Below, in pieces: positions 1 to 64,000 of a stretch of 64,000 nt of DNA. This DNA comes from Papaver somniferum (Eukaryota; Streptophyta; Magnoliopsida; Ranunculales; Papaveraceae). The stretch spans positions 90,686,566-90,750,565 of the forward strand of contig NC_039359.1 in the NCBI RefSeq assembly GCF_003573695.1. The letters run 5' to 3'. A program made the translations under genes and the position numbers. The number at the start of each line of letters is the position of its first letter. Within the stretch, counting starts at the first letter, position 1. The notes below the pieces were generated by a model, which did not search any database, was not told the origin of the DNA, and was given only the letters and a program-made list of their open reading frames with translations.

Positions 1-812
1 TTCTAAACCCTAGAAATGGAATTTTAACTTTTGATTTTGAATTCGCAGAAGATGATTGAGATACAAATACTTAAAAGGTTCAGGTATAAATCCCTAACCT
101 TATTACTTGTTTTGAGTTTTGATTTAAACTTAATCTGTGAATATTATAGCTCGTATGATATGTTTCTCTCTAGATTTTGCAATTTCTGTGATTGTTTAGT
201 TGATCTCATGAGTTTTAAAGCATGGGTATGCTTATAATTTAAATTTTATGTGAGATTTTTAATTTTGTTCATGTCTCTTGAGGGTTTAGATATTTTATTT
301 TGTTTTAAACCTTTTGTTCAATTTAAAATACTAGTATGATGGTATTTGTTTTGGTTTTTTCTTGTTTGTGTTGTAATTGAAGATTTTGACTACTGGGTTT
401 TTGTAGATGAGATGAGATAAGGGTCAATATTGTTTCAATTGAATACTGTTCTCTTTTAAGTGTAGATTTGAGTCCTTAAGAGTAATTTTTAAAACTGAAA
501 ACTGTAGTTGTAGCAATTTACCAACATACTTCTGCGATTATGTAAGACTTCAGGATTTGTGTTGTCAAGGCATGGAGTGTTCCTTTCTTTTCTAGGTGAG
601 GCTGATCACCTGTAATCCTCACTATTCCTACTTGTTCACCCTTGCATATCAAGGGAATATTCAGTTGTCGTATTTCTTATCCACTTATTTCATTCGTCCA
701 GGGTTTACTTCGTGAGTTATGGTAGGCCTAAGATTTTATAGGTTCCCCTATGGTTATCAATGCAATTTGTAAGTTGATTGGTAGAGTTGTTATCATATAA
801 GTCATGTTAGAT
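1..812. other. AT-rich non-coding, possible 5' UTR/intron of the kinase fragment
   Basis: No conserved coding block is seen. The stretch is T-rich on the plus strand, as plant introns and leaders are, and runs directly into the first kinase block. I see no promoter element that I can support. Confidence 0.4.
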
Positions 813-1363
813 TTTTTCGCTGTAATAACAACTACAGTTGGTGGTCGAAACGGCCAATCGAGCAAGGTAAGGACTGGAGTAAGTTGTAAGTGCTTTACTT
901 GATTATGTGGTGCTGAAGTTAGTGTCACTGAAATGTTTCGATTTTACTTTGTAGAATATTGGTTACATAGTAGAGCATGTGGGGGGAATGGGTTCATTTG
1001 GAGTTGTCTTCCAGGTAAACTGAACTTAAACTGGGTGTAGTTGGAAAACCTCGCTTGTTTTAGATTCTCATAGCTTGTTGTATTTTGTCGTCCAAATGTA
1101 GAGAAACTGGAGAAATAGTTGCAATCAAGAAGGTTCGTCAAGACAAGCGTTATAAGAATCGGGAGCTGCAAATTATGCAAATGTTGGATCACCCAAACAT
1201 CGTAGCTCTAAAGCATAATTTCTTTTCGATCACAGGCAAGGAAGAGCCATACCTAAATATAGTACTTGAGTTCGTACCAAACACTGTTTATGGTGTTGCA
1301 AAGCACTACAGTCGGGTGAACCAGCGCATGCCACTAATATACGTGAACCTCCATACTTATCAG
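813..1363 (+). pseudogene. Truncated GSK3/shaggy-like protein kinase (three exons)
   Basis: Three exon-like blocks match plant GSK3/shaggy kinases in order. Block one (about 813-867) encodes VITTTVGGRNGQ and ends at a GTAAGG donor. Block two (955-1014) has the glycine loop GMGSFGVVFQ, between a TAG acceptor and a GTAAAC donor. Block three (1091-1363) has the ATP-binding Lys in VAIKKV, the family hallmark RYKNRELQ with the helix-C Glu, and ends [13 protein letters not shown] before a GT donor. Reading phase is kept across both junctions. The catalytic loop (HRD), the DFG motif and the whole C-lobe are not found downstream, so no active kinase can be made. The acceptor before block three reads CG instead of AG. 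I infer a 5' gene fragment or decayed duplicate. Family assignment is firm; the paralogue is not resolvable. Confidence 0.85.
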
Positions 1364-3900
1364 GTCTGTGAAGTTCTTGATATCTTCTCTATGTATTTTC
1401 TTACGTGGAGTCGTTCTTGGGTTTGATAATATATACAAGGATTTTATTGATAAGAGGATGTTTCTTAGTAACAAATATTTACTCTCTGCTTATGGAAATT
1501 TTTAGAAATTATGCTATTCAAACGCCATATCGTAAATAAAGTGAACATTATACTGTATGTATATCACATGTTCGTAGTGGGATAGTGCTTCAGCAAAGAC
1601 ACTTAAATGAACTTACTTACCGGTTTAAAATGTTTGGTGCAGATCTGCAGATCACTTTCTTACATTCTTAACTGTTTTGGTATATGTCACCATGTTATTA
1701 AGTCGTAGAATCTGTTGGTAACAGTCGCCTTGTTTACTCTAATTAACAAGTCCTCGTTTACATACTTCATTTACAAGTTCTTCGTACACTTTAATAATCT
1801 TATACCGTTACGATCCTTTCTTATTTGCCTTTGCATCACATCCCCATGTATAAAACCTCTAGAGAATCAAAATGTCAAAAGGAAGAAGTACCACGTATTC
1901 AAGGTTGGGTGTTCAACAAAAAGTTGTTAAACTACTTACACCTTTCTCAGTATCGTGGTGAATAGACAACCCCATCAGCTCCATGGATATCTACCATACC
2001 GCCACTCGAGAGCAGTCTTATTCTGAAAGCTCTAACATAGAAAGGGTAACAGTAACATGTATATGGAGCGAGGGGTTTTTCTATTGGAACAGTAAAATGA
2101 CACACCAAACCAACAAGCTGCAATCTAAGAAATTGGTATGTGGCCTTATAAGACCTATCAGCCTACCTTTACGTGTTTTTGTCTATGGGATCATCCTGTG
2201 TAATTAGGTGGACCTTTTTTGTTTAGAAAATGACCGTCTTTGATTTGTTTCTAACGCGTAGATGCAGTAAAGCTAGTGCCTCTTTCTTCATCTCACGTTG
2301 CATTCCTAGAGCTCCTGTTTCCTATTGCTGGTGGTCAGGGCAGCTGGATAAGATGCAAATTTTATGACAATTTTCAAAGCATGAAATTTGCATAGTAGTT
2401 AAAACGCTTGTAATTTTAGTATTGTGATGCAGTTTATCTCCTACAGTTGGATCACACTTCCAAACTAGAAGAGCTGGTGTATATCTGAGATCCTTTGTTA
2501 ATAGTCATTGCATGTGCCAATTAGATTGAGTCTTTGTATTTTTTTTTTTTAAATTTTAATTTCAGCTATTTCTTGGTTCTCCGCAGAACAATTTTTTTCC
2601 TTATGAGATTTCACGAAATAACAATCATATATGTTCTTTTCCCCTTGTTTTGATGTTAACTAAAGCTATCTTGATTTATTACTGGAGTTTTTTTTTCCCA
2701 GAAACTCTTATCAGTTAATCATTTGTGTATCTAATTGTTGAATTATATGGAACTTCCTTAATCATCTAGATAATTTTTGCATTTTATGTTGTGTAAAGGT
2801 AGAAGAGAAGGTTGACACAGTGGATGAAGGACAACCGAAGACGGTTTCGTCTGAGGTATATTTGACTGCAATAGTGTAATTTTTTAAACCATCCTTATAT
2901 ATTTTCTTTTATACTTATTGGCATGCATGTCTTCTATCTTCTATGATAGGTGAGGTCATACTTGGCACACACGTAGATTGTGTCTTATACTACTTTAAGC
3001 ATTTTCTAAGTCAATTATTTTGTCCCTTTGTATAATCTTCTCTTTACAAGAATAAGAGTAAGAACACGTGACTTATAGAATAATTTCAAAGAGGCATCGT
3101 GGAGGTTTCAGTCCACTGGCTCATGACACCTTGCCTCAGTCTCACTAGAATTATATTCAAACTGTTGCCTCACATTGCTAAAAGGAAATGGTAGCATAAA
3201 AAGTAGTAAGTAAACAAAACTAAAATTTATATGAAACAGGCTAACAAATCAGCATCCCCTCTACCTCTAGTATCTTCAGCTGCTAGGAATCTTCACAGCT
3301 TTTTGTTGGTCTATGAACTTGTAAGGAATCTTCACATAGATGTTTAGGCTTTAGGGATCAGGATATTGTTCGTGTAAATGTCTCTGAAATCTTGTCAAAC
3401 TTACTGTAGCAGGCGCCCGTTATTTCTTTTCAGTTGATTCTTGACAGTTGCCATTTGGCCATGAATCATAATTGCCAATGTTTCGTACAGATTTCCATTA
3501 TTTTTTTCAGGTAAGGAAGCTCGTTGCTTGTATTATTTGTGAGATAATAAGGACTCAATGTATTGTTCTGGATTTCCCGTTCTGCCAAGGATCCAAACTA
3601 GATGCTAATTTCATTTTGAGACGAATATAAGTGTCACTTAAATTAATAATTAGAGTCTGTTAAAAATTAATTAAGAGACACTTCAAGTGTCGCTTAGTGA
3701 TAGACACATTATTATGTCTAATTTGTCCCGATTTTATATATTGATAGTATTCATTTTTGTATTTATTATGGTGTTATATGTATGTGTAGGTAGTTTTGGC
3801 CAATAAACATCTTTTGGAAAATCTGCTCAAAAAGTTGTTAAAGGCACCTGGAGAAAGTGATTTTGGCACCCGCGTTTTGGACACAGGCTACCCCAGGGCA
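1364..3900. other. Non-coding stretch after the kinase fragment
   Basis: No continuation of the kinase is found here. One short exon-like segment near 2806-2856 (reading VEEKVDTVDEGQPKTVSSE, followed by a GT donor) is the only piece that resembles coding sequence, and I cannot assign it. Around 3627-3710 there are inverted copies of a GTGTC-containing motif that could be part of a degraded small transposon. Confidence 0.4.
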
Positions 3901-6650
3901 CCCAAAGTCAGATGCTAAAGGCACCCTACTCTGGATAGGGGGCGCCCTCTCTCCTCTCAAATTTCAAATAAAGAAAAAAAAGGCGGGAAAACATGAGCAT
4001 CCGTGAACAAATTTTGGATTTGAATTTTTGAGTTGTTTTAAAGAGATTCAATCACGGATATCGGCTTGGTTTGGCCTGTTTGAGCATAACAGGGCTGGTA
4101 TGGGTGTTGTAATCAACCAGAATTGGCTGCATGATCGTGTGGAGAAAAACAGAGAAGAAAATATCCCGGACATGATGATTTGCTTCTGTGTGTACTCGTT
4201 CTGTGGATTGATATAATCCTGTTTCTGTTAAACAGGGAAGGTATGAGCTGTAGAATCGAGAAAACAGGGATAGGAACCGAGTTTCTACAAAACAGGGAGA
4301 TGGTTACACTCGGGTTCTGTGGATTGACTTGAGATGATTTGGGAGAAGATATGGTGTGAGAGAAGATATGGTGTTGTATATTGAGTGTATCTGGTCCTGT
4401 TTCAGTATCGAGAGGGTTTGGAAAGTTTTGATAACTCAAAACCGCGTGGAGAAGAGTCAGGGAGAAGAAATAGACCGAAACTTTTGGTAAAAGAAAACCA
4501 AGTTATTCTCGGATTTTTGGGATATCGGGAGTGATTCTCGTGCTTGTGGTGTATAAATAGGCATCTGGGAGGTCAAGAAAAGGAGCACGTACACTTGGAG
4601 GAGTTTAGTTGAGAGTTTGGAGAGATTTGGGAAGCTGCAGAGCTGAGAGAAAGAATCACGGAGAAGTTTCTTTGCCGGTGCAGGGAAGAAGAAGACGAAG
4701 AACAAAATCAGTCGAAGAAAGTCGTTGGAAACTGCCGCATATACTAGAGTGTTCAACACCTTGCTAGCAACTGCCGAATAGTGATTCCTGTTTTATATCA
4801 TTTTCTTGTTTTTCTCTCCATTATAAACACCCTTTGAGCATCAATGAATTATTTTGATCTCTATTTTATAAATTTATGTAATATTTTTATATGATTAATT
4901 GCATGGAAAAAAAATAAATTAAATGGTTTTTATTAATCAAATGTGTTTTCTCTTGATAACACATGTTTAGTTTTAGACTCTTGATGCGTTATACTTGTGA
5001 CTAACATTTGATATTTTGGAAACATGTTTTTGGCAATAATTTAGAATCAAACCAACTGTTTAAATTGCAAAATTTAAATAAATATTGAATCACATAAGTA
5101 TTGATGAATGGTGGAATCCTAACCCCTGTTTCTCCATAATATTCACATCACCTTGTTATATAATTTTGCTACATTTCTAAGTTTTATTTAAGTCTAAAAA
5201 TCCATTTCCTTCACAAGTATGAAATGAATCACTTATTTACCACTATCACTACAACCACATTAAAAAACTTGAATAATTTTCGGCGCCACCGACGCGGATT
5301 TGTGTTTAGGTAGAATTTTTTTTTTTAGATTTATTTTTCTTTGTTCTTTATTTACGTTTCTTTGGGTATTTGTCTTTGTATTACAGGCTTGAAGTTGGAT
5401 ACTAAAGACTTGGAATCAAAGCTTAAAGCTAAAAGAGAAGAAAAAAACAAATAATTTTATTTTTTAGGATTTAGTTTTATTTTATTTTTTATTAATTTTA
5501 TTTTTAGATATTCTTTTTATAATTGTATTAGGAAATATTTGTAATTTTCCTTTTTGTTTTGCACTTTATTTGGACATTTGGACTTATATTTTTAAACCCT
5601 ACGGAAGGGTTATATAATAAATAAATAAAAGATAAATTGTTTGCAGGGAAGAACGACGATTACGATATCGTCTCGGCCCCCCGGGTTCGCACACTGACAC
5701 CGGAGTTAATGGCCCGAGTCGACTACAACGGTTCTTCGTCCGTCTGATACGGGAAGTAAGCTTCGAAACACCCGCGAATCCCCTGTCAGCGGGTTTACTG
5801 TCTACTTTAAAGTGAATATATTTAGTTGAGATTTGGGTTCATAATCTTTGGTGTGAACAATACTTGTTTCGGATGGAATATGATCCAACTATAATCGGTT
5901 TATCCTTGTGGTAGATTTGATTGATTAATTGAGTAGATCGACATTAATACAATTCTTTGCATTAAAAGTATTGATTGCAAAATCTCTAAACGATTACTTC
6001 GGTAATTGTTGATTGATAGATCTAAGGACCTGACAAAGGAGTTTATGGGATAAACGGAAGAGCATTTTTTCGAACTCATATCACTTGATTGAAAATAGTT
6101 GTTACCGAACAATTTTTTTGTTCCTTTACTGTTTGGAATACAAACCAAAGGAGTTGTTCCAAGTACGTGACTTACTACAAGTCGGAGGCGTGGGAATACA
6201 AACGGACCTAGGTGAACTATGCGTTTAGTTTCTTGGTCACAACTATACGAAGTTGGTTTAGATTTTGTATAGCGGCTTAATCCTGAGAGTATTCAATTAT
6301 TGACAAGGTCCCGAGATTTTTCTGCATTCGTGGTTTCCTCGTTAACAAAATCTTGTCGTGTCTTTTACTTTTCTATTTCCGTAATTATAATTTTTTATTA
6401 TAATTAGAAGTAAAATACACAAACTTCAATTCCTATTTAATTTTTTAGGTTAAGTCCGAACCTTTTATCAAGTAAACATACTTCGTTGTTGCATTATCTC
6501 GATCTTTTATCCATAATCAATCATACAAGTTATCTTTTTGTCGTATTGTCTTGATCTCGTATCTATAGACGATCACATGAAATGTAAACCGATTAGTTGT
6601 ATTGTCTCGACTCAGTCTATAGATAATCACTTTTGGAGAAAGGACTTATA
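3900..6650 (+). mobile_element. Degraded LTR-retroelement remnant (no coding region)
   Basis: Several features fit the LTR plus leader of an old plant retroelement in plus orientation. A TATAAATAG box lies at 4552-4560, followed by a purine-rich transcribed-looking stretch. Near 5281 there is a GGCGCC-containing, primer-binding-site-like sequence followed by TTTGTGTTTAGG, a layout common just inside the 5' LTR of plant Ty3 elements. GC-rich leader-like sequence follows at 5640-5810. The match of the primer site to tRNA-Asp is poor (about 12 of 18), no gag or pol is present, and I could not place LTR ends or a target duplication. Low-confidence inference. Confidence 0.33.
4552..4560 (+). promoter_or_regulatory. 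TATA box in putative LTR remnant
   Basis: A perfect TATAAATAG followed by about 200 bases without clear coding sequence, consistent with the U3/R boundary of the degraded element. Motif seen; function inferred. Confidence 0.35.
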
Positions 6651-6779
6651 GGTGGAAAAGCTTTAGATTGAGGTATATTTGGGTACCCTCATCTTTTCAC
6701 TGGCGTTGAAGGTGAAGAAGTGTGTGGTGAACTTGCAGGTATATTCTGCATGTTTGCTAACACTTTTGGATTGTATTTA

Positions 6780-7137
6780 GGAAACACTTTCAAAATATGA
6801 TAACAACTTTCATAATAATTTTTTTTCCCATATTTATGGTGCAAATCAGTTCGACACTTTCGTTTGACATCAACATCAACAAGACCGCTCGCTTGACAAC
6901 GAGCAGCTTGCTATAGAGCAGCTTCATACAAGGAAACTTGGGCGTTGATTATAACGAAGCGACCGGGCATCCATTTGCATCACGATCGTTGATGTTCATA
7001 GTTTCTTCACGAAATTCAGCAAATATGTTATCCCATAACTTGGTAGATTGTTGTTGGGCACCATCGACACTATCTTGTATAAAGAACACATTGTTTCTGC
7101 AAATGATTTCATCTTCGGCTAAGGTAAAATTTTGCAC
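6780..7137 (-). pseudogene. SANT-like / NAM-associated C-terminal domain fragment (Harbinger-type companion ORF)
   Basis: On the minus strand an ATG at 7137 opens a frame starting MQNFTLAEDEIICRNNVFF, with STKLWDNIFAEF and NINDRDANGCPV further on. This is the pattern of the plant Myb/SANT-like proteins that carry a NAM-associated C-terminal domain, many of which derive from the DNA-binding ORF of PIF/Harbinger transposons. Conserved sequence continues after an in-frame stop: GLVDVDVKRKC and then HKYGKKNYYESCYHILK, down to about 6780. The stop codon and the loss of the C-terminal half make it a pseudogene. No transposase is seen nearby. Family assignment rests on pattern memory and is fairly good. 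Confidence 0.6.
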
Positions 7138-7139
7138 AC

Positions 7140-8315
7140 CTAATTTTCTTATTTTTATTAGATTGAGTATTAGATTGAGACATATTAAAGAAATTATACA
7201 ATACGAGTGAATGAAAAAGTTGGACGAAATTTGTTTTAGATTAACAAATGTAAAGAGTAGAAAAGAGAAGGTGTGAGTTAAAATGGAAGAGGAATTTAGT
7301 ATTTATAAGGGGAAAATTTGTGACTGTTGGATCAGATTATACGTAACGGTGTAGACTAGACCGACCGATCTTATAAAATCCGCTGACAGTGTACTAAACA
7401 CCGAGCGGTGTAATCTTGACCGAGAGGACTCCTGCAAATTGAAATGTGAAATGAACAAGCCGAGTATGAAATGGCTAGGTTCTAAATATACCCTTGATGC
7501 AAACTTCTTAACATAATTTGCATATCTGATGTAACTAATTTATGTTATCATATCATGTAAGCCTCATTCTATAAAACATGAATCTTTCCAGAACACTAAA
7601 TTATGGTTGTAAAGAAATAATAGCATATATAAACTTTTGCCTACAATAAAAAAATATAGATGTTGTTGCCATGTCATACCACCATGCAGACTATTTGGAG
7701 GCTTATGGACAAAGAATACTCAATTTCATTGGGAGTAAACTTCCCATCTTTAATTCTGTTTGCAACTTGACCCACAAGATAACCGAAGAAAAGCACAAAG
7801 CATTTGATACAGTTAACAAAAGAAAATCAACATCACACATAAAATCCAAAAGCTATCAAAATGAAATCCACAAATAAAATCCAGAGTATCCCGGTACCTA
7901 GAAATCAAGAGAGTTGAATCAATTTTTAATCTTAAGAGATAAACAAAAAATTATTCGTGAGATCTTGAAAGTGTTTCCCAATCATTCTTGCGTGACAAAA
8001 ATAAAATGCAAGCGACATATCATAAGGTTCCCCACCACAGGATGAACGCCTGCCTGCTATTTAGAAATGAATAGTTTCCAATAGCTCGTTCACATGATTA
8101 CCCATTTGTTGAGTCCATAAAGTTTGAGAACAAAGTAAACCAAGGGAAAGAAAATGAAACAACGAGAAATCTTACTCATGGTGCTACATCCGCTCCAAAA
8201 CAATAATGTATATGTTTTTGTTGGTGCTAACTCGTTTAACCCTTTGATGTTTCTGCAGTTTGAGCTCCAACTTTATTTGATTGCTCCACAACCTAAGCAT
8301 AGGTCACACAGTCAA
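7140..8315. other. AT-rich non-coding stretch
   Basis: Scattered short ORFs without family resemblance. No repeat structure or RNA gene recognised. Confidence 0.4.
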
Positions 8316-8460
8316 GACAAAGTAAACCTGTGATACCCAAGTGCCAAGAAAAAGAAAAGCATCCAACTGAATTTGTACCTGTTTCTACAGTAGTCAGTAG
8401 TGACAAAGTAAACTTGTGATACCCAAGTGTTAAGAAAGAGAAAAGCATCAAACTGAATTC
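8316..8460. repeat. Local tandem duplication, two copies of about 59 bp
   Basis: A block beginning GACAAAGTAAAC and ending CAACTGAATT at 8316-8374 recurs at 8402-8460 with a few substitutions and conserved length. Copy spacing is 86 bp. Confidence 0.75.
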
Positions 8461-11100
8461 ACGCTTATTTTGAACGAAAACATGATCATTTTTATTCATA
8501 CGACCAGCATCAATAAGCTTTTAAAATAAAGTTTGAGAACAAAGCAAATTCAATTTGATACTTTTCTTTGTTCGGATTGGTAGAATCTGCTACGAATACA
8601 AAATCAGTGATATCATTGTTAAGTTTTTAGTTGTTGTAGGAATCTTTCGTATCAAATGAATATAACATCTATTTTTCCTAATCAATCTTTATTACCTCTA
8701 TTTCTATCAACCTGTTAGAACTCCTGCAGAAAAAAATATTCGCATTGCCAATTAAGACTCACATGAACAAACAACAAACACCAATCAGAAAACAAAAAAA
8801 ATAAATTGAAAATACAAACGCTGATCACATCTACATTGTAATATCCTAAAATCATAAAATCTTAACTCTAAGAAAAGAACAAAGAAAATCAAGTCATTCC
8901 CGGAGCAAAATCTCAAACGATTGAGGCTTCACTTGTGCGCTTATATTCAGAGTGATATCAATAATTTATAAAATTACATTTTCTTTTTTTTATGTATCCC
9001 AACAAAATACAAAAGTATTATTCTGTTTCCATCTAAATCATAACAATAATAATATCTATTGGATTTTTTACCTTATCAAAGGGAAGCATTTACGACGCAT
9101 TATCAATGTTAAAGATTTTTTTACCTTAATTAATTTGAACATCTGGCCTAAACAATTTTGGTATATCTTAAGATGAAATTATTATTTATCCGTATATTTT
9201 TATGCTAAAAATGATCCACAAAATATAAATCAGTTTTTTCTTCTTATATTTAATGAATTTTTTACCTTAATAATCATGGATTAGGTTTTTTAAGATGATA
9301 TTAATAATTATTCATAGAATTTTTTACTTTAAAAACGATCCAAGAAATATAAATATGATTTTTACTATGATCTTTTGGATTCTTATTATAAATACTCAAA
9401 ATTAATATAGTATTTTGGTGGAGATCAGGTAATCGAGTGTATTTTTATGATTTTTTATCATAAATGTCCGAAATAAATATATTATTATGAAAATATGTTG
9501 AATTGATTTTATTTACTTTTTAGTCATAAATGCCAGGTATTAATATATTTTCCTTAATTTTCTGGATTTTTTATAATAAATACATGAAATTATGAAAGAT
9601 TCAAAAATATAATCTTATTATTTTATTTCATAGATTGCGACAATCCATGACGCACATTCATTGTGCATCACCTCCACCACCACCATCTCTTTCTACTATG
9701 TAAAATGACCTATTCCGTAATCAAACAACTACAATTTTATAGGTTTCATTAGCACTGCATTAAAAAAACAAGTTAAGCCAACAAAAACCATTTTCTTTCA
9801 AGGTTTCTGCCAACATAATGATACTACAGTAGAAGATTGAATTGATAATGAAATTGAAGGCATAGTTTTCATTAAGGTACATGGTTCAGTGTCAGATACC
9901 AAACTGCTTCTGTTGTTACTATTTAAACAACTTAAAACAAACTCCATGAAATCTATCAAGCATAGATGAATTAAAAAAATTAATGAACGATGAAATTCAA
10001 ATCAAATCCATGGGTAATTGAGATGATGACTCGCTGATACCGAATCTCAAATCAGTTTTTGATCTCAGCTAGAAATTGAGAGTTAGGACGAGCTAGACGA
10101 AGAACAAATTTGAAATTTTTATTCATAATTATTCATTTTTTATTTCCGATCAAATAAAATCTCTCAATTACAGCATCATGACAAAGAGAAGATGATACTT
10201 ATCTGTATACTTAAATCGCTATTGAATTAGTGCCGAATTTGCAGATCAGTTAATTGAAGATTGATTCTAGGATTGTAATTTCTGCTGCAACTGTTGCTCC
10301 TCCTTCCCCTGGTGTCTTTATCGTCGCCATCGATGAAAACACTTTTGGATTTTTCCTTTATCAGGGAATAAACCAGGAACAAATGGTTACAACAACAACA
10401 ACATAATCATGCGATGAAAATTGAAGAAACGTTAAAATTAATCGATTCAAACCTCAATTTAATCAAACCTGAAAAGCAAAATCGATTGTCTCTGCTCAAA
10501 TATGTTTAAAATCCTAAATTCTGTTTCAGTTTCTGTAAGAATTGGAGAGAGAAAATGAAATTAGAAATGAAAATATTTAATGAGTTTCCTGTGATATAAA
10601 TAGAAAAGGGTAGAGTTATTAAAATATGGACCAGATCCGAAGATAAGTTTATATTTTGAACTTAGTAATAGGATTTTCCTAAAATATGGAGTTGACAATG
10701 AAAAATCCAGTCGGGAGGGTTTCCTTGTATATGACCCACGGGTTCGGAATAGTTTTCACTTTAATGGATCCTTCGGGTTACTCAAATTCATTTAGGGTTT
10801 GTAGGGGGTCCTGATTTTGTTCAAATTGTAATGATAAACCTTAAATGGGAGTATTCTTTCTTAGGGTTCCGTTCAGATTGAAGATCCGAACACGAATTTC
10901 TGAAGATTTGTCACCATTGGTATCTCTTTTTACCGAAGATTCGAACACGAATTACCGGGTTTCGTTAGCACGCTTATCTTGACTTGAATTCTTCGGTAAA
11001 TTCTTTTATTGATTTGTGTGGTTTATTTGGATCTGATTTGATTCTCCAATTTCTGTCTAATTGCAGTCTATTTCAGATTTCTTCTGTTGTCTTAGCTATC
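8461..11100. other. AT-rich non-coding stretch with low-complexity repeats
   Basis: Between about 9060 and 9620 the sequence repeats degenerate AT-rich motifs (ATTTTTTACCTTAA three times near 9065-9340, then ATTTTTTATCATAAATG-like units). I see no gene. From about 10800 the composition becomes more gene-like and leads into the exon-like blocks that follow. Confidence 0.4.
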
Positions 11101-11156
11101 TATTTTGGATCTGATTTGATTCTTATTTACTTCGCATCAGGACGGAGGAACGCTTC

Positions 11157-11589
11157 ATGTCAAACTTTCGGAAGGACTCAGCTGAGGATTGCAGCTTAGA
11201 TTTACAACCTGTAATTAAGTACAGACAAAATGGTGTTGTCTTGTTACACATCTATTGTATTTCTGATGTGTTGGTATGCTTTTAATATTGGGTTTTTGGG
11301 TGTGACAAGGTATTGACTGTTCGAATCTGGGTCAATACAGAAGAACACCACCAAGCTGGTTGGAACTTTTCTTCTCCTGATGTAAGTAAAATAAATCAAG
11401 CCCCTTTAGTTTGATGTATCATTTTTTTTTTAAACTATTAATTGATGATGATGGTTATTTGGGTTTTGATTTTACAGGTTGAAGATAACACATGTAAGTT
11501 CGCAAAGAACTGGTTGACTCCATCTCAGATTGATGTCATTCTCAGGGATTCACATGGTTTAAGAGTTTTGCATATTCTTAAGGCTCATG
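11157..11589 (+). CDS. Unidentified partial gene, three exon-like blocks
   Basis: An ATG at 11157 opens [19 protein letters not shown] second block (11310-11381) lies between an AG acceptor and a GTAAGT donor and contains [18 protein letters not shown] third block (11478-11589) is bounded by CAG and GT, continues in phase, and contains [17 protein letters not shown]. Canonical splice sites and kept phase suggest real exons of a protein-coding gene, or of a recent duplicate. I do not recognise the family. Everything downstream on this strand matches a different protein (ribonucleotide reductase), so the gene is either very short, truncated, or fused. Boundaries between blocks one and two are uncertain. 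Confidence 0.35.
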
Positions 11590-12152
11590 GTACGGCCATC
11601 ACTATTGTTTTTTGGTTTATTGGACCTAGAGATTTGTTTCTTTATCTTCTTACACTTCATGAATTTGACTTCAATTTCCACATTCAATATAGCTTCTCTG
11701 TATTTATATTGAATTCTTGTTTGTTTCAACTATAGGCTGAAGAAGGTAATATGTTATCAGTGTTTTGCTGGGTATAAGATTTCTGTATCCATATTTATTC
11801 TAATTGTACTCCCAATTAATTTAATGCACCAAATTTAGTTGTGTTTTGCTGTGTTATGACATCTGGATTTTTTATCTCCCTATTTCGAGGTTTGATAAGT
11901 GATAAGAAGATCATGATTACTGTCAATGAATCCTGATAAACGTTCTGTTGAGTAGTATTGATTTCAATATGTGAATTTGTAAAGGTTTAAACGCCTTGAA
12001 GGTTGAACTCTTTGATTGTGTTGCTCCTTTAAATGAAGAGTGATTGTGCAGTTTTTTTTATTTTTTTATTTTAATTTTTTTTAATTAAATCTGGCAACTA
12101 AATGTTAAAGCAATTTCGATGGATCTCGTATCTTCTTTTTTTGTGTGCTTTA

Positions 12153-12990
12153 GTTGCAGAATGCCGATCTCCTGGACAGTGAAATCATATATGACAGAGA
12201 TTTTGACTATGATTATTTTGGTTTCAAAACCCTTGAAAGATCCTACCTGTTGAAGGTGCAAGGCAAGGTTGTAGAAGACCACAACATATGTTGATGAGAG
12301 TTGCTGTTGGAATCCGCAAAGACAATATTGATTCTGTTCTCAAAACATATCATCTATGCCACAACGTTGGTTTACCCATGCTTCTCCTACTCTTTTCAAT
12401 CTAGGGACACTCAGGCCTCAAGTATGTTATATATTTTTTTGTTTGTAATTTTGATATAAGGATTAATTTTTGACACTAATTGAGGTTCTGTTGGAATTTG
12501 TAGTTGAGTAGCTGCTTCCTTGTGTGCATGAAAGAGCACAGTATTGAAGGAATATATGGAACTTCGAAGGAGTATGCTGTTATTAGTAAATCTGCTGAAG
12601 GAATTGGAGTTTCTGTGCACAACATCTGTACCACTGGTAGTTATATCTTTGGTACTAATGGAACATCTATTGGAATTGTTCCAATGCTATGAGTATTCAA
12701 TGACACTGCCCGTTGTGTTGATCAAGGATGACGTAATGTCTTCTGCCTTGATATACTTTCTTGTGTTAGCTTCCTGTACAGGTACTTGGATGTGCATATA
12801 TTAGGTTTCTATTGTTGACCCAATATTGTTAACCCTGGATTTTTCCGGGTTGAGACTCTGTAAAAAGCTATTATCAATCGTTCATTCAGGTGATATTGCT
12901 GTCTACCTAGAGCCATGGCATGCCGCTGTTTTCGAGTTCCTAGACCTAAGGAAGAATCATGGAAACATATTGTTGGATGATTTATTGATT
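12153..12990 (+). pseudogene. Ribonucleoside-diphosphate reductase large subunit, broken fragment
   Basis: The R1 subunit reduces ribonucleoside diphosphates to deoxyribonucleotides. Three blocks match plant R1. The first (12153-12421) contains [20 protein letters not shown] and, after a frameshift near 12285, an RVAVGI-like segment. The second (about 12503-12730) begins [19 protein letters not shown] and contains the conserved GIGVSVHN, then runs through an in-frame TGA just after GIVPML. The third (about 12889-12965) contains AVYLEPWHA and [11 protein letters not shown]. Typical GT-AG intron edges separate the first two. The N-terminus, most of the catalytic barrel (including the radical-site cysteines) and the C-terminal tail are missing. 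The frameshift, stops and truncation rule out function. Family assignment is firm. Confidence 0.9.
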
Positions 12991-14510
12991 TCACCTGCCG
13001 TCAGAATTTGTCCAATAAGTGATGTAAGTGGCAGTAACATAGAATAGGAATTCCTATAACGTCTTTATAATTGAACGTCTGGATTCTGCCTTGCAGGATA
13101 CTGTGTTTTGGTTGTCTCTGAATATTTTGTATAAACCTTCGAAATACACACAAGAGCAAGCTGCAGTTAGAGCATCCTCAGGAGATTTCAGCCTGCGCAT
13201 TCTGTCAATAGCGGGTGCCTCGCTGCCGGGTCTTCTGAAATATAGCTGACAGTGATTCTTAATGAGCTGGTCTGCACAAAGATACAGGTGAAGATTTTGT
13301 ATGAATTTATGATTGTTTTGAAGATTATTAGCTGTGTGGTATTATGTTTTAAATGTCTACCATGTCGGTTCCTTTTCTATGGAGAAACTCCTTAAAATTG
13401 TACATGATATTAATCAACATTTTAAGACAAGTAAATCTCGGAATGACGGGCAGAGGTCTCATCAGTTACATCATTTGCTAACTCCAGAGTTCATTAAGCA
13501 TGTCAGTGTTGTTCTTGCTATTGATCATAGTGTTCAACATAAAGCCCTGGAAATGCTTCTTTACATTTTTCTATTTCCTTGGAAATTTTGGTTACACTTG
13601 TTTACTGGATAAAGATTGATAAATCAATATTACTTGACTCGTATGTTTCTAACAGGTGCCCATTTGCTCTGTTAACAACAGTATTTTTCTTTAGCACGTT
13701 TTCCTTTTTATCTCTAAAATGATCCTTATCCATTACTCATGTTTGATACTCCTGGTGGGTTCTTTCTAGCCTAATTCTGATCGATAGAGTTCATTTGATT
13801 GAGAAAGACAAGCTTGTTGGGTTTGTTCTAGATTGTCAGGTACCTACCTCTGTTTCTCGTGGGGCTTTATCTTATCTTGATTTCTGTACTTATGCAGTTT
13901 GTGAGCATGATCAGAGTTGTGTTCAAAAATATGTTGGATAAAGAGAATTGAGATGGGCCAGATGATGCTGTTGATGTTTTCCTTACATATTTTGGTGTTG
14001 TTCTGGCACGGCTGCGCTTCAAAAAAAAAAAAAGACTCAGCCTAACAAGCAAACCCTGTATTAACAACTTCCAATCCAATGTGCTTTCTTTTTTAAAGAG
14101 CGAAATTTTTTTAGTTTGACAACTCATGTAGATGCTTGTACTACCACAACACTGTTAATTTTTAAGTTCTTGGAAGTCCAATAGTGTTTTTGATATGTAC
14201 ACAAGCTTTGTTCGCATGGTGATTTTAAACCCGCATAATCATATGCACTCACCTGGGCACATGTGCACCATTAAGCATTAGAAAATCATCATCCAACTTC
14301 AAGTATATTGTGTGACATCAGTTTATTCATACTGATACTAAATTCCTTGCTGATGCTAAAATAAGCTTGTTCACTATGTATATTTGCAGTATTAGAGCCA
14401 CGTGTGGGTTGGATTTAGAGAGGATTCGCTTTCATGGTTCAGATTCTCCTCAATCTGCTGCCAGGGAGATCCTTCTTCTTTCTTTGGGGAGGTGTCGTTA
14501 CAGGTCGGTT
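12991..14510 (+). other. Exon-like fragments of unknown origin
   Basis: Short coding-looking segments occur with plausible splice sites: 13098-13250 (after CAG, reading DTVFWLSLNILYKPS, ends in TGA), 13380-13560 (contains LLTPEFIKHVSVVLAIDHS), about 13780-13840 ([19 protein letters not shown]) and 14395-14503 (GLDLERIRFHGSDSPQSAAR). None continues ribonucleotide reductase and I recognise none of them. They may be pieces of one decayed gene or of several. A 12-bp A run at about 14020 interrupts the tract. Confidence 0.3.
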
Positions 14511-15542
14511 TTTATCCCTATGTTTTTCTGTTCATACAAGGGAATTCTAGGTTGTTTTTTTATTTTTATCATCCAGATGTTTAGATGCTAATATCGATAA
14601 GACATCCTTCCATAGACAACCAGTTTATTGATTTTGTGAGCTTTTACGCCCCTGTAAACATAATAGTCTTCATGACCAACACAGTGGGTCAAAATTGAAC
14701 TCAGTGCTTGTGGAAACTTCAGTCGGATTGTTCAGTCTCTCATATGTGGTTCTAACTTTGAATTGTAGGGTGACAGTTGCTTTTCAGTAAAGCGACAACT
14801 TGTAACATAGAGAAGCAGCTGTAAACTGGAGAGTGTGGACCAAGTTGAAGAAAATCTTTTGCCATGAGTCTCGAGTCCAACCAACCATCTTCAGCATCAG
14901 TTTTCAGTAGCTGGTTGTATATGAATGAATAATTACTCTTTTGTACTTTAATCAACACTAATTGTTCCATCTACGGGCTGTATAATTCTTCTATGTACGG
15001 ACATCCATTGTGTCTGTGTCCCGACATCCATCATTTGAATATCCATAAGGTGGAGCACCTTTTTTCGTACTTGATAAAATGACGACCGCTGCATTACTGT
15101 TGAAATATGACTGATATGCTCACAAAATTCTAAGTCAAATGCCTGACACACAGAATCTACCTGATATCTAGGGAAGTAGCCCTCTTATTAGGAAATGGTG
15201 CAGAAATGCACGAATATTTTTCTTTTTATTCTCATAAAAATTCGACTGATTCTGGAGAGTTAAAAAGGAGGCCATCAGTGATTGGGTGGAACGGAGGGCA
15301 CATGGAAATCTTGGTACAGAGGATCCAGAGCAACAACAACTACTGAACCCAAAATGGGAGGAAATTTTCACGTGTACTTGTCGTTGATTTTCTTAATAGC
15401 CTCTCTAGCTAGCCTTCCCTAAATGGGAGGAAATTTTTAGCGGGTCAGTCATGCGCTTGTTCTTCCCTTTCTACTTAGTTGAGTCATGTAATTTTTCTTC
15501 TTATAGATAGGTAAGTCATGTAATTTTTCTTTTTTTAAAGCA
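14511..15542. other. Intergenic stretch upstream of the RNase T2 gene
   Basis: No supported gene. Short ORFs here have no family resemblance. The last 100 bases become very AT-rich. Confidence 0.4.
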
Positions 15543-15556
15543 TATATATATATACA
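15543..15556 (+). promoter_or_regulatory. TATA-like element upstream of RNase T2
   Basis: An alternating TA tract ending TATACAC lies about 110 bases before the RNase start codon, a normal position for a plant core promoter. Position and motif only. Confidence 0.35.
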
Positions 15557-15664
15557 CGATTGTGGCAGCTCTTTTGGATTAAGAATTAAATCATAAATCC
15601 ATTTTTTTCTTTTTGAGAGTTGTATCCGAGCAAAATCACAAACTGCATAAACTATTTATATATA

Positions 15665-16562
15665 ATGAAAAGTCAATTATTATTTGCCTTGTTTCTTTCT
15701 ATTAGACTATTGGTAATGGTTGCTTCAGAGGAGATTGACGACGCCTATTGCCCTGTGGATGAAGAAGATAAAATACGTCAAGTAAGAACTAGTGATACTG
15801 TGTAGCTTGATAGTTTTTTAAACCAATATTTTCACTTACTATTTGTAGTTTTTAAACAGGCCTACTATATCGGTGGAGATGCTTCCTTCGAACTAAGAGT
15901 ACAGTGGGGTTATTCAAGATGTAATACTTTTGCCAACATTGATTGCAGACCTGATATTCCAAAAGAATTTACCATCCATGGTTTATGGAGGGACAATGGA
16001 TATAATCAGGGACGACCATTAGTGAACACTGTGTACAAAACAAGAAAGGTAATGTTATGTGATTTTGTACAGAATTTTTCTGCTCGGTTTTCGTCGGAGT
16101 ACTAATTATTTTATTTTATTTTGTGAACAGATAAATAAGAAAGTTCAAGAGAAGATGAAAAAGTGTTGGGCAAGCATGGATCTTCATAATGGAGAAGTAA
16201 ATGACGCTTATTTCTGGTCGCATGAGTGGGTTCGTCATGGCCAGTATACTGGCTGGTCTCAAGGTTGTTATTTTTCAGAGGCGGTAAACCTATTTGAGAA
16301 GCAAGAAATAACCGGTGTTATACTCACACGTTTCCCTCCTGGACCTACCCAAACTCTTAGTGTGAGGGATTTGGAAAGAGGCGTTCATGCTGAGAAAAAT
16401 ATCATTGTGTTTGTGAAGTGCAACACCAACAAGGATGATGACCAACAGTTGCAAGAAATTGGCATTTATTATCGCTATAAAGGAGGCAAATGGTCTGCAA
16501 TTGACCACCCAAAGCAATCAGAGTGCAATACCAACATTCCCATGGTCTTTCCGTACGAATGA
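15665..16562 (+). CDS. Secreted ribonuclease T2 (S-like RNase), three exons
   Basis: Exons are 15665-15781, 15860-16048 and 16131-16562, joined by GT-AG introns of 78 and 82 bp, all phase 0, giving 245 residues. Residues 1-21 form a hydrophobic signal peptide (MKSQLLFALFLSIRLLVMVA), so the product should enter the secretory pathway. RNase T2 enzymes cleave single-stranded RNA through 2',3'-cyclic phosphates. Active-site segment I is FTIHGLW (residues 76-82, His79) and segment II is WSHEWVRHGQY (residues 131-141: His133, Glu134, His138). Seven cysteines remain, consistent with an extracellular disulphide-bonded fold. Two oddities sit in segment II: the usual catalytic-site Lys is Arg137, and the usual Cys is Tyr141. 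Length fits the family, and no stop or frameshift is seen. It may be an active S-like RNase with altered activity, or a recently relaxed copy. The start was chosen because only this ATG gives the signal peptide. Confidence 0.9.
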
Positions 16563-18009
16563 GTCAATTTTTTTTAGATAATTAATATTTAATAGAGGAA
16601 AGCGGTCTAAGATATTTGATTTCGTGTAAGCTTGGCAATAATAAACTTTCCCCTTATCATTTACGTTTTTTGGTAGTAAGCTTTCCTGTATCATCTTCTC
16701 TCTATTACTGTGTTAGTAAGTTATCTTTGTTATTCAAATTATGCAGTACTTGAATATTTTCGACTATGATCCCTTTTTGAATGGATTGGATATGTTAAAC
16801 TAAAAGAGTTTAGTGTTGCAGTATTTCGAATGTATATGGATGCACGATACACTCATCTACTTCATTGAACATATGCTTAATTAATTGGAAAACATTAGTT
16901 ATCATTGACTACAAGCAATCTCTTAAATTTTTTCTAACAGTAGAAGTAATGCTTAATACTTCAATATCTTTTGTCTCCCTCTAAAATAAATAAAAGAATT
17001 TAATTCTAAGGAACTCATTTTTTGGTGTAAAAGAATTTCACAATCGATTAAATGAAAATTTATCAGGAACCAACATTTTTGAACTGCAACTTGACTCAAT
17101 CCTCCAAAAAGCTTTGTACACAGTCCGGTCATTGCTTGCCATCATCTCTGCAGTCGCGCACCACAATTCGTCCTACATAAACAATAAAGAACCTTCAAAA
17201 AGTGTCACAAACAGTGAGATTTATGTAAGAAACGCCGAAAGAACCGAGCTTGTAAGTGTGAGTGATATGTATTTGCACTTATAAGGGCAAAATGTCGATC
17301 TGCAACAATGCATTCTCATTTTGATTTGTAATAATGGGAAAGGGAAAGTGGATGATTCTAATAATGGGAAAGGGAAGCGATCACCAATCTAGTGTTTGAT
17401 GTTTGATATTGAGTTGTTTAATTTTGATTTGTAGAAATTTTACGAGGTGAGTTTCCAATAGAAGTACTATAGTAATTTGACGAGGTGGGTTTCCCATTCT
17501 TTCTCATTTTGCTAATCATTTTCATTCAATTGATTTATACACATTCGTAGTATTTAATTTAAAATTTATATGTTCTACATATTTTCTACGATAATAATTC
17601 ACTTCTTCATTCCCGTCCATTTCTAATACATTACTCGAAATTCTATCTAATTGAATGCCGAAGGTAATTACCGAATTTGTTTCCAATCATTACCTAGCTC
17701 TTGACTTTATATTGGCCAGATAAATTTGAAAAATCGTATTCCTTGTCCGTTTTGTAATTAGCACAATTTGTATGATCTTAAATACTATTTATATCCTAAT
17801 TTCGTGATTAAAAAAAAAAATTGGGACAGAGAAAAGAAAGAATCGGAAAAATCTGATTCCTATGATTTAACATGAAATTGATTTAGGTGTTTTATCAAAA
17901 CCTTGAAAATTTTAAAATTATATCATTAATTCTTTTTTTTCTTCAAAAAATCGGTGGAAAAATCGGTCAATTTTCCCGATTTACTGTCAGTAGTTCCCAT
18001 CCTCGGTGA
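16563..18009. other. Intergenic stretch downstream of RNase T2
   Basis: AT-rich. An AATAATAAA motif at about 16638 could serve as the RNase polyadenylation signal. A 25-bp stretch (AATGGGAAAGGGAA core) is duplicated near 17333-17377. No gene is supported. Confidence 0.4.
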
Positions 18010-18530
18010 ACTATTGATGGACATTCAGTTAAAATAATGGATAACTGGATAAACCAATTTATGTAAGAGAAATTGAATAAGGTCGAGCGAATTGGATAAT
18101 ATTGATAGATAAAGGGTGAAATACACAAAGGTCGATGGACATTCAGTTAAAATAAGGGATAACTAGATAAACCAATCTATCTAAGAGAAACTGAGTGAGG
18201 TCCAACGATATTGGGTAAGATTAAGTCAAAACGAAGGAATTTTAGTTTATTTGATCGATAACCATATAAACTCATGGAATCTAAGAAAAATTGAGTGAGA
18301 TCCAATAACATTGGACAAGATTGATAAATAATGTCTTTAATTAATTAAGGTCGATGAACATTCAATTAAAATGATAGATAACTAAAGAACCTAATAATTT
18401 TTGGGAAAATCTGAGTGAGGCCGATTGACATTGGGTAAGATTGAAAAATAACAAGTGAAATTAAGTGAAGCCACGAAAATTCGGTTTATTTGATAGATAA
18501 CAATGTGGCGAAATTGACTTAGGTCGATCG
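18010..18530. repeat. Degenerate tandem repeats, roughly 110-120 bp units
   Basis: The phrase GGACATTCAGTTAAAATAA with GGATAACTGGATAAACC recurs at 18019 and 18138, then in more decayed form near 18245, 18355 and 18480 (ATAGATAAC, GAGTGAGGTC, ATTGGGTAAGATTGA). Unit length varies and identity falls to the right, which suggests an old array. Confidence 0.6.
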
Positions 18531-18885
18531 ATTGAGATGCACTTGTATAAACCAAACAGTAGGTTTCGGATAACAGGGCCGGTCTAATTTAAATCGAAAC
18601 CGAAGAAATAGAAGTAGAGACAGACTGCATATCTAATATGTGCGAAGCAGAAAGAGAAAGCACAAAAGGACAAAGAGAAAACATCAAGAAAACACACTTT
18701 CCTTGATCCGTATGACAATCTTAAATCAAATCTTTATCGTCCAAAGATTTTCATAATCCGTATGCAACCTTATCTTCTTCACCATAAATAAACGTCTTCA
18801 ACACCACAGAACTCGTCATTTTCAGATCTGAAAATATGGGCGGTGGTATCAATGACAAAGCTGGTTCAAGTAGTATGATAGTGTG

Positions 18886-19435
18886 TTATACCGAATTTGA
18901 AGTTCGAATAGACATTGAGCTTCATATTTAATGATTTCGATGATGTATCATGCTAAGTTTGAAGTCAAAACCTTTCTGAAGCTTCGTGGTTCATAGTTTG
19001 TATGCCATTATACCACATTTAAAGTACGAATCGACATTGAGATTCATATTTATCTATTTTGATGATGTATCCTTCTAATTTTGAAGTCAGAACCCTCCTA
19101 GAGCTTCTTGGTTCATAGTGTCGTTGTCGTTATACCGAATTTGAAGTTCAAGTCGGCATTGAGCTTCATATTTATCGATTTTGACGATGTATCATGCTAA
19201 GTTTGAAGTCAGAACCCTCTTGAAGCTTTGTGGTTCATAGTTTCTATGTCGTTATACCGAATTTGAAGTTCGAATCGACACTGAGCTTCATATTTATCGA
19301 TAAATATGATGTATCATGCTAAGTTTGAAGCCAGAACCCTCCCGGAACTTCGTGGTTCATAGTTCCTATGCCGTTATACCAAATTTGAAGTTCAAATCGA
19401 TACTGATCTTCATATTTATCGGTAATGAATATTAG
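18886..19435. repeat. 122-bp tandem repeat, four full units plus a partial
   Basis: The unit start TTATACCGAATTTGAAGTTC (or close variants) falls at 18886, 19008, 19130, 19252 and 19374. Every step is exactly 122 bp. Units also share CGACATTGAGCTTCATATTT, GATGTATCATGCTAAG and TGGTTCATAGT. Substitutions are frequent, but net indels are absent over four units. Confidence 0.9.
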
Positions 19436-20664
19436 AAATTACTTCATGAACTATATGACTAGTCGAAATTCAAACCGGAAACACACAGAGAAAGCACAAA
19501 AACACAAAGAAACACACAAATTATCAATTTCATTTTTCATTTTCCAGATTCATTCTTATGTATTTTTTGGATTTTTTATATCATAATGTCGATAACAATG
19601 TCCTAAATTTATTAATATTTTTTTTGGATCTTTTTTCGTTTCGAATGTTGATAACAAAACCGGATACATGAGTTCATATTAGCACAAACAGAAACACACT
19701 TACTTCTCAATCCGTATGAACATCCCAAATATAATATCAACCATCAAGATCTTTTTCTTGATTCGTACGAGTGGATCAAACGAAATATGGTACGTCGATC
19801 ATTTTAATTTTCATTCTTGGTTGTATCCCTCAACCATTCCAACTCTAATTCCAATCTGGTTCTCTCTTTCTTTCTTCCTCTCCTCCGAAAAACACCTCTC
19901 CTCTCCTCCGAAACACACCGCCGGCGCTCCATCACCACCGCTGCTCTTCTCTCAATCCCTCTTCTTCATCTCTATTTCTTGATTGAATCGACCCATATTA
20001 ATTCTCATCTGTAATTTCTGGTGAAAATTATCACAACTTCAGTCACAGAAACTCATCAATTGAATACCTCAGATCCACCTTCTACAAACCCTAAATCAAA
20101 CGAAACCCAATTTCAATTCGTAATCTGCTACTGATTTCTTCTTTCACTGATTCAATCTCAGAACCCCTTTCAATTCTTCATTCAACATCTAACCTAGCCA
20201 TAAGAATCATATATCTCCATCCCTGAACATCGAATCAACAACAAAAAATTCATTATCTCTTCCATTTCTGTTTAAAGTTTCTTAATCATGGGTTCGATTT
20301 GTGGAATTGGTGTTGCTGCTGCTATAAATCAAGATGGATGGTGAATTATAGTTAGGGTTTGAAAAAGATGAAGATTTTGACTGAACTGTAGGTGGAATTG
20401 ATTACAGAAAAGAAGGAATTGAAATCGGTGATGTCAGCTGAGTAGAGAAGAACTAAATGGTTCTCTATGTGATTCGAATGCTTAGATTATTAGAAGAAGA
20501 ATTTTTAAGTGGGTTGAGTAGGTTGTGAAATGAAGAGTATGGTTGTCTGTGTTAGTGGTGTGTGGTCTGGTAAATCTTGAGACACTGGTAATGAATATGT
20601 AATATGGGAGATGGCTTGTGCTGAGACAGATGATGGAGTTTTCCGTGGTGATTGTACTGGATGA
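19436..20664. other. Gene-like leader region left of the retroelement array
   Basis: From about 19850 there is a CT-rich tract like a plant 5' UTR, followed by text typical of leaders and first introns. The first ATG after the tract (20288) opens only 18 codons (MGSICGIGVAAAINQDGW). The array is inserted 380 bases further on. I cannot show which gene this belonged to. An exon-bearing fragment lies on the other side of the array. Confidence 0.35.
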
Positions 20665-20669
20665 ACATG
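20665..20669. repeat. Target-site duplication, left copy (ACATG)
   Basis: ACATG immediately precedes the first base of the leftmost LTR (TGGTGGGCCC) and is repeated directly after the last base of the rightmost LTR. Confidence 0.9.
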
Positions 20670-23026
20670 TGGTGGGCCCGGGAAAGCGTATCAAATTGAA
20701 GCGAAATGAAACGGGCCTACAGTAATACCGCAAGTGCACGGTCGTCAGTTGTAGCTCGTGCAAGTACGGGTCGATCCACAGAGATTGGGAGTGTTTCGTA
20801 GTGTTTAGCTATTTTGGGCTCTAATTTGCTATTGGGCTTTGGTAACTTCTAGGCACAGTGGGCTTGGCTTTGGTTTTGGAATGGTCTTGGATTCAGTTGG
20901 CTTTGATGAATTTCTTTGGGCCTTTGAGTTCTTTGGGAATGAACTGGGCCTTTGGCTTTTGAAGTGCACTAGGCTTGGGCTCAGTGAAGTGAACTAAGCC
21001 TCTGATTTAACCAAACAATGAGCTGTGAACTGGGCTTGGTAACCTAGTAATGAGCTGGGCTTTGATCCTTTTTCTTTACAGATTACAGTGGGCACAAAAT
21101 TACAGAACATTAAACTGAATTTGGGAAGTGAACAAAAAGTAACAAGACAGTAGCAAGATAGTGAGAAGAAAGGAGCAAAAAGGAAAGGAGAAAAGAAGAG
21201 ATGGCAGTGAAGTAATGGTGGAAAAGTGACAATGCAATGAAACTAAACAAGAACAATGGAACCAAGGCCTAAGCCAAGGGCAGGGGAGATGGTGAAGGTG
21301 AGCAAGAACAAAAAATGAAAGGCAAAGTTGGGAGCCTAGGCATACTACTAGAGTGGGAAGAGAACTAGTTTGCTCACAGTCACTAGTGAGCACTAGTTTC
21401 TCCCCACTGCTCAATCAATACAGTGCCTCAAAGCTAAACTTCTACCACTAACAGTGAACAAAACATGAATTTAAACACAATAACATAACATGGGAAGCAC
21501 ATAACAGTGAAGGTGAAATGGTGAAGGTGAAATGGTGAAGGTGAGCCTAGGCATACAACTAGAGTGGGAAGAGAACTAGTTTGCTCACAGTCACTAGTGA
21601 GCACTAGTTTCTCCCCACTGCTCAATCAATACAGTGCCTCAAAGCTTCTAGCCTAACATTCCATCACTTCTTGACAGTGAATTGAAACAACATTTGAGGA
21701 ACTAAACCTTTAAACACTAAACATAACATTGAACTAACATTAAACACAAAACTAAATTGAAATTAGAAACAAACAGAAATTATAAGAACATAAATTAAAT
21801 GAACATGGAATTAAACATGAAATAAAACAGAAATTGAAAATTAACTAAAATTGATTTCAAACTGAAATTGAACATTAACAGAACTTCACAGTCCTGGACA
21901 CTGGCTAGTCCAGCATACCCAAAACATTACACCCTCACTTCCTATTTATAATCAGAACACCAAATTAGGGTTTTTACACCAAACCCCCAAATTTAAAAAA
22001 ATTAGGGTTTATAGGAATTTGGGAAAAACTCACCATACCCTCTGAATTTGTTGTCCCCTCTGCAAATTGACGCCAACCCATGCTTGTTGATGTCCCTCTA
22101 ATGCTCTTCCTGCTCCAATTGATGTACTGCAACCCTAGCTCGAGTTGTTTCATCAACTCCACACCTAAGTCAGAGAGGTGTGGGTTTGGGGAAACGACTA
22201 GGCTAGGGAGAGAAAACTGTGGTGCGTACGGGTTTTGGTAGAGGCGGAGAGGGGTGTAGTGAAGCTCGAGGAGCAGCAGTTGCAGGCTGCCATGGTCGGG
22301 TGGAAGGAGGAGCTGGTTTGCAGAGGAAAAGAGAATTTGGGGAGAAGAGAGGGGAAGAGATCGATGAAAATGGGATTAGGGTTCGTTTGGTTGTGGGTAT
22401 AGGTTTCTGATGCCAGGGTGTGAGGCGGATGTATCAAAGGTTGATGATCAGCGAAGCGATCCGTTGGATAATCACTTACTAATTGAATCGAACGGCACGA
22501 TGTAAACAAGCTCTGAGAGACCGTTGGATTAAGTGATACAACGAAGCTGACGGCTCCAGATGGAGTTAGGTGCTGTAGTGTTAGACAGGAGCTTCAGACT
22601 TTGATGTACGGCGATGCTGCGACCGTAGGATGCTGAGATGATCCAATCTGACGGCTAGAAAGGGAAACAGGTATGGATATAGGAAATGGATTTGGGTGAG
22701 GGTTTTGGGTCTTGGGTATGCCAAGCCCATATCTTCTTTAAGAACAATTCTTCCTCTTCAAGCCCACTTCTAATTGATCCGGCTCTTGCAAACATCATTT
22801 TTCGCTTCCTCCTAGCGGGAGTCTTTGTCGTTCCTTTGCTCTTTTCGCTCCGTGAGTTAACCAGGCTTTATTTAGTACCTAAAAATGCAAAATTAATTAA
22901 GAAAAATATTTATTCTTGAAAACAATGAAAATACAGAATATGGGATAAAATGTAGAATTAATGCACAAAAGATGAGTTAAATGCCACGAAAAATATATAG
23001 AAATATGCACTTTTTAGCACTCATCA
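20670..23026 (-). repeat. LTR 1 (outer, 3' LTR of the array)
   Basis: 2357 bp, TG...CA. Its left flank is the target duplication and not a PBS, so it is the true terminal LTR. It carries single-base differences not seen in the four others (near 21073, 21693, 21997 and 22281). A TATAAATAG box on the minus strand lies at 21952-21960, which puts U3 at the right and R/U5 at the left of the LTR. Short ORFs inside it recur in all copies and are not genes. Confidence 0.95.
21345..21645. repeat. Duplicated hairpin module inside the LTR
   Basis: A segment of about 90 bp containing GAGTGGGAAGAGAACTAG and AGTGAGCACTAGTTTCTCC occurs twice within each LTR (here about 21345-21436 and 21551-21645). Each copy has an imperfect inverted repeat, CTAGTTTGCTCAC facing GTGAGCACTAG, which could form a hairpin in RNA. 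It lies in the R/U5 side of the LTR. The same pair is present in LTRs 2 to 5. Confidence 0.8.
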
Positions 23027-23042
23027 AATACCCCAAAACCTG
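23027..23042 (-). other. Polypurine tract of unit 1
   Basis: On the minus strand a G-rich purine run with CAGGTTTTGGGGTATT directly abuts the LTR start TGATGAGTGC, the expected site of plus-strand DNA priming. It has one G fewer in the G run than the other units. Confidence 0.7.
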
Positions 23043-23642
23043 AATTTTACTTGTCCTCAAGTAAAACAAAACTAAGGAAATCCTACCTATACCACTGTCG
23101 CTGGTCTCTCGAATGCATTTAGCGTATGCACTAAGCCTTTTAAACCACTAAGTGTCCCTAGTGGACGAGTTGAAGTCTCGTGAAGGTTTGCTTAGAACGT
23201 ACCTACAAAGTTCTAGGTCAAAATATAAGCTCAGATTCCATCAAATGTGACATGTGCAAGTCAGTTTAAGCTCACAGCAAAATGGAGATGTCAATCTAGC
23301 TATCAAAGGCACAATCCTAGCACTGATAACAAATAAAGACATGTGATAAGAGTGTAAAGTGTATCTACACATGTGTAAAGAAAGATCGGATGTTATGACT
23401 ACTAATCACCAAGAGATACTTTCTCAGGCTAAGAACCAAGGTCGAAATCTAGCTAGCTGTCCGGACTTTACGAGAATTGTGAATGAGCTGGAGGTATTTC
23501 ACAATTACTCGCGTTGTACATCAATGGCATACACCCTTCCTTGCTTATTACAAAGAAACAACAAAATGACTATTTACATGACTCTTATTTACATTGACTA
23601 CTCTCTTTTATTTTTGGAACAAGAGAGAATGGAATTGATAAA

Positions 23643-23673
<31 letters not shown>

Positions 23674-24457
23674 GTATTTTTTGTGATATTATTTTCTGAA
23701 TATATACATCGTTTTTTTTTTTTTTTGAATAAGGAAACACTTTTGATACATATACAAAAGGAAACAAAAGATTACATGACACTTTGCAAGAGGTAGCCCT
23801 TTTTGATGCACCCAGTTAAATTCGATGGTTGTTTTCTTAATGTAACCTCCACCTTCTATCCCAACCAACCAAAGAACAAGCTAGTCAAGTTTCGTTCAGT
23901 ATTCTAAAGTGATTGGCAATCGTGACTTCCTATCAAACACCTTGAAGATCGAGGCCATACTGTATTGGTAGATCGTGCGCGTGCAAATTTCTTATCACAA
24001 TGTGAATTGTGCTAGAATCAGGGTGCCTAAATATCTAGACTAAGACTCCTAATAATTACATATTTGCACAAGAGTCAACATTTCAAGGTAAATGAGCTCC
24101 ATTTTTATGTTTTTTTTTCAATTTTCAATTTTTTATTTTGATTTTTTTAATTTTTTTTTGGTATTTTCAATTTTTTCAAAAAGAAGGAGTTCTTGTTTTC
24201 AATTATGGCATATTATCAAAGTATATACTTTTCACCCCCAAACCTAAACTAAACATTGTCCTCAATGTTTCAAAATATGAACAAAATTATAATACAACAT
24301 ATGAAGAGGATCATGTTGAGTAGAGAAAAAGGAAAGAGAATACCCGATTTCGGCGAAAGCAATATTAGAACTCCGTTATTCAAGGCAAGAATCCAACATA
24401 TGTCAGCCGAGATCATATTGGATTAGGAAAATATATACAAAAGGAACAAAAAGGTTT

Positions 24458-25965
24458 TTAAGAAATTTTATCTACTGGATTATGTACAAAAAATTCACCA
24501 TACACTAACAATCTAAAGAGTTGAGGATCAACCCAAAAGACAAAGTGTAGAGGTTTCAACAGCTTCACACAATAATAATATGATAGGCATGCAAGTGAAG
24601 CTGTGAAACAAAATGAGCTACCCCCAAACCTGGATTTTTCAACAGATAAAATTTTGGATACAAAATCTCGCAGTTTTGGGGGTTCATCATGTACGAGGTC
24701 TAACTCGAAATGGACTGTGCTAGGGACGGGCAAACATGCTATTTCCAACTGTGGTTCCTCAAATGTATTATATTTGGATGAAAAATAGTCCAAGAGGACT
24801 TGGGAAGCACACAGTTCCAAACCTAGATTAGGCATTATCAGAAAATTGGTTTTACAATATCGGTACAAACCAAATCTAGATTGGGTGGAGGGCCATCAGA
24901 TTGTGACTTATGTAGAAGAATAGGCACATCATTATCAATCAAATCAAAATCTCCTAAATCATCTACACATGTCACATCATGATTACAATCATCAATCACA
25001 TTAGCAAGATCACAATCAGAGTCATCAACATCATTAACAGATTTATCCTCGTGTATCGGCTCATCAGGGGAAACATCACATGGAATACTAGAAGACATAT
25101 CATGCATTAAGGTCGGGGCAGAGACGCCTAATGTATTTGAACCCAAAGGTTCCATAACATTTTCAGTATAGACATGTTCTTCTAACATAACATCATAGTC
25201 ATCATCATCATCATGATAGGAATTTTGCAATCTAGGATAATTTTCAATCCTAAGGTCGGAGCTATTACAAGAATAAAACTCTAATTCATGGGGGTGACTC
25301 ATATCATGTGGTGTTGTTCCTGTTTCCCTAACGGATTCCCATTGATGGGTTTTCTCTGCAATCTCGGCTAAAAAATTCCATGCATCATCCACAGATTTAT
25401 CAATAAACTCACCATTACACATAGACTCAACCATGGTTCGAGATTTAAAGTCTAGTCCCTCATAGAGGATGACGACAAGTCTCCACTTCTCAAATCCATG
25501 GTGCGGACATTCGCTCAACAAATCATTAAAACGTTCAAAATAGTGAAAAACAGTTTCCTCATCCAATTGGACAAAACAATTGATACTTTGACGAATAGCG
25601 ATGGTCCTATGATGTGGAAAGAATTTTCTGAAAAATAGATCTGTGAGTTGGTCCCAAGTGGTGATTGATTGTGGTCTCAAACCGTAAAACCATGTTTTGG
25701 CCCTTTCTTTTAGAGAAAATGTGAACAAAGGCAATTTCAGAGAGTCTTCGGCCTTATGATCAGGCTGCATAGTACCGCAAATTTGTTCAAACTCTTTTAC
25801 ATGAGTGTAGGGGTTCTCAGAATCGAGCCCTCGAAATATAGGAAGTATTTGTATCATGCTTGCATTTATTTCAAAAAGGTCATTGGTTTGAGGTAAGACA
25901 ATACATGATGATGGAATTTTTATTGTGGGATACATGTATTCATGGAGAGCATTAGGTTGGCCCAT
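24458..25965 (-). pseudogene. gag of unit 1, frameshifted
   Basis: The ATG at 25965 opens a frame ending at 24838. It contains a Ty3-type capsid domain (retrotransposon gag family): LKERAKTWFYGL, WDQLTDLFFRKFFP and FHYFERFNDLLSECPHHGF are clear family signatures. Behind the domain comes an acidic linker with a run of five Asp. A one-base deletion in an A run near 24841 (GAAAATTGG against GAAAAATTGG in units 2 and 3) ends the frame early. The rest of the reading continues in another frame to about 24458. No zinc knuckle and no protease or RT follows. The protein would form the particle coat and package element RNA if intact. Confidence 0.85.
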
Positions 25966-26778
25966 TTTGAAAAGACACAAAGCCCACTATTTGGTTTTAA
26001 TGGGTTTTCAAAAATTTGGTTTTTTATGGGAAAATTTTGGTTTTGATGGGATATATTTGAAAAAGAAAATTTGGTTTAAAAATGGGAGCAAAGTAGAAAT
26101 TTGGTTTTAAAATTGGGAGCAAAAGAAAATTTTGGTTTGTTGATGGGAGAATTTTTTTATTTTTTATTTTTTTTTTTAAAAAAGGAAAATAAAATTTGGT
26201 TTTTGAATGGGAGCAAGCTCACTGTTGGTTTTGTGTTTGCTTTGGCTCAGCTGGTTTGAAAACGTTTGGTGAAACTGAGTCCAAAATCTCGGCCTAGAAT
26301 TTGGGTACTCGGCCCACTAACGAGTTAACCTAGCGTGATCGGTTACAAGCTCAGCTGGGTTTAAAAACCCATAATACAAAATACCAGTCCAAATTAAACA
26401 AGCTCACAAAAATTAAATACAAGCCCACAAATTAAACAAACAAGCCCACAAATAAATTATTACAAACCCAACAGAAAATAAGAGAAGCCCAAAAATTGGC
26501 TTTAATATTACAAGCCCACAATTAAAAATTGGAAGCCCACAGGTTGGGTTCTCTTAATGGGTTTAGGCTTACCTTTTTAGCACAGCCCAGCTGCTCTGAT
26601 ATTGTTGCAAAAACCCAGTTGGGCTTTGGTTCTTTTCCTTGATGGCGTCCCAGCAGAGGAAAACAGGTTCAGAACAGCAGGCCCAACAACAAATGAAGTG
26701 AAGCAGATGCAGATGCAAGTTCGATAAAAAAGGAAATGCAAAATAGCTAAGAAAAACACAAGAAAAACACAACACCAG

Positions 26779-26796
26779 TCCCCGGCAGCGGCGCCA
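26779..26796 (-). other. Primer binding site of unit 1 (tRNA-Asp type)
   Basis: Minus strand TGGCGCCGCTGCCGGGGA lies 6 bp inside the LTR end. As I recall the plant tRNA-Asp 3' end, it is complementary at 17 of 18 positions. The same site is present in all four units. Confidence 0.8.
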
Positions 26797-26802
26797 AAAA
26801 CT

Positions 26803-29159
26803 TGGTGGGCCCGGGAAAGCGTATCAAATTGAAGCGAAATGAAACGGGCCTACAGTAATACCGCAAGTGCACGGTCGTCAGTTGTAGCTCGTGCAAGTAC
26901 GGGTCGATCCACAGAGATTGGGAGTGTTTCGTAGTGTTTAGCTATTTTGGGCTCTAATTTGCTATTGGGCTTTGGTAACTTCTAGGCACAGTGGGCTTGG
27001 CTTTGGTTTTGGAATGGTCTTGGATTCAGTTGGCTTTGATGAATTTCTTTGGGCCTTTGAGTTCTTTGGGAATGAACTGGGCCTTTGGCTTTTGAAGTGC
27101 ACTAGGCTTGGGCTCAGTGAAGTGAACTAAGCCTCTGATTTAACCAAACAATGAGCTGTGAACTGGGCTTGGTAACCTAGTAATGAGCTGGGCTTTGATC
27201 CTTTTGCTTTACAGATTACAGTGGGCACAAAATTACAGAACATTAAACTGAATTTGGGAAGTGAACAAAAAGTAACAAGACAGTAGCAAGATAGTGAGAA
27301 GAAAGGAGCAAAAAGGAAAGGAGAAAAGAAGAGATGGCAGTGAAGTAATGGTGGAAAAGTGACAATGCAATGAAACTAAACAAGAACAATGGAACCAAGG
27401 CCTAAGCCAAGGGCAGGGGAGATGGTGAAGGTGAGCAAGAACAAAAAATGAAAGGCAAAGTTGGGAGCCTAGGCATACTACTAGAGTGGGAAGAGAACTA
27501 GTTTGCTCACAGTCACTAGTGAGCACTAGTTTCTCCCCACTGCTCAATCAATACAGTGCCTCAAAGCTAAACTTCTACCACTAACAGTGAACAAAACATG
27601 AATTTAAACACAATAACATAACATGGGAAGCACATAACAGTGAAGGTGAAATGGTGAAGGTGAAATGGTGAAGGTGAGCCTAGGCATACAACTAGAGTGG
27701 GAAGAGAACTAGTTTGCTCACAGTCACTAGTGAGCACTAGTTTCTCCCCACTGCTCAATCAATACAGTGCCTCAAAGCTTCTAGCCTAACATTCCATCAC
27801 TTCTTGACAGTGAATTGAAACAACAGTTGAGGAACTAAACCTTTAAACACTAAACATAACATTGAACTAACATTAAACACAAAACTAAATTGAAATTAGA
27901 AACAAACAGAAATTATAAGAACATAAATTAAATGAACATGGAATTAAACATGAAATAAAACAGAAATTGAAAATTAACTAAAATTGATTTGAAACTGAAA
28001 TTGAACATTAACAGAACTTCACAGTCCTGGACACTGGCTAGTCCAGCATACCCAAAACATTACACCCTCACTTCCTATTTATAATCAGAACACCAAATTA
28101 GGGTTTTTACACCAAACCCCCAAATTTAACAAAATTAGGGTTTATAGGAATTTGGGAAAAACTCACCATACCCTCTGAATTTGTTGTCCCCTCTGCAAAT
28201 TGACGCCAACCCATGCTTGTTGATGTCCCTCTAATGCTCTTCCTGCTCCAATTGATGTACTGCAACCCTAGCTCGAGTTGTTTCATCAACTCCACACCTA
28301 AGTCAGAGAGGTGTGGGTTTGGGGAAACGACTAGGCTAGGGAGAGAAAACTGTGGTGCGTACGGGTTTTGGTAGAGGCGGAGAGGGGTGTAGTGAAGCTC
28401 GAGGAGCAGCAGTTGCAGGATGCCATGGTCGGGTGGAAGGAGGAGCTGGTTTGCAGAGGAAAAGAGAATTTGGGGAGAAGAGAGGGGAAGAGATCGATGA
28501 AAATGGGATTAGGGTTCGTTTGGTTGTGGGTATAGGTTTCTGATGCCAGGGTGTGAGGCGGATGTATCAAAGGTTGATGATCAGCGAAGCGATCCGTTGG
28601 ATAATCACTTACTAATTGAATCGAACGGCACGATGTAAACAAGCTCTGAGAGACCGTTGGATTAAGTGATACAACGAAGCTGACGGCTCCAGATGGAGTT
28701 AGGTGCTGTAGTGTTAGACAGGAGCTTCAGACTTTGATGTACGGCGATGCTGCGACCGTAGGATGCTGAGATGATCCAATCTGACGGCTAGAAAGGGAAA
28801 CGGGTATGGATATAGGAAATGGATTTGGGTGAGGGTTTTGGGCCTTGGGTATGCCAAGCCCATATCTTCTTTAAGAGCAATTCTTCCTCTTCAAGCCCAC
28901 TTCTCGTTGATCCGGCTCTTGCAAACATCATTCTTCCCTTCCTCCTAGCGAGAGTCTTTGCCGTTCCTTTGCTCTTTTCGCTCCGTGAGTTAACCAGGCT
29001 TTATTTAGTACCTAAAAATGCAAAATTAATTAGGAAAAGTATTTATTCTTGAAAACAACGAAAACACAGAATATGGGATAAAATGTAGAATTAATGCACA
29101 AAAGATGAGTTAAATGCCAACAAAAAGGGATAAATATATACAATATTTGGCACTCATCA
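26803..29159 (-). repeat. LTR 2
   Basis: 2357 bp. It matches the other LTRs closely until about 28840. From there to the right end (the element's U3 start) it differs at many sites. Examples are GGCCTTGGGT for GGTCTTGGGT, CTTCCCTTCC for TTCGCTTCC, and a replaced last 40 bases ending ATTTGGCACTCATCA where the others have TTTTTAGCACTCATCA. Confidence 0.95.
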
Positions 29160-29880
29160 AATACCCCCAAACCTGAATTTTACTTGTCCTCAAGTAAAAC
29201 AAAACTAAGGAAATCCTAATTATACCACTGTCGCTGGTCTCTCGAATGCATTTAGCGTATGCACTAAGCCTTTTAAACCACTAAGTGTCCCTAGTGGACG
29301 AGTGAAGTCTCGTGAAGGTTTACCAGAGGTGTGCCTACAAAACCTAAGGACAAAATATGAGCTCAGATTCCATCAAATGTGACATGTGCAAGTCAGTTAA
29401 GCTCACAGCAAAATGGAGATGTCAATCTAGCTATCGAAGGCACAATCCTAGCACTGATAACAAATAAGGACATGTGATAAGAGTGTAAAGTGTATCTACA
29501 CATGTGTAAAGAAAGATCGGATGTTATGACTACTAATCACCAAGAGATAGTTTCTCAGGCTAAGAACCAAGGTCGAAATCTAGCTAGCTGTCCGGACTTT
29601 ACGAGAATTGTGAATGAGTTGGAGGTATTTCACAATTACTCGCGTTGTACATCAATGGCATACACCCTTCTTGCTTATTACAATGAAACAACAAAAAGAC
29701 TATTTACATGACTCTTATTTACATTGACTACTCTCTTTTATTTTTGGAACAAGAGAGGATGGAATTGATAAATACTTGATTTTTTTTTGTATTTTTCTGA
29801 TTTTTTATTTTATTTATTTTTTTTTATTTATTTTTTTTTTTGAAAAGAAACAACTTTTGATACATATACAAAAGGAAACA
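28840..29880 (-). repeat. Diverged block crossing the LTR 2 / internal 2 junction
   Basis: Within this block unit 2 differs from units 1, 3 and 4 at many positions, while the flanks are nearly identical. Clear markers are the LTR end (29118-29159), AATTATACCACTG for ACCTATACCACTG (29218), TTTACCAGAGGTGTGCC for TTTGCTTAGAACGTACC (29319), and a different T-rich spacer at 29778-29850. The lengths still align, so this is sequence replacement from a sister lineage and not damage. Confidence 0.75.
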
Positions 29881-30644
29881 AAAAATTACATGACACTTTG
29901 CAAGAGGTAGCCCTTTTTGATGCACCCAGTTAAATTCGATGGTTGTTTTTCTTAATGTAACCTCCACCTTCTATCCCAACCAACCAAAGAACAAGCTAGT
30001 CAAGTTTCGTTCAGTATTCTAAAGTGATTGGCAATCGTAACTTCCTATCAAACACCTTGAAGATCGAGGCCATACATGTATTGGTAGATCGTGCGCGTGC
30101 AAATTTCTTATCACAATGTGAATTGTGCTAGAATCAGGGTGCCTAAATATCTAGACTAAGACTCCTAATAATTACATATTTGCACAAGAGTCAACATTTC
30201 AAGGTAAATGAGCTCCATTTTTTATGTTTTTTTTTTCAATTTCAATTTTTATTTTGATTTTTTTAATTTTTTTTTTGGTATTTTTCAATTTTTTCAAAAA
30301 GAAGGAGTTCTTGTTTTCAATTATGGCATATTATCAAAGTATATACTTTTCACCCCCAAACCTAAACTAAACATTGTCCTCAATGTTTCAAAATATGAAC
30401 AAAATTATAATACAACATATGAAGAGGATCATGTTGAGTAGAGAAAAAGGAAAGAGAATACCCGATTTCGGCGAAAGCAATATTAGAACTCCGTTATTCA
30501 AGGCAAGAATCCAACATATGTCAGCCGAGATCATATTGGATTAGCAAAATATATACAAAAGGAACAAAAAGGTTTTTAAGAAATTTTATCTACTGGATTA
30601 TGTACAAAAAATTCACCATACACTAACAATCTAAAGAGTTGAGA

Positions 30645-32073
30645 TCAACCCAAAAGACAAAGTGTAGAGGTTTCAACAGCTTCACACAAAATAATATGAT
30701 AGGCATGCAAGTGAAGTGTGAAACAAAATGAGCTACCCCCAAACCTGGATTTTTCAACAGATAAAATTTTGGATACAAAATCTCGCAGTTTTGGGGGTTC
30801 ATCATGTACGAGGTCTAACTCGAAATGGACTGTGCTAGGGACGGGCAAACATGCTATTTCCAACTGTGGTTCCTCAAATGTATTATATTTGGATGAAAAA
30901 TAGTCCAAGAGGACTTGGGAAGCACACAGTTCCAAACCTAGATTAGGCATTATCAGAAAAATTGGTTTTACAATATCGGTACAAACCAAATCTAGATTGG
31001 GTGGAGGGCCATCAGATTGTGACTTATGTAGAAGAATAGGCACATCATTATCAATCAAATCAAAATCTCCTAAATCATCTACACATGTCACATCATGATT
31101 ACAATCATCAATCACATTAGCAAGATCACAATCAAGTCATCAACATCATTAACAGATTTATCCTCGTGTATCGGCTCATCAGGGGAAACATCACATGGAA
31201 TACTAGAAGACATATCATGCATTAAGTCGGGGCAGAGACGCCTAATGTATTTGAACCCAAAGGTTCCATAACATTTTCAGTATAGACATGTTCTTCTAAC
31301 ATAACATCATAGTCATCATCATCATCATGATAGGAATTTTGCAATCTAGGATTAATTTCAATCCTAAGGTCGGAGCTATTACAAGAATAAAACTCTAATT
31401 CATGGGGGTGACTCATATCATGTGGTGTTGTTCCTGTTTCCCTAACGGATTCCCATTGATGGGTTTTCTCTGCAATCTCGGCTAAAAAATTCCATGCATC
31501 ATCCACAGATTTATCAATAAACTCACCATTACACATAGACTCAACCATGGTTCGAGATTTAAAGTCTAGTCCCTCATAGAGGATGACGACAAGTCTCCAC
31601 TTCTCAAATCCATGGTGCGGACATTCGCTCAACAAATCATTAAAACGTTCAAAATAGTGAAAAACAGTTTCCTCATCCAATTGGACAAAACAATTGATAC
31701 TTTGACGAATAGCGATGGTCCTATGATGTGGAAAGAATTTTCTGAAAAATAGATCTGTGAGTTGGTCCCAAGTGGTGATTGATTGTGGTCTCAAACCGTA
31801 AAACCATGTTTTGGCCCTTTCTTTTAGAGAAAATGTGAACAAACGCAATTTCAGAGAGTCTTCGGCCTTATGATCAGGCTGCATAGTACCGCAAATTTTT
31901 CAAACTCTTTTACATGAGTAGGGGTTCTCAGAATCGAGCCCTCGAAATATAGGAAGTATTTGTATCATGCTTGCATTTATTTCAAAAAGGTCATTGGTTT
32001 GAGGTAAGACAATACATGATGATGGAATTTTTATGGGATACATGTATTCATGGAGAGCATTAGGTTGGCCCAT
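30645..32073 (-). pseudogene. gag of unit 2, several frameshifts
   Basis: Same capsid-domain protein as unit 1, from the ATG at 32073. It is broken by small deletions near 31898 (TTTTTCAAAC for TTTGTTCAAAC), 31918 (GAGTAGGGG for GAGTGTAGGGG), 31226 (TAAGTCGGGG for TAAGGTCGGGG) and 31134 (CAATCAAGTC for CAATCAGAGTC). The longest uninterrupted piece is 31222-31884. It cannot make full-length Gag. Confidence 0.85.
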
Positions 32074-32274
32074 TTTGAAAAGACACAAAGCCCACTATTT
32101 GGTTTTAATGGGTTTTCAAAAATTTGGTTTTTTATGGGAAAATTTTGGTTTTGATGGGATATATTTGAAAAAGAAAATTTGGTTTAAAAATGGGAGCAAA
32201 GTAGAAATTTGGTTTTAAAATTGGGAGCAAAAGAAAATTTTGGTTTGTTGATGGGAGAATTTTTTTATTTTTTA

Positions 32275-32305
<31 letters not shown>

Positions 32306-32900
32306 GAAAATAAAATTTGGTTTTTGAATGGGAGCAAGCCCACTGTTTGGTTTTGTGTTTGCTTTGGCTCAGCTGGTTTGAAAACGTTTGGTGAAACTGA
32401 GTCCAAAATCTCGGCCTAGAATTTGGGTACTCGGCCCACTAACGAGTTAACCTAGCGTGATCGGTTACAAGCTCAGCTGGGTTTAAAAACCCATAATACA
32501 AAATACCAGTCCAAATTAAACAAGCTCACAAAAATTAAATACAAGCCCACAAATTAAACAAACAAGCCCACAAATAAATTATTACAAACCCAACAGAAAA
32601 TAAGAGAAGCCCAAAAATTGGCTTTAATATTACAAGCCCACAATTAAAAATTGGAAGCCCACAGGTTGGGTTCTCTTAATGGGTTTAGGCTTACCTTTTT
32701 AGCACAGCCCAGCTGCTCTGATATTGTTGCAAAAACCCAGTTGGGCTTTGGTTCTTTTCCTTGATGGCGTCCCAGCAGAGGAAAACAGGTTCAGAACAGC
32801 AGGCCCAACAGCAAATGAAGTGAAGCAGATGCAGATGCAAGTGCGATAAAAAAGGAAATGCAAAATAGCTAAGAAAAACACAAGAAAAACACAGCACCAG

Positions 32901-32918
32901 TCCCCGGCAGCGGCGCCA
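32901..32918 (-). other. Primer binding site of unit 2
   Basis: Identical 18-bp tRNA-Asp-type site, 6 bp from LTR 3. Confidence 0.8.
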
Positions 32919-32924
32919 AAAACT

Positions 32925-35286
32925 TGGTGGGCCCGGGAAAGCGTATCAAATTGAAGCGAAATGAAACGGGCCTACAGTAATACCGCAAGTGCACGGTCGT
33001 CAGTTGTAGCTCGTGCAAGTACGGGTCGATCCACAGAGATTGGGAGTGTTTCGTAGTGTTTAGCTATTTTGGGCTCTAATTTGCTATTGGGCTTTGGTAA
33101 CTTCTAGGCACAGTGGGCTTGGCTTTGGTTTTGGAATGGTCTTGGATTCAGTTGGCTTTGATGAATTTCTTTGGGCCTTTGAGTTCTTTGGGAATGAACT
33201 GGGCCTTTGGCTTTTGAAGTGCACTAGGCTTGGGCTCAAGTGAAGTGAACTAAGCCTCTGATTTAACCAAACAATGAGCTGTGAACTGGGCTTGGTAACC
33301 TAGTAATGAGCTGGGCTTTGATCCTTTTGCTTTACAGATTACAGTGGGCACAAAATTACAGAACATTAAACTGAATTTGGGAAGTGAACAAAAAGTAACA
33401 AGACAGTAGCAAGATAGTGAGAAGAAAGGAGCAAAAAGGAAAGGAGAAAAGAAGAGATGGCAGTGAAGTAATGGTGGAAAAGTGACAATGCAATGAAACT
33501 AAACAAGAACAATGGAACCAAGGCCTAAGCCAAGGGCAGGGGAGATGGTGAAGGTGAGCAAGAACAAAAAATGAAAGGCAAAGTTGGGAGCCTAGGCATA
33601 CTACTAGAGTGGGAAGAGAACTAGTTTGCTCACAGTCACTAGTGAGCACTAGTTTCTCCCCACTGCTCAATCAATACAGTGCCTCAAAGCTAAACTTCTA
33701 CCACTAACAGTGAACAAAACATGAATTTAAACACAATAACATAACATGGGAAGCACATAACAGTGAAGGTGAAATGGTGAAGGTGAAGTGAAATGGTGAA
33801 GGTGAGCCTAGGCATACAACTAGAGTGGGAAGAGAACTAGTTTGCTCACAGTCACTAGTGAGCACTAGTTTCTCCCCACTGCTCAATCAATACAGTGCCT
33901 CAAAGCTTCTAGCCTAACATTCCATCACTTCTTGACAGTGAATTGAAACAACAGTTGAGGAACTAAACCTTTAAACACTAAACATAACATTGAACTAACA
34001 TTAAACACAAAACTAAATTGAAATTAGAAACAAACAGAAATTATAAGAACATAAATTAAATGAACATGGAATTAAACATGAAATAAAACAGAAATTGAAA
34101 ATTAACTAAAATTGATTTGAAACTGAAATTGAACATTAACAGAACTTCACAGTCCTGGACACTGGCTAGTCCAGCATACCCAAAACATTACACCCTCACT
34201 TCCTATTTATAATCAGAACACCAAATTAGGGTTTTTACACCAAACCCCCAAATTTAACAAAATTAGGGTTTATAGGAATTTGGGAAAAACTCACCATACC
34301 CTCTGAATTTGTTGTCCCCTCTGCAAATTGACGCCAACCCATGCTTGTTGATGTCCCTCTAATGCTCTTCCTGCTCCAATTGATGTACTGCAACCCTAGC
34401 TCGAGTTGTTTCATCAACTCCACACCTAAGTCAGAGAGGTGTGGGTTTGGGGAAACGACTAGGCTAGGGAGAGAAAACTGTGGTGCGTACGGGTTTTGGT
34501 AGAGGCGGAGAGGGGTGTAGTGAAGCTCGAGGAGCAGCAGTTGCAGGATGCCATGGTCGGGTGGAAGGAGGAGCTGGTTTGCAGAGGAAAAGAGAATTTG
34601 GGGAGAAGAGAGGGAAGAGATCGATGAAAATGGGATTAGGGTTCGTTTGGTTGTGGGTATAGGTTTCTGATGCCAGGGTGTGAGGCGGATGTATCAAAGG
34701 TTGATGATCAGCGAAGCGATCCGTTGGATAATCACTTACTAATTGAATCGAACGGCACGATGTAAACAAGCTCTGAGAGACCGTTGGATTAAGTGATACA
34801 ACGAAGCTGACGGCTCCAGATGGAGTTAGGTGCTGTAGTGTTAGACAGGAGCTTCAGACTTTGATGTACGACGATGCTGCGACCGTAGGATGCTGAGATG
34901 ATCCAATCTGACGGCTAGAAAGGGAAACGGGTATGGATATAGGAAATGGATTTGGGTGAGGGTTTTGGGTCTTGGGTATGCCAAGCCCATGTCTTCTTTA
35001 AGAACAATTCTTCCTCTTCAAGCCCACTTCTAATTGATCCGGCTCATGCAAACATCATTTTTCGCTTCCTCCTAGCGGGAGTCTTTGCCGTTCCTTTGCT
35101 CTTTTCGCTCCGTGAGTTAACCAGGCTTTATTTAGTACCTAAAAATGCAAAATTAATTAAGAAAAATATTTATTCTTGAAAACAATGAAAATACAGAATA
35201 TGGGATAAAATGTAGAATTAATGCACAAAAGATGAGTTAAATGCCACGAAAAATATATAGAAATATGCACTTTTTAGCACTCATCA
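32925..35286 (-). repeat. LTR 3
   Basis: 2362 bp. It groups with LTRs 4 and 5 at the marker GTACGACGATGC (LTRs 1 and 2 read GTACGGCGATGC) and at CCCATGTCTTC (LTRs 1 and 2 read CCCATATCTTC). A few bases are duplicated in the GGTGAA-rich stretch near 33780. Confidence 0.95.
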
Positions 35287-36849
35287 AATACCCCCAAACC
35301 TGAATTTTACTTGTCCTCAAGTAAAACAAAACTAAGGAAATCCTACCTATACCACTGTCGCTGGTCTCTCGAATGCATTTAGCGTATGCACTAAGCCTTT
35401 TAAACCACTAAGTGTCCCTAGTGGACGAGTTGAAGTCTCGTTAAGGTTTGCTTAGAACGTACCTACAAAGTTCTAGGTCAAAATATAAGCTCAGATTCCA
35501 TCAAATGTGACATGTGCAAGTCAGTTTAAGCTCACAACAAAATGGAGATGTCAATCTAGCTATCAAGGCACAATCCTAGCACTGATAACAAAAAAGACAT
35601 GTGATAAGAGTGTAAAGTGTATCTACACATGTGTAAAGAAAGATCGGATGTTATGACTACTAATCACCAAGAGATAGTTTCTCAGGCTAAGAACCAAGGT
35701 CGAAATCTAGCTAGCTGTCCGGACTTTACGAGAATTGTGAATGAGTTGGAGGTATTTCACAATTACTCGCGTTGTACATCAATGGCATACACCCTTCCTT
35801 GCTTATTACAAGAAACAACAAAATGACTATTTACATGACTCTTATTTACATTGACTACTCTCTTTTATTTTTGGAACAAGAGAGAATGGAATTGATAAAT
35901 ACTTTTTTTTTTTTTTTTTTGTTTTTTGTTTTTTCTGAATATATACATCGTTTTTTTTTTTTTTTTTTGAATAAGGAAACACTTTTGATACATATACAAA
36001 AGGAAACAAAAGATTACATGACACTTTGCAAGAGGTAGCCCTTTTTGATGCACCCAGTTAAATTCGATGGTGTTTTTCTTAATGTAACCTCCACCTTCTA
36101 TCCCAACCAACCAAAGAACAAGCTAGTCAAGTTTCGTTCAGTATTCTAAAGTGATTGGCAATCGTAACTTCCTATCAAACACCTTGAAGATCGAGGCCAT
36201 ACATGTATTGGTAGATCGTGCGCGTGCAAATTTCTTATCACAATGTGAATTGTGCTAGAATCAGGGTGCCTAAATATCTAGACTAAGACTCCTAATAATT
36301 ACATATTTGCACAAGAGTCAACATTTCAAGGTAAATGAGCTCCATTTTTTATGTTTTTTTTTCAATTTTTTATTTTGATTTTTTAATTTTTTTTTGGAAT
36401 TTTTCAATTTTTTCAAAAAGAAGGAGTTCTTGTTTTCAATTATGGCATATTATCAAGTATCTACTTTACCCCCAAACCTAAACTAAACATTGTCCTCAAT
36501 GTTTCAAAATATGAACAAAATTATAATACAACATATGAAGAGGATCATGTTGAGTAGAGAAAAAGGAAAGAGAATACCCGATTTCGGCGAAAGCATATTA
36601 GAACTCCGTTATTCAAGGCAAGAATCCAACATATGTCAGCCGAGATCATATTGGATTAGCAAAATATATACAAAAGGAACAAAAGGTTTTTAAGAAATTT
36701 TATCTACTGGATTATGTACAAAAAATTCACCATACACTAACAATCTAAAGAGTTGAGGATCAACCCAAAAGACAAAGTGTAGAGGTTTCAACAGCTTCAC
36801 ACAATAATAATATGATAGGCATGCAAGTGAAGCTGTGAAACAAAATGAG

Positions 36850-38196
36850 CTACCCCCAAACCTGGATTTTCAACAGAAAATTTTGAACAAAATCTCGCAG
36901 TTTTGGGGGTTCATCATGTACGAGGTCTAACTCGAAATGGACTGTGCTAGGGACGGGCAAACATGCTATTTCCAACTGTGGTTCCTCAAATGTATTATAT
37001 TTGGATGAAAAATAGTCCAAGAGGACTTGGGAAGCACACAGTTCCAAACCTAGATTAGGCATTATCAGAAAAATTGGTTTTACAATATCGGTACAAACCA
37101 AATCTAGATTGGGTGGAGGGCCATCAGATTGTGACTTATGTAGAAGAATAGGCACATCATTATCAATCAAATCAAAATCTCCTAAATCATCTACACATGT
37201 CACATCATGATTACAATCATCAATCACATTAGCAAGATCACAATCAGAGTCATCAACATCATTAACAGATTTATCCTCGTGTATCGGCTCATCAGGGGAA
37301 ACATCACATGGAATACTAGAAGACATATCATGCATTAAGGTCGGGCGGGCAGAGACGCCTAATGTATTTGAACCCAAAGGTTCCATAACATTTTCAGTAT
37401 AGACATGTTCTTCTAACATAACATCATAGTCATCATCATCATCATGATAGGGATTTTGCAATCTAGGATAATTTTCAATCCTAAGGTCGGAGCTATTACA
37501 AGAATAAAACTCTAATTCATGGGGGTGACTCATATCATGTGGTGTTGTTCCTGTTTCCCTAACGGATTCCCATTGATGGGTTTTCTCTGCAATCTCGGCT
37601 AAAAAATTCCATGCATCATCCACAGATTTATCAATAAACTCACCATTACACATAGACTCAACCATGGTTCGAGATTTAAAGTCTAGTCCCTCATAGAGGA
37701 TGACGACAAGTCTCCACTTCTCAAATCCATGGTGCGGACATTCGCTCAACAAATCATTAAAACGTTCAAAATAGTGAAAAACAGTTTCCTCATCCAATTG
37801 GACAAAACAATTGATACTTTGACGAATAGCGATGGTCCTATGATGTGGAAAGAATTTTCTGAAAAATAGATCTGTGAGTTGGTCCCAAGTGGTGATTGAT
37901 TGTGGTCTCAAACCGTAAAACCATGTTTTGGCCCTTTCTTTTAGAGAAAATGTGAACAAACGCAATTTCAGAGAGTCTTCGGCCTTATGATCAGGCTGCA
38001 TAGTACCGCAAATTTGTTCAAACTCTTTTACATGAGTGTAGGGGTTCTCAGAATCGAGCCCTCGAAATATAGGAAGTATTTGTATCATGCTTGCATTTAT
38101 TTCAAAAAGGTCATTGGTTTGAGGTAAGACAATACATGATGATGGAATTTTTATTGTGGGATACATGTATTCATGGAGAGCATTAGGTTGGCCCAT
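36850..38196 (-). CDS. gag of unit 3, longest frame (448 codons)
   Basis: The ATG at 38196 (MGQPNALHEYMYP) was chosen because it is the first ATG before the conserved capsid region. Order: N-terminal segment; Ty3-type gag/capsid domain at about residues 65-185 (LKERAKTWFYGL, WDQLTDLFFRKFFP); Asp-rich linker at about 250; acidic, Asp- and Ser-rich C-terminal half with DEPPKLRDFV near the end. A 3-base insertion near 37345 is in frame. Small deletions near 36869-36889 shift the last residues, so the C-terminus is not ancestral. No CCHC zinc knuckle is visible, and no protease or RT follows. It could still yield capsid protein, but packaging and movement would depend on other elements. Confidence 0.8.
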   Translation of the reverse strand: MGQPNALHEYMYPTIKIPSSCIVLPQTNDLFEINASMIQILPIFRGLDSENPYTHVKEFEQICGTMQPDHKAEDSLKLRLFTFSLKERAKTWFYGLRPQSITTWDQLTDLFFRKFFPHHRTIAIRQSINCFVQLDEETVFHYFERFNDLLSECPHHGFEKWRLVVILYEGLDFKSRTMVESMCNGEFIDKSVDDAWNFLAEIAEKTHQWESVRETGTTPHDMSHPHELEFYSCNSSDLRIENYPRLQNPYHDDDDDYDVMLEEHVYTENVMEPLGSNTLGVSARPTLMHDMSSSIPCDVSPDEPIHEDKSVNDVDDSDCDLANVIDDCNHDVTCVDDLGDFDLIDNDVPILLHKSQSDGPPPNLDLVCTDIVKPIFLIMPNLGLELCASQVLLDYFSSKYNTFEEPQLEIACLPVPSTVHFELDLVHDEPPKLRDFVQNFLLKIQVWG

Positions 38197-38374
38197 TTTG
38201 AAAAGACACAAAGCCCACTATTTGGTTTTAATGGGTTTTCAAAAATTTGGTTTTTTATGGGAAAATTTTGGTTTTGATGGATATATTTGAAAAAGAAAAT
38301 TTGGTTTAAAAATGGGAGCAAAGTAGAAATTTGGTTTTAAAATTGGGAGCAAAAAAATTTTGGTTTGTTGATGG

Positions 38375-38422
<48 letters not shown>

Positions 38423-39013
38423 AAAATAAAATTTGGTTTTTGAATGGGAGCAAGCCCACTGTTTGGTTTTGTGTTTGCTTTGGCTCAGCTGGTTTGAAAA
38501 CGTTTGGTGAAACTGAGTCCAAAATCTCGGCCTAGAATTTGGGTACTCGGCCCACTAACGAGTTAACCTAGCGTGATCGGTTACAAGCTCAGCTGGGTTT
38601 AAAAACCCATAATACAAAATACCAGTCCAAATTAAACAAGCTCACAAAAATTAAATACAAGCCCACAAATTAAACAAACAAGCCCACAAAAATTATTACA
38701 AACCCAACAGAAAATAAGAGAAGCCCAAAAATTGGCTTTAATATTACAAGCCCACAATTAAAAATTGGAAGCCCACATTTGGGTTCTCTTAATGGGTTTA
38801 GGCTTACCTTTTTAGCACAGCCCAGCTGCTCTGATATTGTTGCAAAAACCCAGTTGGGCTTTGGTTCTTTTCCTTGATGGCGTCCCAGCAGAGGAAAACA
38901 GGTTCAGAACAGCAGGCCCAACAACAAATGAAGTGAAGCAGATGCAGATGCAAGTGCGATAAAAAAGGAAATGCAAAATAGCTAAGAAAAAACAAGAAAA
39001 ACACAAGCACCAG

Positions 39014-39031
39014 TCCCCGGCAGCGGCGCCA
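39014..39031 (-). other. Primer binding site of unit 3
   Basis: Identical 18-bp tRNA-Asp-type site, 6 bp from LTR 4. Confidence 0.8.
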
Positions 39032-39037
39032 AAAACT

Positions 39038-41394
39038 TGGTGGGCCCGGGAAAGCGTATCAAATTGAAGCGAAATGAAACGGGCCTACAGTAATACCGCA
39101 AGTGCACGGTCGTCAGTTGTAGCTCGTGCAAGTACGGGTCGATCCACAGAGATTGGGAGTGTTTCGTAGTGTTTAGCTATTTTGGGCTCTAATTTGCTAT
39201 TGGGCTTTGGTAACTTCTAGGCACAGTGGGCTTGGCTTTGGTTTTGGAATGGTCTTGGATTCAGTTGGCTTTGATGAATTTCTTTGGGCCTTTGAGTTCT
39301 TTGGGAATGAACTGGGCCTTTGGCTTTTGAAGTGCACTAGGCTTGGGCTCAGTGAAGTGAACTAAGCCTCTGATTTAACCAAACAATGAGCTGTGAACTG
39401 GGCTTGGTAACCTAGTAATGAGCTGGGCTTTGATCCTTTTGCTTTACAGATTACAGTGGGCACAAAATTACAGAACATTAAACTGAATTTGGGAAGTGAA
39501 CAAAAAGTAACAAGACAGTAGCAAGATAGTGAGAAGAAAGGAGCAAAAAGGAGAAAGAAAGGAAAAGAAGAGATGGCAGTGAAGTAATGGTGGAAAAGTG
39601 ACAATGCAATGAAACTAAACAAGAACAATGGAACCAAGGCCTAAGCCAAGGGCAGGGGAGATGGTGAAGGTGAGCAAGAACAAAAAATGAAAGGCAAAGT
39701 TGGGAGCCTAGGCATACTACTAGAGTGGGAAGAGAACTAGTTTGCTCACAGTCACTAGTGAGCACTAGTTTCTCCCCACTGCTCAATCAATACAGTGCCT
39801 CAAAGCTAAACTTCTACCACTAACAGTGAACAAAACATGAATTTAAACACAATAACATAACATGGGAAGCACATAACAGTGAAGGTGAAATGGTGAAGGT
39901 GAAATGGTGAAGGTGAGCCTAGGCATACAACTAGAGTGGGAAGAGAACTAGTTTGCTCACAGTCACTAGTGAGCACTAGTTTCTCCCCACTGCTCAATCA
40001 ATACAGTGCCTCAAAGCTTCTAGCCTAACATTCCATCACTTCTTGACAGTGAATTGAAACAACAGTTGAGGAACTAAACCTTTAAACACTAAACATAACA
40101 TTGAACTAACATTAAACACAAAACTAAATTGAAATTAGAAACAAACAGAAATTATAAGAACATAAATTAAATGAACATGGAATTAAACATGAAATAAAAC
40201 AGAAATTGAAAATTAACTAAAATTGATTTGAAACTGAAATTGAACATTAACAGAACTTCACAGTCCTGGACACTGGCTAGTCCAGCATACCCAAAACATT
40301 ACACCCTCACTTCCTATTTATAATCAGAACACCAAATTAGGGTTTTTACACCAAACCCCCAAATTTAACAAAATTAGGGTTTATAGGAATTTGGGAAAAA
40401 CTCACCATACCCTCTGAATTTGTTGTCCCCTCTGCAAATTGACGCCAACCCATGCTTGTTGATGTCCCTCTAATGCTCTTCCTGCTCCAATTGATGTACT
40501 GCAACCCTAGCTCGAGTTGTTTCATCAACTCCACACCTAAGTCGAGAGGTGTGGGTTTGGGGAAACGACTAGGCTAGGGAGAGAAAACTGTGGTGCGTAC
40601 GGGTTTTGGTAGAGGCGGAGAGGGGTGTAGTGAAGCTCGAGGAGCAGCAGTTGCAGGATGCCATGGTCGGGTGGAAGGAGGAGCTGGTTTGCAGAGGAAA
40701 AGAGAATTTGGGGAGAAGAGAGGGAAGAGATCGATGAAATGGGATTAGGGTTCGTTTGGTTGTGGGTATAGGTTTCTGATGCCAGGGTGTGAGGCGGATG
40801 TATCAAAGGTTGATGATCAGCGAAGCGATCCGTTGGATAATCACTTACTAATTGAATCGAACGGCACGATGTAAACAAGCTCTGAGAGACGTTGGATTAA
40901 GTGATACAACGAAGCTGACGGCTCCAGATGGAGTTAGGTGCTGTAGTGTTAGACAGGAGCTTCAGACTTTGATGTACGACGATGCTGCGACCGTAGGATG
41001 CTGAGATGATCCAATCTGACGGCTAGAAAGGGAAACGGGTATGGATATAGGAAATGGATTTGGGTGAGGGTTTTGGGTCTTGGGTATGCCAAGCCCATGT
41101 CTTCTTTAAGAACAATTCTTCCTCTTCAAGCCCACTTCTAATTGATCCGGCTCTTGCAAACATCATTTTTCGCTTCCTCCTAGCGGGAGTCTTTGCCGTT
41201 CCTTTGCTCTTTTCGCTCCGTGAGTTAACCAGGCTTTATTTAGTACCTAAAAATGCAAAATTAATTAAGAAAAATATTTATTCTTGAAAACAATGAAAAT
41301 ACAGAATATGGGATAAAATGTAGAATTAATGCACAAAAGATGAGTTAAATGCCACGAAAAATATATAGAAATATGCACTTTTTAGCACTCATCA
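39038..41394 (-). repeat. LTR 4
   Basis: 2357 bp. It groups with LTRs 3 and 5. A local rearrangement in the purine-rich tract at 39548-39572 and single-base deletions near 40542, 40737 and 40890 are private. Confidence 0.95.
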
Positions 41395-42937
41395 AATACC
41401 CCCAAACCTGAATTTTACTTGTCCTCAAGTAAAACAAAACTAAGGAAATCCTACCTATACCACTGTCGCTGGTCTCTCGAATGCATTTAGCGTATGCACT
41501 AAGCTTTTAAACCACTAAGTGTCCCTAGTGGACGAGTTGAAGTCTCGTGAAGGTTTGCTTAGAACGTACCTACAAAGTTCTAGGTCAAAATATAAGCTCA
41601 GATTCCATCAAATGTGACATGTGCAAGTCAGTTTAAGCTCACAGCAAAATGGAGATGTCAATCTAGCTATCAAAGGCACAATCCTAGCACTGATAACAAA
41701 AAAGACATGTGATAAGAGTGTAAAGTGTATCTACACATGTGTAAAGAAAGATCGGATGTTATGACTACTAATCACCAAGAGATAGTTTCTCAGGCTAAGA
41801 ACCAAGGTCGAAATCTAGCTAGCTGTCCGGACTTTACGAGAATTGTGAATGAGTTGGAGGTATTTCACAATTACTCGCGTTGTACATCAATGGCATACAC
41901 CCTTCCTTGCTTATTACAAAGAAACAACAAAATGACTATTTACATGACTCTTATTTACATTGACTACTCTCTTTTATTTTTGGAACAAGAGAGAATGGAA
42001 TTGATAAATACTTTTTTTTTTTTTTTTTTTTTTTTGTATTTTTTGTGATATTATTTTCTGAATATATACATCGTTTTTTTTTTTTTTTTTTGAATAAGGA
42101 AACACTTTTGATACATATACAAAAGGAAACAAAAGATTACATGACACTTTGCAAGAGGTAGCCCTTTTTGATGCACCCAGTTAAATTCGATGGTTGTTTT
42201 TCTTAATGTAACCTCCACCTTCTATCCCAACCAACCAAAGAACAAGCTAGTCAAGTTTCGTTCAGTATTCTAAAGTGATTGGCAATCGTGACTTCCTATC
42301 AAACACCTTGAAGATCGAGGCCATACATGTATTGGTAGATCGTGCGCGTGCAAATTTCTTATCACAATGTGAATTGTGCTAGAATCAGGGTGCCTAAATA
42401 TCTAGACTAAGACTCCTAATAATTACATATTTGCACAAGAGTCAACATTTCAAGGTAAATGAGCTCCATTTTTTATGTTTTTTTTTTTTTCAATTTTCAA
42501 TTTTTTATTTTGATTTTTTTAATTTTTTTTTGGAATTTTTCAATTTTTTCAAAAAGAAGGAGTTCTTGTTTTCAATTATGGCATATTATCAAAGTATCTA
42601 CTTTTCACCCCCAAACCTAAACTAAACATTGTCCTCAATGTTTCAAAATATGAACAAAATTATAATACAACATATGAAGAGGATCATGTTGAGTAGAGAA
42701 AAAGGAAAGAGAATACCCGATTTCGGCGAAAGCAATATTAGAACTCCGTTATTCAAGGCAAGAATCCAACATATGTCAGCCGAGATCATATTGGATTAGC
42801 AAAATATATACAAAAGGAACAAAAAGGTTTTTAAGAAATTTTATCTACTGGATTATGTACAAAAAATTCACCATACACTAACAATCTAAAGAGTTGAGGA
42901 TCAACCCAAAAGACAAAGTGTAGAGGTTTCAACAGCT

Positions 42938-44332
42938 TCACACAATAATAATATGATAGCATGCAAGTGAAGCTGTGAAACAAAATGAGCTACCCCCAAA
43001 CCTGGATTTTTCAACAGATAAAATTTTGGATACAAAATCTCGCAGTTTTGGGGGTTCATCATGTACGAGGTCTAACTCGAAATGGACTGTGCTAGGGACG
43101 GGCAAACATGCTATTTCCAACTGTGGTTCCTCAAATGTATTATATTTGGATGAAAAATAGTCCAAGAGGACTTGGGAAGCACACAGTTCCAAACCTAGAT
43201 TAGGCATTATCAGAAAATTGGTTTTACAATATCGGTACAAACCAAATCTAGATTGGGTGGAGGGCCATCAGATTGTGACTTATGTAGAAGAATAGGCACA
43301 TCATTATCAATCAAATCAAAATCTCCTAAATCATCTACACATGTCACATCATGATTACAATCATCAATCACATTAGCAAGATCACAATCAGAGTCATCAA
43401 CATCATTAACAGATTTATCCTCGTGTATCGGCTCATCAGGGGAAACATCACATGGAATACTAGAAGACATATCATGCATTAAGGTCGGGGCAGAGACGCC
43501 TAATGTATTTGAACCCAAAGGTTCCATAACATTTTCAGTATAGACATGTTCTTCTAACATAACATCATAGTCATCATCATCATGATAGGAATTTTGCAAT
43601 CTAGGATAATTTTCAATCCTAAGGTCGGAGCTATTACAAGAATAAAACTCTAATTCATGGGGGTGACTCATATCATGTGGTGTTGTTCCTGTTTCCCTAA
43701 CGGATTCCCATTGATGGGTTTTCTCTGCAATCTCGGCTAAAAAATTCCATGCATCATCCACAGATTTATCAATAAACTCACCATTACACATAGACTCAAC
43801 CATGGTTCGAGATTTAAAGTCTAGTCCCTCATAGAGGATGACGACAAGTTCCACTTCTCAAATCCATGGTGCGGACATTCACTCAACAAATCATTAAAAC
43901 GTTCAAAATAGTGAAAAACAGTTTCCTCATCCAATTGGACAAAACAATTGATACTTTGACGAATAGCGATGGTCCTATGATGTGGAAAGAATTTTCTGAA
44001 AAATAGATCTGTGAGTTGGTCCCAAGTGGTGATTGATTGTGGTCTCAAACCGTAAAACCATGTTTTGGCCCTTTCTTTTAGAGAAAATGTGAACAAACGC
44101 AATTTCAGAGAGTCTTCGGCCTTATGATCAGGCTGCATAGTACCGCAAATTTGTTCAAACTCTTTTACATGAGTGTAGGGGTTCTCAGAATCGAGCCCTC
44201 GAAATATAGGAAGTATTTGTATCATGCTTGCATTTATTTCAAAAAGGTCATTGGTTTGAGGTAAGACAATACATGATGATGGAATTTTATTGTGGGATAC
44301 ATGTATTCATGGAGAGCATTAGGTTGGCCCAT
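42938..44332 (-). pseudogene. gag of unit 4, frameshifted three times
   Basis: Same capsid-domain protein, from an ATG at 44332. A one-base deletion near 44287 shifts the frame early. A second near 43850 (AAGTTCCAC for AAGTCTCCAC) splits the capsid domain end. A third in the A run near 43214 is identical to that of unit 1. The Asp run is one codon shorter than in the other copies. Non-functional. Confidence 0.85.
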
Positions 44333-44513
44333 TTTGAAAAGACACAAAGCCCACTATTTGGTTTTAATGGGTTTTCAAAAATTTGGTTTTTTATGGGAAA
44401 ATTTTGGTTTTGATGGGATATATTTGAAAAAGAAAATTTGGTTTAAAAATGGGAGCAAAGTAGAAATTTGGTTTTAAAATTGGGAGCAAAAGAAAATTTG
44501 GTTTGTTTGGGGA

Positions 44514-44544
<31 letters not shown>

Positions 44545-45137
44545 GAAAATAAAATTTGGTTTTTGAATGGGAGCAAGCCCACTGTTTGGTTTTGTGTTTG
44601 CTTTGGCTCAGCTGGTTTGAAAACGTTTGGTGAAACTGAGTCCAAAATCTCGGCCTAGAATTTGGGTACTCGGCCCACTAACGAGTTAACCTAGCGTGAT
44701 CGGTTACAAGCTCAGCTGGGTTTAAAAACCCATAATACAAATACCAGTCCAAATTAAACAAGCTCACAAAAATTAAATACAAGCCCACAAATTAAACAAA
44801 CAAGCCCACAAATAAATTATTACAAACCCAACAGAAAATAAGAGAAGCCCAAAAATTGGCTTTAATATTACAAGCCCACAATTAAAAATTGGAAGCCCAC
44901 AGGTTGGGTTCTCTTAATGGGTTTAGGCTTACCTTTTTAGCACAGCCCAGCTGCTGATATTGTTGCAAAAACCCAGTTGGGCTTTGGTTCTTTTCCTTGA
45001 TGGGCGTCCCAGCAGAGGAAAACAGGTTCAGAACAGCAGGCCCAACAACAAATGAAGTGAAGCAGATGCAGATGCAAGTGCGATAAAAAAGGAAATGCAA
45101 AATAGCTAAGAAAAACACAAGAAAAACACAGCACCAG

Positions 45138-45155
45138 TCCCCGGCAGCGGCGCCA
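45138..45155 (-). other. Primer binding site of unit 4
   Basis: Identical 18-bp tRNA-Asp-type site, 6 bp from LTR 5. This is the site that would be used by a transcript starting in the terminal 5' LTR. Confidence 0.8.
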
Positions 45156-45161
45156 AAAACT

Positions 45162-47518
45162 TGGTGGGCCCGGGAAAGCGTATCAAATTGAAGCGAAATG
45201 AAACGGGCCTACAGTAATACCGCAAGTGCACGGTCGTCAGTTGTAGCTCGTGCAAGTACGGGTCGATCCACAGAGATTGGGAGTGTTTCATAGTGTTTAG
45301 CTATTTTGGGCTCTAATTTGCTATTGGGCTTTGGTAACTTCTAGGCACAGTGGGCTTGGCTTTGGTTTTGGAATGGTCTTGGATTCAGTTGGCTTTGATG
45401 AATTTCTTTGGGCCTTTGAGTTCTTTGGGAATGAACTGGGCCTTTGGCTTTTGAAGTGCACTAGGCTTGGGCTCAGTGAAGTGAACTAAGCCTCTGATTT
45501 AACCAAACAATGAGCTGTGAACTGGGCTTGGTAACCTAGTAATGAGCTGGGCTTTGATCCTTTTGCTTTACAGATTACAGTGGGCACAAAATTACAGAAC
45601 ATTAAACTGAATTTGGGAAGTGAACAAAAAGTAACAAGACAGTAGCAAGATAGTGAGAAGAAAGGAGCAAAAAGGAAAGGAGAAAAGAAGAGATGGCAGT
45701 GAAGTAATGGTGGAAAAGTGACAATGCAATGAAACTAAACAAGAACAATGGAACCAAGGCCTAAGCCAAGGGCAGGGGAGATGGTGAAGGTGAGCAAGAA
45801 CAAAAAATGAAAGGCAAAGTTGGGAGCCTAGGCATACTACTAGAGTGGGAAGAGAACTAGTGTTCTCACAGTCACTAGTGAGCACTAGTTTCTCCCCACT
45901 GCTCAATCAATACAGTGCCTCAAAGCTAAACTTCTACCACTAACAGTGAACAAAACATGAATTTAAACACAATAACATAACATGGGAAGCACATAACAGT
46001 GAAGGTGAAATGGTGAAGGTGAAATGGTGAAGGTGAGCCTAGGCATACAACTAGAGTGGGAAGAGAACTAGTTTGCTCACAGTCACTAGTGAGCACTAGT
46101 TTCTCCCCACTGCTCAATCAATACAGTGCCTCAAAGCTTCTAGCCTAACATTCCATCACTTCTTGACAGTGAATTGAAACAACAGTTGAGGAACTAAACC
46201 TTTAAACACTAAACATAACATTGAACTAACATTAAACACAAAACTAAATTGAAATTAGAAACAAACAGAAATTATAAGAACATAAATTAAATGAACATGG
46301 AATTAAACATGAAATAAAACAGAAATTGAAAATTAACTAAAATTGATTTGAAACTGAAATTGAACATTAACAGAACTTCACAGTCCTGGACACTGGCTAG
46401 TCCAGCATACCCAAAACATTACACCCTCACTTCCTATTTATAATCAGAACACCAAATTAGGGTTTTTACACCAAACCCCCAAATTTAACAAAATTAGGGT
46501 TTATAGGAATTTGGGAAAAACTCACCATACCCTCTGAATTTGTTGTCCCCTCTGCAAATTGACGCCAACCCATGCTTGTTGATGTCCCTCTAATGCTCTT
46601 CCTGCTCCAATTGATGTACTGCAACCCTAGCTCGAGTTGTTTCATCAACTCCACACCTAAGTCAGAGAGGTGTGGGTTTGGGGAAACGACTAGGCTAGGG
46701 AGAGAAAACTGTGGTGCGTACGGGTTTTGGTAGAGGCGGAGAGGGGTGTAGTGAAGCTCGAGGAGCAGCAGTTGCAGGATGCCATGGTCGGGTGGAAGGA
46801 GGAGCTGGTTTGCAGAGGAAAAGAGAATTTGGGGAGAAGAGAGGGGAAGAGATCGATGAAAATGGGATTAGGGTTCGTTTGGTTGTGGGTATAGGTTTCT
46901 GATGCCAGGGTGTGAGGCGGATGTATCAAAGGTTGATGATCAGCGAAGCGATCCGTTGGATAATCACTTACTAATTGAATCGAACGGCACGATGTAAACA
47001 AGCTCTGAGAGACCGTTGGATTAAGTGATACAACGAAGCTGACGGCTCCAGATGGAGTTAGGTGCTGTAGTGTTAGACAGGAGCTTCAGACTTTGATGTA
47101 CGACGATGCTGCGACCGTAGGATGCTGAGATGATCCAATCTGACGGCTAGAAAGGGAAACGGGTATGGATATAGGAAATGGATTTGGGTGAGGGTTTTGG
47201 GTCTTGGGTATGCCAAGCCCATGTCTTCTTTAAGAACAATTCTTCCTCTTCAAGCCCACTTCTAATTGATCCGGCTCTTGCAAACATCATTTTTCGCTTC
47301 CTCCTAGCGGGAGTCTTTGTCGTTCCTTTGCTCTTTTCGCTCCGTGAGTTAACCAGGCTTTATTTAGTACCTAAAAATGCAAAATTAATTAAGAAAAATA
47401 TTTATTCTTGAAAACAATGAAAATACAGAATATGGGATAAAATGTAGAATTAATGCACAAAAGATGAGTTAAATGCCACGAAAAATATATAGAAATATGC
47501 ACTTTTTAGCACTCATCA
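45162..47518 (-). repeat. LTR 5 (outer, 5' LTR of the array)
   Basis: 2357 bp, ending CACTCATCA directly before the right ACATG. It shares TCTTTGTCGTTCC with LTR 1, where the inner LTRs have TCTTTGCCGTTCC. One hairpin copy carries a private change (CTAGTGTTCTCAC near 45858). Confidence 0.95.
46434..46442 (-). promoter_or_regulatory. TATA box of the 5' LTR
   Basis: TATAAATAG on the minus strand, about 1.08 kb inside the element's 5' end. It is present at the same place in all five LTRs and probably sets the transcription start, so each LTR could start a transcript reading left. Confidence 0.6.
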
Positions 47519-47523
47519 ACATG
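47519..47523. repeat. Target-site duplication, right copy (ACATG)
   Basis: Matches 20665-20669 exactly and follows the last LTR base directly. Confidence 0.9.
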
Positions 47524-48023
47524 GCAGAATGGCGAAATCAGTTGCAGCTGCAATTGCAATAAACAAGTTGGTGGATGGAAGACATTGAATGAGTTAAAGA
47601 AGATGGGAATCTGCTCTGTGATTTATTATGGTCATATCTTAGTAGAGATTCTAAGGGGTGGGGGATGAACGACAGAGGAGTTTCATACACTTTGCTGATG
47701 CATTAGCACTATTCCTAATGAAGCAGGACCTGTAAATAAGCAAGATGCAAAATTAGAGTCTCTTCATTTGCAGAGAGACACTTAAATGGCGAACAGTGGA
47801 ATGATGGACTATTAGCTACAGTTAGGAAGCGAGTAATTTTCTTCTCAATACTTTACTGTAGTTAATAAAAGGCAAGCTTAATCATTATATGTGGTGCATT
47901 ACTTAAACCACTATGGTCAACATGCTTTAGTTGCATTGCATGCTAAATGTTCAGTTAAATTGATTTAATTGGTCAACTACATTTTAAGTATGCTAATAAG
48001 CTCGATCGTTTTTGTTGTATCAG

Positions 48024-48341
48024 GTTCACATGGAGTTAGAAAGAAAAGCAATGCAGGGGGATGCTAGCATGGCAGTGAATTCTCACTTCCATGGGAAAAT
48101 TACTTATATAGCAGGAACTAAGGTATTCTTTTATGCAAGACATATAGTAATTTAGTGAATATGACTTTTTCAGTTTGCATAATATGCTAGAGTTGATGGT
48201 CAAGTCTGATTTCCAGCTTGTGGTGCTCTTACGTTATCCAATTTGAATAAATGAGTAATTCATTAGGTTTTTTATTTGAGCAGGTAATTTGCTGTCTGAA
48301 GGGAGCTAGAATTGGCATCCAGTATGAGACACCTTTTTCCG
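48024..48341 (+). pseudogene. Two conserved exons, possibly a CENP-O-like gene fragment
   Basis: Exon one (48024-48122, 33 codons) lies between a CAG acceptor and a GT donor and contains MELERKAMQGDASMA and FHGKITYIAGTK. Exon two (48284-48341) lies between CAG and GTAAAA and reads VICCLKGARIGIQYETPFSG. Phase is kept, and sites and lengths are typical of real plant exons. The text resembles the plant protein annotated as centromere protein O, an inner-kinetochore component. That match is from memory, so the name is tentative. The next expected exons are not found downstream. The retroelement array lies 500 bp upstream, so it may sit in an intron or leader of this gene. Confidence 0.45.
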
Positions 48342-48483
48342 GTAAAACCCATCATTTGTATTTTGATTTTGTTTAATTTTGGGCTTAATTTTACCGTACT
48401 CAATTGATTTTCCTTTTTAGGTCTGTTTAGGTTATGCATTTTAAGAGACCCTGGGTTTGGATTTTGTACTGAAGTAAGAAAAA

Positions 48484-48651
48484 ATGGTGATGAGTAACAA
48501 CAATTATGAAGAAACAAGGTTACAGAGAATGAAAGAGAACAACAAGAGAATGGAAGAACTCAAACTCAACAGATGGGGTTTGGTTGATTTGGGTTTTGGT
48601 TCAAATCTGAATCAACGATGGTTTGTGTTTGAGCTAAGAGATGAAATTTAG
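48484..48651 (+). CDS. Short ORF with a YEExRxxRxxEN N-terminal motif
   Basis: An ATG at 48484 opens 55 codons starting MVMSNNNYEETRLQRMKENN and continuing KRMEELKLNRW. The pattern (Y-E-E-x-R-x-x-R-x-x-E-N-x-x-R-x-E-x-L) is common at the N-terminus of plant B3-domain and transposon-associated proteins. No domain follows, and the frame ends at 48651. It is a gene fragment or a small relic; function unknown. Confidence 0.3.
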   Translation: MVMSNNNYEETRLQRMKENNKRMEELKLNRWGLVDLGFGSNLNQRWFVFELRDEI

Positions 48652-51450
48652 GGTTTAATTACTGAGAATCGAGAGATCATTGAGAAGAATTAGGTGATGG
48701 GTTTTTGTGGTTGTTCTTCAAGGGTGAGATTTTTGTCATTTTCTTATGTTCTGATTAGATTCATTCAAAACCCATAACTGAATCGGGCTTTGAGTTGGAT
48801 TCAGTAAAAGGGTGTAGCTCAATTTTGAGTTTTATGTTACAGTTTTGTTCAATCTTTATGTATTTTCAATTGTAAGTTTTCAGAGTTAGTTTTCTTCTTT
48901 TATTTTCCCTTTTATTCGGATCTATTTAACTTCTTTGGTCATCACTGTTTCAATTTCTGATTAACTCATTGTTCGAATTACAGGTTTGAAGAAGATATTT
49001 GGACCGAGATAGAAAAATATGTAGACGAAAATGTATATTAATGCTTAAACCCTCTTGTCGTTGGTTTCGTCGTGTAATTTGGAAGAAGACAGTGTATGGA
49101 AATGCGCTTGTTTACGTGATCTTTAAGTTCCTCCGTTTTGCCAACAAGTCTCCTCTATATGGACCCAATTCTGTATTTGGTAAATTTGACTCCATCCCTT
49201 ACTTGTGTGTATGTAAGTTAATCGAAAAGTTAGTTTCTACTGAACTTTGTTGTTCTGGTTTTGTGGTTTTCATATGTGAGTCATTCTTATCAAGTGGTGC
49301 AGTTCTGAAGAGCTTAAGGGATTCAAGCATCAAATTTTTTTTGTCAGGTAATTGTGGTTTTTTTTTTTTGCCACTGATGATATTATATCATGTATTTTCG
49401 GTTGATATAGATTACTGAGGATTTAAGAAGCCTCTTATCTATCATGGTTTGGGTTGGGACCACATACTTGATGATGTTATATTGTTATGACAAGTTTATG
49501 GGTTCAGGATATGATTCTTTCGCTTCACATGATTCTTCATCATCGTCTTCAACTGATTCTGATAATGAAAATCTTGGTTTAATTTGAGAAATGATTTCAG
49601 TCGGTAATTTGAGATTTAGTTTTATGTTAGCTTTTCATATTGTTGATAGAGTTTTAGTTTTTTTCTATTTCTGGTTTGGTTATTACGTTTTTGGTATTTG
49701 TAGTCTTCAATTTGAAAAGATTTAGATCATTGGGTTGTTCAATCCTTCAGTTAGATGGATTTTTTAAGTTTGGGTTTGCCTTTATGTGTATTGTTATCGT
49801 GAAATTTACCTCCTTTACATTGTTGGTTTTCAGATTCATAGCTCGTGATGGAAAAAAGAAACTCAAGTGATCCTAAAAGTCTTGAAATTGGACTGATACC
49901 AAAGAAAGAAATGGATTCTTGTTGAAACCAAAGCAAGATGTGGTTTCTAAATCTGCTACTTGGATTGTCCATGAAAAACATCAGAAGTGAGTTTTCTCTT
50001 AATATGAATGAGATTTTTTTATATAGATGAATGCGATTGTTTTATATGTTGGTTCATTGTCTAAATCAGATTGGTTGTTTACACTGCTCACAACAGATGA
50101 CTTTATGATCAGTGGGGGACAATGTATGTCAACCTATACAACAGGTGAGATATACAATGTCCACTCATCATCAATTATGCAAGAAATTTCCCTGAAAGTA
50201 GTTTTTACATTTTATGATATGTTGTTGATGGTTTTGCTGACATTCATGGTTATATGTTTTCGTACAGGATCAATTTGACACCATATATTTGTCAGACAAT
50301 GATAGTTATGTTATGTACTCTCGCCCTCATTTTTTAGATCGTACGCCTTGTTTACTGTTTGGATCTCCTCCAAATTATTGTATGCAGTTCTATGTATATT
50401 CTTAAATAATATATCCATCTCATGATTATAATCATACGAATCACTTCCCTTATGCTACAGCCTAATCTCTCACGTTGCTTTTGATTCCTTTCGTGATGTT
50501 ATTAGAGTATGAGTACTCCGTCAAGATCCCAATGATGAATGATCATAAAGGAACTTAAAACACAAGAATGATGGCAGTATAAATCTCTTATTATGAGCTT
50601 GGTGCCACAAAGTCGAAAGAGTGTTCATCTTTTGTTTCAAAATTAAGGAAATTGTAATCATCATCTTTTAGAGAAATGATTAGTTTGTATTTTTAATCTT
50701 TTTGTTCCTGTAAAGATTGTCTTTTTTTAAGAAATGATGTAAATTGATCTATGCGATATAATAAAACTTGATTCAGTTTTTAATTTGGTTCATAATTTGT
50801 TTTAGTATCAATTTTAATTGTAATTTTAATTTCAATTTGGGAGTATCTAAATTGAAATCGACCGGATACTTCGGGCACCAGAACAACAGGTGTAGCCGGT
50901 AAAAAGTTTGGTATCTCAAAAATATAAGCAACCAACTTCAGGTGTTTCACTTGCTCTATTATTATGGTTGGTCTATCTATGAAGCGATCGGCGCGTTGGT
51001 TTATTTATGAAGTGATCAATGTTTCACTTGATGTATTTTGGTTGGTCTAGCTTTAAAGCGATCACTATTTTACTTGCTCTAGGAAGGTCGTTCTATCCAT
51101 GTAGCAATTAAGATAGAAGACGCTACATGATAGTTGCTTGATTACTAAAGAGATTGCTTAGCTTCTCTAGACTTGTTGAAATCCCACCTTTTGCAACTCC
51201 AGAGCGAGAGCCAAATTAAGTCGCTTTAAGGGATATAGCGACTCAATATGGGCTTTTCCAACCAAAAATGCCTGGTCGCTTAATCCACTTTTCTTGTAGT
51301 AATTGTCTTACATCTCATATCCCGTTCGGTGCTCAGCTCTCATAGACCTAACAGTCGTGCAATTGAAACTTAAAATTGATCGTTTAGCACTCGTTAGAGA
51401 TTATAAGCCTCTTCTCCGGTTACATACTTAAAACTTCGGTTACAAAACAT
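48652..51450. other. Mostly non-coding stretch
   Basis: T-rich with several unconvincing ORFs (the longest, 48999-49418, resembles no family). Between about 50940 and 51120 a degenerate repeat recurs three times (GTTGGTCTATC, GAAGCGATC and TTTCACTTG motifs). It ends near 51293 with TTTTCTTGTAGTAATT, which looks like one terminus of a CACTA-type MITE whose other end I could not find. Confidence 0.35.
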
Positions 51451-52611
51451 ATATAGGCCGGTTTTTTCAGGATGACAATCATAGGCCCGTTTTTATGAAA
51501 GTTACAAATCTAGGCCGGTTTTGACCGTTTTATTGAAAAACGGCTAACGATGGTTATCCACCTTTTTGGTACCGTTAGTATAAGATAAAAAGACTTATAA
51601 GTCCTTCAGCTCACATTTAAGTTCTTCAACTCAGTGAGTTTCTTTTGCTAACTCAGTTCATCGGCATATCTTCCAGAATCTTTTCTATCAGCATCAAAAA
51701 ACTGTGGCCATTACTGCAACAACAAGCAATCCAAAACAAACCCATCAAACCCTTCCCTCAAATCACCCACACTCTATAACCTACACCTGTTTGCAAATCC
51801 GTTGCAGCACCACCATCCTACCAACTCAACAACACAAACCCATGAATTCAACACACACGACCTTTCTATTCCGGATTCAGATCTCATCAAAACACTTGAA
51901 TCGGACAACACATGATCAATTCCATCATCTTCACAGCACCAGTACAAACCCTAGACTGTTATCAATTCGACCTAAATCCATGGAAGAAAATTTCATGTCT
52001 TAACCATGTTTTTCTCGATTTCACCAACCTTTATTTGCTTCTTGACCTCAGATTGTCTTACTCGATCGGCAAATACCCTTTTTCTTTAAATTCTTCTCCG
52101 CCACTTCTCAAATCGATGCATGCGATGGATGAAACATCAACAGAAGATGTTATTGTTGGTGCTTATGTTATGAAGAAGAGAGTGTAGCCGCTGATTACGT
52201 TGGATCTCATAGAGATGTGTTTTATAAGATGTGTGGACAAAATAAACACACGTGTAACTATCATTTTTGTCTAATCTAAGCCGTTGACTTTCATAGAGAT
52301 GGACACAGATGAGATCCACACTCAACCTTGCAACATGTGGCGACTTTCAATTTCATTTAATCTAAGCCGTTGTCCATTTCCGATATTTACACTAGTTTCA
52401 GATCAAACATCCTCCTCCGTACACATGTGTAAGGGTATAAGGGTAAAGTGTGCTTCATTAACTCATTTAATATGAGGAGAAATTGACCAAATTGACCGAG
52501 AAATTGACAAAAGTAACGGATTTGGATGGAAACATGAATGGAGGTTTAGATTTGCAAAGTTGAAAAAAACAGGCCTATGGTTGTCTTTCGTGTTGAAAAG
52601 TAGGCCTATAT
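51451..52611. mobile_element. Inverted-repeat element of about 1.16 kb
   Basis: The left arm (51451-51516) starts ATATAGGCC and contains CATAGGCC and ACAAATCTAGGCC. The right arm (52543-52611) read in reverse gives GATATAGGCC, CATAGGCC and GCAAATCTAAACC in the same order and spacing. The arms are about 65 bp and diverged. The interior holds no transposase, only scattered short ORFs. It is likely a non-autonomous DNA transposon. No convincing target duplication was found, so the superfamily is open. Confidence 0.5.
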
Positions 52612-52979
52612 CCGTTTATAATCCTAAAATTTTTCATCGACTAAAATAAGATGTAGGAATAAGAAAAATTGAAGTAGGGAGAGATTTAGCAACTTCTCCA
52701 CCACTCGACATTAACACTTCCCCAGAAGGCAACTCTTCCCACCCCACCTGCACCACACAAATTAATTATACAGCTAATTGCTAAGGAGTATATCTGGTAG
52801 GCAAGAATGCAGCAATTTTCAAACAATCATTCCTATCACCAACTCAAATTGTTATGGCAACATTATCTTTGGCCCCCAAATTTGCTGGAGCAATCGGCAC
52901 GAGAATGCCGATTTCTCCAGTTCACCCACAAACATACACAACAGCCACAAAAAACCAAAAGAACATAACTTCTGTAGGC

Positions 52980-53250
52980 CGGCATTTTCCGCTTGTGGTG
53001 TGGGTAAAGATCAACGCAGATTGAGCTTCCAAAGGAAACTCAGGATTTGCTAGGTTGGGTTTCATCATTCGGGACTACCAGAGTGTCCTCCTTTATATAT
53101 GTATCACCGGCGACAGCAAAGGCAAAACACGAATCCTCTTGGAATACCCACGAATCATCTTGGAATCTGACTCAAAGCAACTGGTGCACATCCTGAAAAG
53201 GGAAAAACACCTTGAAGTGCCAGATTTGAGCTAAACGGAAAACTAAAAGC
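52980..53250 (+). pseudogene. RNase H-like (RVT_3) domain fragment
   Basis: In shifting frames the plus strand reads VWVKINA and KGNSGFA, then GFIIRDYQ, and later RIILESDSKQLVHILKR. This is the order of the plant RVT_3/RNase H-like domain found in LINE-type polyproteins and in domesticated single-domain proteins. The first Asp motif is damaged (an in-frame stop where a D-G pair is expected), and at least one frameshift separates the halves. No reverse transcriptase lies upstream. It is a decayed relic. Confidence 0.6.
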
Positions 53251-54534
53251 AGCTTGGAAGGCTTATTTCGACGCTCTATAAGATGTGAATATCCATTCTC
53301 GGATAGAGGATTAAGTGTTTGCTAGATAGCCAATATAATGACCCAGATTAGCCGTGTTCTCTCCGTTTTGGCATGCACTAGAAGCTTAACAACTTCACGG
53401 AGGTCAGTTACAAATTGCATTTCAATCTCTCACCGGCGCCCTTCTTTCTACTTGGCGTCTCTTGGTCACCTGCCATATATCCTAGATACATGAAAACAGT
53501 ATTTTTTATAGTATGTAAAAGATCTCAAACACTAAATATTTATCATCAAATGGTTAGACCTTTTATCAACAAATGTTAGAGCCACTAAACTATATTTATC
53601 AATGCATAGGCAAACATAGCATCACATGTTACAAAGTTCCCCTAATCTATCTTCCAGCTGTTCACTGCATTCAAAGAAAATTAAAACATTTTCTGTATCA
53701 CGTAACTCGTCAAATGTGCATCCTACTTAATCATCTACCATCTACCAAAAACTCAAAACAAGTTTAATCAGATTCTTAGACACTCATATAAATACGAAAA
53801 CTCACCACTATGATTCCTCGTACCTTCTTTGTGTTCGTGATAAAGTCGCGATAATAGTTTGAATATCATACACTTTGGATGACCATCTTCAACTGTGGAT
53901 TCTGGACCACACTTGCTCCTTCGTTGGACAAATATATTAGTCCAACCACCCTGTTCTCACATTAACAACCCAAATTCATCCATAAACAAATGAAGAAGAA
54001 ACTGATGACGGAGTAAAAAGAAAGAACAAACATGTGGATTCGAGATCTTAATCTCTCAAGTAACTTCTCATGATCTTCTTCAATTATCATATCCATTATT
54101 TGTTTCTGCTTATGAACTCCTAATTTAGCTTAATTAAGGTATTGATTTTGACGACTGATTAAGAGATTTTTTCAGTCTTTACCGAGAAGAGAAGAAAGAA
54201 ATGAAACAAAGTAAAACTGGCGTCTCTTTATAAACACTAGTATAACACATAACACGCACATGCGATGCGCCTGCAAATGCATTCGAAAATAGATTAACTT
54301 TGCATTTAATAATTTTCTACCAATCAAATATTCATCTATCTACACACGGTTGTATGTTGTTTCTTCTACATGATATAGGTGCAGACACATCAAAATACAA
54401 AGAATAAATATAAATTTTCCTCCATAAGGTGGAAATACCCAACACCACCATGGATATAATTCAATATCCACAAACCTGCAAAATGAAACCCAGGTCTAGT
54501 AGTGGCTTGGGTCGTAAATGGCGAGAACACCGAC
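53251..54534. other. AT-rich non-coding stretch
   Basis: No supported gene. Short ORFs have no family resemblance. Confidence 0.4.
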
Positions 54535-54537
54535 AAT

Positions 54538-54852
54538 CACTACAAGAAATTTAATATATTACAACACCCAATGGTTATGGCATAAACCCTTACTAGTGTC
54601 GCGATAACCTATGTAGCAAGAAGTTTGTTGCTACACCCAATCTTTGTTGCTGCATCAAGATATTGTACTTTTTTGCCACATTTTTTTTCATATTATTACT
54701 ACAGTTGTGTGGCAAAAATTTCATTTTGCAGCAGTAAATTATAACTTTTAGCTGCAGCTGAAAAGTACTGTGACTAGAAATTTGCTTTTGCAACACCTAT
54801 ATTGATGGTGTGGCAATATATAGTGTAGCAATAACTAGATTTTCTTGTAGTG
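54538..54852. mobile_element. CACTA-type MITE with 3-bp TSD
   Basis: The left end is CACTACAAGAAATTT and the right end read in reverse is CACTACAAGAAAATC, a 12-bp perfect terminal repeat with the CACTA signature. The element is 315 bp and is flanked by AAT on both sides (54535-54537 and 54853-54855), the 3-bp duplication expected for this superfamily. There is no coding capacity. Confidence 0.88.
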
Positions 54853-54855
54853 AAT

Positions 54856-55444
54856 GTTTCGTCTGCTACATCAACTATGCTGATAGAAGCTTGGAACACA
54901 TTAGATCTTGGTTCCACAAATGTTAGCAATTCCCTTGCAGTAGAATGTGAACATCTTTGATTAATAAATTGTGTTGTTCATAATTTCATAGTATCAATTC
55001 ATCTCAAATTGTGCATTCAATCAACGAACATGTTTAAAATGGACTAAACAAAAAACAAATTTCAGGTAGCATTTTAGCGAGCATCACCATCAACTTATAT
55101 TATTGTGTCTCTAAACCTTCCCAAAACATAGATACCTAATCACAGAGCCAATAGAGAAATTGAATTGAATAAAACAAACATCACGCAATAAGGAACAAAA
55201 TTCAAACATCCACAATTTACGACAATGTTACAGTTTGTCAGAAACTCATAGGGCCACGATGCAATGAGATGCTAATCATTTACAAAAAAAAATTAAAACT
55301 TAATGGTGTGACGATTTCAGCAGGAAATTATAATGGAAGCCCTAAAATTAATGTAGTACGAACTTAAGCAAGTACAAAATTCATCATTCCAAGATAAATT
55401 AGGTTAAAGAGATGGCATCTTCTAATTGCTAACTATAATTTGGG
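54856..55444. other. AT-rich non-coding stretch
   Basis: Nothing recognised. Confidence 0.4.
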
Positions 55445-55690
55445 CTAGGGATGCATAACGGGTAGAGCGGGTAGGATATAGCCTATTTCGCCACCCTATC
55501 CGCTGAATGGCGGGTAAGAAAATTTTTACCCGTCACCCTATCCATCATTAAACGGGTAAAATTCTACCCACCCATCAAATAGCGGGTCGGGTAGGGTGGG
55601 TGGCGGATAAACCGGCTACACTTTTCTTGTACCATTGCTAATGGCGGGTAAGAAAAACTTTACCCGCCACCCTACTCGCCATTAGAGGAA
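55445..55690. repeat. Palindrome-rich MITE remnant (hAT-like CGGGTA repeats)
   Basis: Begins CTAGGGATG followed by many ACGGGTA/TACCCG motifs. At least two local hairpins are clear: GGGTAAGAAAATTTTTACCC near 55515 and GGCGGGTAA facing TTTACCCGCC near 55645. The pattern resembles non-autonomous hAT elements that start TAGGGATG. The matching CATCCCTA end is absent, so it is truncated. Confidence 0.45.
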
Positions 55691-56155
55691 GTCATTTCAC
55701 TCACCCCATCAGATGCAGTGATTACTGAATGAAGATTATGAATAGTAACTGCACTTTCAATGTTCACAATCACATGTATAAAAATCTATTTTTTTGCCAA
55801 GTCCAAACTTGATATCATCCCAGTCCTTGTCTACAAGGAAGCAACTGAACCCTCGAACATTTTACTGAGTCCTGTCTTGGACTTCACCACAAATGACATC
55901 ATCCCATCTCACCTAATGAAACAAATAAAGCACCGCTTAGTGTATGTAATCAGTGTAAAAAACTGATCTTTATGCGTAGCTTAGCACCAAATGAAACTAG
56001 ATCAACAAATTCCCATGCTTCTAGTTGAAAGACAAGCCTTAAATGAAACTATTGAGTGGGAAAAGAATGTAATCAACATATTATTCTGTTTTGTAAACAA
56101 ATATGGTATTTGCAGGTTTTCACAATTAAGTAAACAAATCTATAAGAAAATATAC

Positions 56156-56278
56156 CACGTGCTGATGCTCAGGATCTGCAGAAGCCAAAGCCGAGGCAAG
56201 TGTTTGCACTGATCCAGGTCGTTGTGCATCAACTGGAGACATCGGCATGCCAGCAACATCAGACGGGAATGGCATCAT
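56156..56278 (-). pseudogene. Polyadenylate-binding protein fragment, linker exon b
   Basis: Bounded by a CAG acceptor (right) and a GTATAT donor (left). It encodes 41 residues including MPMSPVDAQRPG and LASALASADPEHQ, the segment that precedes the C-terminal MLLE domain in plant PABPs. The MLLE domain itself is not found further left. It lies 224 bp downstream of linker exon a. Part of a fragment of a PABP gene, which in intact form binds mRNA poly(A) tails. Confidence 0.75.
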
Positions 56279-56502
56279 CTGCCCATGAAACCATGATGTA
56301 CCATAGATGGTTCATTCCGTCCATTTGAAATGCATCTATAAGAAACCATGATGTACTATTGGCATTATTATGCTGCTTCAACCTGCAATAAGCATAATCT
56401 CCAGAGTCAAAAGTAATAAACTTGGCGGTAAAAATTTCAGTAAATTAGAAGGCCTATAGGCTATAACAAGTTCTTATTACAGATGGAAGAAGACAACTAT
56501 AC

Positions 56503-56637
56503 CTGATGTTGTTGTTGCTGCATCTGCTGCTGTGGATTCCCAGCTCTCCTCGCACCCATTCTTTGTCCAGGCTGCCCTTGTCACTGGAGTGGGTATGGCA
56601 TCATAAAATTTGGGGTAACACCTGTATACTCATTGAA
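56503..56637 (-). pseudogene. Polyadenylate-binding protein fragment, linker exon a, with stop
   Basis: A 45-codon block between CAG and GTATAG. It reads TPNFMMPYPLQ, then a TGA, then QGQPGQRMGARRAGNPQQ and a Gln-rich tail. Plant PABPs have the same proline/glutamine linker with Arg at the stop position, so a CGA-to-TGA change is likely. The four RRMs that should lie upstream are absent. The splice sites still look intact. Confidence 0.8.
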
Positions 56638-57721
56638 CTGCACACTAAAAGTTAGACAATCAGATCTAGTTAAATGTACAATTACTCATCGAATCTATAC
56701 TAAATCAAACGTACAAAGTCTGTTAACAAATTCAAAAGACATACCTCAGGTATTTTAAATGACCTAATGCGCGACCCTGGAGACAAACAATGGAGAACTC
56801 AATTACTGTCAATCAAACCCATGTCAATCAACATCTCAATCCCTTATGTAAGGGCTCAATTCAATCAAACCCTAACTGCGTTGTTTAACTCTGTCAGTTC
56901 AAACCCATCTCTGTCATATCCATGACCTAAACTTCATCGAATCGACACCATCAGTTCACATATAACTAAATTGAAGAGAAACCCATCTTTCAGCACCACC
57001 TGTTTCTCCTCATCCATCAAACCACACCACCAGAAACATCAAAGCACCCATTTCAGTTCCTTATTTCCTTCTGAATTGAACAGCTACACCCCATTCTCTG
57101 AATCCACCAGCAACCTTCTCAAATCAACATTTACCTGGTGAGAATCAGCAAGTCCTGCAGATATACAATAACTAATAAGAACCGGTAAAGATTCATCCTG
57201 ATGAGGGCTTCCCTAATATTAAATATCAATGTATCATTATACATGTCTACAAGAAAGGGATTTAACTACCACTTCTCGAATATTGTACACTCCAATATAT
57301 ATCAAGTGTATATTAACTAAGTAAGTACATCAAAATAAGAATGAACTAAAAGCAAAATAAAAATGAAGAAGTGAGAAGTGAGAAGCTAACAAGAACGTCT
57401 TGGCCAACCCATGCATATGAGACATCTGCTTTGGTCGTTTTGGTGACCCAAATAAAACATAAAAGCTAGATTGGACATGAACTCATTGGAGTGCTCATTA
57501 AAGTCCACCAGCACTGCATGTGGACCCACAATACAGTGCATGATATCATTCTAATACAATAAGCCATCAGATATATGACCTGAACATATCCAAAGTTTAG
57601 AGGCAACCACGGCACAAGATGGTAATCATTAAGTTGCCTACTCTATTATAACATTAGATTCAAGTATCTAATACTTTACAAAATCATGTCAAAAAGAAAA
57701 AAAATAACAAGTATCGCATAC
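56638..57721. other. Stretch between the PABP and RSZ-like fragments
   Basis: A short minus-strand exon-like piece (about 56752-56785, between CAG and GTATG) is unassigned. Otherwise non-coding, with sequence resembling a UTR at 56800-57130. Confidence 0.35.
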
Positions 57722-57986
57722 CTGCGCCCGTAAGTTGGGCTCTTGCGGCGCCAAGGACTGAGACTTCGTCGCCTTCCACTTCCCATCCCTCTTGAACCAA
57801 TACGTAAGCGACATTCACGAGCAAAATGACCTGCTTCACCACACTCGTAACACTTTAGGCCATCACCTCCATCGCGTCCACGTCCACCTCCACTCCCACC
57901 ATCCCTGCCACCATGCCCACCACCATCCCTGCCTCCACCATTACCCTTGGAGTTATGAGAAAGCTCAACCCGCCAACCATTCTTCC
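57722..57986 (-). pseudogene. RSZ22-like SR splicing factor fragment (zinc-knuckle exon)
   Basis: A 265-bp block between a TGTCAG acceptor and a GTATGC donor. It encodes GKNGWRVELSHNS (the end of the RRM region in RSZ proteins), a Gly-rich spacer, a CCHC knuckle CYECGEAGHFARECR, then RLRIGSRGMGSGRRRS and the start of an RS region. RSZ22-type proteins are nuclear pre-mRNA splicing factors. All four zinc ligands are kept and the exon has no stop. However, the RRM-coding exons to the right and further RS exons to the left are not found, so I call a fragment. The two PABP exons lie on the same strand just downstream. Confidence 0.8.
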
Positions 57987-58474
57987 CTGACAAAAAAAAA
58001 ACATTTATGTTAGATCACCGCTAATGAAGATAAGTAAGACACAAGAAATAACTTCCACTCGTCCAAAATACAATGTCAACAGTAGAATACCAAATAAATA
58101 AGACATAAGCTACCATAATAGAAGAGGGTAATGACAAATGACAATGGCATCACTATAGAGTCTGAGAGCAGGATGAACCAAGCACAGAGGCCAACTGTGA
58201 CCCACACTCCAAGTGTATTTCAATGACAATGTGTAGCCAAGATACTTTTTGGTGAATACTTGAATAGCATAAATGCCAAAGCAAGTAATGAAAACACATA
58301 AAGGATCAAGCTTGCATGACGCTTAATAAAATGGAAAATTTCTTGTTTGGTCCTAGGCCCATATAGTTATTTATAGTAGGGTCCAACCAGATTTTTTTTT
58401 AATCCGGAGGTCCAAAATTAATTAAAACATGGAAATGTCCATAATGCCCATTATTACCAAACGTGTGTGTCTAC

Positions 58475-58662
58475 ACTGCTTACAAATTTGGGTACATATC
58501 TGGTACACTGCTTAAAAATTCGAGTACATATTTGCTACACTGCTTACAAATTTGAGTACATATCTGTCGCACTGCTTAGAAATCTGAGTACATATCTGTC
58601 GTACTGCTTACAGATCCGATTATATATCTGAATGCTTACAAATTCGAGTACATATTTGCTGC
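58475..58662. repeat. 32-bp tandem repeat, about six units
   Basis: ACTGCTTACAAATTTGGGTA and variants start at 58475, 58507, 58539, 58571 and 58603, each 32 bp apart. A sixth, shortened unit follows. The repeats lie just inside the left end of the MULE-like element. Confidence 0.88.
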
Positions 58663-58879
58663 AAGAAAGAGGAAAAATAATAAAATTGCCAAGAAAAAGA
58701 GCAAAGATTCGAAAGGATTAAGTAAACAATGATTGATTTTCTTGACTAGTATTAGTACTTTCAGTCTGGAAACTGAATTTGGTAGATACAAAGAGATTCT
58801 AGGTACATTATGCGCATGCTACGGTTGTAGGGGTCATATCTTCAATGGGCTTTACATGATAAGTTATCACCGCTGAGTT

Positions 58880-60967
58880 CCTTTTGCACTCAAACAACAT
58901 ACACTAGATGCAAATCAGTCCAGGCACAATTTTAAGTAGCAGCATTTCCTGTTCAATGACCAGCCTAGGCAAGCAAAAAAGGGTACACAGTAAATTATGT
59001 CAATGAAGAGTAGCAGGTTATGGATGAGAAGGAAACAAACGCAACAATCAAACATTTCAGGTATCTCATTACTGATTACCCTACAGTTTGACTATCGAAA
59101 TTGAAATCAGAGCCCATCACTAACAATATCAATCATAAGAGAGCTTACTGATGTTAATTTCAGTTCAAATTTGTTAAAAATAAGAGGAACAGATGGTAGA
59201 AATCTATGTATATAAGCCACTGAATAATACTGTGATAAAAGCAATCATTTTTGGTGTGCAGTTCCATTTCACCATCCCACATGTAACATCATCCAGTTGA
59301 ATTCCAATTCTTAATTGAATTCTTACACATAGCCCCTTGAGTAGTGTTATTAAAAGTAATAGTCATACGAAAGCTGAAAAACTGCTCAGGCCCTCAGGGT
59401 ACCACATCAAATGCTCTATCACTTATCCTAATGCTCCTTAACACTATGTCATGTCCGAAAAATTTCTTGGTGTAACGTCCTGACTTAGGGTTCTGCAATT
59501 AAAACGATTCCTGACAACACTTACTTTTTTTGCCATGGATAAAATGCTAATCAAACAACAGCAAAACCTATCACATTACAACCTAATCTAAAGCCAAGAG
59601 ACTCGACAAGCCAGCAATTATCTAGGGAAAAAAACTATAAGAAAGGATTCCAATAACAAAAACATTACCTATAACAAATGATAAGCAATCCTATCCATTA
59701 GGTACTGAGGAGACAATCTTAGCAATTCTTACAGAGTAAGGCTACACTGCCAAAGTGGCTGGCAGTATATGCTACTAAGGAAAATGTAGGCATGTGTAGT
59801 AGAATTAAACTTCATATGTGCATCTCAAAGAAAATAAATAATTTGAAAGGTTTTTCTCTTTGCAAATTAAACACAATTACCTATGGATATGCCCAAAAGA
59901 AAATAAAGTGAAACCCTTCAAAGTGCATAACTTTTGTTATGACCTTTCAAATACGTGAATAACAGTCCATATGAACACGACTTTGAGAACTCAAACGAGT
60001 ACTCTAAATATCTCCTTGAGAACCCATTTACTCTTTCTCTCTACTTTTTCCAATTGCATTAGTAACTATTTTGCACTCAACAGACACCTGAGTCAAAACC
60101 AGGACAAGCAACAATTTTCATAGCAGCTTCTATGACCAGCTTAGGCAACCAAAAGGAAAACCTCGTACATTATGTTAATGAAGAGTAGTAGGTGATGAAA
60201 TATAATGAAATGAATGCAACAATCAAACATTTCAGATATGTCATTACCCTAAAGTTCAACAATTGAAATTGAAACCAGAAAAGATGTCTAAGCAAAAATG
60301 GAAGAATCTGAAAGTAATATAGAACTGAGAGTGCAATACCCATCACCAATTGCATAAATCATAAAGAGCTTACTCAGCCTGCAGATATTCATTTCAATTT
60401 AAATTTGTTAAAAGAGGAGATTGTTAGAAGAAGAGGATCATGCAAAATTAGAAGAGGACTGCAGAATAATAAGAAGCTGCAGGCGTTCTTCATGTGATTT
60501 TAAGTTGTTTGCAAAATCAACAAATCAAAGAGGTATATAAGAGACAACTTACTGGCTACTGCAGTTCCATTTAACCAACCATCCCACATGTGACAGCATC
60601 TTTGAATTCCAATTATCAATCGACTTCTCCCAGCCCTTGAGTAGTGGTTCTATCAGAGAACTGAAAAATTGCTGCAAAGTTTTGAAAAATTGCTCAGGCT
60701 TCTACACCAAATGCTCTCTATCATTTGTCTTCAAGTTCCTTCTTAACATTATATCCTGTCTGAAAGTATGACTTAAGGATCTGCAAGTCAAATGATTCAT
60801 GATAACAATTAGACTTGTTTTTCCAAGAGAAAAGACTAACCAAAATGCATCACATAAGTGACAGAACAACCTAATTTTAATCTCAAGAGACTCCACAAGC
60901 CAGCAATTATCTGGATAACCAATCTATTAGAAATGATATCAATAACAAAATGATAACATTACCTATA
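58880..60967. repeat. Direct duplication of about 0.8 kb
   Basis: Segment 58880-59672 is repeated, diverged, at 60066-60967. Ordered matches include TTTTGCACTCAA, ATGACCAGC(C/T)TAGGCAA, CAACAATCAAACATTTCAG, CATCCCACATGT, CCTTGAGTAGTG, CAAGCCAGCAATTATCT and AACATTACCTAT. Indels are common. The spacer between copies is about 0.4 kb. Confidence 0.75.
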
Positions 60968-61061
60968 TTCAAACAAGTGAAACTCATCAATTGGAAAAAC
61001 TACCTTCACCTCATTAATAACATGACGAACTTCTTCAAAAACAATGACAAAAATCTGAATC

Positions 61062-61455
61062 TAACCGAATCAAAGCACATATTTCAGTATTACACATACG
61101 TACTCATGGATCGAACCCAAAAACAATGAAAAAACTCTGTATATAACCGAATCAAAACAGATATTTCAGTATTACATATACGTACTCATGGATCGAACCC
61201 AAAAATCATTAAAAAAACGCGGTGCAACACAAATACACTCATGGATCGAATCCAAAAACAATGACAAAACTCTAAATATAACCGAATCAAAGTAGATATT
61301 TCAGTATTACACATACGTACTCATGGATCGAACCCAAAAACAATGACAAAACTATGAATATAACCGAATCAAAGAAGATATTTCAGTATTACATATACGT
61401 ACTCATGGATCGAACCCAAAAATCAATTAAAAAACGCGGTGCAACACAAACACAC
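61062..61455. repeat. Higher-order tandem repeat, period about 217 bp
   Basis: AACCGAATCAAA occurs at about 61062, 61147, 61280 and 61363, and ACGCGGTGCAACACAAA near 61216 and 61433. Two subunits of about 85 bp plus a different spacer form one unit, and the whole unit is repeated. Shared text includes ATTTCAGTATTACA and CATGGATCGAACCC. Confidence 0.85.
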
Positions 61456-61639
61456 TCAGAGATCATACCAAAATCGACGAAAGTAAACTCTTCCAGTTTA
61501 CTATCAACATCAGATCTAATACCTAAACATTAGATTTTGCTATAAACTTGAAAATTTCTCTAATCCGAGAAGAAAAAAACCTAAATTAAAATAAGCTTTT
61601 GAAGAAGAAAGGAAAAATGAAAACCTAAAATATACCAAC

Positions 61640-61817
61640 AGTAAGGAAGTGAACCTATCGATTAATCTTAGTTTGAGTTCACGAATTGATCAACACCTCA
61701 GAAGATCTTCATAGACGGAGCTCTTCACCGAACCACATTTGAGAAAATGAAGAAGAAGAAGAAGAAGAATAGATCGAGAAAATGAAGAAGAAATGGATTT
61801 GGTTACTGTTTTATATA
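61640..61817 (-). promoter_or_regulatory. Minus-strand core promoter and CT-rich leader
   Basis: On the minus strand TATATAAAA lies at 61809-61817, followed by a CTT-repeat and CT-rich leader (61748-61770) and a possible intron donor near 61640. This is a normal arrangement for a plant promoter with a leader intron, pointing toward the RSZ-like exon 3.7 kb away. Transcription is inferred, not shown. Confidence 0.4.
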
Positions 61818-62013
61818 CTTGAGGGTGTTTTCGGTATTTAAAAATACGTCCCCACATGTTCCACATGTGTGCAGGACCAGGGCTTAAAAAGTTGGGTCCA
61901 TTTTTCTGTTTTCTTTTTATTATGGACCTCCGATTACTGGGCTTTAGTGGGTGGACCTGCCACTAAGTAGGAACACTATAATAGGACCTATAGGTAATTC
62001 CTACTAATAAAAT

Positions 62014-62792
62014 ACGAATATCTAACTGTGACATGGATATAATTAATACAAATAGTTCAGTGCAGATCATGCTGCAATTACAGATGCCAAATCATGACTT
62101 TCACAAACTACAAATAAATATTATACATCATGTGAAATAGAAGAAAAGATATCCGATTAATGTTATCAGCACGGGATACTAACAAAAAAAAAGGCAGAGA
62201 CATCATTTTGCTACAGAAGGTTACTGGCACATAAAACAAGGAACATATTACAGAATATTCAGAAAGGCATGGAGAAGAAGTTTGATTTACAAAATCATAT
62301 CATCGATATACTTAACATCCAACTTGTTGACCAAATGCATATTGCAGACTTACCATCCAAATCTTTGATCGCATCTAAAGAACTGCAATAACTTCACCAC
62401 CTGTAGTTCACTACCATCTCTTCAGGCCACCTGCAATTCCATATCACCAACTCAAACACCAGTTCTATACTTCAACAGTTGGACCCTCACAAGCTACATC
62501 TCAGCTTCCCATAGTCACCAACATTTTTCTCAACTCAAACCATCTACCTGCAGTTCTTTATATGCTTTCTCAGTCTCAAACACCACCGGATTTGCTCAAT
62601 CTCAAGCACCAACAGAACCCATTTGCCGACTTCAACTTCAACCACCAGAACTGCATCAACACCTCAAAACCCATGACAAGAGTTAGCTTCTCAAACTAGT
62701 CTCAAAGTCTGCACATCTCCACTAAATCCAACTGTAGCAGCAAGAACACCATCAGAACTACCACCAAATTGTTGCGCCAAAGCCTGTGGAAG
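62014..62792. other. Stretch left of the copia LTR
   Basis: C- and A-rich in the last 400 bases, with ACCACC/CAACTTC motifs. No supported gene. Confidence 0.4.
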
Positions 62793-63183
62793 TGTTAGTT
62801 TTGCACTATTACGAGGTATCTCAATATCGCCAAGAACACAATCACATACAAAAGAAGAAAAATTATTTAACGAGGTTTAATCCTTGGAAAGGAATAAGCA
62901 ATTTTATATATCACCGTATAGGTTGGAATATACAAAGCCTTTAGACGAGAAGAAGAGAACTCTTACTTAGTTCTGGTGTGTTTTCTCTATTTCTCTCTAT
63001 GTCTATTTATACACATCAATAGGAGTGGACACATTCCTTAACAATAAATACTTTCCTACAAGTATGGGGTTTGCCAATCTTAGCTCTAAGAACAAACCTC
63101 TTAAGCTTCTACTTAAGACACAAGTACTTGGTTTCCTTAACCAACTAGATTTCCTAATCTAGTCCTTGACCAACCTACCAACA
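62793..63183 (-). repeat. 3' LTR of a Ty1/copia element
   Basis: 391 bp. On the minus strand it begins TGTTGGTAGG directly after a purine-rich tract (AGTTGGAGAAT) and ends CTAACA, so TG...CA. A TATAAATAG box lies at 63003-63011. The opposite LTR lies beyond the window, so the ends could not be checked by comparison. Confidence 0.65.
63003..63011 (-). promoter_or_regulatory. TATA box in the copia LTR
   Basis: TATAAATAG on the minus strand, with the downstream leader GACATAGAGAGAAATAGAG. Typical LTR core promoter. Confidence 0.5.
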
Positions 63184-63449
63184 ATTCTCCAACTCGGATC
63201 ATGCATTCATGCATGAGACAATCAATAGACAAAATCACCTCCGTCTTCCAACGTCGATTGAACCATCATTGGCTGCCTACGTATCCTCAATAAGAATCAA
63301 ACCCAACCGTAGTTCTCTTAAATGACCTTGCTAGAAGACCTCCACCAGGTTCATAAAAACCTTTAACCCAAAAGGGCCTTTCACCAAACTGGAAGGATGT
63401 GGATCAATTTCAAACAATGTCGAAACCTGATCCCAGATACTACTTTAGT

Positions 63450-63952
63450 CAACATATCAGTTGGATTGTCTTTGGATTTATCTTCACAAGTAGAATGTCT
63501 TCTTCTTCAAGAATTTCTCACACAAAGTGAAATCTTACATCTATATGTTTGGTTCTAGCATGATGCACTTGATTCTTAGCCAAATAAATTGCACTGAGAC
63601 TATCACAATGCACATGCAGTTGGTTTTGCACAACTCCTATGTCATCTAGCAAACCTTGTAACCATATATCCTCCTTGAATGCCTCAGTCACTGCTATATA
63701 CTCCGCCTCCGTGATTGAAAGCTCCACAATATACTACAAGAGTGATCTCCAACTTACTGGTGCCCCTGCTACGGTAAACACATACCATGTAGTTGAACGT
63801 CTTTTGTCCAAATCACCAGCCTAGTCAGAATCCAAATACCCAACACACAACTGATTGTTACTTCTATCCTTCACAAACTCCAATCCAACATTAATCGTAC
63901 CATAAAGATACCTCAAAATCCATTTCACAACATGCCAATGTCCCTTACCAGG
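63450..63952 (-). pseudogene. Ty1/copia polyprotein, RT end and RNase H, broken
   Basis: Reading leftwards on the minus strand: GKGHWHVVKWILRYLYGT (end of the reverse transcriptase), LDSD then [26 protein letters not shown], and [19 protein letters not shown], the standard order of copia RNase H. A TAG replaces the expected Tyr between DSD and AGDLD, and another TAG lies before SITEAEY. The element continues to the 3' LTR at the left. At the right it is cut by a second LTR insertion. Decayed and interrupted, so inactive. Confidence 0.9.
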
Positions 63953-64000
63953 TGGTGGGCCTCTAAAAGATGTATAAAATTGAAGCGAAATGAAACGGGC
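63953..64000 (-). repeat. Edge of another LTR of the central gag-only family
   Basis: From 63953 the sequence reads TGGTGGGCCTCTAAAAGATG and then AATTGAAGCGAAATGAAACG, matching the LTR start of the array with a few changes. It interrupts the copia RT/RNase H sequence, so it is a younger, nested insertion in the same orientation. The window ends 48 bases into it. Confidence 0.85.

Follow-up and report, generated by a model that had tools for sequence, protein, structure and literature searches.

Positions 20670-47518 of the analysed window, a 64-kb stretch of Papaver somniferum DNA at C2:90686566-90750565, hold LTRs and internal regions in repeated alternation at one site. The question is whether this array goes back to one insertion or to several, and how its units came to be multiplied.

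Architecture of the array

Self-comparison together with the LTR edge motifs resolved the array into five LTRs (2357-2362 bp) alternating with four internals (3751-3776 bp), and the head-to-tail order described in the first-pass annotation was borne out in the assembly sequence. The array began and finished with an LTR, as the definition of a tandem LTR retrotransposon demands (PMC11899658). The element lies on the minus strand, with LTR5 as the 5' LTR of the array; on that strand the LTRs start with TGATGA and end with CCACCA (TG...CA).

20665..20669, no strand: TSD ACATG, left copy, adjoining LTR1
20670..23026, minus strand: LTR1 (3' LTR of the array), 2357 bp, TG...CA
23027..26802, minus strand: internal 1, 3776 bp; PPT with one altered base
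26803..29159, minus strand: LTR2, 2357 bp
28843..29852 (edges approximate), minus strand: foreign tract in unit 2, taking in the start of U3, the PPT and internal 2's 3' end
29160..32924, minus strand: internal 2, 3765 bp
32925..35286, minus strand: LTR3, 2362 bp
35287..39037, minus strand: internal 3, 3751 bp
39038..41394, minus strand: LTR4, 2357 bp
41395..45161, minus strand: internal 4, 3767 bp
45162..47518, minus strand: LTR5 (5' LTR of the array), 2357 bp
47519..47523, no strand: TSD ACATG, right copy, adjoining LTR5

Pairwise identity without gaps was 98.8-99.8% among the LTRs and 97.5-99.3% among the internals. The TSD ACATG was found directly outside LTR1 and LTR5 only, as previously claimed; no TSD was seen at any inner LTR edge, because each of these edges abuts either AATAC, on the PPT side, or AAACT, on the PBS side. 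The earlier reading of the array as a single insertion was judged right. The further claim that every PBS and PPT had been kept stood for the PBS, of which there are four sites, but the PPTs were not identical: that of internal 1 reads GGTTTTGGGG and those of internals 2-4 read GGTTTGGGGG. A PBS-like sequence, TGGCGCCGCTGCCGGGGA, was seen in the array, and the 26-mer spanning the PBS-LTR junction occurred four times in the window and in 0 of 100 shuffles. All five LTRs carry TATAAATAG at LTR position 1073-1077, and with this motif the inner LTRs could possibly act as transcript start and end points, as had been proposed.

The analysed assembly comprises 2715436153 bases in 34283 contigs, and there were no N letters in the array or in the 64-kb window. 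The 2 kb flanks to the left and right of the array showed no similarity to one another, and duplication of a flank was rejected on this ground.

Coding content and element class

All 15 array ORFs of at least 130 aa were included in the Pfam scan. Every unit contributed a single ORF with a match to Retrotrans_gag (PF03732), the longest frame being that of unit 3, and the other 11 ORFs matched nothing.

24841..25986, minus strand: gag ORF of unit 1, 382 aa, PF03732, E 2e-20
31225..31899, minus strand: gag ORF piece of unit 2, 225 aa, PF03732, E 4.3e-21
36853..38217, minus strand: gag ORF of unit 3, 455 aa, PF03732, E 1.6e-20
43824..44306, minus strand: gag ORF piece of unit 4, 161 aa, PF03732, E 5.8e-19

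No match to pol (protease, RT, integrase), by which an autonomous Ty3/gypsy element is recognized, was found in any of the 15 ORFs. With gag kept in four units and no pol match in ORFs of at least 130 aa, the array element is a gag-only, non-autonomous LTR retrotransposon. It resembles the TR-GAG or LARD type of non-autonomous elements, which have LTRs and gag without pol. The Athila and Tat lineages of Ty3/gypsy have a tRNA-Asp-type PBS, and lineage is assigned by the RT domain. Gag relatives were present in P. somniferum on contigs C10, C4, C9, C7 and C3.

The LTR mosaic and relations among units

Among 40 scored of 12357 genome candidates, only the five array copies matched the full 2357 bp LTR, and other loci matched it in blocks only. 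The block near 1-764 was 97-98% identical in C8, C1:109 Mb and C1896; block 554-1326 was 90-94% and block 1661-2357 was 93-95% identical in other loci, and one match reached 86% over 1459-2357. Judged by these blocks, the LTR of the array element is a mosaic, and one founding insertion is likely because the full mosaic was matched only here, five times, among the 40 scored. Such uniqueness is not proof, since 40 of 12357 candidates were scored and the matches listed for internal positions 1-1874 did not include unit 3 of the array itself. In that list, the nearest dispersed matches of almost full length were 93-95% identical and shorter ones up to 96%.

Eight aligned pieces were placed in midpoint-rooted trees with 5-25 dispersed sequences each. 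The window copies formed a clade against the dispersed copies in six of the eight (support 54-96), the exceptions being INT 1-610 and INT 720-1400; in the INT 1-610 tree, internal 2 grouped with L013 (support 100). Derived states shared by units were few. Internals 1 and 2 have INT 1140 and INT 1204 in common (gap placement in internal 3 at INT 1204 was read by eye), and LTRs 3-5 share LTR 2062 and mostly LTR 1942. Internals 1-3 differ from internal 4 in a low-complexity cluster, INT 3106-3122, which may be one event. In conflict with stepwise growth, LTR 2159 is common to LTR1 and LTR5, and INT 896 to internals 1 and 4. The states of LTR2 near 1942-2159 weigh little because LTR2 lies partly in the foreign tract. 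The outer LTRs were not the closest pair: LTR1 and LTR5 had 11 differences (99.53% identity), while LTR3-LTR4 and LTR3-LTR5 had 5 each (99.79%).

At 12 clean sites copy 1 carries a private change and the dispersed copies have the other base; nine of the 12 changes are transversions, which could be consensus error. This count left out LTR 1618, for which there was no dispersed base, INT 3737, where the dispersed copies vary, and the low-complexity sites INT 1085, 1087, 3125, 3132 and 3150.

Unit 2 contains a tract of approximately 1 kb (28843-29852, edges approximate) with only 92.7-93.5% identity to the sister units. Positions 28970-29900 were 98% identical to C8:133791487-133792418 and C1:85474236-85475168, and 92.1-92.7% identical to the sister units. 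The tract takes in the U3 start and the PPT together with the 3' end of internal 2, and it ends within U3, approximately 760 bp upstream of the TATA box. It would represent either a later overwriting from a dispersed relative (gene conversion) or arrival with a different template.

Other arrays of the superfamily

Relatives of the element elsewhere in the poppy genome often appear to be tandem too. At C1:225435298-225452361, four LTRs and three internals were read, with the TSD ACGTG outside only. Over sites 7-157, where the outer LTRs differ, the LTR ends of this array are of types A, B, A and B in turn. Its LTR3 carries a foreign U3, with 322 private sites that all lie at or beyond 1450; the boundary private site lies approximately 34 nt past the TATA box start (sense), near the expected R start. 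Private sites of its internal 3 are at 145-234. The locus at C6:36.05-36.07 Mb has three LTRs and two internals with an outer-only TSD, CCTGT, and its outer LTRs differ over 2429-2560. Three LTRs, the last one partial and the inner one of another type, were present in the stretch fetched at C9:199.89 Mb, and two tandem internals with LTRs were present in each of the stretches read at C3:58.55 Mb, C8:164.79 Mb and C7:33.9 Mb. These six loci were taken from match lists and are not a random sample.

The exact PBS-LTR 26-mer occurred 1936 times in the genome, and its reversed control 0 times. The first 100 places, a positional sample covering C1:0.5-143.1 Mb, gave 81 loci at a spacing limit of 2.5-12 kb, and 13 of the 81 had at least two same-strand junctions (ten with two, two with three and one with four). 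Other limits gave 9 of 86 (2.5-8 kb) and 16 of 78 (2.5-20 kb) multi-junction loci. Neighbours at 2.5-12 kb were on the same strand in 17 cases and on opposite strands in 0, compared with a mean of 0.31 and a largest value of 4 in 2000 runs of random placement. The 13 loci are known from junction positions, and adjacent insertions may account for some of them. In the four-junction locus, C1:52594559-52614282, the junctions lie 6562, 6577 and 6584 bp apart, and by this spacing it is likely a second four-unit array.

Comparison with known tandem elements

The first-pass annotation had regarded an array of this kind as rare. This was not supported by the 13 of 81 sampled loci in the poppy genome, nor by the four-LTR and three-LTR arrays with outer-only TSDs read directly in the same assembly. 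Published work does not support it either: Morales-Diaz et al. (2025, PMC11899658) report tandem LTR retrotransposons as frequent and polymorphic in plants, namely rice, Arabidopsis, almond and cotton. Those tandems, among which gypsy is often over-represented, resemble the poppy array in their alternating LTRs and internals and outer 5-nt TSD, and were likewise read as single insertions. However, the two loci detailed there have two internals and three LTRs, compared with four and five in poppy, and the poppy array differs further in its gag-only element and in the foreign tract of one unit. Template-switching complexes with an outer TSD were proposed in 2007 (Sabot and Schulman, PMC1950507); they share the outer TSD and shared inner LTR with the poppy array, but their mark is highly similar outer LTRs, and the LTR1-LTR5 pair, at 99.53%, seems not to be special beside LTR3-LTR4 and LTR3-LTR5 (99.79%). 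Kalendar et al. 2020 (PMC7215508) describe Cassandra TRIM arrays detected by PCR, with 13 LTRs and 12 internals in a fragment of approximately 6 kb. The LTR-internal repetition is as in poppy; however, Cassandra units are approximately 0.5 kb long, contain 5S sequences and lack gag, whereas the poppy units are 6.1 kb with gag. A phrase search of the literature for four-LTR or five-LTR elements gave no match, from which we do not claim absence from print. The array is a well preserved, long case of a kind already known from plants.

Origin of the array

The best explanation, and in our judgement the probable one, is a single insertion enlarged by unequal LTR-LTR recombination and later patched from relatives. 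A gag-only, non-autonomous element with a mosaic LTR would have inserted once, making the TSD ACATG. Unequal LTR recombination between sister chromatids or homologues would then have lengthened the array by one or a few LTR-internal units per event, a process expected to leave the outer TSD in place along with the PBS and PPT sides of all inner junctions. Approximately 1 kb of unit 2 would later have been overwritten from a dispersed relative, or brought in with a different template. The LTR mosaic match, the outer-only TSD, the clades in six of eight pieces and the derived states of neighbouring units argue for one insertion and recombination. Against stepwise growth are the small number of supporting sites, the conflicting LTR 2159 and INT 896, and the two pieces without a window clade. 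Moreover, a cDNA concatemer of one element would likewise give one LTR mosaic and one TSD.

Formation of the tandem before one integration, by template switching of co-packaged RNAs or from a reverse-transcribed read-through tandem transcript, is possible but not favoured. It fits the outer-only TSD equally well and was proposed for three-LTR elements by Sabot and Schulman (PMC1950507). The foreign U3 of LTR3 at C1:225.4 Mb ends near the expected R start, as transfer at R predicts, and the tract of unit 2 in the window likewise crosses the PPT and U3 start. However, the latter ends in U3, well upstream of the TATA box, and the outer LTRs are not the most alike pair in the window (11 differences vs 5) and differ over sites 7-157 at C1 and over 2429-2560 at C6. 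U3-type similarity may in any case end at R, and DNA-level conversion could give the same edge. A concatemer of unlike elements was disfavoured by the LTR mosaic common to all five LTRs, except as regards the unit 2 tract. That tract would suit independent neighbouring or nested insertions recombined later, a history made highly improbable by the lack of inner TSDs, the presence of only an outer one and the LTR mosaic common to five of five LTRs. We also think it unlikely that the unit number is an artefact in which one or two real units were expanded or stitched during assembly, here of 34283 contigs. Homopolymer or short-cluster indels make up many of the differences between units, and the mostly transversional private substitutions of copy 1 are such as consensus error could give; but the units have distinct isolated substitutions, the 1 kb foreign tract is in one unit alone, there is no N, and outer-only TSDs recur at C1 (ACGTG) and C6 (CCTGT), albeit in the same assembly.

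Unlikely, too, is the broader idea that the superfamily habitually makes tandems in reverse transcription, with strong-stop transfer at R to another and frequently unlike RNA joining genomes head to tail. If it were true, inner LTRs would carry foreign U3-PPT tracts, and approximately one sixth of loci would be born as arrays. The poppy arrays bear on the origin of tandem LTR retrotransposons, the mechanism of which Morales-Diaz et al. left unresolved (PMC11899658). The 1936 exact PBS-LTR junctions, the two- to four-unit arrays and the distinguishable U3 types offer marks by which recombination and template switching could be told apart, and these could be read in the existing near-T2T assemblies of Papaver (PMC11406182). 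The P. somniferum HN1 assembly, presumably newer than the one analysed here, is given there as 2786.51 Mb with a contig N50 of 214.79 Mb.

Related arrays on C1 and C6

Arrays related to that of the window (contigs of the same assembly)
C1:225435298-225452361, four-LTR array
C6:36050501-36069000, three-LTR array

The four-LTR array was bounded by an outer TSD of ACGTG and the types of its LTR ends alternated; a foreign U3 was present in LTR3, with its edge near the expected R start. The TSD of the three-LTR array was CCTGT. A divergent patch (2429-2560) was observed in its first LTR near the PPT end, a location also noted in the window array and the four-LTR array. Four PBS/LTR junctions were spaced almost constantly, at 6.6 kb, in C1:52594559-52614282, which is probably a further four-unit array.

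Additional features of the window

In LTR1, a direct repeat of approximately 104 bp (LTR positions 663-766 and 874-977) lay near the border between two blocks of the LTR mosaic. A second PPT-like stretch, TTTAGGTTTGGGGG preceded by TTGAGGACAATG, was located within the internal region (approximately 24230-24270, minus strand) and resembled the terminal PPT. Outside the array, an ORF at a distance of approximately 4 kb matched Ribonuclease T2 (PF00445, E 5.8e-13).

Features outside the array
16053-16559, ORF matching Ribonuclease T2
18885-19421, short tandem repeat, 122 bp
58471-58660, short tandem repeat, 32/64 bp
61036-61458, short tandem repeat, 82/217 bp
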